A stretch of DNA of 64,000 nucleotides from Solicoccozyma terricola. Lineage: Eukaryota; Basidiomycota; Tremellomycetes; Filobasidiales; Piskurozymaceae. The number at the start of each line of letters is the position of its first letter. The stretch's first letter is position 1. The stretch lies in the NCBI GenBank assembly GCA_001600875.1, contig BCLD01000018.1:1-64000 (forward strand), in the 5' to 3' direction. This document shows, piece after piece, positions 1-64,000 of this stretch. The position numbers were made by a program, and so were the translations under genes. The notes below the pieces were generated by a model. That model had not been told where the DNA came from. It worked only from the letters and a program-made list of their open reading frames with translations, and searched no databases.

Positions 1-449
1 CCTAAGATTACTTCTGTTCCTCCGAGGTCGGCAATGTCTAGTTTGATCCTCTTCGGGGGAACCCCTGCTCCAAACTGGAAAGTCGCCATGATGAAGGTAT
101 TGATCGGGGCGAAGTTTGATATCGATCCATCCGCTAACTCTAACTTTCGTGGTTGCGTGTATTGGCATATTTTGGCAGTCTTGAGCAAGTGGCTGTCTCG
201 TCGAATCAAGTTGATCGTTGCACCAGTATCTAATAGACAGGCAACAGGAGAGAAATTGATCCGATCGACAGAGACTCTTGCTACAAGGAAAGCTTCATTA
301 TCCGATACCGCAAAACGAACTCGAAAGGGAGAAGGGGATGGACCGACCGTCATCTTCCCGAAGAGTTTGTTAACATCTTCGAGGGATTGGGCCGATCCGA
401 TTGCGCGAACCTTAACTTGGCCTACGTTAAGGTCGCTAAGCCATTTTTT
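1..449 (-). CDS. Retrotransposon pol start: aspartic protease, partial
   Basis: This is the beginning of a pol polyprotein whose remainder lies outside the window. Read on the minus strand it is open from the gag overlap to the window edge. It contains the retropepsin active-site motif LLDTGATINLI (about + 180-240) and, downstream, the typical IADLGGTEVILG-like flap/end motif, so it is the protease domain of an LTR retrotransposon. It lies in the -1 frame relative to gag and has no obvious own start, so it is probably made as a Gag-Pol fusion by frameshifting. Reverse transcriptase and integrase are not visible. The Ty3/gypsy assignment rests on the gag type and the gag-protease order and is an inference. 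Confidence 0.8.
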
Positions 450-2044
450 GACTCTTCAGACTCATCATCTTCGGGGTCTACCTCTAACTCCTCGTTCTCG
501 TCGGGGTTGTAGAGATGGATGGTCCTAGCACGGGGTTTGGCCATGGGAGGAGGGCCTTGGTACTGTTTGCCCGAGTTGTTCTTGTTTGCAGGGCATTCCG
601 CATATTTATGCCCGGTCTCTTCACAGCCTAAGCACCTTCCTTGTGCCATGAGGCGATCGCGGTCCTCCTGCGAGCGTCCATAGCCTGGTGTGGGCCGAGA
701 TGCGTAGTTACCCAGTTGTGCACTCGAGCGAGGATTCTGCGCGGTGTATCGAGGCGTTGGGTCCACAGCTTTGGTTGTCTGAGTATGGGACCCAGCGTTA
801 TACGTTCCTCGCGGAATGCCTTGGTCGGATTCGCCCGAACCCGCGTGGTCTCGCGCGTCGCGAGGGTCTTGTCGTTTAGGTTCCTCATCGAGGAGACTGT
901 CTCTCCTGATGGAGGCTTGAACCGCCAGGTCTCGCATGCCCTTGAGGGTTTCCGGGTAAACGTTGTTGGAATTGCTGATGAGTTGTTGTAACTCGAGGGT
1001 CAGCGACTTCCTGAAGATCTGAGTGAGCGACACTTCTCCCCAGTCGGGCAACTTAAGGGCGATTTCGTTGAAATCCCGGAAGAAATCCCTAACATCATGG
1101 GTCGATTTCATCTTTGTCTTAAAGATTCTTTCCGAGGCGGATTCCTTTCGCTTGGTGTCTCCATACTGATCGATGAGTTCGTCCACGAAGAGCGAGTAGT
1201 TGCGGACCCAAGCCGGCCTAGTGTCCGAGTCCATTCTTAGATATGGGTTGAACCATCTGGCCGCTCCATCTCGGAAGAGGGTTGCCATGAAGTGGATTTT
1301 TTGGGTGTCAGTCTTGAATTGCTTCGGTCGTAGGCCAAAAATGAGTTCATTATTTGCTATGAATGTCTCTACTTCATCCTTCGAGCCGTTCCCCGTTTTC
1401 CCATGGAATTTCACCGTTTCATATCGTACGTTAAGGTCTCCATTTGGGTCGACTTCCTCTTCGCTGTCGACAGTGGTGAAACGGTGTCGAGAGGGGATGG
1501 CTTTGGCTTTCGGTGGGGGAGTTGGGTTCTCCATCTTGACAGGGTACAGGAATGAGCGAGGGGTGGATCGCTCGGAACCTGTGTTCCTGGGTAATTGGTT
1601 CCTGAGTCTGGACTCCTGAGCAGCCAATTTAGCGTCGATCATAGCTTCAATCCTGCGGAGTATGTGTCCCGTACCAATCGAGACGTCCGAGTTGGTGTCT
1701 TTCGAGCTCGCGTGAGAAGATTTGGAGCTGTGCTTAGACTTCTTAGACGTCGTGTGTCGAAGGAGATGTTCACTAAGTCCCGCAGCCGATAGCTCCGCAC
1801 GACCCTTCCCTTTAGGCTCCGGGGGAATGAGCGTGGTAGTGGTGGTAATCACAGGGGCTCCTACTGGAGCGGCCTGGGACGCCTGAATTGTTGTAACTTG
1901 TGTCGATCCCGTGACGGTTGAATCGGAACCTGGTTTGTTTTCGACGGCATCTGCCGGAGTCGCCTCAGATTGATCGGAAACAGAGGGAGATCTACTGTCC
2001 CTCAGGGGCCTCGCCCTAGTTGGTACTATTGCCTTCGGTGGCAT
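422..2044 (-). CDS. gag: Retrotransposon Gag protein with CCHC zinc knuckle
   Basis: A 540-residue capsid/nucleocapsid polyprotein. The N-terminal third is Ser/Thr/Lys-rich and low complexity. The middle (about residues 225-375) has the retrotransposon gag fold signature, with DGAARWFNPYL and a following helical block. Near the C terminus there is one CCHC zinc knuckle, CLGCEETGHKYAEC (about residue 468), and then an acidic tail. The protein packages the element RNA into virus-like particles. The frame is intact with no internal stop, which suggests a young or recently active copy. The pol frame follows in -1 with overlap. Confidence 0.9.
   Translation of the reverse strand: MPPKAIVPTRARPLRDSRSPSVSDQSEATPADAVENKPGSDSTVTGSTQVTTIQASQAAPVGAPVITTTTTLIPPEPKGKGRAELSAAGLSEHLLRHTTSKKSKHSSKSSHASSKDTNSDVSIGTGHILRRIEAMIDAKLAAQESRLRNQLPRNTGSERSTPRSFLYPVKMENPTPPPKAKAIPSRHRFTTVDSEEEVDPNGDLNVRYETVKFHGKTGNGSKDEVETFIANNELIFGLRPKQFKTDTQKIHFMATLFRDGAARWFNPYLRMDSDTRPAWVRNYSLFVDELIDQYGDTKRKESASERIFKTKMKSTHDVRDFFRDFNEIALKLPDWGEVSLTQIFRKSLTLELQQLISNSNNVYPETLKGMRDLAVQASIRRDSLLDEEPKRQDPRDARDHAGSGESDQGIPRGTYNAGSHTQTTKAVDPTPRYTAQNPRSSAQLGNYASRPTPGYGRSQEDRDRLMAQGRCLGCEETGHKYAECPANKNNSGKQYQGPPPMAKPRARTIHLYNPDENEELEVDPEDDESEESKNGLATLT
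443..449 (-). promoter_or_regulatory. Candidate -1 ribosomal frameshift heptamer (gag-pol)
   Basis: On the minus strand the sequence is A AAA AAT, in phase with gag codons (tcA AAA AAT). This matches the X XXY YYZ slippery rule. It lies about 20 nt before the gag stop (422-424), and a -1 shift there enters the open protease frame. Heptamer, phase and overlap are seen directly; use in vivo is inferred. No clear downstream pseudoknot was worked out by eye. Confidence 0.6.
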
Positions 2045-2109
2045 CGTAATTCTGATATATTCGTCCTATTTCTGTTTGTTCCGTGCTGACCGTTATCGAG
2101 TAAGAGTAA

Positions 2110-2391
2110 CTCGAGCAATATTATTCTGTAACGATCTAACGACGATCGTCACACCCGAGGATAGACGAGTCACTTGACTCTCTATTCGGTATCGGTCAGC
2201 GTTCGTTGGGTTCTGGACGGATTCGGACGGAAGTGNGCGGATCCGNGCGGTGTCNTCTTNGTGTGTTCGTGTGTGTGTAAGCGGAGCGTGCTTCACTAAG
2301 TGCGTCTACGTTCGAGTGCCTCTAGGCAATGGTCGGTCGTATAATGCAACGGTCGTAAGGGTGTTGCATACAATTGATAATATTGCTCGAG
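2110..2391. repeat. 14-bp inverted repeat pair at inner LTR edge
   Basis: CTCGAGCAATATTA at 2110-2123 recurs as its reverse complement at 2378-2391. The pair brackets about 250 bp next to the inferred LTR/gag-leader border and could form a long-range hairpin in the element RNA. Exact match seen; role unknown. Confidence 0.55.
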
Positions 2392-3593
2392 GAAAGAGAG
2401 CAATAACTAGAGTACGTACAAAAGGCTACCTTAAGTACGTAGGATGGACGGGGGAACCTGGCTAATTGCCAAGGGAGCCCGGCTAATTGCCATTCCGTCC
2501 TAACTGTTCTTGTTCTGAAGCTCTATTGTTCCATAGAGGCCATATTGGAGATACGAACTGGCGCTCTATTGGAGATACTGGCGCTCGTGTACGACCGATC
2601 CGGGCTGCCAAGCTACGGTAGGGTCGTATCACGACTTCAGAACGTAGATTCGAGCCGACTTGTGGGTGTACGAGCGGCGAGAGTGTGTCTTGGACGAATC
2701 CGGACGGATTCGGACGGATCCGTCTGATGGCGACCACGNCTGAGATGGCGTGAGTCGGTTTAGCCGCTGTCGGGCCGTAGACCTGACATATGTCCATTGT
2801 TCCTTGAACAATGGTTGTAGGTGTATGGGCCTAGTTCGGGTCACGCGAATGACGATGAGAACACGCGCGAGTCCATGTTGAATGACGTGGCGCCCCTATC
2901 TGATATCCTTGAGCGACGGCGATGGGAGATCGTAGAGTGTTCAGAGGAATTCCCGTGACAGGTAGCTAATCCAAGGGCCGATCGATGAGATGCGCAGACG
3001 ATGTATCGGTGTGAGAATGTCTCCCTAATACAAGGTGAGGAAAAAGGGAAAGCAACCTGTCGGAGGACAGGGCTCCCGTATATGTACATGTTTGCATCGG
3101 CAAGATATTCAGAAAGAAAGAGCGGGCCGGCTGTTTGCCCGAACAGCCAATCGGCGAGCGCAGCGATGATGGGCGTTAATCTGGCGAAGTCCATCCGTCG
3201 GCGATGATATGGCTAAGTCCTTCCATCGGCGACGATATGGCTAAGTCCTTCCATCGGTGACTACATCCATCCATCGGCAAGAGGGTCGGGCCTGATGTTC
3301 GTCATGTGGCCGAATGTTCAGAACCTTGAGCACCGCGGATGGAGAATCGGTGACAGGGAATCCGCGGAACGGTGAGGATTCGGGCCTGAGAAAGGTCGTA
3401 TCCTTACAGCGTTGGTTGTAATCGAGGAAGCCCGATTAGTCCAAGAGGCATAAGAGGAGAGCGAAAGAAATAGAGTTAAGTCGAGTAAGGATTCGTATCC
3501 CAATCCGGACGTAGACGCGTAGGGGCTGAGGCCGTATGAGGCCGTACGAGAGATGACGTGTCCAGTGTCGAGTGGATTGGTCGTATCCTTACA
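2128..3593 (-). repeat. Probable 5' LTR and leader of the retrotransposon
   Basis: Non-coding sequence upstream of gag. On the minus strand it could start with TGTAAGGATACGACC at 3593 (the same 15-mer also starts at 3408) and end with ...GATCGTTACA at 2128, giving the TG...CA ends expected of an LTR. The 3' partner LTR is outside the window, so the limits are not proven; the LTR may begin at 3408. The block contains a few ambiguous bases (2235-2260, 2739) and many CGGAC/GGATCCG-like repeats. No tRNA primer-binding site was recognised. Confidence 0.45.
3200..3275. repeat. Short tandem repeat inside the LTR region
   Basis: Two 28-bp copies (3200-3227 and 3228-3255) differ at one base, and a shortened third copy follows. 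The unit is a GGCGAYGATATGGCTAAG block followed by TCCTTCCATC. LTR U3 regions often carry such repeats; function is not known here. Confidence 0.6.
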
Positions 3594-3781
3594 AAAGGGA
3601 TAGATCTGAAACTAACTTGTGTGAGTTCCCGAATACAGTCATAGCAGTCCTCTTTGGATTAAGCCTTTTAGACCTATCTCATGAAACGAGGAGTCCGAAA
3701 GCTGCTAAGTCCACGAAGAAAGACCGGCACCTGACATAAAGCCCTTCGTAAAAGCACAGTATTACCCCCCTTTTTGCGTCG

Positions 3782-6463
3782 ATGAGTGAGTGGTCACGTG
3801 AATATCTACCCCGCGCTGATCGGGTTGGACCGAGGATGGGAGAGCTCGCAGTGGATGTGCCACCAGCTCATCCTACAACCCGAGCCCAGGACAAGGCACC
3901 CTCCTCCCCAAACATGACCATCTCTATCTCCCGACTCTCCATCGAACGCTATGAATCAGGTTTTGCAGTGCAACATCCGACTCCTCGATTGTCCTGGCGT
4001 TTCTCCGGAGACACTCTCAATTGGCTTCAAGCATCCTACGATGTTCGTATTGAAAGACAGGATGGGGTCAAGGACTATCATGTCGATTCACAGGAAAACA
4101 TCATGGTCTCATGGCCTGGAGAACCTTTGCAGTCGAGGGAGAGGGCCAAGGTGGCCGTGAAGAGCAACGGTGAAGATGGAACCTCGACCGAGTGGAAGAC
4201 CTTGAACGTCGAAGGTGCTCTTCTCCAACCATCTGACTGGAAAGCGACCATGATCACCGGTGAGGATCAACCTCTTGATTCAGCCAAACGACCTTTCCTT
4301 TTCACCACCGCAATCAAACTCGATTCCGCCCCTTGCGTTGCTCGAATGTACGCAACGGCTCACGGACTGTACGAGGTTGAAATCAATGGATCACGAGTTG
4401 GAGATCATCTCCTGGCTCCCGGTTGGCAAAACTATCACCATCGTCTGCATTATCAGGTATACGATATTGCTCCGTTCTTGAATGTTGGCACCAACTATGT
4501 GGGAGTACACGTTGCCGAGGGTTGGTATGCCGGTAGGATCGGATTCAACGGTGGCCAACGAAACATCTACGGTGATCACGTCGCGTTCATGGCTCAAATC
4601 GAGGTGGATGACAAGATCGTAGCTGCAACGGGCGAGAAGTGGCTTTGGTCTTATGGTCCCCTTTTATCGGCCGAGATCTATGATGGGGAGGTCTTTGACT
4701 CGAGGAAAGATGAGACCATGTTCGATGGTCCTTGGCACCCAGTCAAGGTGTTGGAAAGGCCCAACGCTCGGATGCTCACTGCGGAAGCATCTCCTGTAAG
4801 GAAGACTCTAGAGGTGAAGGCCAAAAATATCATCAAGACACCATCTGGCAAGACCGTCATCGACTTTGGACAGAACGTCGTTGGCTACTTGCGAATGAAC
4901 AAAAACCCGGACGTGCCCCCGGGACAAACAATCACGCTCACCCACGCAGAGGTCATCGAGCATGGTGAACTCTATACACGACCTTTGCAAATCGCCAAAT
5001 GTCAGGATGTCATCATCACTGGCGGAAATCTCACAAATTGGTCTCCTCACTTCACCTTCCACAGGTTCCAGTTTGCCCAGATCGATGGATACCCCAACGT
5101 CGACATGGATACTTTCACCGCCATCGTCATACACACCGACATGCAAAGAACCGGCTTCTTTGAGTGCTCCCATGCGCTCATCAATCAGCTTCACTCGAAC
5201 GTCACTTGGAGCCTTCGAGGCAATTTCGTCAGCATACCAACAACTGATTGTCCTCAAAGGGACGAGAGGCTGGGTCGGACGGGTAATCTCGAAGCGTTCG
5301 CTCCGACGGCTGCGTTCCTTTACGACGTCTCTGGTATTCTCGGAAACTGGTTGGAAGAGCTTGCAGTTGAGCAGAACACTGAAGGAGGCATTCCTCCGTT
5401 GTTAATGCCCAGTGTGCTGCAAAAGGTTCACCCTCCTTTGCCTCCAGCGGTATGGACAGTCGTCACCGCTCTCACGTCGCATGACCTTTATATGGCATTC
5501 GGTGACGTACGTTTCCTGCGCGATCAGTACCAGAGCATGACCTCATGGCTTGACAAGGGCGTTTTGAGGGATGAAAAGACCAATCTATGGCGCAAGGACT
5601 TGATGCAGCTCGGGGATTGGTTGGATCCCAAGGCACCACCCGACTCACCGGGGGACGCGAGGACCGATCCGGAGTTGGTCGCTGATGCGTTCTTGGTTCA
5701 CGTCACCAAGGTGGTCGCGGAGATCAGTGAGCGACTGGGGGAGAAAGAGTCGGCTGCCAAGTACCGGGAACAGCATGCGGCTCTCCGCCGGGCTTTCCGC
5801 ATCAAGTACATCTCAGAGAGTGGTCGCATAGTCTCCGACTCTCAAACCGCATTCGCTCTCGCTCTTCGATTCGGTCTCTTCGATGAGGGGCAACTGGAGC
5901 CGTCTCTTTCTCGCCTTGACTTTCTCATCCGTAAAGAGGTTTACAAGATCGGGACTGGATTTGCTGGAACTCCCATCATCCTCCAAGCGCTAGCCGACAA
6001 TGGTAAGCTCTCGCTCGCGTATCATATGCTTGAGGAAGTACGTTGCCCATCTTGGTTATATCCCGTTACCATGGGTGCGACGACGATCTGGGAGCGATTG
6101 GGCAGCATATCACCGGACGGCACGATCCACTCTGGTGAGATGACCTCGTTTAACCACTACGGTTTTGGAGCCGTTGCTTCGTTCTTGCACCAGTACGTCG
6201 GAGGAATCTCACCCTTGGAACCAGGTTGGAAGAAGATCAAAATACAGCCCATGCCTGGCGGGACCGTGACGAGCGCCAGGGTCCACCATACCAGTCCATA
6301 TGGCGATGTCGCATGCGAATGGCAGATCTCAGAAGGCAAATTGAAGGTAAAGGTGACGATTCCGCCCAATTGCAGTGGAGAGGTAGTTTTGCCAGGGTTG
6401 TCAGAGACTATCGGGAGTGGGAGGAGAACGTTTGAGGTTGATTGGGAGGCAGATGAGTCGTGA
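3782..6463 (+). CDS. GH78 alpha-L-rhamnosidase, intracellular
   Basis: An intronless 893-residue glycoside hydrolase that removes terminal L-rhamnose from plant glycosides or polysaccharides. Order: N-terminal beta-sandwich carbohydrate-binding region (about 45-350, including the HLLAPGWQNYHHRLHYQVYD block), the (alpha/alpha)6 catalytic domain with TDCPQRDERLG (about 489-499) and the MGATTIWERLGS motif (about 762-773), and a C-terminal beta domain. There is no signal peptide, so the enzyme is probably cytosolic and acts on imported glycosides. Similarity to the family begins at Met45 (3914), which may be the true start. After DERLG the usual W-T-G-D is R-T-G-N. The lack of introns contrasts with most neighbours, and LTR fragments flank the gene, which would fit acquisition or retroposition. 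Confidence 0.9.
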   Translation: MSEWSREYLPRADRVGPRMGELAVDVPPAHPTTRAQDKAPSSPNMTISISRLSIERYESGFAVQHPTPRLSWRFSGDTLNWLQASYDVRIERQDGVKDYHVDSQENIMVSWPGEPLQSRERAKVAVKSNGEDGTSTEWKTLNVEGALLQPSDWKATMITGEDQPLDSAKRPFLFTTAIKLDSAPCVARMYATAHGLYEVEINGSRVGDHLLAPGWQNYHHRLHYQVYDIAPFLNVGTNYVGVHVAEGWYAGRIGFNGGQRNIYGDHVAFMAQIEVDDKIVAATGEKWLWSYGPLLSAEIYDGEVFDSRKDETMFDGPWHPVKVLERPNARMLTAEASPVRKTLEVKAKNIIKTPSGKTVIDFGQNVVGYLRMNKNPDVPPGQTITLTHAEVIEHGELYTRPLQIAKCQDVIITGGNLTNWSPHFTFHRFQFAQIDGYPNVDMDTFTAIVIHTDMQRTGFFECSHALINQLHSNVTWSLRGNFVSIPTTDCPQRDERLGRTGNLEAFAPTAAFLYDVSGILGNWLEELAVEQNTEGGIPPLLMPSVLQKVHPPLPPAVWTVVTALTSHDLYMAFGDVRFLRDQYQSMTSWLDKGVLRDEKTNLWRKDLMQLGDWLDPKAPPDSPGDARTDPELVADAFLVHVTKVVAEISERLGEKESAAKYREQHAALRRAFRIKYISESGRIVSDSQTAFALALRFGLFDEGQLEPSLSRLDFLIRKEVYKIGTGFAGTPIILQALADNGKLSLAYHMLEEVRCPSWLYPVTMGATTIWERLGSISPDGTIHSGEMTSFNHYGFGAVASFLHQYVGGISPLEPGWKKIKIQPMPGGTVTSARVHHTSPYGDVACEWQISEGKLKVKVTIPPNCSGEVVLPGLSETIGSGRRTFEVDWEADES

Positions 6464-8225
6464 CTACCCTGAGCACCTGAGGCATCTTTTTTTTCAAGCA
6501 CCGAAGTCAGACGAGTTCGTGGCATTTTAGCAACTTGGCTTATTTGCCATGTTGCACGATCATGCAGCGGCGACCGGGAACGTGTTTCTTTGGCAGAATA
6601 TGAGTGATATACTTGGCTCTCGACTTGGTTTCTCGGTAGCTCGCAAGTGATGTTCTTCCCGTCTCCCTATCCCTTATCTACATCATCACCGTTGGGTTTG
6701 TCACCTCTGCTTGTTGTTCAATCAACAAGCTGACCGTCACTATCATCCAAGCCCTCCACACCTCAGGTGCTTTCTCCTCGCTCTTTGGCCACGTTCAAAC
6801 AAGCATAATAGCAGAGCAGACTCACTTCACTCGTCCTCACCTCAAGCTCTACGTCAATGACAAGACAAAAGAGAGAAAGATCAACACAGGCAAGGACGAA
6901 GCAGAACAAGAAGACCTTTGGACCAGGTACGTTAAGGCTTCTTTGTTGTGAATAAGTAAGTGGTGGCAAAACTGGGAATGATATTTGGTGAAGTCTTCGT
7001 CTACATCTCTAGCTCGATAACCTATGTATTATTGTAAGGATACGACCTTCTCCGTACCGTCTCCTTACCGATCACCCTATTCCTGAGCCACTCCATTGTT
7101 GAACCTGAGATACTCCCGATCCGTCCACCTTCAACACACCTTGCGTTTGATGGGTACGGTTTCACAGCACGCAGCAGCGTTTCAATCCTAGAGAGCAGGG
7201 ATCGACATCTTGACAAGACCAGCCTCTGTACTACTCGCAACGCCAACGTGCTAACAGCCAGCAGTTACGTGCAAGGAGAGGAATCGTATTTGCTCGCGAA
7301 TGCGCGGAAGACAGTTTGTGAGACCTGACAGTGAGGCGTTGTTGCTGTATTCACGGTGGCTAATCCCTCACCGAAGCGCATTGGACGCATAAGTATCAAT
7401 ATGAATATGAACATGCTGAACATGATCAGTTCCTCGTACTATTCCAACCGTCCAGACCGCCGGAGAATTGACGCGTTGAGAACGTGTTCTGGCCTTGTCT
7501 TTCGGAATTCATGTTAGGAATGCTTTGCCAAGCTCAACAATGCCCGTCGCCATAGGAGACAGGATGTCCGTGACCGGTGGGCAGCTGACCATCGCCCAAC
7601 CCATGAAACCTATGACGCTGACTCTCCAGGGAATTCGTGGACATGGCGAGGGACAGGATGGGAGATGTTCTGGTCTCTTGTATGAGAATACCATCGATGG
7701 GGCAGCAACAGTATGCAAATGTCCTTCCGGGTAAAGATGTACTCCTACGACGCCTTGTTTTTACCCAGTGCAAAGGAGTATCCTTGGTCCGTGTTAGGAA
7801 AGCTAAAGACATGCCTTCTCCTCGCTTGTTAATACACGCCGGCATGTTGACCACGACTCGTGTGCTCTGGGGTCAGTGATAAAGGTCACGAAACAGATTG
7901 TCGCCAGCATCAAGGTGAGGCGCGAGGGGCTCAAATTTGTCTCGGACCTTCATGCGAAAGCTTGCCAAGCTGATCTCCCCAGTTTTGTTCCATGTTGCGT
8001 GCGCTGCGTTGCCCCCGAACGCCAAGCACGCCAAGAAGAGGCGATGAATCGTACGCAGGATGCATTTTGGGTGGCAAAGCAGGTGGCGAGGAGGTGGGTG
8101 GGTGGGTGAGCATGCATCCGATGTGGAAAGGAAATGAAATTCGACGACATGCAGTGATCACATCATATCGTACTGCCAACCCCCAATACCACCAACTCCC
8201 TGACTCCCTCCCGAACCCAGTCAGA
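6464..8225. other. Intergenic, no gene recognised
   Basis: About 1.76 kb after the rhamnosidase gene. Small open frames on both strands have no recognisable family or consistent splicing. The only structured element noted is the LTR-terminus match at 7033. Confidence 0.5.
7033..7100 (+). repeat. LTR terminus fragment, same family as 3394-3593
   Basis: TGTAAGGATACGACCTT (7033-7049) is the exact reverse complement of 3392-3408 and shares 15 bases with 3579-3593. The next roughly 50 bases show weak similarity to the inverted 3' flank at 3340-3390. No second end was found nearby, so this is a truncated or decayed solo LTR. The right end given is approximate. Confidence 0.5.
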
Positions 8226-10809
8226 ATGCAAAAATCTAGCGTCCCAGACGATCACGGTTACAGGTGGCACACCAGGCGAGGTAAACTGTCCCGACATGTC
8301 CTCGTCTTGCTCGCCCTCGTCACGAATGCATGTATTGCGGCGCTCGCCCTAATTGTTCAATGGGTCAACATTCCACTCACGGATGCTGAATTGCCCAGAA
8401 TTGGATCTGTGGGGGGCCATTATACTTACAAGAGTTTATTGGCACCTGCATCGTCTCTTCTTGGCTCTATGAACAGCTTCATCTCGATGGCGGCGATTGC
8501 TATGGTAGTGAAATGCTACGCAAAGTGGAGAGGAATCGGTAAAGGCCTAAGTCTCAAACAAATAGCCTGGCTCGGCAAACTCGGTGAGTGCAGTCGTTGG
8601 ATAATCAAAAACTGGGAATGCCAAATTTTCCTGCTTGCAGCCGGTGGAGGAATTCCCATGGCCGTAACTTTTTGGGCTCTTCTGGCGATCCTCATCTTGG
8701 CAGCTGATGCTCTCACTCGAGCGGTAAGCCATTCATAATCCATCGCCCCCAATACTCACTGATCCCGCGCACAGAGCATTGTAGCGTCCTTGACCCCTAC
8801 CGAGGGCTTCTTCCAGGGTTCATCAACTGTCGGTCTAAGGGCGTTTGCTAGCTTTGCAGATGAACAAATCCCAATCATCTGCTCGTATGAGAATGACAAA
8901 AAGCATGTACACGCTGCCGGACAAGTGACAAGTAAATTTGGTCTGATTGGTCCTCTACTCGAACAGCTGGGGATATGGAGAGGTGATTCCGCTGGACTCG
9001 CATTCTATAACGTCGATGTTGACATACCTTGCCCGTACAGAATTGCCCTATCAATGATCGATGTGAGTGCAAGATATATGTGCCTCGATGCTCCTGACAA
9101 ATAGCCCTTTTGTCACAGTCGGGGTCATGTTCGATGCGGGAATCATGCAACTACAAAAGACTACGTGACTACCTCGCGAGCACAACTCCAAATCACCGGC
9201 TGAACGCACTCTCCCCGCAGCCCGGAAAACTATACTCGTCAAGGCGTTTCTTATCCCAATCGACTTGCTGGTCTAGCAGGATATATATCAACTCTGTCTT
9301 CCGATCTTCTGCCTCCTGTGAGCTCCAACACCTTGCACCATGCGACGACGCAAACATTGTTGGAGACGTGTGTTCCAAGAACCATCGTCAGCGTAGAGTG
9401 CAAGAGCAGTCTGGATGGAACAGGAGTCAAGTTTACGGATCTGGGTACGACGGATACGGCGGTTCCGTATATGAAAGTTCATCAAATCGAATTTTGCCAA
9501 AGGACGAACAATTGTTGGAAGACGCAGAGGCCGGATTATGGGAATGGAGCTATGTGGGTTGTAAGTTTCTCGCCTGTCATCCGTTTTGCCACGAATTGAT
9601 GTCTCGTGTTGAAAGGTCACGGACGAATTCTTTGACAACGGCGACTTGGTGAGTCCCAACAGGGCAAGACCTCGAGCGGGAACGCTCACGATGCCCAACC
9701 AGCCCCTCGTCATCATTGCCACCGGCGGCAATTATACTCGCGAGCTCCAAACGAACACTTTGTATTGTCTAGTCAGCTCGACAGAGGTGCTGGAGCCGGT
9801 AAGGATAAGGGGGTTTCAAGTGGAGAGCGCAAACGATATTCAGTGTAGAGAGTGAGTTTTGATGGGTTTGGCCTGTTATGATGCCAACGACTTTTCTTGG
9901 GATGACAGGCCTCGGCAAATCTCCTCTTCTTCTGCACGCAATATCAACTTTCTCGCACAAATGGGTGAGTGAACGCCCTCGTAACAGGATACAGCGCGAG
10001 CTTACGTGTAACCCTCAATAGTCATGCAGAAACAACAGGGAGAGGATGGTCGTCTGGAGATTCTGGGGCTGATTTCTGACACCGAAGCTCAGGGTCAAAG
10101 AGGAGTTCATCTCGCACCGGCAATCCAGCGGATGGTTTCTTTGGGAGTCACCGTGAGCGATTGGTTTCTCCGCGTGCTATTATGCATGCTGAACTCTCCA
10201 TCGCAGGAGATGTATACGTCACTGCCCGCCAGTGGATCTCGTGATGTCGTGACGTACTCCCTTGTAGCCCAGCGTTCACGCCTTGGTCAGAAAGGCCAGC
10301 TTTATGGGCTGTGGAGCATCCCACCTCTAGTCTACCTCAGCCTCATCGCCATTGGTTGGCTTTCGTATGGATTCAGGTTCGCTGCTGGAGCCTATTGGTC
10401 CCCTCTCGATCCCGTCGCCATGGCCATAGCGGGTTCAGCGGTACCTCCCAACAGCTCTGCAAGCTACGCATTTAGAAGACTGGCTGGCGCACCCGTTGAC
10501 TGGATCGATAGAAAGGTTCAATCTCGCGTCAGGTTGGCAGAGGTTGAACCTGACAGATTGGGCCTGAGTATCGATTCGGCGGAAGTTACCCCAAGCCCAA
10601 AGAAGGGAGGATATTACGGTGGAGAACCAGTCATGTCATTTGCCTCGCCTTACCTAAAGTCGCCTCCGTCAACGTCGGTCGACCCCGCAAATTCGCCAGC
10701 ACCTTATGGCAGCCCGGATAGCTATAACCCTTACTTCAGCCCCCTCCCCGTGGTTTCACCTGGGCTACCAAACCAGCAGCCGTATCCACGACAATTCCCT
10801 TCGGTTTGA
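8226..10809 (+). CDS. Multi-exon membrane protein of unknown function
   Basis: Not recognised. A consistent model has exons 8226-8583, 8641-8723, 8775-9066, 9119-9164, 9221-9560, 9616-9648, 9703-9851, 9909-9964, 10022-10152 and 10207-10809, keeping frame throughout. The third donor is uncertain: GTGAGT at 9063 would break the frame, whereas GTGCAA at 9067 keeps it. There are three N-terminal hydrophobic helices (VLVLLALVTNACIAALALIV; a second in SFISMAAIAMVVKCY; a third in GIPMAVTFWALLAILIL), then a long non-membrane region with paired Cys, then a fourth helix (IPPLVYLSLIAIGWLSYGF) and a Pro/Ser-rich tail. This layout suggests a plasma-membrane or endomembrane protein with a large lumenal/extracellular domain. 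No catalytic motif is seen. Confidence 0.7.
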
Positions 10810-11113
10810 GATCGTGGCGACAGGCGGAATGCAAAAGAAATCGGTGAAGACGAATTGTTTGATGGTTGGTTTGGTATATGTTGGTTTTTCTGACGCCCTG
10901 TGTCTATGTATATGAATACATATGTATCATCTGCCGAACGAGAGATTCGACAACCGGACGGTATTGACACGTGTGAGTCTGAGGTTATTATCTTATCAGA
11001 CATCCACAGCGCCTCGAGCGGTCCGCGATCCGCGCGGTGCCCACGAATATATACATATAGATGTCGATGGATGCCACCGCCAACCCAGCGTAACATCCAA
11101 CCCACATCGCACA

Positions 11114-11955
11114 ATGACTGACTCGCGCCAGCCCACACCCTTCACCAGCGCCAACCACTCCGTGGTTGTAAAGCGTCAGTCACTACGATTCCTACCTGAA
11201 CACGAGGTGGAGAACGGGGATGTACTCTCCTTGGAATGCGGGAAATACTTTATGGACTTGAGGGTGTCTGGTGACGGAAAGGAGATTGTTTGGAGCATGG
11301 CTGGAGTGCGACAAGTCCTCGATGGGTCTACTGAGGGTAAGTGACTAGGGCCACACCGCACCCGTCGTCTAACACGTCTCGCGTCACAGATCTCGCCAAG
11401 ATCCGTTTCCTAAATATCATCGATTCCTTGGCCCTCGGTGCATCACCACAACCCACCCTCAGCGGAGACTTTGTCAATCCCGAAGAAGCTTCCTCCCCTC
11501 TCAACACAACGACGCAGGACGACGTCACCCTCCGCAATATCGACAGCTCCCCCAGCCTCTACCTCGAAGAAGGAAAGATGCCAAACGCTGATTCGGATCA
11601 GCCTGACGTCTACGCGCCTTTCGAGGAAGTATGGCTTCGTCAACCGCTGCGTACGGGCTCGCATTGTATTCTGCTCGAGTCTGTGGGTGGCGATGGATTC
11701 GGTAAAGCATACACGGCTGTGGTGGATCGATGGGCATTGGGTCTCGAGGACACAGGGAGCGGTATCTACCGCGCCTGGAGGGATGACAAGGATATGAATG
11801 GCAAGTGGCAGGAGATATACAGCTTTGGAGGGGGTGATCTTCGGAAAACGATTCCTAAGCTGCCAGAAGTGCCGCCGAGTGAGTGGAAAGTTGGATCAGT
11901 TCAGAGTTTAGGCGGCAGGAACTGGGTTGTCAGAGTGTTGAACGTTGTAGAATGA
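11114..11955 (+). CDS. HRI1-family protein
   Basis: Two exons, 11114-11336 and 11390-11955, joined in phase 1 (STE|DLAKIR). The roughly 260-residue product resembles yeast Hri1, a two-beta-barrel protein that interacts with Hrr25 kinase and Sec72 and whose function is still poorly known. Matching blocks are APFEEVWLRQPL (compare FRELWQPVDP), VVDRWALGLED before an IYRAW stretch, and the C-terminal SLGGRNWVVRVL. The assignment is from remembered family sequence. No signal peptide or membrane helix; cytosolic. Confidence 0.7.
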
Positions 11956-12201
11956 TCATACGATGCGCGAAGCCAACAGACTATCTTTTTCTCGGCCGGT
12001 TAATTTTGATCGCCTGCGAATGTGACTTCACCGACTCGGCATCAGGGAATTTGTTGTGGACCGTGTCCCGACACCGATACCCAGTCTTTATACGACTACA
12101 CGCTGGTATCCCCGGATGCTTTCGAGGTTCGTCATGCGGTCGTTCACACGAGTACACCGTAACAGCCTCGATTCCGTGTGCGAAGGACGACGCCCTCCCT
12201 C

Positions 12202-13320
12202 TCACGGCCTCCGGACCCTCTCAAACACGACCTCTGGATCCCCTCTCTCCCCGCCCTCCTTCTTCCTCTTCTCCTCCTTCTTGTCCTGCCCCGGTCCAGT
12301 CCAAAATCCCCAGAGTCGCAACTGATCGCCTGCAAACTCGGCATATATCTTTTCATAGTACGTGACGAGGCCGTGATTGCGGTCGCCACACGGAGCGTGG
12401 TAGGATGCGTATGCGCCACACCAGGCGTCGAGTGCCTGCGCGGATGCAGCGGCGGGGGAGAGGACAATGTGTGATGCTGCAAAGAATCCTGGTCGTGGGA
12501 TGTACAGAGCGTAAGAGGCCGAAATGGGAGGCGGAGTGATATGCTCGGCGTTGTTTAGTTGCGAGAACATGACCTCGGCAGGCCCGGGAAGGGATCCAGA
12601 GGACTTTGTCGGACACACGACGATTTCGCCGTAGGACGGATGGCAGTAGGTGCCCAGGTAGGACTCAAGAGGGAGAGGTGGTTCAGAGTCCTTGATAGGG
12701 TCGTATTCTGAGGACGATGAGAGCCACTTGGCACGAGCCTCCCGCTGTCTGTAAACGGAGACACGCCGGCATCAGCATTCCGCCAAACCGAAGGGACAAC
12801 ATATGCACCTGGAATTCCAGTCAACGTGTTCGAGACCTAGCAGCTCTTCGACTGCGCGGTACGACACAATGTCTGCTACGGCATTACCCGTACTGCTCAA
12901 CCTCTGGTCAGCGGACAGCACTCGAATATCATGTCACACCACTCACCCATCGACATTAGTGAGCGCAACGACTCCTACGCCACCTCGCGAGCTCCACATG
13001 ACCTGAGACCCAAAACCAGGCATCTGGAGGGCTACGATTAGAACGTAATATGTGTGGTCACGATAACACATACCCCTCCGCCATGCTTGATCAGCTCGAC
13101 TCCCTGCACGTTATGCATCATGAATCCAAGGCCGTAAGTGGTCACCGAGGTCTCAGGGTATGGTGCCGATCCCTCGGTTATCGTGTGAGACGACGTGAGC
13201 TGCTTGACGGTAGAGGAGCTAAGAACGGGAGACTTGGTGACGGAAGATTCTTTATCGTCTTTAGACTCCGAGGCTTGTCGCTATGTGGGGAGGAGTAACT
13301 CGCCAGATCGGTATATGCAG

Positions 13321-13374
<54 letters not shown>

Positions 13375-14480
13375 CGCCTTACCCACCGTCTTGATCAACA
13401 GCTCAACCCATTTCAACATGTCCCTCGTGGAAGACACTATCCCTCCTGCTCCAGCGTCCAACTGCACATTCTCGAACGACAGATCGAACCCGAACGGAAC
13501 CTCTGTGGCTCCGCCTTGAGGCAAAGCGATGTGCGATGCGGACAACCGCTCAGAGATGTTCTGGGCATCCAGTAGCGGCGTGAACGTCGTCGATTCCATG
13601 CCAAGAGGTCGAAAAAAGTGCGACGACATGAAGGTGGTAAACGGCTGTTGGGAAAGACGTGATACAAGATGAGAGGCGGTGATATACATCAGGCTGATAT
13701 GATGCAGTCGGTCAGCGCGTCGAGTGTGTATGTGAGGCGAAGGGTGTCACAAACTTGTTGTACCTGTTGTAGAAAAGTCGTAAGCGAATAACTGATCTCC
13801 CCTCCCTCCCCGGAGGGGCACTTACTGCCATTCTGCTCTGAATTCCGCCGACATCTTTACACCAGACAGCCGTCCAACGACTTTTTCAGCAGTGTCACCG
13901 ATACTATATAAATGCTCGTGCCTGAAACATTTGCATCAGGCGATGCCAACAGAGATGCCAACAGGGATGCCAACGCAGACTCACCTCGGCAATCCCGTTC
14001 GATGGGTCAAGATGTCGATCAAATCCGCTTGCTCGCTGGCGAACGCATCTTGCAAGCCAAAGCCTGGCAGCAGCTTGTTCACCTTGTCGTCCCATGAAAT
14101 GTCACACGTATCAACAAAGTGACCAACGGCAGCGGCGGTGAACGCCTGTCGTGATCTTCAGTCAGCCTCCGAGCCGTCATTCCCCTCCTTGAAGCTTACC
14201 TTTGAATTGGAAGCAATGCAGGACAACGTCTGGCGAGTAGGATGTGAGCTTGCCGCCCCTGACGTTCCCTTGAACATCTTACATCCTCATCGACGTTTCT
14301 GCCTCTGCCAGCCGTTCCATAATTCCTGAATTCTACTCGTGTATCCTGTCCGGGCTCGCCAATCTTGATAATCCCTAGAGCTAGTCCAGGAACCTTCCAC
14401 TCCTCGAGTAACTGGAGAGCAAATTCGTCAAACGAAGGTTGGAGGAGGGGGCGAGTCGATGGTGGCTGCAAGGAGGCCAT
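12202..14480 (-). CDS. Serine beta-lactamase / class C-like hydrolase
   Basis: A penicillin-binding-protein-fold serine hydrolase of the fungal beta-lactamase-like group (esterase or D-amino-peptidase type; substrate unknown). Exons read on the minus strand: 14480-14283, 14229-14200, 14145-13985, 13921-13826, a proposed 9-nt exon 13763-13755, 13693 to about 13389, and further exons to the stop at 12202. The three family motifs are visible: SxxK as CIASNSK (exon 2/3 border), YxN as QYNN (built by the 9-nt exon) and a late H-G-G in IKHGGG (about + 13080). The N terminus MASLQPPSTRPLLQPSFDEF has no signal peptide. A C-terminal extra domain follows after about 12820. The intron after GIVSSTRDMLKWVELLIKTV contains a 51-base poly-C tract. 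Confidence 0.85.
13321..13371. repeat. 51-base poly-C homopolymer in an intron
   Basis: Uninterrupted C run on the plus strand (poly-G in the transcript) just downstream of a splice donor of the beta-lactamase-like gene. Its length may be an assembly estimate. Confidence 0.9.
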
Positions 14481-15169
14481 GGTATATGCACGAGGTCGGG
14501 GAGAGCACAACGAACGTGTCCAGCACCGTTTATAAAGCCATGGCAGTCAACATCATGCTGCGGAGATGAAACCGGTTGACGAGGACGGTTGACGAGGACT
14601 GTGGACAAGGACGGGGTTGACGAGGCGGCTTCGGCTGGACTTCGGTAAACACCTGGGGAGCACACTTGGAGCGATTACTCTCTATATTGGGGTATCGTCA
14701 TGTCCCGGCTGGAGGGTGACCATCTTGCTGCGACAGCGTTCCGGGAGACACGCAACGGCCATCGTAATTTCCTCGTGACATGCCTCTGCTACGTAGGCGT
14801 TCTGGTGTTTTCAAGTCCCTGATCGGGTGGCTACACTTGTCCTCAAACATTCGAAACATCGAGTCCCACACGCTGTACAACCCCAGAAGCTGCCCATTTT
14901 GATAGATGAAGCGTATTCACGATCAACTCGTCGCCTGTCTCACATAGCATAGACCGATCGACACCAGGCGGCCAATCGATCGGCTCCCGTCAAGGCCTGG
15001 ACTGATATGTTTGCATCCTGTCCGACACGTTGTGAGGTGTGAAAGAACCGTGGCAAGTAGGCGTCTCGGAACCATGCGGATTCTGAAGAAGACCCCTCTG
15101 CTGCTATCGAGATTGTTCAACCCTCAAGGTCACTGCCCGTCTAATCATCGAGTCACAACACACCGAACA
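14481..15169. other. Divergent intergenic region
   Basis: About 690 bp between the beta-lactamase-like gene (minus) and the BRI3-like gene (plus). It must hold both promoters. Short direct repeats of a GTTGACGAGGA type occur around 14575-14625. No other gene is seen. Confidence 0.4.
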
Positions 15170-15585
15170 ATGGCTGAGCCTGCGTGGACCTCGCAACCGG
15201 TCACTAGTCCTCCAAAGGCATACGTTACAGGACCCCAAGGATCCTTACTGCCGGTATACAGCACACCACCGCCCAATACTGTGCTTGTTCCACCTTTAGG
15301 CACAGGCATTACATACGTGACCTGCGATCACGGTGAGCATGCCGAGTGGCTCCTAGTCGTAGCTCGATCTAATCCATCCCCTCAGGTCAAGGCGCCGATT
15401 ATGACAATGTCTGCACGTTCTGTGGCATACTAGTCAGTGTCTTTCTCTTCCCTTGCGGCATTCTCTGCGGTCTGGCAATGATGGAAAAAAGATGCAGGCG
15501 ATGTGAGTCTGGGAGATCCCCGAGACGCCAGGGAAATTAAACTCACCATCTTCCTGCTATTTCAGGCGGTCAACTCTTGCTCTGA
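15170..15585 (+). CDS. BRI3-like (brain protein I3 homologue) small membrane protein
   Basis: Three exons, 15170-15332, 15386-15502 and 15566-15585, give about 99 residues. The Pro-rich N terminus (VYSTPPPNTVLVPPLG) leads to VCTFCGILVSVFLFPCGILC, one hydrophobic hairpin or helix, then KRCRRCGQLLL at the end. This Pro-rich/TFxGI...FPxGxxC...KRCxxCG layout matches the BRI3/I3 family of small lysosome/vacuole-associated proteins. The last splice (CGA T|GC GGT) restores the final CxxCG motif, supporting the model; reading through instead ends in a Ser/Arg tail with a stop at about 15540. Function in fungi is unknown. Confidence 0.7.
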
Positions 15586-16374
15586 GCGCGTTCAAGATTA
15601 GAATGACAAGTGTTGGGGATGACGGCTGGAGCTTGTACGTAGTCCCATCAGCCCTTCAATCCACGAGAGGCTGCCTGATACCAGTGTACGATCTACCGCC
15701 AAGCAAAGCGTTTGTTGTATCGAATGTACTTTTCTAGCGACGACGGCGGTATATTAGATTCTTTATCATCGCCGCTGACCTGGCAGCCAAGGCTCAGAGG
15801 AATGGGATGCCAACGGCGACTGGTCTAGTGATGAGATGTGACCTACTGATGGTAGGGAAAGGTGTCTGAAAGTTGCCAACTCCCCGCAAAAATTACAAAG
15901 CAGGCGCTCAAGTTTTCCAGGGATCGTGGACAACACCTGACATGGCTCGGTTGGGTTGGCGATGGACAGCGATGGCCGAGGAACAAGGAGGTCCCAGGCT
16001 AGTATAGATTTCTAGGGTACTGTGCAATGTGGATCCGCGCATTCCCACGACAAATGTGACGGCGTGGTGGCTGACGACGTCCTGAATGAGGATTGGTCTT
16101 GCGATCGGATCTATGAATCCGAACCTCGGCCTCATGAGCATCCACCGATTGCCCAGGCAGCCGTGAAGACGCCTTGGATAACCTCGCACATATTTGGTAT
16201 CTTGATTAACACATTCTCATATTACAATCATCATTCAAAAAAAATTAAAAAAGGGGGGGTTGGGTATAGGAACAAGATCTTCGCCGTTGTGGCGAATTAG
16301 AGCGACCGAGTATGCATGTCCAGCAATGCTGCCGTCGAATCTGTTCGAGCGACTCAGTGAGCACGGTCGGTCGC
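15586..16374. other. Intergenic, nothing recognised
   Basis: About 790 bp between the tail-to-tail BRI3-like and aquaporin genes. No conserved frame, RNA gene or repeat was seen. Confidence 0.4.
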
Positions 16375-18047
16375 TTAAATACCGGCTGGGCCCTTGGGTC
16401 GTGCTCCCTTGGACAACTTCCACCCACGGCCTTTCCACTTTCCAAAAGGCTGGTTGAGGGGCGATTCGCCACCGAAAAAGATGAAGAGGCTGGAAGGCAA
16501 GGCGTCAGGAACCGATAACAACAAAATACCCTCCCCCACTTACTCGTAGATGAAGGCTCCAAAGAGACCGCCCGTAAAATCAGCGGTGATGACACCCGAG
16601 ATCCACCACCAGTGTTTGTAGGTCCAGATGTCGGCAGACGATCCATATCCAACGAAAGACAAGGCGATTCGAGGTCCAAGGTCTCGAGCGGGGTTGATCG
16701 CGAAAGCGGTGAGCCATCCCCAAGTGATCGTGATGCCTGTAAAGAATAGGAACAGCGCGATGGGGACCAAGCCTGGAGCGGGAGGGTTGCTACGTGGATG
16801 AAGAAGGGATGAGCAGTTGTCCAGAAGCGAATTCCTTCCCTGGACTCACTTGTTCTTGTCCGAAATGGCCATGACGAATCCACAGAGCATGGCGGTGCCC
16901 ACGAATTCACTGTACCAGGCGTTGGCGAAACCGATGAAAGTGACCTGCAAGAAATGGCTTCAACCCAGTGGGAACGATAATATCCACCTCGGGACCTACT
17001 GGATAGGTAACAAAGATTGACGCTGTCTTGGATGTCTTTCCAGGATCGACGATGTGCATAGCAGTTTGATAATTGCTGAAGGACCGCGCTCGCAATCAGC
17101 CTCTGGCACGATCCTCCAACACCTTGACAACTGACCCATAGACGATCAACGTCGCGACTATCGCACCCCAGAGCTGAGCAGTCATGTATCCGGGAACCTT
17201 GCGCCAAGGAAAGCCACGAAAGACTGCTTGAGAGAGGGTGATGGCGGGGTTGAGGTGAGCGCCTGAAATCCCACCGGAAAACCAAACACCGAGAGCGATA
17301 CCCGCTCCCCATCCAAGGGCTGTAGAAGAGAGGTATCTGGTCAGATAACCTGGGACATAAGGCAGTACCTCTGCTCACTTACCATTCGCTAATGGTAGTC
17401 AAAGATGTACATCGGCAGAGTCATCACCGGGGTCAGAGCGGCCGAAAATTATGACAGAACATCATGGCTCACCAGCTGGATCCGATTTCGGACTAGTCAC
17501 CAGCAAAGCATTTGTACCCAGAACTAATTGAGCGCCAGCGGCATAAGCGAAAATCAAGAAGATCATGGTCCCCTGTTGAATTTTGCAATATCAGCACGAC
17601 CAGGCGTGCGGCGAAGACACTGGAACTCACGAGGAACTCGGCGAAATACTCCTTTGCCCAGAACTTAACTTGCGTCAATGGATTGGGAAAGGTGGGTTTC
17701 GATCCAGGTGGAAGATTGTCATCGCGGGCATAAGCTGTCGAATCGATCAGTTCACGATGTTCGTCTTCCGTGCGTGGGCTGCCCATCTCCATCTCCGTGA
17801 GGGTCCTGTGCTCGTTGATACCGTTTGTACCAGTGTATCCGTCCGTGCCATGGGAGTCGTTGCGGCCCCCCTTGCCGATATTCCCACTGACGCCATTCAA
17901 GCCAATGTTACCATTGTGGCCATCCACGCCGTCTGTGACATTGGTCACATCGGTAGGGTTGTATCCAGGAGTGCCATCGCGGACTTTCTCATTTAAATTG
18001 GGCGGACGGGCGAGGACGACCGGGCCAGGAGGATCAACGTTGGACAT
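16375..18047 (-). CDS. Aquaglyceroporin (MIP family)
   Basis: A channel for water and glycerol in the plasma membrane. Exons recognised on the minus strand include 18047 to about 17632, a GTMIFLIFAYAAG exon near 17580-17473, a proposed 6-nt exon 17388-17383, a GWGAGIALGVWFSGGISGAH exon (about 17321-17140), about 17087-17010, 16944-16850, 16789-16544 and 16489-16375. Both pore motifs are present: HLNPAITL in the first half and INPARDLGPRI in the second. The Asp after the second NPAR is the glycerol-facilitator mark. The last splice gives YDLFIFFGGESPLNQPFGKW, a typical C terminus. The N-terminal cytosolic arm of about 130 residues carries N/G-rich short repeats (DGHNGNIGLNGVSGNIG). Confidence 0.9.
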
Positions 18048-20020
18048 GATGTGGATAGCTTGAGCGTGTTCTGAGGTCTGCAAATGAGGTGGACGATCAG
18101 CCCCAGACCAAACTTGGGCAAGCGCGGATGAATGAAAGATGGATATCCTGCCTTCACGTCTACCCATACATCGGCCGGAACTCACAGAGTATGCTGTGGA
18201 AAAGGTGGGAAAGGTCCTTGTTTGAATGTTGTGGGCAAGATTCACTTGAACTATGTGGCAGGAAGTCTGTAGCGTATTTTTATTATACTCAAACCCATTC
18301 TATTCAGCCGATACCCTTGAAACCGCAGTGTCTCATGTGATCGGTACATGTAATCATCGATGTATCCGAAGATGGCTTCCTTGCATCAATAGGTACATGA
18401 CTGATTCTTGGTTCCGTATATACATGATTTATACAGCTCCCCGCACTCCGGACGTTGCCATCGAAACTCACGCAGATGGTGTGCGACGGGAGGATTTTGG
18501 ATTTTGGATCCTATATGGTGGCGGTGGCGAATAGATCTCGACCGCCGGTGAGACCGTAAGCTGTGTCAGTTTGGGAGAAAACTCGTGCCGAGGGAGCTAT
18601 CCAGGTGATAAGGAGCGTGGTTAGACTCAATGCTGAGTTCTAGTTGTCGAGCATACAAGCTAGCTAACATTTCAACCCGTGTGGAGTTTTCTCTGGGCGG
18701 GAGGGGGAATTTCATGACGGAAACAACGCTCTCCTCGGTTGATCCATCCGACATTTGATATGATATAGCCAGTCATCCTATCCTAGACATACTCGAACAT
18801 CTTACAAGGGTCAGGTCCGATCTGCGAATCAAACATCAAGGTACGCGGCACGCCATCCCCGATGGAAGAGGAAAAGTGCCAATCCCATCAGCGAAATAGT
18901 CTGCACAGTGTTCACAGCCTTCCCTATCGCGAGCCCACCTCGAAGCTGAAGCGTACAGATAGACCCATCATCCCCACAAGAGGTCACTAGGCATACGCAA
19001 TCTGAACACCTCCCTCCTCGCAGTCATCAACTGGAATTTGGGTACCGTCGGCGTTAGGAAGGAATTGTTGACAGTGTTCAAGATACCGGCCGAGGCGTTA
19101 TTATTTTGTGTGTGCGAAACAAGGAGAGTTCAAACTTCTTTTTTGAGTTGTGGGGTGTATGACCTGTTCCCTCTAGTATGTTAGAGGCTGGGTGCTGCGG
19201 GCGGACAGGTCATTGAAGGTGGCCGGGGTGGCAAACCTGAATACGATGTGATGATTGTTACTGTGGTGTAACAAGCCTCGAATCGAGTAGAAGTGCGGCA
19301 GTTGCTGCTTCTTCAGTCTGTCCTTGCTCTTTCCGCCCATATATCTCTGCCTATTATGCCATAGACATAGACACATGGACATCAGATGACGCGGCGGAAT
19401 TTCCTCATGTGACGATCCTTCCACCTAGAGCTATCTCGGACTGCCATCTCGCTGCCATCAACGCTCGCCCGTTAATCGCGCGCACGGCACCCTCACCATT
19501 GTCTGTCAGCGATTGTCGCTACTGACCTCCCCTCTCGACGTCGATGGGTTGTCCGAATCCCCGCGCTTCCATAGCCACCTGTAGAGACTGCATTCTGATC
19601 GTCACAATGTACAGGAGAACTCAACAGAGTGCGGGTGTTGAATGCGTGGTGGGTTGCACCCTGCACTTCCGCAGGCACGACTAAGTTACATCCCCTATCG
19701 CTGATACATCATTCAGTGGACCAGAAACGGACCATCACATACCGAAGACTTGAGATGCCTTTTGTTTGCCAGTGTCGCTGAATGTGGATCTTCGCAGAGG
19801 CTTCCTTCCCGCTCAGAGCGAAGCTTTGTTAGATGAACCATGAAATAGATAAAATTCCCACGAAAATCAGGAATATGAAAAGGACATGAAGACGGACGTT
19901 TCGTCTATCGAGGTCGCACTAATGTGCCCTGACCCGTTTTTAGACCGCTCGAGGCGCTTCTCCCGCTCGCCAACCCTAACCACGCATACTCTCGGCCAAC
20001 CTTCCCTGCTCCAACCCCCC
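18048..20020. other. Intergenic, no gene recognised
   Basis: Almost 2 kb upstream of the aquaporin start and downstream of the SmG stop. The small frames present have no conserved features, and no tRNA or repeat was recognised. A short non-coding RNA or a long aquaporin promoter cannot be excluded. Confidence 0.4.
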
Positions 20021-20710
20021 CTAACCTCGTCCCTGATATCCACCAGGTCCTGGACCTGCTCCGGGAGCACCAGCTGGTGGGCCTCGTTCTTGCCATACTT
20101 TTGCCGAGTCGACGAGTTCAAGGGATGATACCGAGTTTCCTCGAATGACCTTCGGGGTGAGGGTGATGATGACGGGGTAATGTCGAGGTGACGGAGAGGA
20201 GGGGATGGAGAGGTATGGTGTTTATGGTGTCAGCATCTATAACTTGTACAGCCTCTTCTCAATTTGTCCGAATCCACGGCAGGTGGCGGTCCCCAGTTCA
20301 CAACCGTCCGCCCGACCTCACTGGCTTTCCGTGTGGCGGCGTCCCATTGACTCTCCCTCACCAACATGACCTCGATCTGATTCCCCGAACCCCTTCCCAC
20401 AAACTCACTGTTGTCCCAATCGGCTTCCTTTCACCTGCACCCATCTCCTCGAAGGCCTGCTCCACTACCAAGTTCAAGAACATGTCGAATCCACGGAGAA
20501 CGCCGGAAACTTGGCGGCCTGCATTGAGGTGGATGAAGACTCTCCGATCCATGTACTGTGAGGTGAGGACAAGTGCGGTAGGTTTCCAGTAAGAGATCAG
20601 AAAGGGAAAAGGGGAAAAGGAAGAAAAAAAAAAGAATCAGCAAACGTCGCACTGATCGACCGTCGCCGCTCACGCACCTTTTTCAATTCGGGTTGAGATA
20701 CCCTAGACAT
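20021..20710 (-). CDS. SMX2: Small nuclear ribonucleoprotein SmG
   Basis: Core Sm-ring subunit of the spliceosomal snRNPs. Exons on the minus strand: 20710-20678 (MSRVSQPELKK), 20555-20409 and 20149-20021. Sm1 motif is MDRRVFIHLNAGRQVSGVLR followed by GFDMFLNLVV; Sm2 is IRGNSV in the last exon. The second intron is long for this genome (about 259 nt). The protein is longer than usual SmG: after SLELVDSAKVWQ a Gly/Pro-rich tail (GPPAGAPGAGPGPGGYQGRG) is added. The gene is divergent from the nucleoporin gene and shares a roughly 250-bp promoter. Confidence 0.92.
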
Positions 20711-20956
20711 CTTGCGAGAGGCTCCGGGACGATTAACGAGTCTCTACAAGGGTGTGTGGTGTGGGTCGTTGTTGATGTCGATGTCGTTGTCGCCGTCGTC
20801 GCCGTTGACGGGGTCATGCTTTCGAGTTGAACACGCCGAGGCGTCAAAATAAACATTCAACCGGAAAAAAATGATTTCGAAAATATTCGATAGATGACAT
20901 CGAAGAAGTGAGCATGTCGACGTTTGGTTCTGCTGGCCAACACTCTCACAACTACC

Positions 20957-22690
20957 ATGTTCGGAGCAAAACCAGCCAATCCCTTCGGTGCTGCCGCCGC
21001 GCCGTTTGGCCAGCCAGCTGCCACCACGTCCGCACCTTCGGCGACGTTCAGTTTCGGTGCACCGACCACACAACCAGCAGCTGGTGCGACCGGAGGTGGG
21101 TTATTCTCCTCTGCACAAGCTGCACCCAATCCGTTCGGTTCGACCAGCGCTCCGTTTCCCGGCCAGGCGGGAGGGATTTTCGGTGGAACCACTAGCCAAC
21201 AGCAACCTCCGGCATTTGGTAGCACGTCGACTCAACCACAGCCAGCTGCCGGCGGTTTCAGTTTCGGTGGTCCATCAACCACTTTCGGAGGTGGCTTGGG
21301 TGCGCCACAGCCGCAGCAACCAACGCAATCCGCAACGGGTGGCAGTCTCTTTGGTGGATTTGGCGCTCAGCAATCCCAGAACACCGGCGGCCTCTTTGCA
21401 TCTACATCCACCAACCCATTCGGCGCTCAACCACAGCAGCAGCAGCAGCAGCAGCCAAACAATGACATTGTCTACCTGAACGGACAACAGGGACGCCTTG
21501 GACTGAATAGCATATGGGTGCCCGAGGGACCGTTGACGAGAAGATGCATACCCAAAGATGAGATGTTCAAATTCACGAGCGAGAATGATCCGCAGTTGGC
21601 AACGATGTTACGGGAGATGGAGTGAGTGGTGTAGGTCCCTCGACCTGGTTGCTCATTGATGTATTAAACCCCTACCACCGTCACCACAGAGCCGAGCTCG
21701 TTCGCCAGAAGCAGACCTTTGACGATATCAATTCCGGGACGCTGGCAAACGACGTATTTATGACCGGACGACAGACGGAGGGATTGCACTCGGTGGGTGT
21801 GCAGTTCGGCGTGCTCTGCCGGGCTACTTCGTATAACCCCATACCCCTTCCACTCCATGCAGGGCTTCCTGACCTTTAAAAACGCCTTCAAAGACCTCGA
21901 AACACGAACGACCAAGCTTCAAGCGGACGTCGGTGACATACAAAGCGATTTCGATAAAGCAGCAGCGGTGCTTCAGTGGCAGATCTCGCATCCGGAAGAT
22001 ACCAAGGGGTTCGAGGTGGTGAGGAGCTATCCAGCGGAGTGAGTAGGGAGGAAGGCGGGTTCGGGTATGTGCCCCAGGGCCTGACCTGTATGGCCCCACA
22101 GATTCTTCATCAACGTCGCAAAGGATTGCAGGGAGAGAGCGGAGGGGTATAGGAAGACGTTGGACGTGAGTGTACGGCGGCGATGGTGGAGTCGGTTGGA
22201 CGCTAATGAGCTGATTGTCTTTTCTTAAACACTTGCTCTCCAGCAAATCGAACGCCAATTACAATCCCTTTGGAATAATCAGAGTCTGCCGTCCGCGCAG
22301 GGTGAGAGGTTTTGGTGCCTTGCCTTGTGCTTACTGGGCCCACTAACCACCCACCGCCACCCACCGCCACCTCCCGCAGCCATCTCACAATCCATGTCGA
22401 ACAATCAAGATCTGATCATGGCTCTCGCCGCTCAAGTCGCGGAGATCGACGAGCGTGTCAAGCAGCTGGTGGATTTGTACAGGTGAGTGATGGAGTCCCT
22501 CTCTCCACGTCGTCAGCATCATCCTAACCCTACCCGTCCCCCCGATAGACAACGATATCGAGAAAAGTATCACACGATCGTCGACCCGATCAACGAGCGT
22601 CGTAGAATCGACGGTATCCCGGCAAAGGGCTATAGTGGGGATCGGGATGATGGGGTGCTCGCGTCGATGGCTGGGATGGGATTCAGATGA
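20957..22690 (+). CDS. FG-repeat nucleoporin of the central channel (Nup49/Nup58-like)
   Basis: A nuclear pore protein. The N-terminal half (to about residue 165) is FG-rich (NPFGA, FSFGG, GSLFGGFG) and binds transport receptors. After a short poly-Q comes a conserved segment (GLNSIWVPEGPLTRRCIPKD), then coiled-coil blocks: ELVRQKQTFDDINSGTLAND, GFLTFKNAFKDLETRTTKLQ, and a C-terminal DLIMALAAQVAEIDERVKQL. About seven exons, split at 21624, near 21800, 22038, 22164, 22300 and 22482, all in frame. Start at 20957 (MFGAKPANPFG) fits FG-Nups; an upstream in-frame start at 20924 is less likely. The order FG domain then three coiled coils fits Nsp1-complex partners. Nup49/58 is preferred, Nup54/57 not excluded. 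Confidence 0.8.
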
Positions 22691-23077
22691 GGGTGGATGG
22701 GGGAGTGATGCTTGTAAAACCATATTACGATGATCATACGATGGCTGCGATGAACGGGTTTTGGCACAAATTCCAAGCGCGCGCCCACCTGGCAATCGCA
22801 GAACATCTCAGAGCCTAGAAACGGCTGTAAAGAGCTTAGAAAAGGCTAAAAAAGGAAGGAATTCTCGTCTTGCCATTACGTGGATCGAATTGGCCGGTAC
22901 TGCTTGTCATTCTATCATCCCGAGTAGTAGTAGACATATGGTGAATGGGTAGGGTCAGAGTCACGCTGGTGGTCATGAGTGGCGGACGAGTGGCGGCAAA
23001 GACCACCGTGAGAAGCCTTTCTGGTCACAATGCACGCGCCCGACATATTTGACCTAGGGTTCCCCCAAATATCAACA

Positions 23078-23176
23078 TCTCTCTTAGCTCAGTGGTAGAG
23101 CGCGGAGCTAGTACGGAGACAGCATTATAGCAGTCACGTGACTCCGAGGCCATTTGTTCAAATCAGATAGGGAGAA
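23078..23176 (+). tRNA. tRNA-Thr (anticodon AGT) with an intron
   Basis: The sequence folds as a cloverleaf: acceptor TCTCTCT/AGGGAGA (one G-U), D arm GCTC-AGTGGTA-GAGC, anticodon stem CGGAG/CTCCG, variable AGGCC, T arm ATTTG-TTCAAAT-CAGAT and discriminator A. With the eukaryotic intron site after position 37, the loop reads C-T-AGT-A, then an intron of about 27 nt, then A. A T run (23179-23184) follows as a Pol III terminator. The 1-72 pair is T-A, uncommon for tRNA-Thr, so identity is less certain than the tRNA call. Confidence 0.7.
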
Positions 23177-23400
23177 ATCTTTTTGCGCATTTTTGTATCG
23201 TCTGTTACTCGGCTTCCCGTGATTGTTTTTTAGTATCTGTTTGACTAGGATCGTGTGTTTGTTGGGGAGGATGACTTTTGGTTCGATGTGGTAGTTGGTG
23301 GCTCTCATAGTGACCGTGATTTCATAGTGAAAGGTGATTGGTGGTTGGGGAGTACCTTGCCAACCATGTCTTCCCACATACGTAACAGGACGCTTGCAAG

Positions 23401-23483
23401 GCCCAACAGTAGAATAACCTCCCCCAGTGTGCGCTTGTTCAGTAGGCACCACCTCCGTGCCCTACCACTGAGCCAAATGGGAC
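23401..23483 (-). pseudogene. Degenerate tRNA-like sequence
   Basis: On the minus strand GTCCCATTTGGCTCAGTGG followed by TAGGGCACGGAG closely resembles the 5' half of the tRNA 300 bp away (three differences over 24 nt from the D arm to the anticodon stem). A possible 3' acceptor strand, GTTGGGC, pairs at six of seven positions, but the T arm is not formed. It lies in inverted orientation to the intact gene; probably a relic copy. Confidence 0.4.
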
Positions 23484-23985
23484 ATTCATGTCCTCGAAGA
23501 CACCTGTTTTGGAACATGTCGCCACCGCCACCGCCACCGCCACCTCTCGCCACTCGCACGTGACACTTTTCAAACCTTTTGCCGACCAAATTTCGAAACT
23601 TGCTGCATTGGAACCTCTGACTGTGTTCTCTAACATCAACGACGAGCACCTCCTGACCGGTGAGTATCTCTGGACTATATGTTTTTTTCCCGATCCCATC
23701 CGACCCCAACCGAGGCCCACAATGATGCTACCGCACTGGGCACTGATGTCTCCGCCCACGGGTAAGGAGACAATCGATTATAACGCTTTTCAATCCTACC
23801 GTAGTTGGAGGAGCGAGCCTAGAAAACTCGTGACTGAGATGGTTTCCTTGGTTGGAGGATGGGAGGGAGGGAGGGTCTAGCGAAGTTTCTGAAGGGGATC
23901 TTGATGCTGATGACTGCGGTGCCGGTTCATTTTTCCTTGTCTTTTTTTTTCGTTTCCTGGTCGATTCCCCCCGTCTTAGCCTACA

Positions 23986-25399
23986 ATGGCCCCTACCGAG
24001 CTAGACTCCCCGCCATCCCTCTTGGATCTCTACGAATCGTTGGAAGCAGCAGCGGACCTTTCACTCAAGTCCACTGCCCCGCTACTCAAACGGTATGTCG
24101 CTCGCTCTCCCCCCCCCCCCNCCTCTTTCCCCTGCCCATCAGATCCCCATCCTGACACTCCGTTCACAGACTCCAAGATGACTCGTCAAACTTCTCCTCC
24201 GGTCTCTCCCTCCTTCTCATCCGACCAACTACACTCCTGTCCTCGATCCACCACCTTATCATCCTTCTTGGTCTCCAGTTGAGCACCCTGACCACGAACG
24301 CATCCTCCATCCCACCTCCAACGTTCTCCTCTCAACCTCAACCGCGGGACCTCTCCGTCCCTGACCTCGCTCTACCGTACATCCAACGAGAGCTATCCAT
24401 CATCCGTGAAGTCATGGACAAGACGAGAGGTCTGGAGGGAAAGGTAGCGTACCAAGTCAAGAAATTGGTTGCGCTCGCTGAGAGTGCAGGAACGGCTACC
24501 GCGAGCGGGGTTTCCAAAGAGAACGATGATGAAAAGGAAGCCGAAGCCAATGGTGCGTCGTCTCACCCGGTGGATAACACGGGACGGCAAATGCTAATCA
24601 TACCTCCCTCCGCGCAGACCCATTATCCTTCCGTCCAAATCCAGCCGCCCTCCTCGCGGCCTCCAAACCAGAACGCAAACCGTCCACCTCTCGCCGCGAT
24701 CGAAGAGGATCTGCGTCTTCGTCCGATGAAGATGTGGAGAACGATGGCGTCTACAGGCCGCCAAGGGTCGCTGCAGTGCCATACAACGAGATGAAGAGTT
24801 AGTCGCCTCGTCGTTGTACCGCCATTGGCCCTCTGCTTACCCCCCTCCCCCCTCCCTCCCCCCGCACAGCCAAATCACGCCGTACAGAACGCCGCGCACC
24901 AGCGCTGCTATCTGAATTCGCGACCTCTCTCACCTCGGCTCCCCTCCTCGAGTCCACCTCTGGTCTCTCAGTTCGACCGGCTGTGAACACTGCTGCTGGA
25001 GAAAATGCTGCTCATTCCAATTCCAAATCTGCGAATCGTCTAGCCGAGCTGGCGAGGATGACTGATTTCGAAGAGGAGAATATGACTCGATTAGTGATGA
25101 CTAAACGAGAATCTAAACGTCGTGAAGAGGATGAAGCCGCGTTGAATCTTGGATTTGGTGTTGGTGGTGAATCCCGATCTCGATCTCGACGACAGGGAGG
25201 GTTTGAAGCCGAGTTGGAGGGTGTGTTGGGTGATCGTGGTGGGAAAGGGATGTGGGATTCTGTTGGAAGAGGGTCGTTGGGTAAGAGAGAGGGTTTGTTG
25301 GAGAGGAGTAGGAAGAGAGGTAGTGATGATCTCGGCGAGGAGGCGAGACCGAAGAAGGGAAAGTTCCAGAGACAGGTCAAGAGGAACAAGAGAAAGTAA
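23986..25399 (+). CDS. LCP5: Lcp5/neuroguidin-like U3 snoRNP (SSU processome) protein
   Basis: A Sas10/Utp3/C1D-family protein needed for 18S rRNA processing in the nucleolus. Exons: 23986-24091, about 24172-24553, about 24620-24796 and about 24870-25399, in frame. N-terminal helical Sas10/C1D domain (SSLLDLYESLEAAADLSLK-like start, then SIIREVMDKTRGLEGKVAYQ followed by VKKLVALAE). Middle: DPLSFRPNPAALL and the signature YRPPRVAAVPYNE. C-terminal: RMTDFEEENMTRL and a Lys/Arg-rich end (KKGKFQRQVKRNKRK) typical of nucleolar proteins. An intron has a C-run with one ambiguous base at 24121. Confidence 0.85.
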
Positions 25400-25538
25400 A
25401 ACACGTCCGTCCGCCGTCGGCCATCATAATTGTATCTCGTCTCGAATGGCGAACAGTACTTATACAATGCAATACATCTATCAGAGTACGTACAACCAAA
25501 GAACCCCCGCATGACGACAATGTAACAAGTCCTACCAA

Positions 25539-26257
25539 TCACTCGTCCTCCAACTTGTTCGACTTTCTTCCTCGTCCACCACCAGCACCAGGCGTCGTAA
25601 CACTCCCTTCATGACTAAGAATACTTTCCTCTCTTTTCCGCTTCTTGGGATCGGATTGTGCGGTGGCCTGGTTATGTTGTGCGATTCTGACACGAGGTTG
25701 GGGGAGGAGTTGAGCTAAGGCAGTAGTTGAAGGGTTTCGACCCCGGGCCGGGACTTACTGCTGTCGTTGCCTCTCGTCGTACTGAGCTTGCAGTTTCAGA
25801 GACTGGTACCAGGTAATGGATTGACGAATCAGCCTGAAGCGTAACGTGTTGGTCCCCCCCCCCCCCCCAACCCAACTCACATCCGTATATGTACTACTAC
25901 TCAACGAGAACAACCTATCCACTTCCAAAGTCTCCTGCTTTCTTCGATTCACCTGCGTATTCTTCATATACGCATCGAAACCTTTGATGATATTTCCACC
26001 CGTCAATGCCGTATCTGCGAGGTAACTACCCTCGAATGCGTATATGGCTGTCTCAAGTGATGCCTAGACCGTTGGAGTTGGCAAGGCAAACCCATCAGCT
26101 GTAGCTCTCGGGAACCTCGACTCGACGAAGCCGAACTCACCAGCCTCGCGTCAATCTGTCTCTTCTTCTGGATGGCAGCTCGAAGCCTGTCGACTGCCGA
26201 TTTATTAGTGTCCGGAGCCGACGGGGCTGGTATTGACTGGGGAATAGCTGTGGGCAT
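25539..26257 (-). CDS. EAF6: Eaf6-like subunit of histone acetyltransferase complexes
   Basis: Eaf6 is a small coiled-coil subunit shared by NuA4/NuA3-type acetyltransferases. Four exons on the minus strand. Exon 1 starts at 26257 (MPTAIPQS) and holds the coiled coil (DRLRAAIQKKRQIDARL). Exon 2 holds the family core LTGGNIIKGFDAYMKN and DRLFSLSSSTYTD. Exon 3 is SLKLQAQYDERQRQ. Exon 4 has a basic, Gly-rich end (PKKRKREE ... GGGRGRKSNKLEDE) with a likely nuclear localisation signal. A further upstream in-frame Met (26377) would add a Pro-rich stretch across a G/C run and is not preferred. A poly-C tract (25856-25869) sits just after the second donor. Confidence 0.88.
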
Positions 26258-27294
26258 GGTGGGAGGGGGGGGGGGGGGGGGGGGAAGCTGCCTGTTGTGG
26301 TGAAGTTGTCCGTGGAGTTGGATGGTCCTTCCTCTCCCCTCCCCCTCTCCCGTTCTGTCACGTGATCCAGCTCTCACTCAACCCCCGTCCCAGAAGAAAA
26401 AAATAAGTTCGACCTCGAAAATAACTTTCAATCTTTCCCAACTTCATCTTCACATACCACTTCTGACAAGTGGGTCGTCTACACAGACGATTGCAACGTA
26501 TGTTTGTGCTTCGTATGTGGGCCAAGTAAGGAATCGCGGCAACAGTGAGTGTTTCTTCCCTTTCGTCGCTTCCTCCCCNNNNNNNNNNNNNNNNNNNNNN
26601 NNNNNNNNNNNNNNNNNNNNNNNNNNNNNNNNNNNNNNNNNNNNNNNNNNNNNNNNNNNNNNNNNNNNNNNNNNNNNNNNNNNNNNNNNNNNNNNNNNNN
26701 NNNNNNNNNNNNNNNNNNNNNNNNNNNNNNNNNNNNNNNNNNNNNNNNNNNNNNNNNNNNNNNNNNNNNNNNNNNNNNNNNNNNNNNNNNNNNNNNNNNN
26801 NNNNNNNNNNNNNNNNNNNNNNNNCCCCCCCCCCACCACCTCCCTCTTCATGATGAGACTAGCATACGCAACTATCACAGACCTGTTCTTACCATCATTC
26901 GTGGTGGCTAGATGACAACGCTAGCAATTAACATCTCCTGAATATCCTATCGCCTCGCGTCCCCCTGTTAGACTTGGTCTTGATCGATCTAGGAAATGGG
27001 ACTTGAACGCTGACGATAACCCCCTCTTTTTCCCGGTTCTTGTCAATTGTTTCTAGATTTCTTTTTTTCTCTCTTGTCGATTCGTTTTCGATCCTGTAGA
27101 GCTGGCTTGCTGTATATACCATGTCTTCGTTTCCCTTGTTATAATCGCATTCCCTCGTCCCATGATGTCCCGGTTTCTCGCGTCGACGACGTTGCTCCAA
27201 GACGCGTCGCTGTCCATGTCCATGTCTTCCTCGACCAACCATTCCCAAACCATACTCCAACCCACCACTGACCGCATCCCCCCCACCGCCCTCC
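26258..27294. other. Divergent intergenic region with N gap
   Basis: Between Eaf6 (minus) and Mcm10 (plus). It contains a poly-G run (26266-26285) and a 246-base N gap (26579-26824) with C runs on both edges. A gene could be hidden in or around the gap. Nothing else is recognised. Confidence 0.5.
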
Positions 27295-29860
27295 ATGGCA
27301 TCAGAAGCAGATCAACTAGCAACCGAGATCGCCCGTCTTCAAGCGAAACAACGAGCCATCCAAGAAAAAGAAGAACGGAGACTTGTCAAAGAAAAGGAGA
27401 TTCAAACAAAGGTTCTAGTCGGCGCGAGTCCAGTGAAGCGAGGTACGTTTCGATATGATTGGTGTCGTGGTGGTGTGGTACGGTACGGTACAAGGTATAT
27501 GAGAATCTCACCCCTCCTGATTTCCACTCACATATATACACTCGCGTCCTCTAGCTCGTGCTTCAATAATCATCGACAACCCGACTCATCGTACACAGTC
27601 TCGTTTCGCAACACTCCCTAACAACCTGACGATTCACGAATTCACTCAACCACTTCCACGCCCTTCATCGTTGGCTACCTCGTTTGCTCAAACTAATCGA
27701 GGCACTACATCTCCTGAACCCTCGACGACGACGACGACGACGTCGTCGTATCACGGAAAGGATGTACCGTCGCAGGGGAACGCGGTGACCAACTCGTTGG
27801 ACGCAAAGAGGGCAGTAGAGAAAGCAAAGAGAGATAAAGACACATTAAAAGTCATTGAAAACCTAAAGATCTGTCCGATAGAATTTGGGAAAGATGTGAA
27901 TGGGAGTGAAGATTGGTTGACCGTGGAGCCGAATAGTGGTTTCAACTTGAAGTGAGAAAAGGTCACAGCTGCTTTAGCTGGCGGCCAGTACTGACACCGA
28001 CCCCCGACCCCCCCCCCCCCCCCACCTACCCCTCCATGCCCACGCCCACAGAGAACGGGTACTATCCCACGAACAACTACAAGCAAACCTATCCGACCGA
28101 TACTTTATCACTCCATCTGTACTTTACTCGATCATGCAATCTTCTCGTGACGGTCAAGCCTACAATGTCCCACTTGACGCAGAATGGGTGACCATTGCTG
28201 TCGTTTGTAAAAAAATTCACCGATTGTCCTCTGGTGGGACGTACGAGCGTTCAGAATGGGATTCAGATGACGAGGAGAAAGAGGAGAAGACGTTGAGTAG
28301 GGGAACAGACGACGACGTCGTCGTCGTCGTTGGGGATAAAATCCAAGAGAAGAAACGTAAGAAAATCGCAACTGGAAGGGTTGGGAAACATTTCGCAATC
28401 CTCGAATTGGCAATGTTACCTTCCAAAGCATCCAAGACTGCGGCTACCGGAGGCGATGCCGTCGTGAATCTGCTACTGTTTCAAGCCGACAAGGAGTACA
28501 AGGTGCCAAACGGTCAAACACGTTACAAGGGGGGATCAGGAGGCGCATATGAGAGGTGGAATAGACTGGATGTCGGTAGCGTGATAGGAGTGTTAAGTCC
28601 AAAGGTAATCAAGCCGTATTCAGTGAGTTCCCGGACCCGTTCACTCCTCCCCTCCCCCCCCCCCCCCCAATCCAAAACTCCATCTCATACAGTAACCACT
28701 GCCAGAAAGATCCCAAGGCGCATCCTCTCACCAATCCTGTCGGTCTAATGCCATCGAGTGACAAGGATATCTGGTATATCGGTCGATCCCGTGACATGGG
28801 TACATGTCAAGCAAATACCAAAGCCGGAGTGCGTTGTGGAAATGCTGTTGATTTGTGAGTGGTGAATTCCCCCCCCCCCCCTCCCTTGGCCCAACACACT
28901 GACCACCCACCGACCACTCAGACGAACTACGCAATTCTGCGAGTATCATGTTGTTTCCGCGGTCAAGAAGAAAAAGGGAGGAAGAGCAGAGTTTTCGAGC
29001 AAGTGCGTTTTGACCTGCCTAGCAAAAGTCTCTGTCTCATCGCCCCGCTGACCGTCACCTCCCCTGACAGCACGTCTGGCTTTGAAATCGGCGCCTCCTC
29101 GCAATCTTACACACACCACAAATCCGACACACCCGCCGTCAAGGGTTTACTGTCAAAGTTTGGTGCTGGTTCCGTCTGGGCAGGCAACGATGCAGGAGGT
29201 CAGACGTACGTCGTGGAAGGGCGTGCCTTTTCTGCCGGTCGCAAAGTCGGAGAAGAGTTTGTCGGCGAGCAGATTGGAAGGGAGAAAGACCGGCGGATTA
29301 AGCGGAGAAGGGAAGCTGAAGCAACGGAGAAGGATCTGCAGAATCTGCTGCAGAGAGATGGAGGTTCTAGTACAATTGGCGGCAAATACCTGGAAGCGGC
29401 GGAACGCCTTCAAAGGGCGAACAAGGACATCAAGGGCAGCGCTGCTGGACAATTTACCTCTACGCAAGCAACTCCTGTCACAGGCAGCGACAAACCTCGC
29501 CCGTTCCATGCTGACGCTGTCAAGCGGCTAGGGTTTGACCCAACCGTCAAGACCAATGGCAAATCGGCGGAATCCCGCGAAGCTGGACGACATAGGGTAA
29601 GTCGTCAACAGCTCTGTCGTGCCTTTTCTTCCCGGTTGACCCAAGTCCTCCTCTAGCTCGAAGCGATCGCCCTCCTCAACGCTGGAGGTCGTGCTCCTCC
29701 GAAGCTGGGTCCAATGCCTGGCACATGGAATAAGAGTAACGCAAAAGTGCCTGCTCGTCATTTGGCAGCGTTGAATGCTGCTTTGCCAACGCCGACTTTA
29801 GCTAAAACCGAGCTGTTTGTCAATTTGGACTCTGACGATGACGATGATTGTGGAGAATAG
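27295..29860 (+). CDS. MCM10: Mcm10 DNA replication factor
   Basis: An essential replication protein that activates the CMG helicase and binds DNA polymerase alpha. Multi-exon: 27295-27442, 27555 to about 27953, about 28051-28620, then a zinc-finger region and C-terminal exons to the TAG at 29858. N-terminal coiled coil (QLATEIARLQAKQRAIQEKE). Central OB-fold region with WVTIAVVCKKIHRL, KHFAILELAML and YERWNRLDVGSVIGVLSP. The zinc finger is joined from two exons: DMGTCQANTKAGVRCGNAVD and LRTTQFCEYHV give the C-C-C-H ligands. A second conserved block (EAIALLNAGGRAPPKLGPMP) lies near the end, then an acidic tail. An in-exon run of valine GTC codons encodes DDDVVVVVGD. Several introns contain C runs of 10-16. 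Confidence 0.93.
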
Positions 29861-30022
29861 TTGATTGGGTCGTGACAGTTGTACCTATACATGATCTTCG
29901 TTATATGCGTATGTTGTACTGCTCGGCGGCCCTTCGTATACATGTCTAAGTCGCGACGCCGGTGTGTGCTACTCTGCATCTGATCGAAACTGAAATGAAC
30001 CTCCTGCCCCGGGAGTCCATCC

Positions 30023-31731
30023 TCATGTGCAACTCCTCAGCCAGCTGAGAATCGATGCTTGCACGTCGGTGACATCTACCTTATCAACATTATCAAAGAC
30101 GGCGTATCTAGTGCCAACCAGTTGTTGCTCCAGTCGCCGCAGGCAACTCTGTACGTCAGAATCGGACGAGTCGATATCCAGCTTGACTTCAGTGACTAAA
30201 GCGTGTCGAGATCGCACCTTGGCGGTCTGGCAGTGGTCGGATTCAGAAATCATTGGTTGACTTTGGAACTCGAATGTACTCACCACCTTGCCAAATGAAA
30301 AGTCGGTTGAGAAGGTGATCGAGAACTCGGGTGTTTGCCCGTATGTCCAATCTCGTGTCTAATAAAATGACGGTGTTTTTTCATTAATCAGTGATGAAAT
30401 ACCTTGCAATGCACATCCAACGACTCACAATCAGCTCATTCATCCCAGTCCGAATGTATGATGCCTGTTTCGTATCACCCCCCAGCACATCTTCCTGTGC
30501 TACCTTCTCCGCCGTCGCTCGTTTCAAACCAAAGACACCGGCAAACGAGCGAGTGACGGCCGTTACGAAATCTTCATGCGTTGCTGTCGATGAAGAGGAT
30601 CGAAGGGTCGTCACAGGCGATGGAACAGAGTCGATACCACGGGTTTCCATGTGTGGCTGTGGAGAAACTGTCGGCGTTTGACCAAAAAGGTTACTTGCTG
30701 TTGTCTGTCCACTCACCGTCTTGCTTTTCAGATACGTCCCTAGGTTATCTAACGATGAAGAAATCAACATGGTCCCATGATGATACGCTCGATGTTGGAC
30801 GATTTTATACGCCGAGCCTGAAACGTAAGAGGACGGGCACCGGGAGGTTCAGCTTTGAGGATCACCCAACGTATAATCGCAATTCAAAACTCATCTTGCG
30901 TGAAACCCCATCACCTTCTGCAACCACCAGGTCTCCTCGATCATTCACTCCGGCATTCGATATGCCCATACCCTGTTGTAAAGCCTTTGCGACGATGTCT
31001 GCGCCGAACGATCGACTGAAGAGAGTCCGAGGGATCATGATGGAGAAATTGGTATTGCCGAGGTCCTGTGACAGGATAGACCACCGATTAATGCTTTCCA
31101 GACATCTGTCTATGTGATGTATTCTCTACTTGCATGATAGACCGTTCCACCACCACTCCGTCTTCGAACAAGAGGAATCTGCTGCTCTGCCAATAGCGCG
31201 ATGTTGGCTTCCTTCCATGGATTCTATGAGTTGGTGTTGGGCAGCATCAGGTGGCATGAATCTGTTGGAATGCAGAGCAGACGCACCTGATTGCGACCTA
31301 TCACCACACAGGGTCGATTGCGATAGAAGAGGAGGATGGGAGTGCTGGCAGCAGTATTCCTGAATAGCCTGTGGTAAACCCCATCGAACCGATGCCATAT
31401 CAGCCTTCCGGCGAATGCGTATCGGCGCCAACCCAGTCCTTCACTCACCAGTCTTCGTATGACAAGTTGAAGTATGGGTCGATAGATGTGGACTCGTAGA
31501 CCTGTGGCTGGAATGGCATGGAGCTGGTCAAGTCGACGTAGGAGCTTCCCGACGAGCGTCTCTCACCTGATCCAGTGCATTCAGCCTGGCGTCGTCGCTG
31601 GTCGTAGTCGAGGCACAGCGAGCATAGGTGAATCGTGGATGCTTGGTTGCTGTCAGGCTGCTCAGACTGCGGTATGCAGGTCTGACGGAGTGCTCCAGCA
31701 TGTGTTGTATGTATGGCTTGGAGGTTGTCAA
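30023..31731 (-). CDS. Mitochondrial lipoate-protein ligase A-like
   Basis: Attaches lipoate to E2/H subunits of mitochondrial dehydrogenases (Aim22/LplA family). The N terminus ([20 protein letters not shown], then Arg/Ser-rich) looks like a mitochondrial targeting peptide. Domain blocks on the minus strand: [19 protein letters not shown] (around 31320), an [15 protein letters not shown] block with [14 protein letters not shown] (around 31000), the [15 protein letters not shown] lysine region (around 30800), [16 protein letters not shown], and a C-terminal [15 protein letters not shown] leading to a small accessory domain ending SWLRSCT. The splice leading into the catalytic GSAYK region could not be fixed by eye. 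Divergent from the PCI gene with about 165 bp between starts. Confidence 0.85.
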
Positions 31732-31897
31732 CTCGAGTTTGTTGACGACGACGACGTCACCTCGAGCACCTTAAGCGTCAGAAATCGATTCTGCGACTCG
31801 AGATCCCCATCCCCATCCCCATCCTCATCCCCATCCTCATCCCCATCCTCATCTCCATCTCTCCATCTCCGTGTGGATCTTGTCCTCGTCATACGGC
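31732..31897. promoter_or_regulatory. Short shared promoter with CCATCC microsatellite
   Basis: Head-to-head start region of the lipoate ligase and PCI genes. About 31801-31866 is a CCATCC/TCATCC tandem repeat. The repeat is seen directly; promoter function is inferred from position. Confidence 0.5.
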
Positions 31898-34065
31898 ATG
31901 GCAACTCCAGTTCAGGCCCTGGTTCACACACTCTCAACAGCATATCGTCACCGGGACTCAAGATCATTCGAGCATGCGTTGATTCTGAGGTCGACAGATC
32001 CCAGGTGGGCAGCGGTGAAAGACGAGTTGAAGAGGGTGAGATCACCATGTTGGCATCTTGGTTTGACGACAACCAACTGCTGAACCCCTTCTTCCCAACG
32101 CAGTCTGGAATCCCCTCCGAACTCACTCTCACCAGAATCTTCGCTCCGTCTCCCTCTGAGGAACGATCGCTTCCAACTGCATTGATACCTCTGATAGAAA
32201 ATTACCTCGAATACATCAGAGATGTGGAATGGAGAGAAGATGGCGTGGAGGTGGTCACAAAGGAAGAAGCTGACAGGGAGTGGAAGATTATGGACACGGT
32301 TTATGGGTGCGTAGAGTACAGAAGAGAAGACAGACAGGGATGACAGGTTGGAACTGTTCTCCGAGCAAGTGGACGGCATATCGATTGAGAAGGAAATGAA
32401 TCTCCGTCCGCAGACGAAGACGATCAGCCTGTCACCCGAGTGCCTTCAGTCGGAAACTCGACCCCTCCGAAGCCCACGTCCAGTGGCCAGCAGCGAAGAT
32501 GTTACCTGACCATTCACTGACATACTCGTCAACTCATCCCCACCCAGCGAAACGGTCAAAGTCTTCATGGCACATACGGACAATGCGTGGATTGGAAAAG
32601 GGATGAAAAGGGTCGCAGAAGTCTACTTGGAATTGTCGTTCAGGGTGGGTCGATTCACTTCCATCGCGAGCTCCGAGGTTCTGATGGGGAATCCTCTGGA
32701 TGACTCTTTACACACGCACAGGCTTCAAGAATATCAAAAGATTCCAAGAAAGATGCGGTGGCTATGGCTATGAGAAGAATACAAAAGAGCTTTCAAGTCG
32801 CTGCTCAAGGTAATGACTAGTGAGTGCTACGTGACATCAATTTCGTAACCTTGACTCCGCTGACGAACGAGTTTTACAAAGTCGACTGGAACTTCCAGAC
32901 GATGGTGTGGCGAGAAGAGGAGATGTAGTCTTCGCTATGGGGAATCTATGTTGGAAGATCTATGACCAGGTCGGTTTCCACCCCAGATTGTCCGAGTCTT
33001 CTTTATCGCTGATGTCCGGGAACTCCCCGTATCCACCAGATACAAGCTTACTCGTTATTCGATGGAATTCACACCACCTTCATGAACTACGTCAAACCAT
33101 CGATTCAAGCGAGGTTGAATGCGCCTGCGACGAGTAAGGCAGATAGAGTCGGCTTTTGGTATTGGAGGGGCAAGATGAGGCTGGGGAAGGGTCAGGTTAG
33201 GGAGGTGAGTAGACGTAGGACGTCTGATTGCTGCCCAGATGTTCACCATGAGTACACGGACAGGCGAGAGATGATTTGAAACTGGCGTTCGATGACTGCG
33301 CAGTAGAAGCTCGTAGGAACCTGAAGTGAGGGCGCGCACCAATGACCACCTTTACCAGCCACATTGCTGATGATGCCGCCACCCCCGGCGGCAACTCCAT
33401 CAGGGCCATCTTCATCCGCCTTGTAACTTGTCAAATCATCCTCGGGCGATTCCCAATCCCAACACTCCTCGACGAATTCAACCTCCAGCCCCAGTTCGCT
33501 CCGCTTATACAAGCCATCAAGACGGGAAACAGATCGCAATATTACGAATGCTTTTGGAAGTGGAGCGAGTGGTATCGACGGAGAGGGATTTGGTTGGTAC
33601 TGAGGGAAAAGGGGGAGGTGTTGGTATGGAGAAGTCTAGTCCGTGAGACGTGAGTGTACAAGGTGGTCCACCCACCGTCAACCCGCTCCTGAACCGCTGG
33701 CTGTAGGTACAAGATATATCGCTCGCTGGATCCGGCGAACGCTGGACCTAGATGCTCGACAGCAGCGTTGGTCAAGGCCGCGAGGTTGAGTTGGGGTCCA
33801 ACCGCAGATCGAGACGGCGTCGACCTCAACGACGTGATCAGTATACTTTCCAGCTTGATTGATCAGGTGAGATTGGTGAATGAGTGGGTTCGAACATTGG
33901 CACTAACGCAACCCTCTTCCCCCCCCCCCCTCCTCCCTCCACCAGTCATTCATCATCGGACACATATCCTTCAAACATACGACGCTGCTCCTGAGGGCCA
34001 CACCCACCAACGCATTCGCTGGATTCCCAGTGGTGGCTTCGGTAAGACCTAGGAAATCGGATTAA
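31898..34065 (+). CDS. PCI-domain protein, Csn12/Thp1 (PCID2) type
   Basis: Family members act in mRNA export (TREX-2 with Sac3) or associate with the COP9 signalosome. Exon 1 is 31898-32035 (MATPVQALVHTLSTAYRHRD); the first intron is 32036-32103 and exon 2 starts SGIPSELTLTRIF. Later blocks are TVKVFMAHTDNAWIGKGMKR and GDVVFAMGNLCWKIYDQ. The PCI part contains IRAIFIRLVTCQIILGRFPI, then PTLLDEF, FAPLIQAIKTGNRSQYYECF and RRRGIWLVLREKGEVLVWRS. The C-terminal winged helix has DLNDVISILSSLIDQ|SFIIGHIS. The order fits PCID2/Csn12 closely. The stop TAA at 34063 follows VVASVRPRKSD. About ten exons, several boundaries approximate. Confidence 0.8.
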
Positions 34066-34344
34066 CTGGAATCAAGCCACGACATGTAATGACCCTCTAG
34101 AAAGCCGCTGCTTTTCTTTGACGAAATGAATATGCAATGATGATTTGTACGTGACTTTGTGGTGTTCATTAAGGGAGGCAAGGAATTAGGGGAAGTACAC
34201 GCAACATATGTCTAGTAAAGCAAGGTAATATATGCGAGCAGAAGTGGGTTTTGTTGGCCATCGGCTCGCCGCACCATCCTACGCTGCCGATTGTGACGAT
34301 CCAGCCGCCTCCATCTGCATCGACGCAAGATGGGTAATGGACAA

Positions 34345-36913
34345 TCACTTTGTAGTGACAGGAAGGACAGTCCCAAAGACATAATCCCACATCTTGGAAG
34401 TAACGCCGAAACCGAGCTCGAAGTCTGTTGGAAAAAAGTGGGGGGTCAACAATGATTGCATAAAAAAAGGCACACGGACGATCTAAACGCACTCTTGTAA
34501 TGATGTGCGAGATGGTATTTTTTCATTTCGGTGAGGTACTGAGGGAGCTTCGTGTGATGCAATGCGTAGTGCATGCAATCGTACAGGATGTCTGGATTGG
34601 GAAATCATGTCAGTCTGCGATCGCACATCTAACGAATGAAGTCACGAGCAACTCACAGAAAGTGTACGCGCCTGCAATGATGCCGTTAGCGATTGCTTTG
34701 GGGAAGAGAAGATGTCCGAGCTGGGTGAAGGGGTAGGAAAGGATGAAGAAAAGAGTGGGTGGCATGACGAGACGAAGTCTGAGAGAAAGTGGACACGCAC
34801 AAGCCCAACCATCAGCCAAGTCTTCTAGAAATCAACGCCACCAGCCACCACTCACTTATCCATAGGCAGGTAGTGATGAATACCATGCAACAAGAAGTGC
34901 AGCGTCAACGCTATGTTGTTATCCGGTAACGCGTTATCGATATGGAACAAGAATCGATGAAGGGTGTATTCGAGGATGGTCCATATGATACAGCCGGAGA
35001 GGTAGCATATGAGAAAACCGGCGAAAGCGGCGATTGTTGGTTGAGGGAGTTGAGAACCGATGGTCAGAGATTTGAGGAGGTTCGCGGCGGTGACGGTGCT
35101 GTACGCGTGGAAAAAATTGATGGTGGCTGTGAGCAATAGCCAAAAGGGGAATCGCACAACACCGAGAACTCACCGATCAGAAAATTGCAAGATCGAAAGT
35201 ACACCGAGGAACATCGTGATCGGACCCCAAAACATAGGCACGACATACCACTTTGTCCTCGTCAAAACCTCCATCACATCCGGACCGAATAACCGAGCTG
35301 AATCTTTGACATGACGCGGTTGATGGACTTGTTCGAGGTAGAATTCCTTGCTGAAATTCCCAAACAATATTTGGGTCAACAACGGCTTTTCCAGGTCCAA
35401 GAACCTCGATCTTGTGAAATCAGCGAGTGTGTCGGTATTCTCGGGATGAAAGTCGTCCGTGGGGATCCAGTCTGCGAGGGACAGGGTGAGGGGTGACGCA
35501 TGGGCGTGAGCGTTCGTTCTCGATCGTACTGCTCGCTTGGGACACAATCGTATGAGAATGGGTGCCCTCGTTTCACTCGCAGAGAAAGCCTGATGCTCGC
35601 TGCATTCGCAGAGACAACAGAGAAATGCTCGCTACACTTGCACCAGGGAATAGTCTTCGTCCCGCGAAAGAGAAACGCTCGCTACGTTCGAAGACACAAC
35701 AGAGTTTTGCCTCTCACGCTCGCTACCGGTTGCAACAGGCAATAGTCTTCGTTCCACAAAAGAGCAATGCTCGCCTCATCCGCAGAGACAGAAGAGTATT
35801 GCTCGCTACACTTGCAACAAGCAACAGCATTCTTCGCGCGAAGCAACGAGATGAAGGTTCGCTCTCTTCGCAAAGAAATGAGCCTTCACTCCGACAAAGA
35901 AAGACCAGTGGTCTGTGCTGCACGGAGAACTGAGTATTCGCTCCGTTCAAAAGACAGTAATTCTTGCGCGACGGAGAAATGAGTACTAGCTTTGCTCGCG
36001 CAGGCATAAACCTCACTCCGGTCAAGAAGACAGAAATGAGATGAAGGTTCGCTCTCTTCGCGAAGAAAGAAGACTTTATTCCGCTGAAGAGCACAGCAGT
36101 CTTTACTGCGCGAAGGATTGAGATGAAGGTTCGCTCTCTTCGCGAAGAAAGAAGACTTTATTCCGCTCAGAAAAGGAATAGTCTTTGCTGCACAAAAGAG
36201 TTAAACACTCGCTCCGCTCAGGAAGACAATAGTCTCCTAGTGCGCGAAGATATGAGTGCTCGCTCTGCTCAGAAAGCGAGTAGTGCCCAAAGAGTTTCCT
36301 GCGAAGGGAGAAGAATTGTATGCTCGCTTCGCTCGCGAAGAAATGAGTGCTCTCTATGCTCGCGAAGAAATAATGCTCGCTACGCTCGCGGAAGAAGAGC
36401 TCCCTAGCGGGAGCATGGTCTTCGTTCCGCGAAGAGATGTATGCTCGCTCCGCTCGCGAAGAAATGTATGCTCGCTTCGCTCGCGAAGAGATGTATGCTC
36501 GCTCCGCTCGCGAAGAAAATGAGTGCTCGCTGCGCTCGCCGCTCGCCGCTCGACTCACCCTCACTAACCACCTTCTCCACACCTCCCAAACTCCCCACGG
36601 CAAACCCTTCCAACATCTCATACGCCGACTGGGAATGCACATGTTCCTTTTCATCCGCCATGACTTCCCCCAGATCCTTGCCTATGAACGGGAGGAGGAT
36701 ATCATCCCCTCCTGGATGATCAGCGAGGAATGAGGTGATGTCGTAGACGACACCACGACGGGATACCCATGCGGATGATGTGATGTTGTCTGTAGGAGGG
36801 GTGCGGGAGGGGGTGATTAGTGAGTCGATGCGTTGGAAGGGTCAACCAAACGGATGGAACATACGACGCGCGACATCTGCTGCTGCGTAGATGCGGGATT
36901 TGGTAGGAGCCAT
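34345..36913 (-). CDS. SCS7: Fatty acid 2-hydroxylase (Scs7/FA2H) with cytochrome b5 domain
   Basis: An ER enzyme that 2-hydroxylates very-long-chain fatty acids of sphingolipids. Minus strand. Start 36913 (MAPTKSRIYAAADVARR). Cytochrome b5 domain: WVSRRGVVYDITSFL with HPGGDDILLPF (heme His). Then a very large intron (36558-35472) holding the palindromic array. Next: DWIPTDDFHPENTDTL, RSRFLDLEKPLLTQI and membrane helices (WYVVPMFWGPITMFLGVL; FLICYLSGCIIWTILEY). Hydroxylase di-iron His motifs: EYTLHRFLFH, HFLLHGIHHYLPMD, HYALHH, and the final HHYKN|FELGFGVTSKMWD. Stop at 34345. The last splice, AAG A|AC TTC, rebuilds the conserved motif. Confidence 0.93.
35548..36552 (-). repeat. Intronic palindromic repeat array (Scs7-like gene)
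   Basis: About 1 kb of degenerate tandem modules in the sense (minus) strand of the host gene, consensus CTTCGCGAGCGAAGCGAGCA followed by a CTCAT-like spacer. The first copies begin directly after the splice donor GTGAGT (36558-36553). The array is most regular near the donor (36360-36550) and decays towards the acceptor. A GGGAGCTCTTC / CATGCTCCC module (36395-36420) is shared with the arrays at 53040-53070 and 53590-53615. Confidence 0.9.
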
Positions 36914-37325
36914 GGTGGGTGGGTACGGCTTCTGTGTGGAAACTAGAACAGATGAGGAGGAAGGAAGCCAAGGGAGTGAAGGTGGTGGCTACGATGTAAG
37001 ATGATTGCTGTTGATGTTGTAAAAGCTGTCCACCTGTCCCGATGACCACCTCCCTCCTCGTCTCTTCGGTGGCAAAAAATCGAAAACAATGGGAAAATCC
37101 CGATGACTAATCAGAAATTTGATCCCGCCATGCTCGCGGGTTCGGGGTGGCGAATCCGGGTAAATTGAGGAACGGGCACACACCGCGGATTGCCGGGGAG
37201 GGGGCGGGGGGAGGGGCGGGGGGNGGGGCCGGGGTTACCAAGCAATGCCGGGCGAAGTCCATACGATCCCACCCACCCCTCCCGGTGAACATGCATAGCT
37301 TCCATCCACCCACATACCTGCATTT

Positions 37326-37630
37326 AAAGCATCAACAGTTAACCGTGTGGGTGATTATGATATGTTCCCAAGTGTTGGAATTCTTTGCAATCCTTCTGGG
37401 TATTCGGAAATGTATTGGATTATGCTACATTATTCAGTATTGCACCATATATTAACGAAAACAGCTATCACAAGTTTATTGGACTATTACTTCTATTAGG
37501 AGCAAACTCCCAAATCGACCCAATTAGGACTGCACACTTGGTTACCTTACTTGATGTTTCGATCTTCTCCTATTATTTGAATATGGACCAACTACTCTAG
37601 TAGTAGTTACTTGACTAGGTGCGCTTACCC
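37326..37630 (+). pseudogene. NUMT: nuclear insertion of mitochondrial nad5
   Basis: An AT-rich block in the promoter region between the Scs7-like and Ero1 genes. Pieces of NADH dehydrogenase subunit 5 can be read in shifted frames: STVNRVGDYD (37329 on), FWVFGNVLDYATLFSIAPYI with NEN (37388 on), QLGLHTWLP (about 37520-37548), and RSSPII / EYGPTTLVVVT (about 37563-37613). The last segment reads through a TGA where nad5 has Trp, as in the fungal mitochondrial code. Frameshifts and a missing middle part show it is a dead copy. Limits are approximate. Confidence 0.8.
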
Positions 37631-37789
37631 CTTGACTTACGCTTACAGGTGTTTCCGTCTCGACCATCCACGTTATCATAAACAGTCTGAAATCTCCATA
37701 TTAATTATAAATTAACCATCCCCCCGATTCACAAGTTTTATCTTGATGGTAAAGAGTGCTATATCCTCGTCGTGTTACTAGTCCTACCT

Positions 37790-37833
37790 TATCTTGATTT
37801 TGGACAAGATTATATCCAAAATCAGACAAGATA
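37790..37833. repeat. Imperfect hairpin in AT-rich spacer
   Basis: TATCTTGATTTTGGA is followed after 10 nt by TCCAAAATCAGACAAGATA, its reverse complement apart from a small insertion. It lies downstream of the NUMT in the Ero1 upstream region. Role unknown. Confidence 0.6.
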
Positions 37834-38140
37834 TTTGCTTTGAGTTGATGACGTGGTTACAAGTGAGTAAGTTTTTTTAATAACCTGACAGGTCTATTCT
37901 CATAGTTATAGGGTTTGAAACTGACCCTTGTCATACCTGACCATATGATGCTGTGCTCCCTCCCGTCATCGCCACCCCCGCCACCGGTTGTCACGTGACC
38001 AACCCCGCTCCAACTCCACTCTTTGGTCATCCTCCACGCATCAGACCGTACACTGTCCACCGTCCACCACTACCTCCTGCTGCTGCTGCTGCTGACACCG
38101 CCCACCACCCTACTCACCCTACTCACCCTTCTACCCATCC

Positions 38141-40352
38141 ATGCACTCCCTCTCAGCACTCTCATGGCTTATCCTACTGCCAGCTTCAGCCATCTCCAAC
38201 GTCATATCCGATTACGCGGATAGCAAAATCGCAGAGAGTGTACTGGAGAGTAAAGGGGAAGGGTATTGTAGTGTGAGTTGAGGGGTTGGGTGGGGGCTAC
38301 GACTTTAATTAAATCGCACACTCGCTGATAATACACAACCCGGATTGTCCTCTTGTCATGATCCATAGCCATCTGGACCGATCGAAAACACATTGTGCGC
38401 TTATGAAACAGTAGAAAGTTTGAACAAGGAATTATATCCCGCGTTACATGATCTTGTACAAGGTGATTTCTTTCGACATTACAAGGTGGGTCCGGGGAGG
38501 GGGTTGGGGTGGGGTAGAGCGTCTTTCCCATGATCCCGCGGCCAACTATGACGTTTGGAAGCTGAATAACGAATACGAATTTTGGATTTTATTTCACTTT
38601 TCCGTAATCCTTAGGTCGATCTGTTTAGAGAATGTCCGTTTTGGTATGAGAATGGATTTTGTATGAATCGGGATTGTGGTGTAGAAACGGCGGATGAGGT
38701 GAGGGCTTTTTCTTTTTCCTGGTTTCAGATCCTTCTGCTACCGTCTACACACTTCGTGACCACTCACCCCCATTCACACATTCACACACACAATAGTCCG
38801 AGATACCGGAAAAATGGAGAGCAAAAACATTAAGTCAAGTTCATATAGATGAAGATGGAGTGAGTTTTCAACCACCGTCATCATGCACCAACTCGCACTT
38901 CCTAATTCCCCGTAAAACCCCCCAACCAAAACCCCACACCCACCACCCCCAAACAGGCACTACCAGGTTGCGACCTCCACTCCCAAGATTTCTGCTACAC
39001 CGACTCTGAATCCTCTTCCGAAGGTTCATACGTAGATCTCATACTCAACCCCGAACGATTCACAGGATACGCAGGTGCATCTGCACATCGAGTATGGCGT
39101 GCGATTTACGAGGAGAATTGTTTTGGATTGAGTGAGAGGTTTGAGATGGGAGCCGGGAGTGCAGGGACGGGTGGGTTAATGTCGGGGAATGGAGGGATGG
39201 CTCTGCAAGAAGGGTTCGGGCAGTTGAAGAAGGGAAGGGAGGAGGAGTGTGTTGAAAAAAGGATTTATTATAGGATTATATCGGGTATGTGGACGCCCCC
39301 GGGGGGGGGGGGGGGGGGGGGTTCCCAATGCTTTGNNNNNNNNNNNNNNNNNNNNNNNNNNNNNNNNNNNNNNNNNNNNNNNNNNNNNNNNNNNNNNNNN
39401 NNNNNNNNNNNNNNNNNNNNNNNNNNNNNNNNNNNNNNNNNNNNNNNNNNNNNNNNNNNNNNNNNNNNNNNNNNNNNNNNNNNNNNNNNNNNNNNNNNNN
39501 NNNNNNNNNNNNNNNNNNNNNNNNNNNNNNNNNNNNNNNNNNNNNNNNNNNNNNNNNNNNNNNNNNNNNNNNNNNNNNNNNNNNNNNNNNNNNNNNNNNN
39601 NNNNNNNNNNNNNNNNNNNNNNNNNNNNNNNNNNNNNNNNNNNNNNNNNNNNNNNNNNNNNNNNNNNNNNNNNNNNNNNNNNNNNNNNNNNNNNNNNNNN
39701 NNNNNNNNNNNNNNNNNNNNNNNNNNNNNNNNNNNNNNNNGACAAGGCGTTTGAGTGGGTAGACATGGTGTTGTTTCCCGCGTCGTCGTATCACCACTGA
39801 CATGCTAAACCCCCCCCCCCCCCCCCCCCCCCCCCGCGGCCCCCTCGCAGTCCCAAAATTAACCCAAACCTCCTCCAAAGATCCGAAATTGTCGCTCTGT
39901 TCAACACCCTGCATCGAATGAGCGAGAGTCTGGATGCGATCGAGACATTCAGACGGATGTACAGCGAGGCTCAAAAGGCAGATTTGCAGCGATTAGAGGA
40001 GAGCAGATCTCCGTCCGTTGATATGGTAGGTCCAACCGTTTTGATGATACTTCCCCCCGTCGTGCGAACGAGCGCGCTGAACACGCACGCATTCTACCAG
40101 ACTGAACCGACCAAATCAGCCAAACGACGACCGAGAAAGAAAGCCACAAGGGATCAATCGAGCACGTCACGAGCGATGGACGACATTCGACACCGGTTCT
40201 CCGCGTTCAAGCTAGAATGTCAACATTCCTTGTTGTCATGTTACAAGCACATCGAGGGCCCGCTTGGTTTCCTACTCGATGTGGTATGGTCGGTCGGCGC
40301 GTTGATCACGTCGTGGGTTGGTACCGGGGGGGAAGGGAAGGGGGATTTGTAG
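38141..40352 (+). CDS. ERO1: Ero1, ER thiol oxidase, interrupted by an N gap
   Basis: An FAD enzyme that oxidises protein disulfide isomerase in the ER. Start 38141 gives a signal peptide (MHSLSALSWLILLPASAIS). Blocks in order: YADSKIAESVLESKGEGYC, ETVESLNKELYPALHDLVQG, VDLFRECPFWYENGFCMNRD leading to CGVE, EIPEKWR, GCDLHSQDFCYTD, YVDLILNPERFTGYAGASAH followed by RVWRAIYEENCFG, and KRIYYRIISG. Then an intron runs into the gap (39336-39740). After the gap come EIVALFNTLHRMSESLDAIE and the C terminus ending GGEGKGDL. The missing exons, including the CVGCDKCRLWGKLQ motif, are at 51904-52479. As assembled here the gene is incomplete. Confidence 0.93.
39336..39740. other. N gap inside the Ero1 gene
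   Basis: 405 unresolved bases. The left edge follows a G run (39301-39321) and TTCCCAATGCTTTG; the right edge starts in an Ero1 exon (GACAAGGCGTTTGA). Comparison with 51851-52536 implies the true missing stretch is about 601 bases. Confidence 0.95.
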
Positions 40353-40477
40353 ATGTAGCCGCGGGCGGGGGGTAGAAATTTTGTATACTGTATCCATTAC
40401 CTGCATGCTGGGCATCCACATATTACACCACCAACGGTGAGAACGATTTTCGTTGGCCATCGTGGATTCTACGATTT

Positions 40478-42090
40478 TCATTTCTTCATAATGGCTAATA
40501 CAGTCAATCCTACTGTCACACCGCCGCCTAGGAATCCAGCTAGCAGTCCGGAGAGTATGAGGTTTCTATCTTGCGGTGTATTCATTCCGCCGGTGTCTAG
40601 TATGATGGCGGGTATTCGAGAGATAGCATACGATACGGAGGACGTCCATCCTCGTGTTATTTGCTCTGGCTGCGGAGTGGTATCCTCCAGTGGTGTATGG
40701 GAAATGTCCCCTACCGCCGCCGCCTCCCCCTCCTTCTCCTGCGCACCAGCCAAAGACCCCCTCAGCTCGACCATTGTCCGATCGATCTTGTCCATTTCAC
40801 CTCCAATCCTCTGTTCAATCCTTTCTTCTACATCGTTCATCAACCCTACCACTCTCTCCTCCAATCCACGTACCAACCTCTTCCTTTTCCACGGTTCAAC
40901 CACGACGATCGCGCCGAGAAATACAACGAGATTGACCAACACGACTGCCAAACTTCCATACGTCGATACACTCCGTATCTTGTCACTCCAAACTTGCTCT
41001 TCGTGATATCGTTCGAGAATACCCTTCATCAACGCATCGAAAGCTTGTTCTACCGCTAATTCCACTTCGACGAGTGCGAGTTTACATTGACTGACAGCGA
41101 GGTTTGACGCGTGGTCAGCGCGGACGAGGGATGTGAATGATGAGACGTCGGCGTCTGTCCATGTGTGTTTCCGTTCGAGGAGGGAGGTGACGGCGCGTTG
41201 AGAGTCGGATCGAGCGTTGACGGCGGTGTCGTACGCTTCTTTCGCTTTTCGAGCGGATTGCCGGAGGCGAGAGAGTTCGGATTCTGGCGTGGGTGGGGGG
41301 GGNGGGGGNGGGGAAAGGTAGAGTGAGTTGGAGGGGATGGAAGGAGATTGCTCGCTGCACTCGCGGAAGGCTTGCGAGCGAACCAGACGAGGTGCGAAGA
41401 CAGAAGAGATGAATGCTCGCTTCGCTCGCGAAGAGATGAATGCTCGCTATGCTCGCAAGACAATAGTCTTCGCGAAGCGAAGACTGAAGAGGTGAATGCT
41501 CGCTTCGCTCGCGAAGAGCTAAATGCTCGCTATGCTCGCAAGACAATAGTCTTCGCTCCGCGAAGACAGAAGAGATGAATGCTCGCTCCGCTCGCGAAGA
41601 CACGAGTGCTCGCTACGCTCGCGAAGACAGAAAAGAAGAACGCTCGCTCCGCTCGCGGAGACGAGTGCTCGCTTCGCTCGCGAAGAGAAGGATGCTCGCT
41701 CCGCTCGCACTCACCCTTCTCCACCACTTTCCCCTTCAACACCTCTACCTCTTTATACCCCGTTACCTCATTAATCCTACCTCCCAACCTTCCCAACCTT
41801 TTCCCTGCTCTACTCCCAATATCCACCACTCTAGCTGAGAAATGTGTTCGTATTTGTGCGAGTTGAAGTTGAAGTTGTGCAATGTGTGTGTCTAGTCGAC
41901 GTTGTATTGAGCGGGTGTTTGTGTGTGGTGGTTGTGTTGGTTGTGGTGGTGGTGTTGGTGTTGGTGGTATTGGTGGAACATGTTCGGTAGAGGTAGACGC
42001 CTGAGTGAATGAACGACTGGACGATGTGATGCAATACGATACCCTATGTGATCGTAACCGTGATGAAGAAGCAGCTACCGAGCGATGCAT
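40478..42090 (-). CDS. SHE9: She9/Mdm33-family mitochondrial inner-membrane protein
   Basis: Involved in inner-membrane morphology/fission. Two exons on the minus strand: 42090-41715 and 41283-40478, joined as EKG|AA TCC (E-S-E-L-S-R-L). The N terminus (MHRSVAASSSRLRSHRVSY) is a mitochondrial targeting sequence, followed by a Pro/Thr linker and the start of a coiled coil (DTHIAQLQLQLAQIRTHF). Family core: GYKEVEVLKGKVVE, HTWTDADVSSFTSLVRADHA, ILERYHEEQVWSDKIRSVST followed by YGSLAVV. A transmembrane helix is in VVLVNLVVFLGAIVVV; a second hydrophobic segment near the C terminus is LLAGFLGGGVTVGLTVLAI. The intron holds a palindromic array. Confidence 0.9.
41348..41708 (-). repeat. Intronic palindromic repeat array (She9 gene)
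   Basis: Within the 431-nt intron (41714-41284). In sense orientation the donor GTGAGT runs directly into GCGAGCGGAGCGAGCA, then copies of CTTCGCGAGCGAAGCGAGCA alternate with a hairpin module GTCTTCGCGGAGCGAAGACT and a TTGCGAGCATAGCGAGCA module. The best copies are at 41405-41430, 41570-41605 and 41655-41709. The acceptor side of the intron is a G run with ambiguous bases. Confidence 0.9.
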
Positions 42091-42291
42091 GGTGGGGGTG
42101 GGGGGATGGGGGGTGGTCGGAGTATGGCCCTTGACTGAGTGGAAGGTGATTCAACTTAGGGAGAGTGGGAGGGAGGGGAGGGGGAGTGGAGGAATGACAC
42201 GTCATGGAGATGATACCGTGACATGTCATGGAGCGATGTGATAACGGTGAACCACGTGATCCCAGCCCACCGCCCCACCTGCCACGTCATT

Positions 42292-42328
<37 letters not shown>

Positions 42329-42513
42329 CCACCCCGCCACCCCCCGATCACGTGCCCCGCCCCCCATTGCAAATTCCCAGCGGCGAGATTGCCCATCCCG
42401 CTATTATCACATATCCAACTGCCCGCCCATCTCCATCTCACACAAGTCCCGGTGGTGACTCACTCCTCTCGCTTGGTTGGTCTGGATTCTCACTTCAACC
42501 TATCACCACACAT
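42091..42513. promoter_or_regulatory. Divergent She9/bZIP promoter with poly-C and ACGT-core sites
   Basis: Holds a 35-base C run (42293-42327) and several ACGT-core elements: TGACACGTCA (42195-42204), CCACGTGATC (about 42253), CCACGTCATT (about 42282) and GATCACGTGC (about 42347). Such sites are typical bZIP or bHLH targets, so self-regulation of the downstream bZIP gene is possible. Sites are seen; binding is inferred. Confidence 0.4.
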
Positions 42514-45144
42514 ATGAGTGATGCTGATGGTGGAGGGGATGGTGGTGGTAGGGATGGGCACAGGGATGGGGATAGGGATAGGGAGAGGGACAGGGATGGC
42601 AGAGATGGGGGAGATGGGGGGAGGAATAATGTACTCATAACAGGGAATGAGGAAGATATCCCTATGCTCAGTGCTAGTGAAGAACCAGAGGTGAGTCATA
42701 CTCGTATTCCCTTTTGTAATAACAACAAACAACCACCACTAACACCCCCCCTTCCCCCCACCCCACCCCCCACCCCCACGCAGACACCACCACTTCGTGG
42801 AGAATCCCGCGGTCGGAAAAACAACGATTCGTTGCCTCCATCTCGAGCACGAGAAGTTCAACGTGCATTTCGTGCAAGACGAGCTGCTCATCTCGCGAAA
42901 CTAGAAGATCGAGTATTGGAACTTGAAGCTGAGAATGCAGAATTACGACGTAAACTTGATCTTCCACCTGTTCCTGGACAAGGTCGTTATGAACTTGGAA
43001 GTGGACCAACAGGCAAGGGGAAAAGTTTGAAGGAAGGTGGAGTACCTATGAGTGAAAGAGTGAAAGCTAAAAAGGAAAGGGATAGGAAGAAAGGGATAAC
43101 AAGATCACCAGATAGAGGTGAACTAGATACGAGGAGTAAAGTTGAAAAACTTAAAAGACTCACCGCTACATCCGAGGAAATTCCAGATGGTGGCACTCCA
43201 AGAGGAGGGAGAGCTACTTCATCGATTGCTGCGTTGTCACCAACTACAACCTCTGAATCACCGAGTATCGATAACTTCAACTCGTTGTTTCTCCCTCTCT
43301 CTGCTCAGGCGATGGCTCAAGCTACGTTTCCTACATTGACTGGACCTGGTGGTACCAACGTCTCGAACCAGCAAGCTGCGGCGGCGGTGGCGACAGCGGC
43401 AGCCGGCATGCCTTCCTCAATGTCTCTCCATTTCCCCGATCCCAACACTCCCAGCATGAACGGCGGCGGCGGAGGCGGAGGCAGCAATCAACAATCCTCC
43501 AACTCTCAATCTCCATACGCTTTCAACCCACCACCAACCAACCCATTCACAGCATACAACAACACACTCATGTCACTCGGAGCTCCTCTCTTCAACCCCT
43601 CGGTAGATCATAATACCTCATCCACATCCACATCCACATTAAACGAATACCAGAACCAGAATTCATTCAACGATTCAACAATGTCACATCTCATGTTATT
43701 GCTTGCTCAGAATCCGGAATTTCAAGCAAAGATGTTACAAGCTCAACAGCAGGCGGTGGCGAGTGCCGCTACAGCTGCAGCAGCTGCGATGGCTCAACAG
43801 CAACAGCAACAGCAACAGCAGCAGCAGCAGCAGCAGCAGCGGCATCATCATCATCATCACCAACAGCATTCGCAACAGCACCATCAGCAGTCCCAGCAAC
43901 ACATACATCAACAACATACGCAATCACATGGGGCAAGTAACCCAGGTAGCGGCGGTCAAACTCCAAATATCGGATCGATGATGAATCTCGGTGGTGGCGG
44001 CGACATGAATTTATTAGGCAACTTCCCCGACTTTGGAGGTCTGTTTAATGGGTTACCGACAAGTACAGGATTCGGGACATTGTCCAATTCACACAATCAA
44101 CAGATTGATGTGACCGGATGGTCAGATGCTTTCGGTGCATTCGGAAGCAACGATGTGGACACGAGCGCGAACGCGAGCGCGAGCGCGAACACGAATACGA
44201 ACACGAACGCAAACCCAAACCCAAACCCAAACCCAAACCCAAACCCACCCCCAAACGTCGATCGATCCAACCATCAACAACAACAGCAACACACGAATCA
44301 TCAGAACATCCTATCGAGGTCTTTCCCAGATGGTCAGACGCCTGTGGGTCTATCGCGAGGTCCTGATAAACAGTTTGCAGGAGTCGATGTCAGACTCCGT
44401 CCTCCGCAGTTCTTGGCCGGTAGTGGAGACGATGCTACCGAGGACGCTGTGGCGAGCGGGATCGGCGAAACACGCCAGTCTTCGAGGATTGCATCGATGA
44501 TCAAACCAACGTCTTCAACCCCACTCGATTCGCCGGCGTCATCGTCCACCCCTTCAACGACGACGACATCGCATAAACGAGCTGGACCAACGCTCCTCCA
44601 TCCTCCTGCCGGGAAAGTAGCCCGCCGCGAAGAATTCCGCCCATCTCCATCCTCGTCCTCTTCCACCCTCCCGCAAGCGGCAGTCACCCCTACCGGCAAC
44701 GTCGAGATCAGCCTTCTCGACCGACTGAAAAACTGTTGTCGTATCTCCGACGTCTCATCCTCAGATTCCGGGTTGATGGTCTTTGCCAGTCGACTGTGTT
44801 TGGCAGTACCTTGCAATTACGCCGGTCTGCACGATCACGACGGACAAGTAGCTAGCGGTTTCTTGTCGGTGGAAGCGGCGTTCCTGGAAATACGGTCACG
44901 TCAGAGCAAAAACATGGACAACAACCAGTCTTCATCGGTTTATCTAACTATGGGAAGAACGGCCGCTGAAAAGGTCCTGCAGGCGGTCAAACGCGAGATG
45001 AATGAGTCTATGCAGGATGGGGCGGCGGCGGGTGAGGATGGGAACGTTCGAGGGAGGAGAGTTGGGGACTGGATAGGGTGTAAGCCGGCTACCGGGTTCG
45101 GAATCAGCGACGCCTTACTCCGGAAGATGTTGCAGGAGATGTGA
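42514..45144 (+). CDS. Atypical bZIP transcription factor with Gln/Asn-rich regions
   Basis: About 845 residues. Start 42514 (MSDADGGGDG), then a D/R/G low-complexity stretch. One intron (42691-42783, 93 nt, no in-frame stop). Basic region SRAREVQRAFRARRAAHLAK (about residues 77-96) and a leucine zipper LEDRVLELEAENAELRRKL. The position of the invariant bZIP Asn is Ala. Further on are poly-A, poly-Q (43798-43840, CAG/CAA), His-rich and Asn-Pro repeats, suggesting activation or condensate-forming segments. A conserved-looking C-terminal domain (ISLLDRLKNCCRISDVSSSD; WIGCKPATGFGISDALLRKM) may be regulatory or co-factor binding; two neighbouring Cys and further Cys could be redox or metal sensitive. 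Target genes unknown. Confidence 0.8.
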   Translation: MSDADGGGDGGGRDGHRDGDRDRERDRDGRDGGDGGRNNVLITGNEEDIPMLSASEEPEVSHTRIPFCNNNKQPPLTPPLPPTPPPTPTQTPPLRGESRGRKNNDSLPPSRAREVQRAFRARRAAHLAKLEDRVLELEAENAELRRKLDLPPVPGQGRYELGSGPTGKGKSLKEGGVPMSERVKAKKERDRKKGITRSPDRGELDTRSKVEKLKRLTATSEEIPDGGTPRGGRATSSIAALSPTTTSESPSIDNFNSLFLPLSAQAMAQATFPTLTGPGGTNVSNQQAAAAVATAAAGMPSSMSLHFPDPNTPSMNGGGGGGGSNQQSSNSQSPYAFNPPPTNPFTAYNNTLMSLGAPLFNPSVDHNTSSTSTSTLNEYQNQNSFNDSTMSHLMLLLAQNPEFQAKMLQAQQQAVASAATAAAAAMAQQQQQQQQQQQQQQQRHHHHHHQQHSQQHHQQSQQHIHQQHTQSHGASNPGSGGQTPNIGSMMNLGGGGDMNLLGNFPDFGGLFNGLPTSTGFGTLSNSHNQQIDVTGWSDAFGAFGSNDVDTSANASASANTNTNTNANPNPNPNPNPNPPPNVDRSNHQQQQQHTNHQNILSRSFPDGQTPVGLSRGPDKQFAGVDVRLRPPQFLAGSGDDATEDAVASGIGETRQSSRIASMIKPTSSTPLDSPASSSTPSTTTTSHKRAGPTLLHPPAGKVARREEFRPSPSSSSSTLPQAAVTPTGNVEISLLDRLKNCCRISDVSSSDSGLMVFASRLCLAVPCNYAGLHDHDGQVASGFLSVEAAFLEIRSRQSKNMDNNQSSSVYLTMGRTAAEKVLQAVKREMNESMQDGAAAGEDGNVRGRRVGDWIGCKPATGFGISDALLRKMLQEM

Positions 45145-45780
45145 TGGGTGACGGAAGGGGGTTTTGGTTCTGTGCGTTTCGGTATTCTTGGACGTTGTAT
45201 TGGGATGTTAGATGTTATGGATATTACGTTGCTAGAGACATTCACGACCGGCTTTCAGGATGACAGTTACAGACAAGCCCTGGCAGATCCCGCCCCAGTC
45301 ATCTTCATGCTCAGTCAGCTCCTTGTGGATTTTTTTTTTGGTCAAAACGTTTTGTGCGGCGGTTGAGCGCATTTTTATATTGAGTTGCATGACAGGACGA
45401 CAGCGAAAGAAAGGTTTACAAGGACGACTAAAGATCAAACGACGCCTTTGCACTCCTTTCCATCTCCGCCCGTGGGATGAGTCTAAGGGACAATCTAATT
45501 GGTACAAGGTAAGGGTCACGAAAGCACGGAATAAGAGATGGGGGGGGCACGCTCTCGAAGATGAGCCTTCTGTTGGGGAGGTGTTGCAGGAGAGGGAGTC
45601 GGTGGTGGTAGGGGGTTATGTTTCGTTCGACCAGATCGTGGATGCAGGAGAGTAGTCCATTGGGCGCTCGAAACCGGAGAGAATTAGAAAAGGAAAAAAG
45701 TCTACACAAGGCCCGGGAGAATTTGAGAATTTGAGGATGCGTGTGAGGGAGAAGATGGAAAAAAATGCAGGAGGGGAAAT

Positions 45781-45825
<45 letters not shown>

Positions 45826-45958
45826 TGTTTGAAGCATGCGAGGAGGAGCTCGCATCAGGGACCGCATGAGGCTGGTATCCCTAGCGACGTATCATCGGGG
45901 TCGTAAAAAAAAAAAAGAGGGGATCAAAAAGACCGAGACGGGGGTTGGGAAACGCCGT
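45145..45958. other. Convergent intergenic region with poly-G
   Basis: Between the bZIP gene and the SAM synthetase stop. Contains a 41-base G run (45783-45823). An unassigned 131-codon frame (45260-45655) has no recognised domain and is not called. Confidence 0.45.
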
Positions 45959-47689
45959 CTAGTACTTGAGGGTCTTTGGTTTCTCCCAAGTGTAGTCGGG
46001 GTTACCTGAGAAACGGCGGACGAGATTAGCTTGATTAAATTTAATAATAAAAACCGCCACGCCCAGCCCTGACTCACCAAAGTGACCGTACGAAGCAGTC
46101 TTCAAGTACTGGGGCTTCTGCAAGTCCAACTCCTTGACGATAACTCCTGGCCTTAAATCCCAGTTCGCACGGATGATATCGACCATCTGAGCGTCTGAGA
46201 TTTTCCCAGTCCCATACGAGTCAACAAAGATTGAAAGAGGTTCAGCTACACCGATAGCGTATGAAAGTTGAACTAAAACACGATGAGCTAGACCGGCGTT
46301 TACGAGAGATTTTGCGATCCAACGAGCGGTGTATGCTGCTGATCTATCAACTTTTGAAAAGTCCTTTCCGGAGAATGCACCACCACCGTGAGCACCCCAA
46401 CCACCATAAGTGTCGACGATGATCTTTCGACCTGTCAACCCGGCGTCACCCTGAGGACCACCGATGACGAATCGACCGGATGGTTGGATATGGTAAACGG
46501 TCCTCTCATCGAGTAAATCGGCACTGATAACCTTGTTGATGATTTTCTCCTTGATTTGTTTCCTGAGGTCGTCGGTGGTGATCTCCTCTGCGTGTTGAGT
46601 TGAGATGACGATGGTGTCTACCCTCAATGGGATCATAGCACCGGTTTCGGGATCCTTCTTGTACTCGATGGTGACCTGAGTCTTGGAATCGGGTCGGAGC
46701 CATCCCATTGAACCATCTCGACGAGCGGCGGCCATAGCAGAGTTGAGTTTGTGAGCGAGCATGATTGTTTTCGGCATGAGCTCGGGGGTCTGTGTGGGGG
46801 TGGGGGTGGGGGAAGGTGTTAGAATATGTTCGCGGCGTCGTTGTGAGAGGGCGATTTACATCGCCCTTCTCCCCACTCCCACCCCCCACTCACCTCATCG
46901 GTTGCGTAACCAAACATGATACCTTGATCACCAGCACCGTGGTTCTCCAAATCTCCATCATTGACCAAACCCTGAGCGATATCCGGTGATTGTTGCTCAA
47001 TAGCTACCAAAACATTACAAGTTTTATAATCAAAACCCTTTTCTGAAGAATCGTATCCGATTTGTTTGATTGTATCACGAATAACTTTTTGATAGTCGAT
47101 TCTAGCCTTTGTGGTGATTTCACCGAAAACCATTATCATACCGGTCTTGGCGGCTGTTTCGCAGGCAACCTTGGAGTTGGGGTCTTCAGCGAGACAAGCG
47201 TCGAGGATTGCATCGGAGACTTGATCACAGATCTTGTCTGGAGGGGTGGAGGTGGGGGGGGTGGGAGTGGGGAGTGGGGAGTAGGAGGGAGAGATGGTGG
47301 GAAGGAAAGAAGAAGCCGAGTAGGGAAGAAACGAACGAACGAGGGAGGAAATACGAGCGAAGAGGACAAACACGTGTATCAGTCTTCGAGTGGTTCGATG
47401 AACGACAGCACGACATTACCGCTCCCTGGACTCACCTGGGTGACCCTCTCCGACAGACTCGGAAGTGAAGAGGAAGCTGTTCGTGGGTAAGGAAGAAGAT
47501 GATAGCAGTGTCAGCCCATGAAGCACTCTCAGAGGACCAACGATCCGTGTGTGGTACGAGGGGGAAAAAAAAAAGAAAAGACTGGGGGGCGGGGGGGACG
47601 CGATGTGTGGGTCCAACTCACTGGCCTGGTGCGAGGACATGGGCAGCACCGTTTGCAGTGCCGTTTGCGGTGGTGATTGAAGCGGTCAT
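45959..47689 (-). CDS. S-adenosylmethionine synthetase
   Basis: Makes S-adenosylmethionine from methionine and ATP in the cytosol. Five exons on the minus strand. Start 47689 ([20 protein letters not shown]). Motifs: [19 protein letters not shown] (ATP/Mg site, joined over an intron), [35 protein letters not shown], the methionine-loop region, [40 protein letters not shown] (P-loop-like), and the end [19 protein letters not shown]. Family residues appear complete and length is normal (about 395). The last intron is unusually T/A-rich (46000-46075). Confidence 0.95.
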
Positions 47690-48101
47690 GGTGAGTGAGT
47701 GTAGAGTGTGGGTGGGGGGAGGGGGGGTTGTGGTTGTGGTTGTGGTTGTGGTTGTGGATGATGTGGATGTGGATTGTGTGTCGACCCGTTCTTTGCCTGT
47801 TCTTCCCAAATAACGTGCTTGCGCCACAATTTTTTTTTATTTTTTTTATTTTTTTTGGATTTTTTGGATTTTGAGTTCGGGCGGATGGCGACTTCCGGGT
47901 GGCGAAGAGGACGGAGGAGGTGGTGGTGACGACGGGGGGGTAGGGGGCGATGGTGGGATGGGATGGAGGGGAGGACCATGGACCATCAGACCATCAGACC
48001 ATCAGACCATCAATCCACCAATCCACCAATCCCATCAGTGTCAAACATCATTGCATTGTCCATTTCAGCACCATATACATTCATCCCCGCCACCCCACCC
48101 G

Positions 48102-51100
48102 CTAAATACCGTTCAATCGCATCCCATCCCTCATCATCATATTCGCTTTACCAGCTCCACCTCCCAACACCACCACCGCAGCTTCCTTCCTCCTTCTCAA
48201 CTCCCCAATCACATTCTTCAACTCGCTCACCATCTCCCCACTTCTATCCTTCGACGACGACGACGACGACGGGCCCTCGGGTGCTTGATTCTCCACGTCG
48301 CTCGCAATTCGTTCTCTTGCCGCTCGCATCGCTTTAATTCGCTCATCCCGAGCAAGTTTCCGACCATCAGTGGTAACACCTTTCGCAGCAGATCTTACAC
48401 AAGTAGCTTCAAACACCGCTTCGAGACCAGGAGGTGGTAAAAACGCAGGTGAAGTCGAATCCAATAGGTATTTAGACGCGTCGTCCGCACTCGTATCGTC
48501 CGTATCCGGTAGATCCTTGTCTACATGTTGAGATGGAGTCGATGTAATCGATGGTGTTTCGTTCCAATCGTCGAGAAACGCAGGAATGTCCGGCATATTC
48601 GAGAAATTCTCTTCCTCCCCCTCTTCCGCCTCTTCCACCTCCGAGTCATGTTCATGTTCCATCATCGCACGTTCCATTCCCATCATCCGATTTATAACCA
48701 ACCTCCCACGTTCCCAATCCCCAATCATGCCTCCAATATCACCCCTCACGAGTTGCCATCGTTCAGGAAGATGACTATTCAAAGCATCCGAGACGTTTTG
48801 CACTCTAATCGCTTGAATCCGTCGTTCGACTTGCGAGAGGTGATCAAGTAACGCATTCATATGATCGTCGAGTAAAACCTTGTCAGCGGTTCGTGGTGCA
48901 AAATTGTCGTATTCCGGGATATGACCTCCTTCAGCCACCGTGCGACGGACGGTGGGACCAGGACCAACTTTAGAACGCACTTCACCAACCACCACCTCCA
49001 GATCCTCCCTTGACACCTTCAACTCCCCTTGTAGATCATCCAACAACACATGCACATTCGCCCAATACCTCGCAATCTCAACCTCATCCAGTCTCCCAGA
49101 ACGTACCAAATCCCAACTCGCTTGAGAATCACCAACAGCGGTAGCCGGCGGTGGGTTGTTGAATTGTAAAGCCAACAGGCAACACACAGCCTCACGACGT
49201 TTACGATGCATGGCGAAAAAGCTAGCCTTTAGACCTGCAGCGGTGAGAGGGTGGTCCATGGACGCGGCGGTATCAGAACCGGCACCAGGACGTCGTCGTG
49301 TAGATTGGCCAACGTTCTCGCTTCGGAAACTATTACCCCTCGAGAGGGAGGGCTTCGGGGATGGGGCGGCGGCGGCGGCGGCGAGATTCCGGGCGTTTGG
49401 TACGCTGTGAGAGGGTAAATGACCGTGCCTTCGTCCCGGTAGGGAACTAGCTCGACTGAGGGAAACTTGTGGATCCCGTTCCAGATCCAGATAAAGTGGC
49501 ACATCGAGATTCATAGACAGTGGTCGTCCTCCTTCCCTGAAGCCGTTGAATGGACCTGGCAAGCGCCGCTGGTATCCAGTATCTTGCAGACTGCGGCGTT
49601 TACGTTGGCGGTCTTCCGCCGCCGCTGATCTCGAGATCGGCGCACCATTTTCGACGCCGCCAGCCACAGCCGAGAACCCGGTGATGCCAGATTGCGACAA
49701 CCTCAGCTCCCTCAACTTGTGAGTCGGTCGTGGTGGTGACGACGTGGGCATGATATCCGACGCATCATCCACCGAGGAGAAGGATAGTCGAGATCCCTTG
49801 AAGGACTCTCTCGATAGCGATTGAAAACCCAGCGCCGTCGTGTCCTCGACATCATCCCGTTCCTCTGTGACGGTAGATGGCCAGCGTGTGGTCTTTCCCG
49901 GTCGAGATGGAGTCCCGTAGCTTGGCAGAGCCCCGATCGTTGGACGTTCCCACATCGACGGAGAGGCTGGAGATGGTGAAGCGATCCTGCGTTCGTGCCA
50001 GCTCGCTCGTTGACCGGGTAGCGGACTTCGTCGAGGGAGCGGAGTAAGTCTGTCCTCGGTCGGGGATAGCAAATTCGCCCCAGGGAAATGTGACATCGAT
50101 TGGGAGAGTCGGATATGTCTCGTATCGGCGTCGGCGGAATCGAAGGGCGAGAAGGGATATGAAGTCGCAGGATTGTATCCCTTCGACCAAGTTGAGGAAA
50201 TCGATCTCGTCGGAGGACTACTCATCGAGAGGTTTGAGAAACTCTCAAATGCGTTCCCTTGCTCGTCTAGGGGCGTTTCAAACCCGCCAAGTAGTTGACC
50301 ATCGTTGTCATCCTGTACCGGCGACATGGCTCCGAGGACCAACCTCATCTCGTCGATCCCGTACATCTCCGCTAGACCAGCAAGCTCAGTCTCGCTCGCA
50401 AGAGGGAGAAGAGACGCCGTCGCCGAAGAAATTCGATCTGAGAGGGATTTCAGTATACCATCTAGACGTTCTCGAAGGGACGAGGTTGCGATAGTTGATT
50501 CCGAGCTGTTGGTAAGATTAGGGGCCGAATCAGATCAGGGTCGGGTGTGGAGGGATCATCTCTCTTTTCTGCGAGCACCCACCTCGTGTTCTCCTCCAAC
50601 AATCTCAACCCCATCCCAATCTGCTCATCCAATTGATCGCTTTGCAAGATGAACGCATCCAACGACATCAACGCCATAGCTTGTAAACTTTCCTGCTCGG
50701 CTGCATTCCTCTTGATCGTTTCTTCTCGTGCCTTTTTCTCCGCCTCCCTCTCTTCCCTCTTCCTCCTACCGCGCTGTACTCTCTCCTCGCCGACGAAGCC
50801 TACCAATGTGGCACAAAACATGATCGTCAACGCCGTCACCACTTCTATCCAAATCCATCCTACAATCCGCCAAACCCCACCGATGGTAACCAACGTGGCC
50901 AGGAAGACATCGATGCGATCCCATGGTGCTGTGCGTGATAGATGGGTGAGGGATGTGATGTATGAAGATGATGATGTTGATGAATATGATCTTGGGCGAG
51001 TAGTCGTCGTCGCCGTCTTCCTACCCTCCGCAATCACAACTCCGCCATCACCACCACCACCACCATCCCTCAATCCAACACTAGTCTTTGGCGCAACATC

Positions 51101-51805
51101 CAACAACCCAGATGAGCATATTTTCCACCTGAATCGTTCCTCGAAGGCTGGCGGTAGATCTTGTTTCGCGTCTGACGATGACATGGTGAATGTGGACGAT
51201 GATCGTGGAGGTGACATGGAACGTGATCGGCCTCGGAGGGAGGGTAAGAATGGGATGGCAGCGATGGCGGGGATGGCGGAGACGAGGTGGGTTGGACGTG
51301 ATGAGGAAATTGATGTCGAGGTGAGGTTGGTCTGTGATGCCGTGCATGGACCACTGGTGTTTAGCGCCCAGCCCTCGAGGAACACCAAACACACACACAC
51401 ACATACCTTCCAAGTCTCTGGTAGAGTATCCAAAAACCTACTCCACATCCCTCCGGCAGCAACGTCAAGTCCTTCTTCACCCTCAATTCCACCCACGCTT
51501 CCAACTGAACCTATTTCTTCTCCCGCATCATCATCGCTTCTATCCATCGTTCTCCCACGACCCCACGTTGATTCATCCCCCAACATCAACGCAGCAGGAC
51601 CCACGATTCCTCTTCTCCTCTGTCGTCGTTTCCATTCCTTGGACGTCGTTTCATCTACGTTGGGAAGTCGGGACGTCGTGGGAAGAGGAGTATCATCGTT
51701 TTCTGATAATTGTTCATCGATGTCGGTGTGTAGGTGCTCTTCATCCGTGTATGAGTCTGGATCTTGAGGTGGATCATCCATGTCGAGGTACGCTTCACCT
51801 TCCAT
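48102..51805 (-). CDS. Large membrane and coiled-coil protein, possibly vezatin-like
   Basis: Not firmly recognised. Start 51805 (MEGEAYLDMDDP), acidic N terminus, intron about 51407-51334 with a GT repeat, two adjacent hydrophobic segments (IDVFLATLVTIGGVWRIVGW; IEVVTALTIMFCATLVGFVG), then a charged coil and LDAFILQSDQLDEQIGMGLR leading to LLEENTR. A second intron (about 50581-50502) joins to SSESTIATSSLRERLDGILK, and a long exon (to 48102) with a Ser/Pro-rich middle, a helical repeat-like region (AAGLKASFFAMHRKRREAVC and on), and a C-terminal SGEMVSELKNVIGELRRRKE. Two membrane helices followed by a helix of the MSLDAF..GLRLLEE kind recall fungal vezatin/Inp2-like myosin-binding proteins; this is a tentative comparison. 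The 5' flank is lost at a G run (51816). Confidence 0.55.
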
Positions 51806-51815
51806 GAGATCTGAT

Positions 51816-51853
<38 letters not shown>

Positions 51854-52533
51854 CCCAATGCTTTGAGTATTCCGATGAAGAATTGGCTAATTCCTCCGCC
51901 TTTTGGATTCCTTCTTTCTAGGTCTTCACGCTTCTATTAGTATACATATATGCCACGATTACCTAGATCAAACCACTGGTGAATGGGTGAGTTTTACTCC
52001 ACCCCACCTGTCATTACCTCCCCCGCTCAACCCTCCCTCCACACAGCACCCCAACCTCCAATGCTTCATCACACGTCTCGCATCCCACCCCGAACGTCTC
52101 TCCAACGTCTACTTCAACACCGTCCTCCTCCTCCGTGCGATCGCACGCGCCGAACCCTACCTCCGCGCATACGACATTGAAACCGCGAAATCCCAAACTG
52201 ACATCTTGCGGATCCAAGCTGATCGAGTCGTCAAACAGGATATGGACACCGTGTTGAATCTAGCCAAGATGAGTGGGATGAAAGCGTTTGATGAAAAGGC
52301 CCTGTTTAGAGGTCCGGATGCGACGAGTCTTCGTCAAGAGTTTAAATATAACTTTAGAAACGTCTCGAGGATATTGGATTGTGTCGGGTGTGACAAGTGT
52401 AGGTTGTGGGGGAAATTGCAAGTATCGGGTCTAGGTACCGCCCTCAAGATCCTGTTCGAGTTGGATGACAAGGCGTTTGAGTGGGTAGACATGGTGTTGT
52501 TTCCCGCGTCGTCGTATCACCACTGACATGCTA

Positions 52534-52570
<37 letters not shown>
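51816..52570 (+). other. ERO1: Misplaced Ero1 gene fragment (fills gap at 39336-39740)
   Basis: Starts in a G run followed by TTCCCAATGCTTTG (identical to 39321-39335) and ends with 70 bases identical to 39741-39810 plus a C run. Between them lie the intron acceptor and the missing Ero1 exons: LHASISIHICHDYLDQTTGE, LQCFITRLASHPERLSNVYF, the DIETAKSQTDILR region, FKYNFRNVSRILDC and CVGCDKCRLWGKLQVSGLGT, with TALKILFELDDKAFE at the end. Placed in the gap it restores the frame at both splice junctions. It is best explained as a contig inserted at the wrong place through homopolymer joins, not a second gene. Confidence 0.88.
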
Positions 52571-52638
52571 NNNNNNNNNNNNNNNNNNNNNNNNNNNNNN
52601 NNNNNNNNNNNNNNNNNNNNNNNNNNNNNNNNNNNNNN
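52571..52638. other. N gap
   Basis: 68 unresolved bases directly after a C run. Sequence belonging to the 3' part of the following minus-strand gene is missing here. Confidence 0.95.
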
Positions 52639-53152
52639 GAACCGTAGTTTCGTTAACACAAGGACGGCGGTAGCTGAGACGAAGAGTAGGTCGATGAGGA
52701 GCCAGAGGAAAAGGAATTGAACATTCTCCCTGATATTTCCCCATTCTCCGCTGTATCCTCACTCCGTTCATTTCATTATTCTTCGCTATGCTCGCAAGAC
52801 AATTGTCTTCGCTTCGCGAAGAAAGACAGAAGAGACGAGTGCTCGCCATGCTCGCAAGACAATTGTCTTTGCTCCGCGAAGACAGAAGAGATGAGTGCTC
52901 GCTTCGCTCGCGAAGACTGGAGACATTAGTGCTCGCTATGCTCGCAAGACAATAGTCTTCGCTCCGCGAAGACAGAAGAAATGAGTGCTCGCTTCGCTCG
53001 CGAAGACAGAAGGCATGAATGCTCGCTTCGCTCGCGGAAGAGCTCCCTGACGGGGAGCATGGTCTTCGCTCCGCGAAGACTGAAGACGTTCTCTCCCGGT
53101 ACTCACCTCTCAAATACGCGTGATCGACCTGCATGTTGTGTAGTTGATCCAT
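52639..53152 (-). CDS. Small membrane protein, 5' part only
   Basis: Not recognised. Exon 1 is 53152-53107 (MDQLHNMQVDHAYLR), then a 361-nt intron (53106-52746) with a palindromic array, then exon 2 (52745 to the gap at 52638). Using the acceptor CGGAG|AATGG gives REWGNIRENVQFLFLWLLID followed by LLFVSATAVLVLTKLRF, a strong membrane helix; the alternative acceptor ATACAG reaches a stop quickly. The remaining exons are lost in the gap. The gene is divergent from SAR1. Confidence 0.55.
52777..53090 (-). repeat. Intronic palindromic repeat array (small membrane protein gene)
   Basis: In sense orientation the donor GTGAGTACCGGGAGAGAACG is followed by GTCTTCGCGGAGCGAAGACC (8-bp hairpin arms), CATGCTCCCC...GGGAGCTCTTC, then copies of CTTCGCGAGCGAAGCGAGCA with CTCAT-type spacers and TTGCGAGCATAGCGAGCA modules. 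It makes up most of the 361-nt first intron. Confidence 0.9.
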
Positions 53153-53348
53153 TCTGATGGTGTTATATGGTGCGTGCGTGCATGCATGATATACGGATGG
53201 GGATGGGGTGTTGTTGACATTTTGTTGACAAGCGCGGGTGCAAGTGAGTCCGGTGGCGGTGGCGGGGTGAGTCACGTGAAACGGCCTGAATGACACGTGA
53301 TAGCCCAGTGGCAACTCTCCACCCGGGGGTCACCGTGAGAATGGAATA

Positions 53349-53414
<66 letters not shown>

Positions 53415-53540
53415 CCCCCTCACTCCACCTCCCCAGCTTCGCCTATTGCTCCTTCAACGTCGACAGAGACGTCATTCGATCGTGGCGACCGATCAGCAAT
53501 CAAACCAAAGCAGTGAATCAAACGTCTACATCGTCTCGTC
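53153..53540. promoter_or_regulatory. Divergent promoter with 61-base poly-C
   Basis: Shared upstream region of the small membrane protein gene and SAR1. It contains a C run (53351-53411) and two CACGTGA motifs (about 53271 and 53294). Both flanking genes carry a palindromic array in their first intron. Confidence 0.45.
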
Positions 53541-55213
53541 ATGTTTATTATTGTAAGTGTTTCATCTCGTTCGTCTTTGCGGAGCGAAAGATCATGCTCC
53601 CGTTAGGGAGCTCTTCTTCCCTGAGCGTAGCGAGCACTACTCTTCTCTGCGAACGGAGTGAGCTATACTCACTCCGCGAACGTAGTGAGCTATACTCTGT
53701 GCGAGTGTGTCGAGCGAGACTTTGCGAGCACATCGAGCAATACTCTCTTCAAACATAGCGAGCTATACTCCTCATTCTCCCTACTCTCCGTTCTTTGCTA
53801 CGGCGCACGCCTTAACTTTTGAACCTCCAACATGATGAAGAACCCTCTAGAGCAATCGCTGACGTCCCACGGGTACCTTTCCTATCCCACCCTACCTACC
53901 TCACAGAATTGGTTCTGGGATGTCCTCGCCTCATTAGGTCTAGCGAACAAGAGTCAGTAAACAAATTCCAAATAAAAATCCCACCGTGGTACTTTCTCTT
54001 CCCAAAACGTCCGCATCAATCTTGATTCGATGGAATTGAATGTGTTTTATTTTTTCTTTTTGGGATCATTTCCCAAACGCGCAGATGCAAAGATCCTCTT
54101 CCTTGGATTGGATAACGCCGGTAAAACTGTACGTCCAAGTAATTCTTCGTTCAACCGGGATTCCTCTACCCGTGGCCCCCGCGGGGGTCGGGAAATACAA
54201 CACACTAATCGTCATCGCGATATCCCCCCTTTTAGACCCTTCTCCATATGCTCAAAAATGAACGATTAGCAACTCTTCAACCGACTTTACATCCGAGTGC
54301 GTTGTCAACCCCCACCCCCCCCGGGGCGCCCTTCATCGTTCGCTCTGGAAAGATGGGAATTGACCACTCTTGACTTCTGGATATCGTTTTACCCCCCAAA
54401 AAAAACACACAGCTTCGGAGGAACTTGCGATTGGGAATATCAAGTTTACTACATACGATCTTGGTGGTCATCAACAGGGTGAGTCATTTTGTCCCCTTTC
54501 AACTCCAGCGGGAACACATGATTTTTCATCGGAAACTGAATCCCTTTTCTCATCCTTCCCCCCCCCCCCCACAGCTCGTCGTCTATGGCGTGATTATTTC
54601 CCAGAAGTGGACGGTATCGTCTTTCTAGTTGATAGCGCCGACATTGAGCGATTCGGTGAAACAAAGGCCGAATTAGATTCCTTGTGTGAGTGGTGTAACG
54701 CCTCTTGCCGTTTACAAACTCGAAATTGAACCGATTTGTTTTATGTTTTTTTGTGGGGGGTTGGGGGATTTTGTTTTTTGCTTTTTTCGGCGAATAGTGT
54801 CGATCGAATCTCTGTCTACCGTTCCCTTCCTTATTCTTGGGAATAAGATCGATGCTCAAGGTGCAGTAAGTGAGGAGGAACTGAGGCATCAATTAGGATT
54901 ATATCAAACCACCGGAAAGGTGAATACTCTCTCCCTTTCTCCTATTTCTCCACTTAGGAAATTGAATATTCTGACCATTTATTGACGCGTTTTTTTTTGC
55001 GTTTCGTCGTATTAACCAGGGGAAAATCCCACTCACGGATATTAGACCAATCGAGGTTTTCATGTGTTCAGTCGTCATGAGACAAGGTTACGGTGAAGGA
55101 TTCAGGTGGTTGTCTCAATATGTGAGCATTCAGCCTTTGCATTTTCTAAAGTGGCGGGTGTGCTGATAAACCGGGAGGGGGGTTTTCCTTTTCGCTTCCT
55201 TGAACAGGTCTAG
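53541..55213 (+). CDS. SAR1: Sar1 COPII small GTPase
   Basis: An Arf-family GTPase that starts COPII vesicle budding at ER exit sites. Exon 1 is only 12 nt (MFII, 53541-53552). Intron 1 (53553-53906) holds a palindromic array. Exon 2 (53907-53952) gives [15 protein letters not shown], the membrane-inserting N terminus typical of Sar1. Later exons: [12 protein letters not shown] (P-loop; 54085-54128), [20 protein letters not shown] (54236-54297), [20 protein letters not shown] (54413-54478; switch II DLGGH), [38 protein letters not shown] (NKID) and [20 protein letters not shown]. The last coding exon is just GTC TAG (55208-55213). Complete and intact. Confidence 0.95.
53562..53775 (+). repeat. 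Intronic palindromic repeat array (SAR1 gene)
   Basis: Begins about 10-20 nt after the donor GTAAGTGTTTCATCTCG. First module TCTTTGCGGAGCGAAAGATC, CATGCTCCCGTTAGGGAGCT, then diverged copies of the GAGCGTAGCGAGCAYTACTC / GCGAACGTAGTGAGCTATAC type. Orientation is sense to SAR1, the same as in the other three hosts. More diverged than the arrays at 41.5 and 52.9 kb. Confidence 0.85.
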
Positions 55214-55665
55214 GTGAAATTCATCATTTGCCGTGAAATTCCCTCAAGACAATCTCCCCCCCCCCCCCCCCGGCGGTCCCTCCATCTTAGAAGATTCTCG
55301 GCCAAACCACGCCATCAACTCTCCCTCTACGTGTTCGTTCAGTCACCTCATGTTCTTCCGATATGCCGATATGATAATCACAATAATGAACCCATGTCAA
55401 TGCTTTGTTGCGAGAATGTGACAATCATCGTCATCAGGGGGGGATACTATCGATGCAATATCGTTCACCGCGCAACACATGTCAACCGCCCGCACGGGGG
55501 GCTTCCCCTCGTACTCGATTGCCCCTCCTGTAGCCCCAATTTTCACAACTGATCAATCTGCATACCCGGCTGAGGCAGAGCTTGCAAGATCGATTGCCTG
55601 TGTTGACCCCCAGAGTCAGTCAGCAGCAACTCAACTCGCACACCCCTTCCTCGCCTCTCAACCAC

Positions 55666-58600
55666 TCACCAAAACGTGTCATTCGTGAACATCATGTCAT
55701 ACATCGCCGAGTCGGGTAAGAATGACCCCAGACTGAGACCAAAGGACGCCGTCGGGACATCAGGGGTAGGAAAACTCGCCATGCCGTGGAAGCTATTCCC
55801 GTACGTTGCATCGAACTGGGAAGTGTCCCGATTCGCTAGTTGCGAGAGGTGCGCAGAGCCATCTCCCAAGACGCCGCCGTTCACTCCATTCGTTGGCATG
55901 GGCAACGCGAACCTACTGCCATCGCCTGCCTCTCCACCATCACTCAACACCCGCTGCCTCGTTCGAGGCGAGTCGACCACAGACGGCGGCCAGTGACTTC
56001 GACTTGGGTCACTGCCGATGCTGTCAGCAAAGGCTTGGAAATCGACCATTTGTGGAACGATCGCTCGAGGGGTGTAGCTTTCGGCGGTCCTGATATCCAA
56101 TAAACGTGTCAGAAAGCCAGCTTGAAGAGCGGGAAGATGATCGGTAGTGGTCGCAGCTCGGGAAAGCATGTTTGCGGAAGACCGGCAGAGGTTAAAGATG
56201 GAGGTGTATGGGACGCTGTTGCACGAGCTATAACGGTCTTGTGTGGACTAAGGGTGGGTGGGATAAGAGACGAGGAAAGGTTGGTGATTCACTCGCCGTA
56301 CGTTCCACACGCCTGAACTCACCTTCAACAACGAGACAACGCCATAAGTCAACGCGGTGAAAACAAAATCCGGACATCCTGTGGGACATTGCTCCAACCG
56401 TCAGACATACAGCCACCCTCTAGCACGGTATTTCCATGTACAAACCCCTGGTTAGCCCCGGCGCATCGAAGTCTGTCTCGAAGCACTCGATCAGGTGAGT
56501 TGCACACGACTGGAATCTTGCGAGCGCTACGGGCAAGTCGATGCTATTGATATCTGTCGCTCGATGAAGACCGAACGAAGCTATGACTAGGCGAGAGTAG
56601 TAGTGGTACCTGATACCGGTCTAGGGGGGTCAGCAAGAGAAACTACCGAGATGCAAAATTTCTCTTACATGTTGATCCTTCCTATTATCATCTTGACCTC
56701 GCGATCAGGCGCATGACATTGTTCCAATCTTTGCACCGACAAATCCAACCATTGCCGGAACTGCTTCTCGAATATGACCACGAGGCTGACATGTACTGAA
56801 GACATTAGCTGCGAGTTACGCGCACTGTGCAAATACAACTGGCTCACTCCGGGTAGCAGTCCTGAGAGCCAACGCTGCCACCGGCGTTGTCGTGGCTGCC
56901 ATCCGACCGGAAGATGTCTAGAGCTCGGGCGAGGATCTGTGCCCATTCCTGTGAGGTGTCCAAGTGGTCAGTTGAGGCTACGGAGTTGGGAAATGCTGTA
57001 TCACTCACAGTCCAGCAAATCACCGCGGCATCCAACAAAGCCTCCTCTCCTCTGAGCTTAGTCCCGTCGCCCGCATTAGGTAACACCGAAGAATACATCG
57101 TGACAGAGCTCTCTCCTCTCATACTGCTAGGTTTCCCCAGCTGAGCAGAGAGCGTTTGATCCATGGTGTATGCGAGGAGCCACGTTCGGACCATCGAACG
57201 CCACATCCAAGAGGGAAGCTTGGACCGGGTCTCGTCGGAGAGAGCGGCACGATGCAGGTTGATGTCAATGGCGGTTCTGGAAGTGATACAACTGCATTTA
57301 GCCATTTGTGTGCCTAATATTCGACACGTAGGAAGCCAACTCACCGAACTGCCATCCCGACACGTAACCAAGTCATGTCCTGCTCGAATCTACGTGCTGG
57401 TATGAGACTGTGATGTGCCGAAAAAAAAAATCAGCTGCGTATCGTGAGGCGATACCTCGACCCATTTCTCACTCACTTCCACTCCGAGTATATAAGATGA
57501 CCCTGGAAGAGCAGAAAGAGGTATATGAGCGAACTCTATTCATCCTCCCTGAGCCATCAAAAGCACACGCACCTGGACGACCTAGGTACGGGCAATCACA
57601 TAACGTGGCTCAAGATCAGCTTTCAACTGCATGCAAAGATTCCTTCAACTCGATCCAAGACCTGTCCAGCATCCACTTACATCCAGGTTTTTCTCCAAAG
57701 GAAACCTCGTCATCTCCGCCTTTGCAAAACTCCTCAACTTTTCCCAAAGGGCGACATTGAAACTCCTTGCCGATATACAACAGACTGCAAAAAAAAAAAC
57801 ATCGATGGACATCCGTCAACCGGGCAGTTTTATGAAACATATCTAACCCCTCCCCCCCCCCCCCCACTCCCAACCAACTCACTCGCATTGAATAAGAAAT
57901 TCGAACGACAAGCCACATCAATTGGCTGCGAATGTTCCTTATCCAGACAAGGTAAATGAGGGTGTATTGACCTCCAATAAACCTCAAAGAGAGATTCCGC
58001 TTCAGCTGGTGTTATAATTCTCATGATATGTGGCGCTTCAACCAAAAGACTTCTTTCATTCACCGCATTGAACGGTGACGCCGTGTAATAATCCGAGTAA
58101 TCCTTTTCATTAGAAGACTCGGGTCTCGTCGGAGTTTGGAATTGTGATCCAGTAAGACGACGAGGTGATCTTCCACTCAGCGTTGCTGATGCTTCTGCGA
58201 GTACACCTAATGGATTATGTGCATCCCCAGGAAGAGGTAAACTAGTCAAAGTCGCTCTATCTTGTCCTGATGTTGATGGAGATCTTCGTCGACCTTTCGA
58301 ATCGGATATCCGGAATGCTGTTTGAACATTTGGTAATGCCGAGGTTGGAGGAGGGGTGATTGATAGATTGCGTGGTATTGTGTCGAATGATTGTTGACGA
58401 GCGGAGTGATGGTGATAGTCTGAGGTCGTAGGCACTTGATCGAGGGCGGAGACGGAGAAGGAGGAGGAGGAGGTGGAGGAGGGAGTTGGAGCTTGTTGAA
58501 AGGTAGAGCTGGATAATATTGCTGGCCTTGCGTCAAGTGAGGTGGAACCATCACCCTCGGATGGCTCATGATGTAATCTACATCGGTAGGAAATGATCAG

Positions 58601-58982
58601 GTCACACGCAAAACCAGGAAAAGAAAAAGGCATGAGCCACTCCCACTCACTTCTTTCGCTTAATTTTCCCTCTCATGGATGGAAGAAACACACATTCCAT
58701 AGCGTTCCCTGCGCTCTTGCAACGACTACATGGAGTTTGTCCATCACACCGTAGCTATAGTATCCCCAACCATATCAATCAGCGATCGAAGCCATCCATC
58801 AACAAATTCATTTTCTCACAACTGGGAACACGTACCTTGAGTTTGTTACAAGCAGCACACGCTCTTGCGATCCTGGCAGTGGGTCTGTTTGCACCGTGTG
58901 TATCTGCAGCATCCGATCGTGGTGAGCTCTGATCCGGGTTCTGTATTCCGAGTGCAGATACAGCTGTGTCGATGAGAGTCAT
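55666..58982 (-). CDS. Zn(II)2Cys6 fungal transcription factor
   Basis: Start 58982 (MTLIDTAVSALGIQ). The zinc cluster is split by an intron: CAACNKLK | LRCDGQTPCSRCKSAGNAME with the final C, spacing C-x2-C-x6-C-x5-C-x2-C-x8-C, followed by a basic MRGKIKRKK segment. A Ser/Pro-rich linker precedes the fungal-specific factor domain, which starts around EAESLFEVYWRSIHPHLPCL with HI.RIITPAE before it and continues through WMWRSMVRTWLLAYTMDQTL and the YYYSRLVIASFGL region. The C-terminal tail (SFGLSLGSFLPDSAMYDMMF, then TNDTFW) is a plausible activation region. Many short introns; several boundaries in 56200-57500 are approximate. The regulated pathway is not evident from neighbours. Confidence 0.85.
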
Positions 58983-59592
58983 GGCTGCGATTGCAGGAGA
59001 TGGAAGATGGGTTTCGTGTGTGTAGCTGAAGGTGGTCGATGGTTCTGCGGTTGTGAAATGATGTTGTTCAATTGGAGTCCCCGGAGTTTCGGTCTTTCCC
59101 GGTAAATCGTTGTGGTAGATCGATCATATGAAATGAAATGAAGAGATGATAGTGATACTCGGTCTGGACGACAAGTCGGGAAGAATACAGACACTACCTA
59201 CCGTACACAGTGTATCTCGCCAAACAGCCTGCCTTGCACACACTACATTGTGCCAAATCACGTCATGGAACACGACTTGCTGTACAAGGCATTTAACAAC
59301 CCACTATACAACTAATGCAAAAAGACGTCGGAGATGAATAGGGGAAAAGTCGTCCCGTATCGATACAGAGCCAGATACCAGGCATAGTGGTCATTGGTGA
59401 GGAGTGTGATGTATGAGAATCAGGAAATAGGGGGATTCCATTGTAATATTGTACTGTTAACAGTCCCGTTGCTGCTGATTGGATTAAGTCACGTGACTCA
59501 TCCCACGCGACCCCCGTTACATCACAGTCCCACGTTAACAGGGTCGGCCGTTCAAAGCATATCCCATCCATCCATCCATCCATCCATCAACC

Positions 59593-60005
59593 ATGAACAA
59601 TCCAGGATCAGTCGTGAGTATCAGTCAGTATCTACATCCTCCACCCGTTGGCTCACTCCACACCTACCATCCCCCCCACCCCGCCGCACGGCCAGCTCTA
59701 CGGATGGGGTATCCTCATCGTCGCAGGTGCCGGCTCATACTACTTTGCCAAGAAATCAATCGATGAGCGTAGAAGAACACAAGAACGAAAGGGTACCAGA
59801 CCCAAGGAACAAATGACATGTGAGTCTGTTTTCCTTTGATACAAAAAATCCTAATCATCTCCCAAGTCCCATCTTATTCGGAAACCCCATTGTTTATTCT
59901 CATGAAACAGGGCAAGAACGAATCGCTCAATCTGAAAAAGATGCTGCATCTGCCGTTTCATCTGGAGTAGGTCATTTGTCTCAACCAGAGGGGAAACCAT
60001 CATAG
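59593..60005 (+). CDS. DUF4748-like small single-helix protein
   Basis: Three exons: a 21-nt first exon (MNNPGSV), then LYGWGILIVAGAGSYYFAKK with SIDERRRTQERKG, then QERIAQSEKDAASAVSSGVG to the stop at 60005. The GWG...AGAGSYYFAKKxI...R pattern resembles a small fungal family (DUF4748) with one membrane helix and a basic flank, possibly mitochondrial. Family naming is from memory; function unknown. The last splice makes T-W-Q. Confidence 0.65.
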
Positions 60006-61348
60006 CACTCTTTGAACAGCCAGCTAGTATCTGATATCCCATCTCGAAAGGAGGGGGTGTCCCCCCCCCCCCCCCCTTTCCCGAANGGAAAATCGGGAAG
60101 GGGAAAAAATGGGATTCGGATGAGATCGGAGGCTGGACAATGAATTTGTTCCTCGGTTGAGAAAAGAAAAGAAACAGAATGATTGGATGTTTGGTGATGA
60201 CTATCGGGGGGGTATACGTTCAGTAATGTAACAACAAGACCTTCGGGGGAAACGAAAGTAATTGTGCCAAAGAAAAAAAAAAAACTATGACAACTCTTTA
60301 GTATCCAAAAGGGTGGAAGGAAGCCACGTATAATGGAAGGCCAAAAAGACAGAGCGAGAGTTTTAAGACGTTTGATGTGGTGCTTTAGCCAGAGAACCTA
60401 GACACATCTCACCTCCTACCCTCACTTCACCACCATCTATTCGAGTACCAAGTCCATCCGAGTGTTACGTGACATGGGAGCGAGGCGACGCGAGGGAGAC
60501 GAGCGCACAAGTGGGAAAATCGAAACATCATACAGAGCACATGAGGACCACGGGTGTCGATATCGTTGCGGGGAAGCACCTCATTATCCTATCTGTTACC
60601 CCTTGCTCTCAACCACCGTAGCAAGTTTGTCCCTCTCGTCTCGCCCCGAAGCGCTCCTGTAATGCACACGTATCAATTCCAACCGAAGTAAGACATGTAT
60701 AACCTCGTACTCTCACTGAGGTTGAGAGAGACAATTGGTCTATTGTAGAAATATCTATCTCGTCGCATTGATTTTGACTCGGTGGATTTTTGTTCTCTTC
60801 CATTCACTTGCTGCAGATCACCAAACCCATCAACAGAATCTGATACATATGCTGTTCGCGGCCAACGCCCAAAAAGAACTGAGCTTCTTGCGTATTAGTC
60901 TTTTTGGGGGAGAGGTGGGGAGGGAGATGATGTTTGTTCCCGATGTTCCGGTCATTGGGCCATGCATGAGGCATGAGCTGAGGCCAAGTTGCCGGGGGGG
61001 CCATGCTCGTGCTCCTCCCTTGGTGTCTTATTAATCCGAGCTGAAGGACGTGCGCCTGGCCCGAAATAGATGCCGCGATCGTCGAACGCGGGGCAACCCC
61101 ACACCACTCAGCGACCCCCCCCTCCCGTATTCCTGGGGCCAGAGGGCAAAACCCATCCGATGTCCGGCCAAGGAGAATTCTTCGCAGCGTATAATCCATC
61201 CAACAATGACAACGTGCAAGCGATCAGGGCCTTCCATGGCGACAGCGCAATCCCATCTACGACCACGCATGCCTTCATCTTGAGGTCTCCTTCTACACTC
61301 ACACTCAGTCAGGTCCAAGGCCCGGCCGCCTAGGACAACTGGACCAAA
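60006..61348. other. Intergenic, no gene recognised
   Basis: About 1.3 kb with a C run (60061-60076, followed by one ambiguous base at 60086), A-rich tracts (60268-60284) and unassigned short frames. It probably includes the promoter of the next gene. Confidence 0.4.
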
Positions 61349-64000
61349 ATGGAGCAGCCATTGGTCATGGGAGATAGGTCGACCCATGTATTCATCGGTG
61401 AGTTTCCCCAGACAAGATGCAGACAAGACGCAGACCAACAGTGTGCCAATTCACCATTTCGACGACTCATCCCTTGTCTTCCACTTCAGTGACCTGCGTT
61501 CTCTTATGTCTTGCCACCGCCTTCCTTGTCATGCGCTTGATCAGCAAGCTCTGGTTGGTGAACAAACCAACATGGGATGATCTCGTAGTCTTCCTTGCCT
61601 GGATCTTCGCGGTCGGCCTTTCAAGTTCGATCATGTACGGAGCAACGGTCGGGCTTGGGAAGGAAGACGCCGATATCCTACCAGAATGGGATGCATCTCT
61701 GTAAGTTCCGAGCAGGGGGTGTTCGATCGTGCGAGCGAACGAACGGCAAACGTTTGACTTGAGAAAATACCGACCCCTCCTATCCAGGAAAAGAAGCACA
61801 TACGCCTTCACAGTCCTCTACAATATTACCCTCACTCTCACCAAGATATCCATCCTCATGCTGTATTATCGGATGGCTCAAGCTCGGCCTTTCTTCCGGT
61901 ATGCCACTATAGTCATCGGCGTAGTCGTCTTACTCAACGGCATCGTCATGACTTTCATCAACATCTTTCAATGTCATCCGGTTAGAGCTGCGTTCGACTT
62001 ATCCACCCCGGGAAAATGCGTGGATATCGTCGCACTCTATCTCTGCTCTGCACCAGTCAACGTCATCACAGACATCGCAATCCTGGTTCTCCCACTCCCC
62101 CTCGTCACAGCAATGCGACTGGATCTTCGACAAAAAATAGGACTGATAGCAACGTTCATGGCCGGCATCTTCGTCACCATCGTAGACGTCGTGCGAATAT
62201 ACTTCATTCAATCGGCTCTCATCCAGGAAATCGACAACGGTCAATCAGTACTCCAAAGTTCAATCAACGGGGCAGGGATTCCCAACTTCTCATGGTACAC
62301 GAGTTACAGTTTCATGTGGTCAGCCGTCGAGGCGAATGTAGGTCTCATATGCGCCTGCGCACTAGTCATTAAACCGTTACTACTCAAGATCCTACCTGGT
62401 AAATCAACCGATTCGTCCGGGGAGATGAGTTCAGCAGATGAAGCAACCAGTAGAAACACGCCACCCTCGTCTGGACAACCTGAAGGCTTTGAAGGCAAAA
62501 CACAAGCCGCTGCGACTGATTCCAACACCGAATCGACGAGAAACAGAGCACCGTCGTCATCGTCAAAGGAAGTCCCTCTAGGACTGAACGTTCACGATGC
62601 TGATGAAATTCGTCCGATCGACGAGGACCGCGAGATGGGATTAGCAGAGTTCTTCGCTACCGCAGACGCCCTCGTCGTGCTACCACCCGCACGGAACCCA
62701 ACGTCGCCCACCCGCAGAGTAAGACGGTTGACGTCTGGGTCCATCATGGGCCACTTGAAAAACTGGAATTCATACGGGGCACCAGAGGAGCCACCGCAAC
62801 AGACACCAACGACGTTTATGGATTTCGTAAACTTGGGCGACAAGAAACCGCTGACGGAGCTTACCAGGAAGGAGGCGTGGTGGCCTGTGGTGTTTGGTGA
62901 GTGTTGTTCATAGGCGGCTTCATGCAATCAAATCTCTCACTGACGATCACCACCGCATCCAGTGTCCATCCTCTTCTGGACTTGGGGATTCGCTTATGGT
63001 GAGTGAGAATGTGGTGATCAAGAATCCCGAATTTATGCTGAACATTAATTCCCCCCGATTGTTAGGACTTCTTGGATCACTTACAAACCAGCTACAGGAA
63101 CTCGCTGGCTTCACTTCCGCCCAAAGCCTCGGGTTGCACGCCGCATATTGGTGTGGATACTTTATCGGTCCCATTGGCGGCTACTTCGTACTCACCCGCG
63201 TAGGATTCAAGGCCACTTTCATCACTGGTCTCGCCGTCTTCACAGTCGCAGCCCTCACATTCTTGCCCAGCTCGTCTTTACTCTCTTATCCAGGATTCGT
63301 CGTCTCCAATATCCTCATTGGCAGCGGCCTCTCCATACTCGAAGTCGCGGCGAATCCTTTCATAGCACTCGCGGGCCCCGATGAGCTGATGGAGGCTAGA
63401 TTGAACTTCTCGCAAGGTCTCCAGGGCATCGGCTCAGTCCTATCGCCTCTACTCGCTGTGAAGGTATTGTTCAAGCATGTCGGGACGACTGGCCTCTTTG
63501 CCTCGCAGTGGTTATATCTGGCCGTCGGTCTCTGGTCCAGTTTGCTGGGAGTCATCTTTTATTACGTTCCGCTCAGCGAAGCCAGCGACGATGATTTGGA
63601 ACGTGTAGCATTCCGTCGTGAGGTCCGCAGAGGTCTGTGCTGGAGAGAGCGAGTATGGGGAGTTCGGATAATTTGGGCTGTGGCAGGCCTTGGAATCGTC
63701 GCTATGTGGTTCTATGTCGGCGGCCAAGAACAGGTCGGATACTTTTGGACCGAATTGGTGACAGAGGCTTTACCTAGGTCAGTGATTGGCGGTATATATG
63801 GCGTCTGTGGAACTGACGTGCGTCCGGCATCCGCATCAGCACCACCGAAACGCAAGCATTCGACCTCCATTTGGTAGCACAAACTGCCTTCACCTTGAAT
63901 CGCTTCATCGCGTCATTTCTTTGCTACCTTGGCGTCCCAGGCCGAGTGGTTCTCGGCGTATGTGCCCTATGCTGCGTCATTACCGCGGCTCTCAGCATGT
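61349..64000 (+). CDS. Pth11-like rhodopsin domain fused to FucP-like MFS transporter, 3' cut
   Basis: Exons 61349-61397, 61490-61700, 61788-62896, 62963-62998, 63066-63777 and 63840 to the window end, all in frame. Part 1 is a fungal rhodopsin/Pth11-type seven-helix domain: VLLCLATAFLVMRLISKLWL, WDDLVVFLAWIFAVGLSSSI, KISILMLYYRMAQARPFFRY, VNVITDIAILVLPLPLVTAM and WSAVEANVGLICACALVIKP. A Ser/Thr-rich cytosolic linker follows (about 62400-62850). Part 2 begins TRKEAWWPVVFG|VSILFWTWGFAYG|LLGSLTNQLQ, the usual first helix of the FHS/L-fucose permease group, then GYFIGPIGGYFVLTRVGFKA and EVAANPFIALAGP. The two parts share exon 3 and phase-1 introns. If one protein, it joins a receptor-like module to a sugar-type transporter. 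Confidence 0.82.

Follow-up and report, generated by a model that had tools for sequence, protein, structure and literature searches.

Copies of the unit GCGARCGNAGYGAGC, of which the 23.9-Mb genome of Solicoccozyma terricola contains 807, form arrays that, in the part of the genome read, lie mostly in introns on the gene-sense strand, start near the 5′ splice site (donor), and favour the first intron. In the sample of 81 arrays, the constrained, hairpin-compatible units are intact at the donor end and decay towards the acceptor. The new features are the sense-only mini-hairpin unit with a GNA loop and the donor-to-acceptor polarity of the arrays. Repeats that keep almost entirely to one strand and are freshest at the front suggest a hitherto unrecognised route by which introns lengthen from their front end. 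We tentatively infer that the arrays constitute a family of single-strand mini-hairpin repeats that may grow at the donor end by way of hairpins formed in the non-template strand exposed during transcription.

The window, i.e. the whole 64,000-nt stretch analysed, contains 11 copies of the 15-nt core CTTCGCGAGCGAAGC (up to one mismatch; 0.00 expected from 100 shuffles). A preliminary description of this DNA had reported four arrays, each in an oversized intron, and exactly four arrays were called, with no further array in the window. The 1,087- and 431-nt introns were recovered exactly by the gene finder, which was given the array positions and no intron ends, and direct reading of the sequence confirmed the start of the 354-nt intron of the putative Sar1 gene. 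For the intron of the small gene, the donor was verified by direct reading, but the acceptor can be placed only approximately, near 52746–52752. The features are as follows.

35472..36558, minus strand: oversized intron (predicted rank 2) of the Scs7-like gene, with its donor at 36558 (gene finder and domains)
35530..36550, minus strand: array of hairpin units in the Scs7-like intron, with intact units close to the donor (36.55 kb) and decay towards the acceptor
41284..41714, minus strand: oversized first intron of the putative She9 gene (gene finder)
41349..41708, minus strand: array of the putative She9 intron, tandem period 83, first unit directly after the 6-nt donor
41666..41685, minus strand: example of the full 20-mer core, including the U unit GCGAGCGAAGCGAGC, a mini-hairpin with a GNA loop
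52746..53106, minus strand: first intron of the small gene (putative small membrane protein; ATG at 53152), read directly, acceptor approximate
52758..53086, minus strand: array of the small-gene intron, tandem period 90
53062..53077, minus strand: H module TTCGC-GGA-GCGAAGAC, a stem with a GNA loop
53553..53906, plus strand: first intron of the putative Sar1 gene, read directly (ATG at 53541, first exon of 12 nt)
53561..53770, plus strand: array of the putative Sar1 intron, sense to its own gene and on the strand opposite to the neighbouring array
53593..53611, plus strand: C module CATGCTCCC-GTTA-GGGAGC, a stem with a GNNA loop

The Scs7-like identity holds, as the joined protein carries Cyt-b5 and FA_hydroxylase domains (Pfam) flanking the exon junction. 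The small gene was missed by the gene finder and its entry comes from direct reading; a misplaced ERO1-like fragment in the vicinity led to mis-modelling of the stretch comprising the small gene and the putative Sar1 gene. The modelled ordinary introns exceed the typical size of about 55 nt given previously, the median of 275 modelled introns of ≤160 nt being 78 nt. An Rfam search of positions 35400–54000 (E ≤ 1) returned 15 matches, none of them within the four arrays.

For the wider sample, at least 236 pattern matches (for one input list, 100 of its 110 matches) were grouped into 114 clusters and 103 regions. The loci read and the window cover 50 clusters; among the 59 remaining stretches, 20 were also read and 39 lie outside the sample. 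The sampled sites, picked by intact motifs, amount to 252 kb. Genes were modelled by a self-trained gene finder supplied with the array positions, and the figures for ordinary introns and intron rank exclude genes scoring <20 and array-free introns >160 nt. At least 3 of the 56 scored array introns are visibly mis-modelled and were retained in the counts. Seven of 40 well-scored host gene models were submitted to Pfam, and the hosts identified include the genes for condensin subunit 2, TCP-1 chaperonin, TAF6, and acyl-CoA oxidase, which we take to be nuclear genes.

According to the gene models, 68 of the 81 arrays are located in sense introns, 3 in antisense introns, and 9 outside genes, and 1 is partly exonic. 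One of the three antisense calls (C18:52758) is a modelling error, and eight of the nine arrays outside gene models have a donor-like GT upstream, as judged by eye. With a flat long-intron cost in the same trained model, 67 or 62 arrays were sense versus 3 antisense, and 10 or 15 were outside genes. Perfect units in the 56 scored sense-array introns numbered 209 in the sense and 0 in the antisense orientation. Exons (95,036 nt, ≤2 mismatches) and the 275 ordinary introns (≤3 mismatches) contained 0 sense units, with 3 and 5 antisense units, respectively. Opposite-strand neighbouring clusters <3 kb apart form nine pairs, every one divergent; two further listed pairs result from one inverted hairpin within an array on contig C15.

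A GTRAGT motif was found within 60 nt upstream of 61 of the 81 arrays, and on the mirror side of 4. Genome-wide, a donor followed by a unit within 30 nt yielded 60 matches (57 distinct donors), compared with 5 for the reversed unit. Of 45 genes, 29 have an array in intron 1, where 11.5 would be expected. GTGAGT is the donor hexamer in 43 of the 56 array introns versus 119 of the 275 ordinary introns, and both the donor hexamers and the donor-to-first-unit spacers (in length and sequence) vary between array introns. One array, C11:454175, has no visible donor and adjoins a poly-C/poly-G junction. The intronic location, gene-sense strand, and start near the donor proposed in the preliminary description are thus supported in the sample. 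Its statement that the orientation is the same in every host is qualified in the wider sample by two antisense-looking arrays (C6:337865 and C6:966382). An equal spread over intronic and intergenic sites, or over both orientations, is absent from this sample of intact-motif sites. The fixed strand and the above counts likewise bear out the view that these are not ordinary MITEs. Because an intron of 78 nt puts any insertion near the donor, donor adjacency proves little by itself; nevertheless, simple insertion into short introns was set aside as the whole answer because the polarity described below also holds in arrays of 300–500 nt.

The polarity was examined in those array introns that contain four or more units, which are 37 of the 56 (260 units in total). 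From donor to acceptor, the mean number of mismatches per unit was 0.02, 0.08, 0.12, 0.58, and 1.59; the trend was positive in all 32 arrays that vary, and the first unit was perfect in 36 of 37. When arrays were analysed in the orientation of the element, without gene models, 41 were positive, 0 negative, and 11 flat. The position trend of the C modules was not significant. These data back the earlier suggestion that the element expands from the 5′ end of introns. The two arrays that look antisense likewise show decay in the direction of the element itself (0, 0, 0, 0, 0, 0, 1 and 0, 0, 2, 3 mismatches), so that the polarity may belong to the element rather than to the donor.

The repeats had been described as palindromic, but a simple palindrome does not describe the commonest unit: under RNA parameters, ((..((...))..)) is the predicted fold of the U unit, and none is predicted for the complement. 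The main unit is thus predicted to be a sense-strand-only mini-hairpin with a GNA loop, and GGA or mostly GTYA loops occur in the remaining modules. DNA mini-hairpins with GNA or GNNA loops and at least two G-C pairs are described as extraordinarily stable, GCGAAGC melting at 78°C, in the part of PMC4686876 available to us, and the U core GCGNAGC and the GTYA loop of the C module fit the loop classes given there. In the U core (532 copies), two or more G-C pairs close the GNA loop; the inner stem of D units contains a single G-C pair. To our knowledge, no genomic repeat family built from GNA/GNNA mini-hairpins has been known. In a search with the loop left free, GNNA loops were present in 30 of 33 C modules, including 25 with GTCA or GTTA; the counts for GGA (61/64) and GTCA/GTTA (39/50) were obtained with patterns that already contain these loops. 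Among perfect-stem hairpins, GNA accounted for 48 of 74 triloops and GNNA for 45 of 130 tetraloops, with 44 more being CGAG loops from overlapping units.

The genome-wide copies comprise 532 U, 234 D, and 41 mixed forms, and positions 5 and 11 of the unit are G-C in 185, A-T in 91, and otherwise in 28 of 304 units, a pattern that favours a hairpin. By RNA parameters, however, the predicted stability of the D unit (−0.2 kcal/mol) falls below that of the rare mixed forms (−1.4 and −0.8), an argument against pairing as the cause of this GC/AT covariation; with DNA parameters, every form lies between 0.0 and −0.1. The covariation could instead reflect one old event inherited by a subfamily. The stability of the whole RNA was rejected as the explanation, as the sense strand is barely more stable than shuffles: for the first 250 nt, with one shuffle per sequence, the sense, antisense, and shuffled values were −87.6, −80.1, and −83.2 kcal/mol with RNA parameters and −40.9, −40.4, and −40.2 with DNA parameters.

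Under the proposed mechanism, a nuclear repeat family of single-strand mini-hairpins would inhabit spliceosomal introns in the 5′-terminal parts of genes, and each array would extend at its own 5′ terminus; in the usual orientation, this terminus faces the splice donor. On the exposed strand, units would form highly stable DNA hairpins, and further units would be added by cutting or copying at the R-loop edge, at this site and on this strand only. Fresh or newly copied units would then adjoin the donor, while older ones would shift downstream and decay. Spread to a new intron would involve the copying of a short multi-unit piece. That a transcription-coupled growth pole sits at the first 5′ splice site is the most novel and a somewhat less probable reading; the R-loop edge there was measured in human data, in which the exposed strand lies 5′ of the junction and not within the intron. 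The proposal brings together three topics that are usually studied separately, namely hairpins of single-stranded DNA, the R-loop edges of first splice sites, and the length of introns; it bears on the old questions of intron growth and of what makes first introns long. By extrapolation, a compact fungal genome would offer a few hundred strand-locked arrays in which decay gives the order of the units, making it testable whether transcription directs the site and orientation of repeat growth.

Alternatively, the units near the donor may have a function in RNA or DNA, with a bound factor aiding splicing or transcription of long 5′-proximal introns and selection retaining donor-near units while distal ones decay. 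Sense strand and first intron would follow directly, and the excess of GTGAGT donors in array introns is in line with it. In the donor half, the unit is also far better conserved than its surroundings (0.99–1.00 at all positions except 5, 8, and 11, versus 0.36–0.90 in the flanks), which fits the hairpin-growth account as well, and distance from the donor has an independent partial effect on mismatches (0.19, p = 0.0045), which also counts against that account. However, in favour of growth at the array's own 5′ end, mismatches also depend on the distance to the far end of the array (partial rank correlation −0.25, p = 1e-4), and 300–600 nt from the donor the units remain intact unless they are near that end (0.09 mismatches for units at least three from the end, n = 11, versus 0.97 for the last two, n = 30). 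Changes in the H stem that leave G.T (22) or A.C (18) are about equal, so that decay shows no protection of G.U pairs, and only about 250 arrays with an intact unit are expected when the 25 clusters of contig C1 are extrapolated. We consider a functional element unlikely.

That the arrays are ordinary GC-rich minisatellites, arising anywhere and spared by selection only in the free stretch behind the donor, appears distinctly unlikely. Local tandem duplication is evident: tandem periods range from 27 to 92 nt and differ among arrays, and the nearest spacer lies within the same array at about 10 times the expected frequency in the donor half (26.4 versus 2.6 of 108), and likewise in the other half (25.3 versus 3.1). 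The free stretch of a 78-nt intron is near the donor anyway. However, close 40-nt matches also link different arrays, so that local duplication alone is insufficient, and minisatellites would leave unexplained the sense bias, the scarcity of intergenic arrays in the sample, the persistence of polarity in the 300–500-nt arrays, and the lack of sense units in exons and ordinary introns, where only antisense units were found. The arrays share local tandem duplication with minisatellites but differ from them in their fixed relations to gene strand and splice site and in their polarity. Duplication including the exon end was rejected, as the last 12 nt of the exon are copied in 0 of the 56 introns (≤1 mismatch).

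Insertion of a non-autonomous single-strand transposon immediately downstream of a donor-like GTGAGT target in exposed non-template DNA, the newest copy lying next to the target, would yield fixed strand, donor adjacency, and newest-first stacking together, but it is improbable. In bacteria, IS200/IS605 and REP/BIME elements are strand-specific hairpins inserted 3′ of a short target, and hairpin ends are typical of the IS200/IS605 class. The present arrays reside in eukaryotic introns, and no match to the Y1 transposase (PF01797) was found in the genome, whereas the control was positive in 5 of 14 genomes. A profile search of the genome for Helitron_like_N (PF14214) gave no match but carries no weight, because its control matched nowhere. 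The variable donor-to-first-unit spacers and the lack of sense units in 275 ordinary introns further argue against such a transposon.

Copying of whole introns (introners), or of an internal intron nested in the donor (stwintrons), from gene to gene is very improbable, since, although dozens of the introns read have sequence in common immediately after the donor, the nesting place of [D1,2] stwintrons, and AG-TGAGC occurs inside D units, the sharing is limited to the donor side (mean pairwise score 13.6 for the first 57 nt after the hexamer, versus 8.1 for the 57 nt before the final three at the acceptor, where shuffles give 7.5, with maxima of 23 and 26, respectively), donor hexamers and spacers differ, and no branch-point-like consensus was visible on reading the units. 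The label 'introner-like' is thus not apt in the strict sense, as only the array is common to the introns. At their 3′ ends, the arrays are ragged and decayed. As far as the portions consulted describe them, introners likewise give many introns with a common sequence in unrelated genes of one species, and splice-site position matters (PMC9860276; PMC4457414); they are alike over their complete width (PMC12403724), whereas here the donor-side array alone is common. Pezizomycotina is the one fungal group named among the first eight introner-bearing groups in the part of PMC9860276 seen. The [D1,2] stwintrons of Hypoxylaceae and Xylariaceae similarly place extra sequence at the 5′ donor of the host intron and propagate between genes, but, in the sections available, hold a complete internal intron (PMC12403724) instead of repeated 15-nt hairpin units.

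In the open-licence literature, we found no introner report for Tremellomycetes or Tremellales, no intronic hairpin repeat array at the splice donor of fungal first introns, nothing on GNA loops by a specific query, and, for intron tandem repeats in Naganishia, only apparently unrelated work, judged from the listing. Viral contigs scanned for the core gave no match, although records very close to the source genome may be outside that scan. Short palindromic, presumably selfish hairpins that occupy introns and intergenic DNA and merge into composites are known from the mitochondrial and plastid repeats of Volvox (PMC2670323), the GC clusters of yeast mitochondria (PMC4478555), and double-hairpin elements, as far as the excerpts seen extend. 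These repeats are organellar, and those of Volvox occur in both orientations and carry TAAA/TTTA loops (PMC2670323, in part), whereas the arrays described here have hosts that look nuclear, are fixed in strand relative to transcription, anchored at the donor, and polar, and their loops are of the GNA/GNNA type.

The preliminary description placed four arrays (runs of short hairpin-forming repeat units near the donors of oversized introns) in the window, in genes for a Scs7-like protein, She9, a small membrane protein and Sar1. Their positions were confirmed by the array scan, the gene finder and reading of the sequence, and the abundance of the core motif in the window is far above chance. The window covers bases 1-64000 of contig C18. 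In the whole genome (23.89 Mb, 33 contigs), pattern searches yielded 110 matches to CTTCGCGAGCGWAGCGAGCA, 33 to the CATGCTCCC...GGGAGC module, 95 to TTCGCGGAGCGAAGAC and 8 to the G variant, and the matches listed fall into at least 114 same-strand clusters. The 15-nt unit GCGARCGNAGYGAGC is present in 807 copies, versus 16 for a reversed-letter control. Among the matches listed, contig C1 (2.43 Mb) contains 25 clusters of this unit, from which a genome total of ~250 arrays with an intact unit was estimated by extrapolation.

The location, strand and polarity of the arrays were established in a readable sample of 63 regions (251,984 bases, including the window), in which a k-mer scan identified 81 arrays. 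A purpose-written, self-trained, two-strand gene finder assigned 68 of these to introns in sense orientation and 3 to introns in antisense orientation, with 9 falling outside genes and 1 overlapping an exon in part; without a special array cost, 67 or 62 were sense versus 3 antisense. The antisense call at C18:52758, on the contig of the window, stems from a misplaced piece of an ERO1-like gene and is a known error of the model. Two arrays on another contig (C6:337865-338132 and C6:966382-966645, the latter beside a poly-G run) look antisense in predicted introns, by eye as well. A donor-like GT was seen by eye upstream of eight of the nine arrays outside gene models, the sole exception being C11:454175-454393, which directly follows a poly-C/poly-G junction where sequence may have been lost. 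When no gene model was used, 61 of the 81 arrays had GTRAGT in the 60 nt upstream, versus 4 on the mirror side (background 4.6%), and a donor is followed by a unit within 30 nt in 60 cases genome-wide (57 distinct donors), compared with 5 for the reversed unit.

Seven host proteins, taken from 40 well-scored models, were submitted to Pfam, and domains were present in all of them (condensin subunit 2, NmrA-like, glycosyl hydrolase 31, acyl-CoA oxidase, TAF6, TCP-1 chaperonin and the Scs7-like hydroxylase). In five, a single domain match spans the array junction, and at least these are therefore real genes with an intron at that position. The Scs7-like protein shares 73% identity with its counterpart in Naganishia albida, its closest listed relative with a species name, and proteins of other Tremellomycetes come next; the fungus itself is therefore probably a yeast of this class. 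Several gene models hold arrays in two introns (C1:552279 and 552785; C6:905719 and 906349; and, in a weak model with a score of 1, C2:1423501 and 1424341).

The arrays prefer first introns: of 45 genes with two or more introns, 29 have an array in intron 1 (11.5 expected, sd 2.8), and one of the first two introns is a host in 48 of 51 genes. From ATG to donor, array introns show a median genomic distance of 269 nt, compared with 1095 nt for ordinary introns. Among the matches listed, nine neighbouring cluster pairs on opposite strands lie <3 kb apart, and all nine point apart, like divergent genes; two further listed pairs represent one inverted hairpin within an array on contig C15. Within introns, the first module starts 28 nt past the donor and the last stops 132 nt short of the acceptor (medians). 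GTGAGT is the donor in 43 of 56 array introns versus 119 of 275 ordinary introns of up to 160 nt (p 4e-6).

The unit (consensus G C G A R C G N A G Y G A G C) can, by prediction, fold as a strand-specific hairpin with pairs 1-15 and 2-14, tandem G.A and A.G, pairs 5-11 and 6-10 and a GNA loop. With RNA parameters, this fold is predicted for the U form (G-C at positions 5/11; -2.1 kcal/mol) and none for its complement. The D form (A-T) reaches only -0.2 kcal/mol, and mixed forms, which are rare, come out as more stable (-1.4 and -0.8). DNA parameters give a stability of at most 0.1 kcal/mol for every form; such parameters may omit the special stability of GNA loops. Positions 5 and 11 covary in the sample (GC 185, AT 91, all else 28; n=304), and the genome contains 532 U, 234 D and 41 mixed units (n=807). 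This covariation is compatible with pairing without proving it, and may go back to one old event. The loop centre, position 8, is free (T 53, A 36, G 17, C 14; n=120), and the other unit positions in the donor half are 0.99-1.00 conserved versus 0.36-0.90 in the flanks. GTGAGC, contained in the D unit, is also the donor hexamer of 16 of the 275 ordinary introns; D units could be decoy or alternative donors.

Similar loops recur in the other pieces of the arrays. With the loop left open in the search, a GNNA loop was present in 30 of 33 C modules, and in 25 of these it was GTCA or GTTA. Among perfect-stem hairpins in array introns, GNA accounts for 48 of 74 triloops (mostly GGA) and GNNA for 45 of 130 tetraloops, a further 44 being CGAG from overlapping units. 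RNA stability is the poorer explanation, because GTYA falls outside the GNRA loop class. Changes leaving a G.T pair in the stems of H modules (GGA loop) are about as frequent as those leaving A.C (22 vs 18), and thus RNA pairing is not visibly protected. PMC4686876 describes extraordinary stability for mini-hairpin DNAs in which a GNA or GNNA loop is combined with two or more G-C pairs; GCGAAGC, for example, melts at 78 C.

For polarity, 260 units were scored in the 37 arrays that have four or more. From donor to acceptor, the mean number of mismatches per unit in successive fifths was 0.02, 0.08, 0.12, 0.58 and 1.59; the rise has one direction in all 32 arrays with variation, 36 of the 37 arrays begin with a perfect unit, and the mean within-array correlation is 0.78 (maximum of 2000 within-array shuffles, 0.27). 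Scored by element orientation, without gene models, polarity was positive in 41 arrays, negative in 0 and flat in 11. Comparison of the first and last H modules of an array shows the same trend (first better in 11 arrays, both equal in 8, first worse in 0); for C modules (2, 7 and 0, respectively) no significant positional trend was found. Among 165 changes, 90 are transitions and 63 lie at actual or possible CpG sites. Spurious unit matches with up to three mismatches are rare: array introns (30,612 nt) contain 4 antisense matches, and ordinary introns (23,643 nt) contain 5 antisense matches and no sense match. In the stretch 300-600 nt past the donor, mean mismatches are 0.97 for the last two units versus 0.09 for units at least three from the end. 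With the other distance held constant, each distance keeps a partial effect, -0.25 for that to the far end (p 1e-4) and 0.19 for that from the donor (p 0.0045). These results favour age or turnover along the array and argue against a donor-distance rule alone. Local duplication occurs within arrays, and close matches were also found between arrays, so that exchange or copying between introns must occur too.

Regarding known kinds of element, a Y1 transposase was not found in the genome, the four window arrays have no Rfam match, and no description of such a repeat family was found in searches of an open-licence library, which lacks most subscription papers. The suggestion that the arrays are introner-like did not hold on comparison of array introns, in the sense of similarity over the complete intron width (definition as worded in PMC12403724). 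Organellar palindromic repeats resemble the hairpin arrays; those of Volvox, however, occur in both orientations and have other loops (PMC2670323).

A hairpin that only the sense strand is predicted to form, and that is particularly stable in DNA, would act on just this strand; we therefore propose that arrays would grow at the donor edge out of exposed non-template DNA. The presence of R-loops in this fungus, the reaction by which arrays grow and the route to new introns are inferred. The chief reservation comes from the antisense-looking arrays C6:337865 and C6:966382, which likewise seem to decay in the 5'-to-3' direction of the element itself, so that arrays may grow at the element's 5' end as such. 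Secondly, constraint on the unit could reflect a host function.

The gene at 38141-40352 of the window, which by eye we take to be ERO1-like, contains an N gap (~39336-39741) that is preceded by a poly-G run and followed by a poly-C run. The middle exons absent from this gene appear to be located at ~51.9-52.5 kb (51816-52570), between a second poly-G/poly-C pair with identical ends, and the split is probably a scaffolding or gap-filling error. Such runs (26-69 nt) occur at 13321, 39810, 42293, 45783, 51816, 52536 and 53351 of the window, some beside N gaps.
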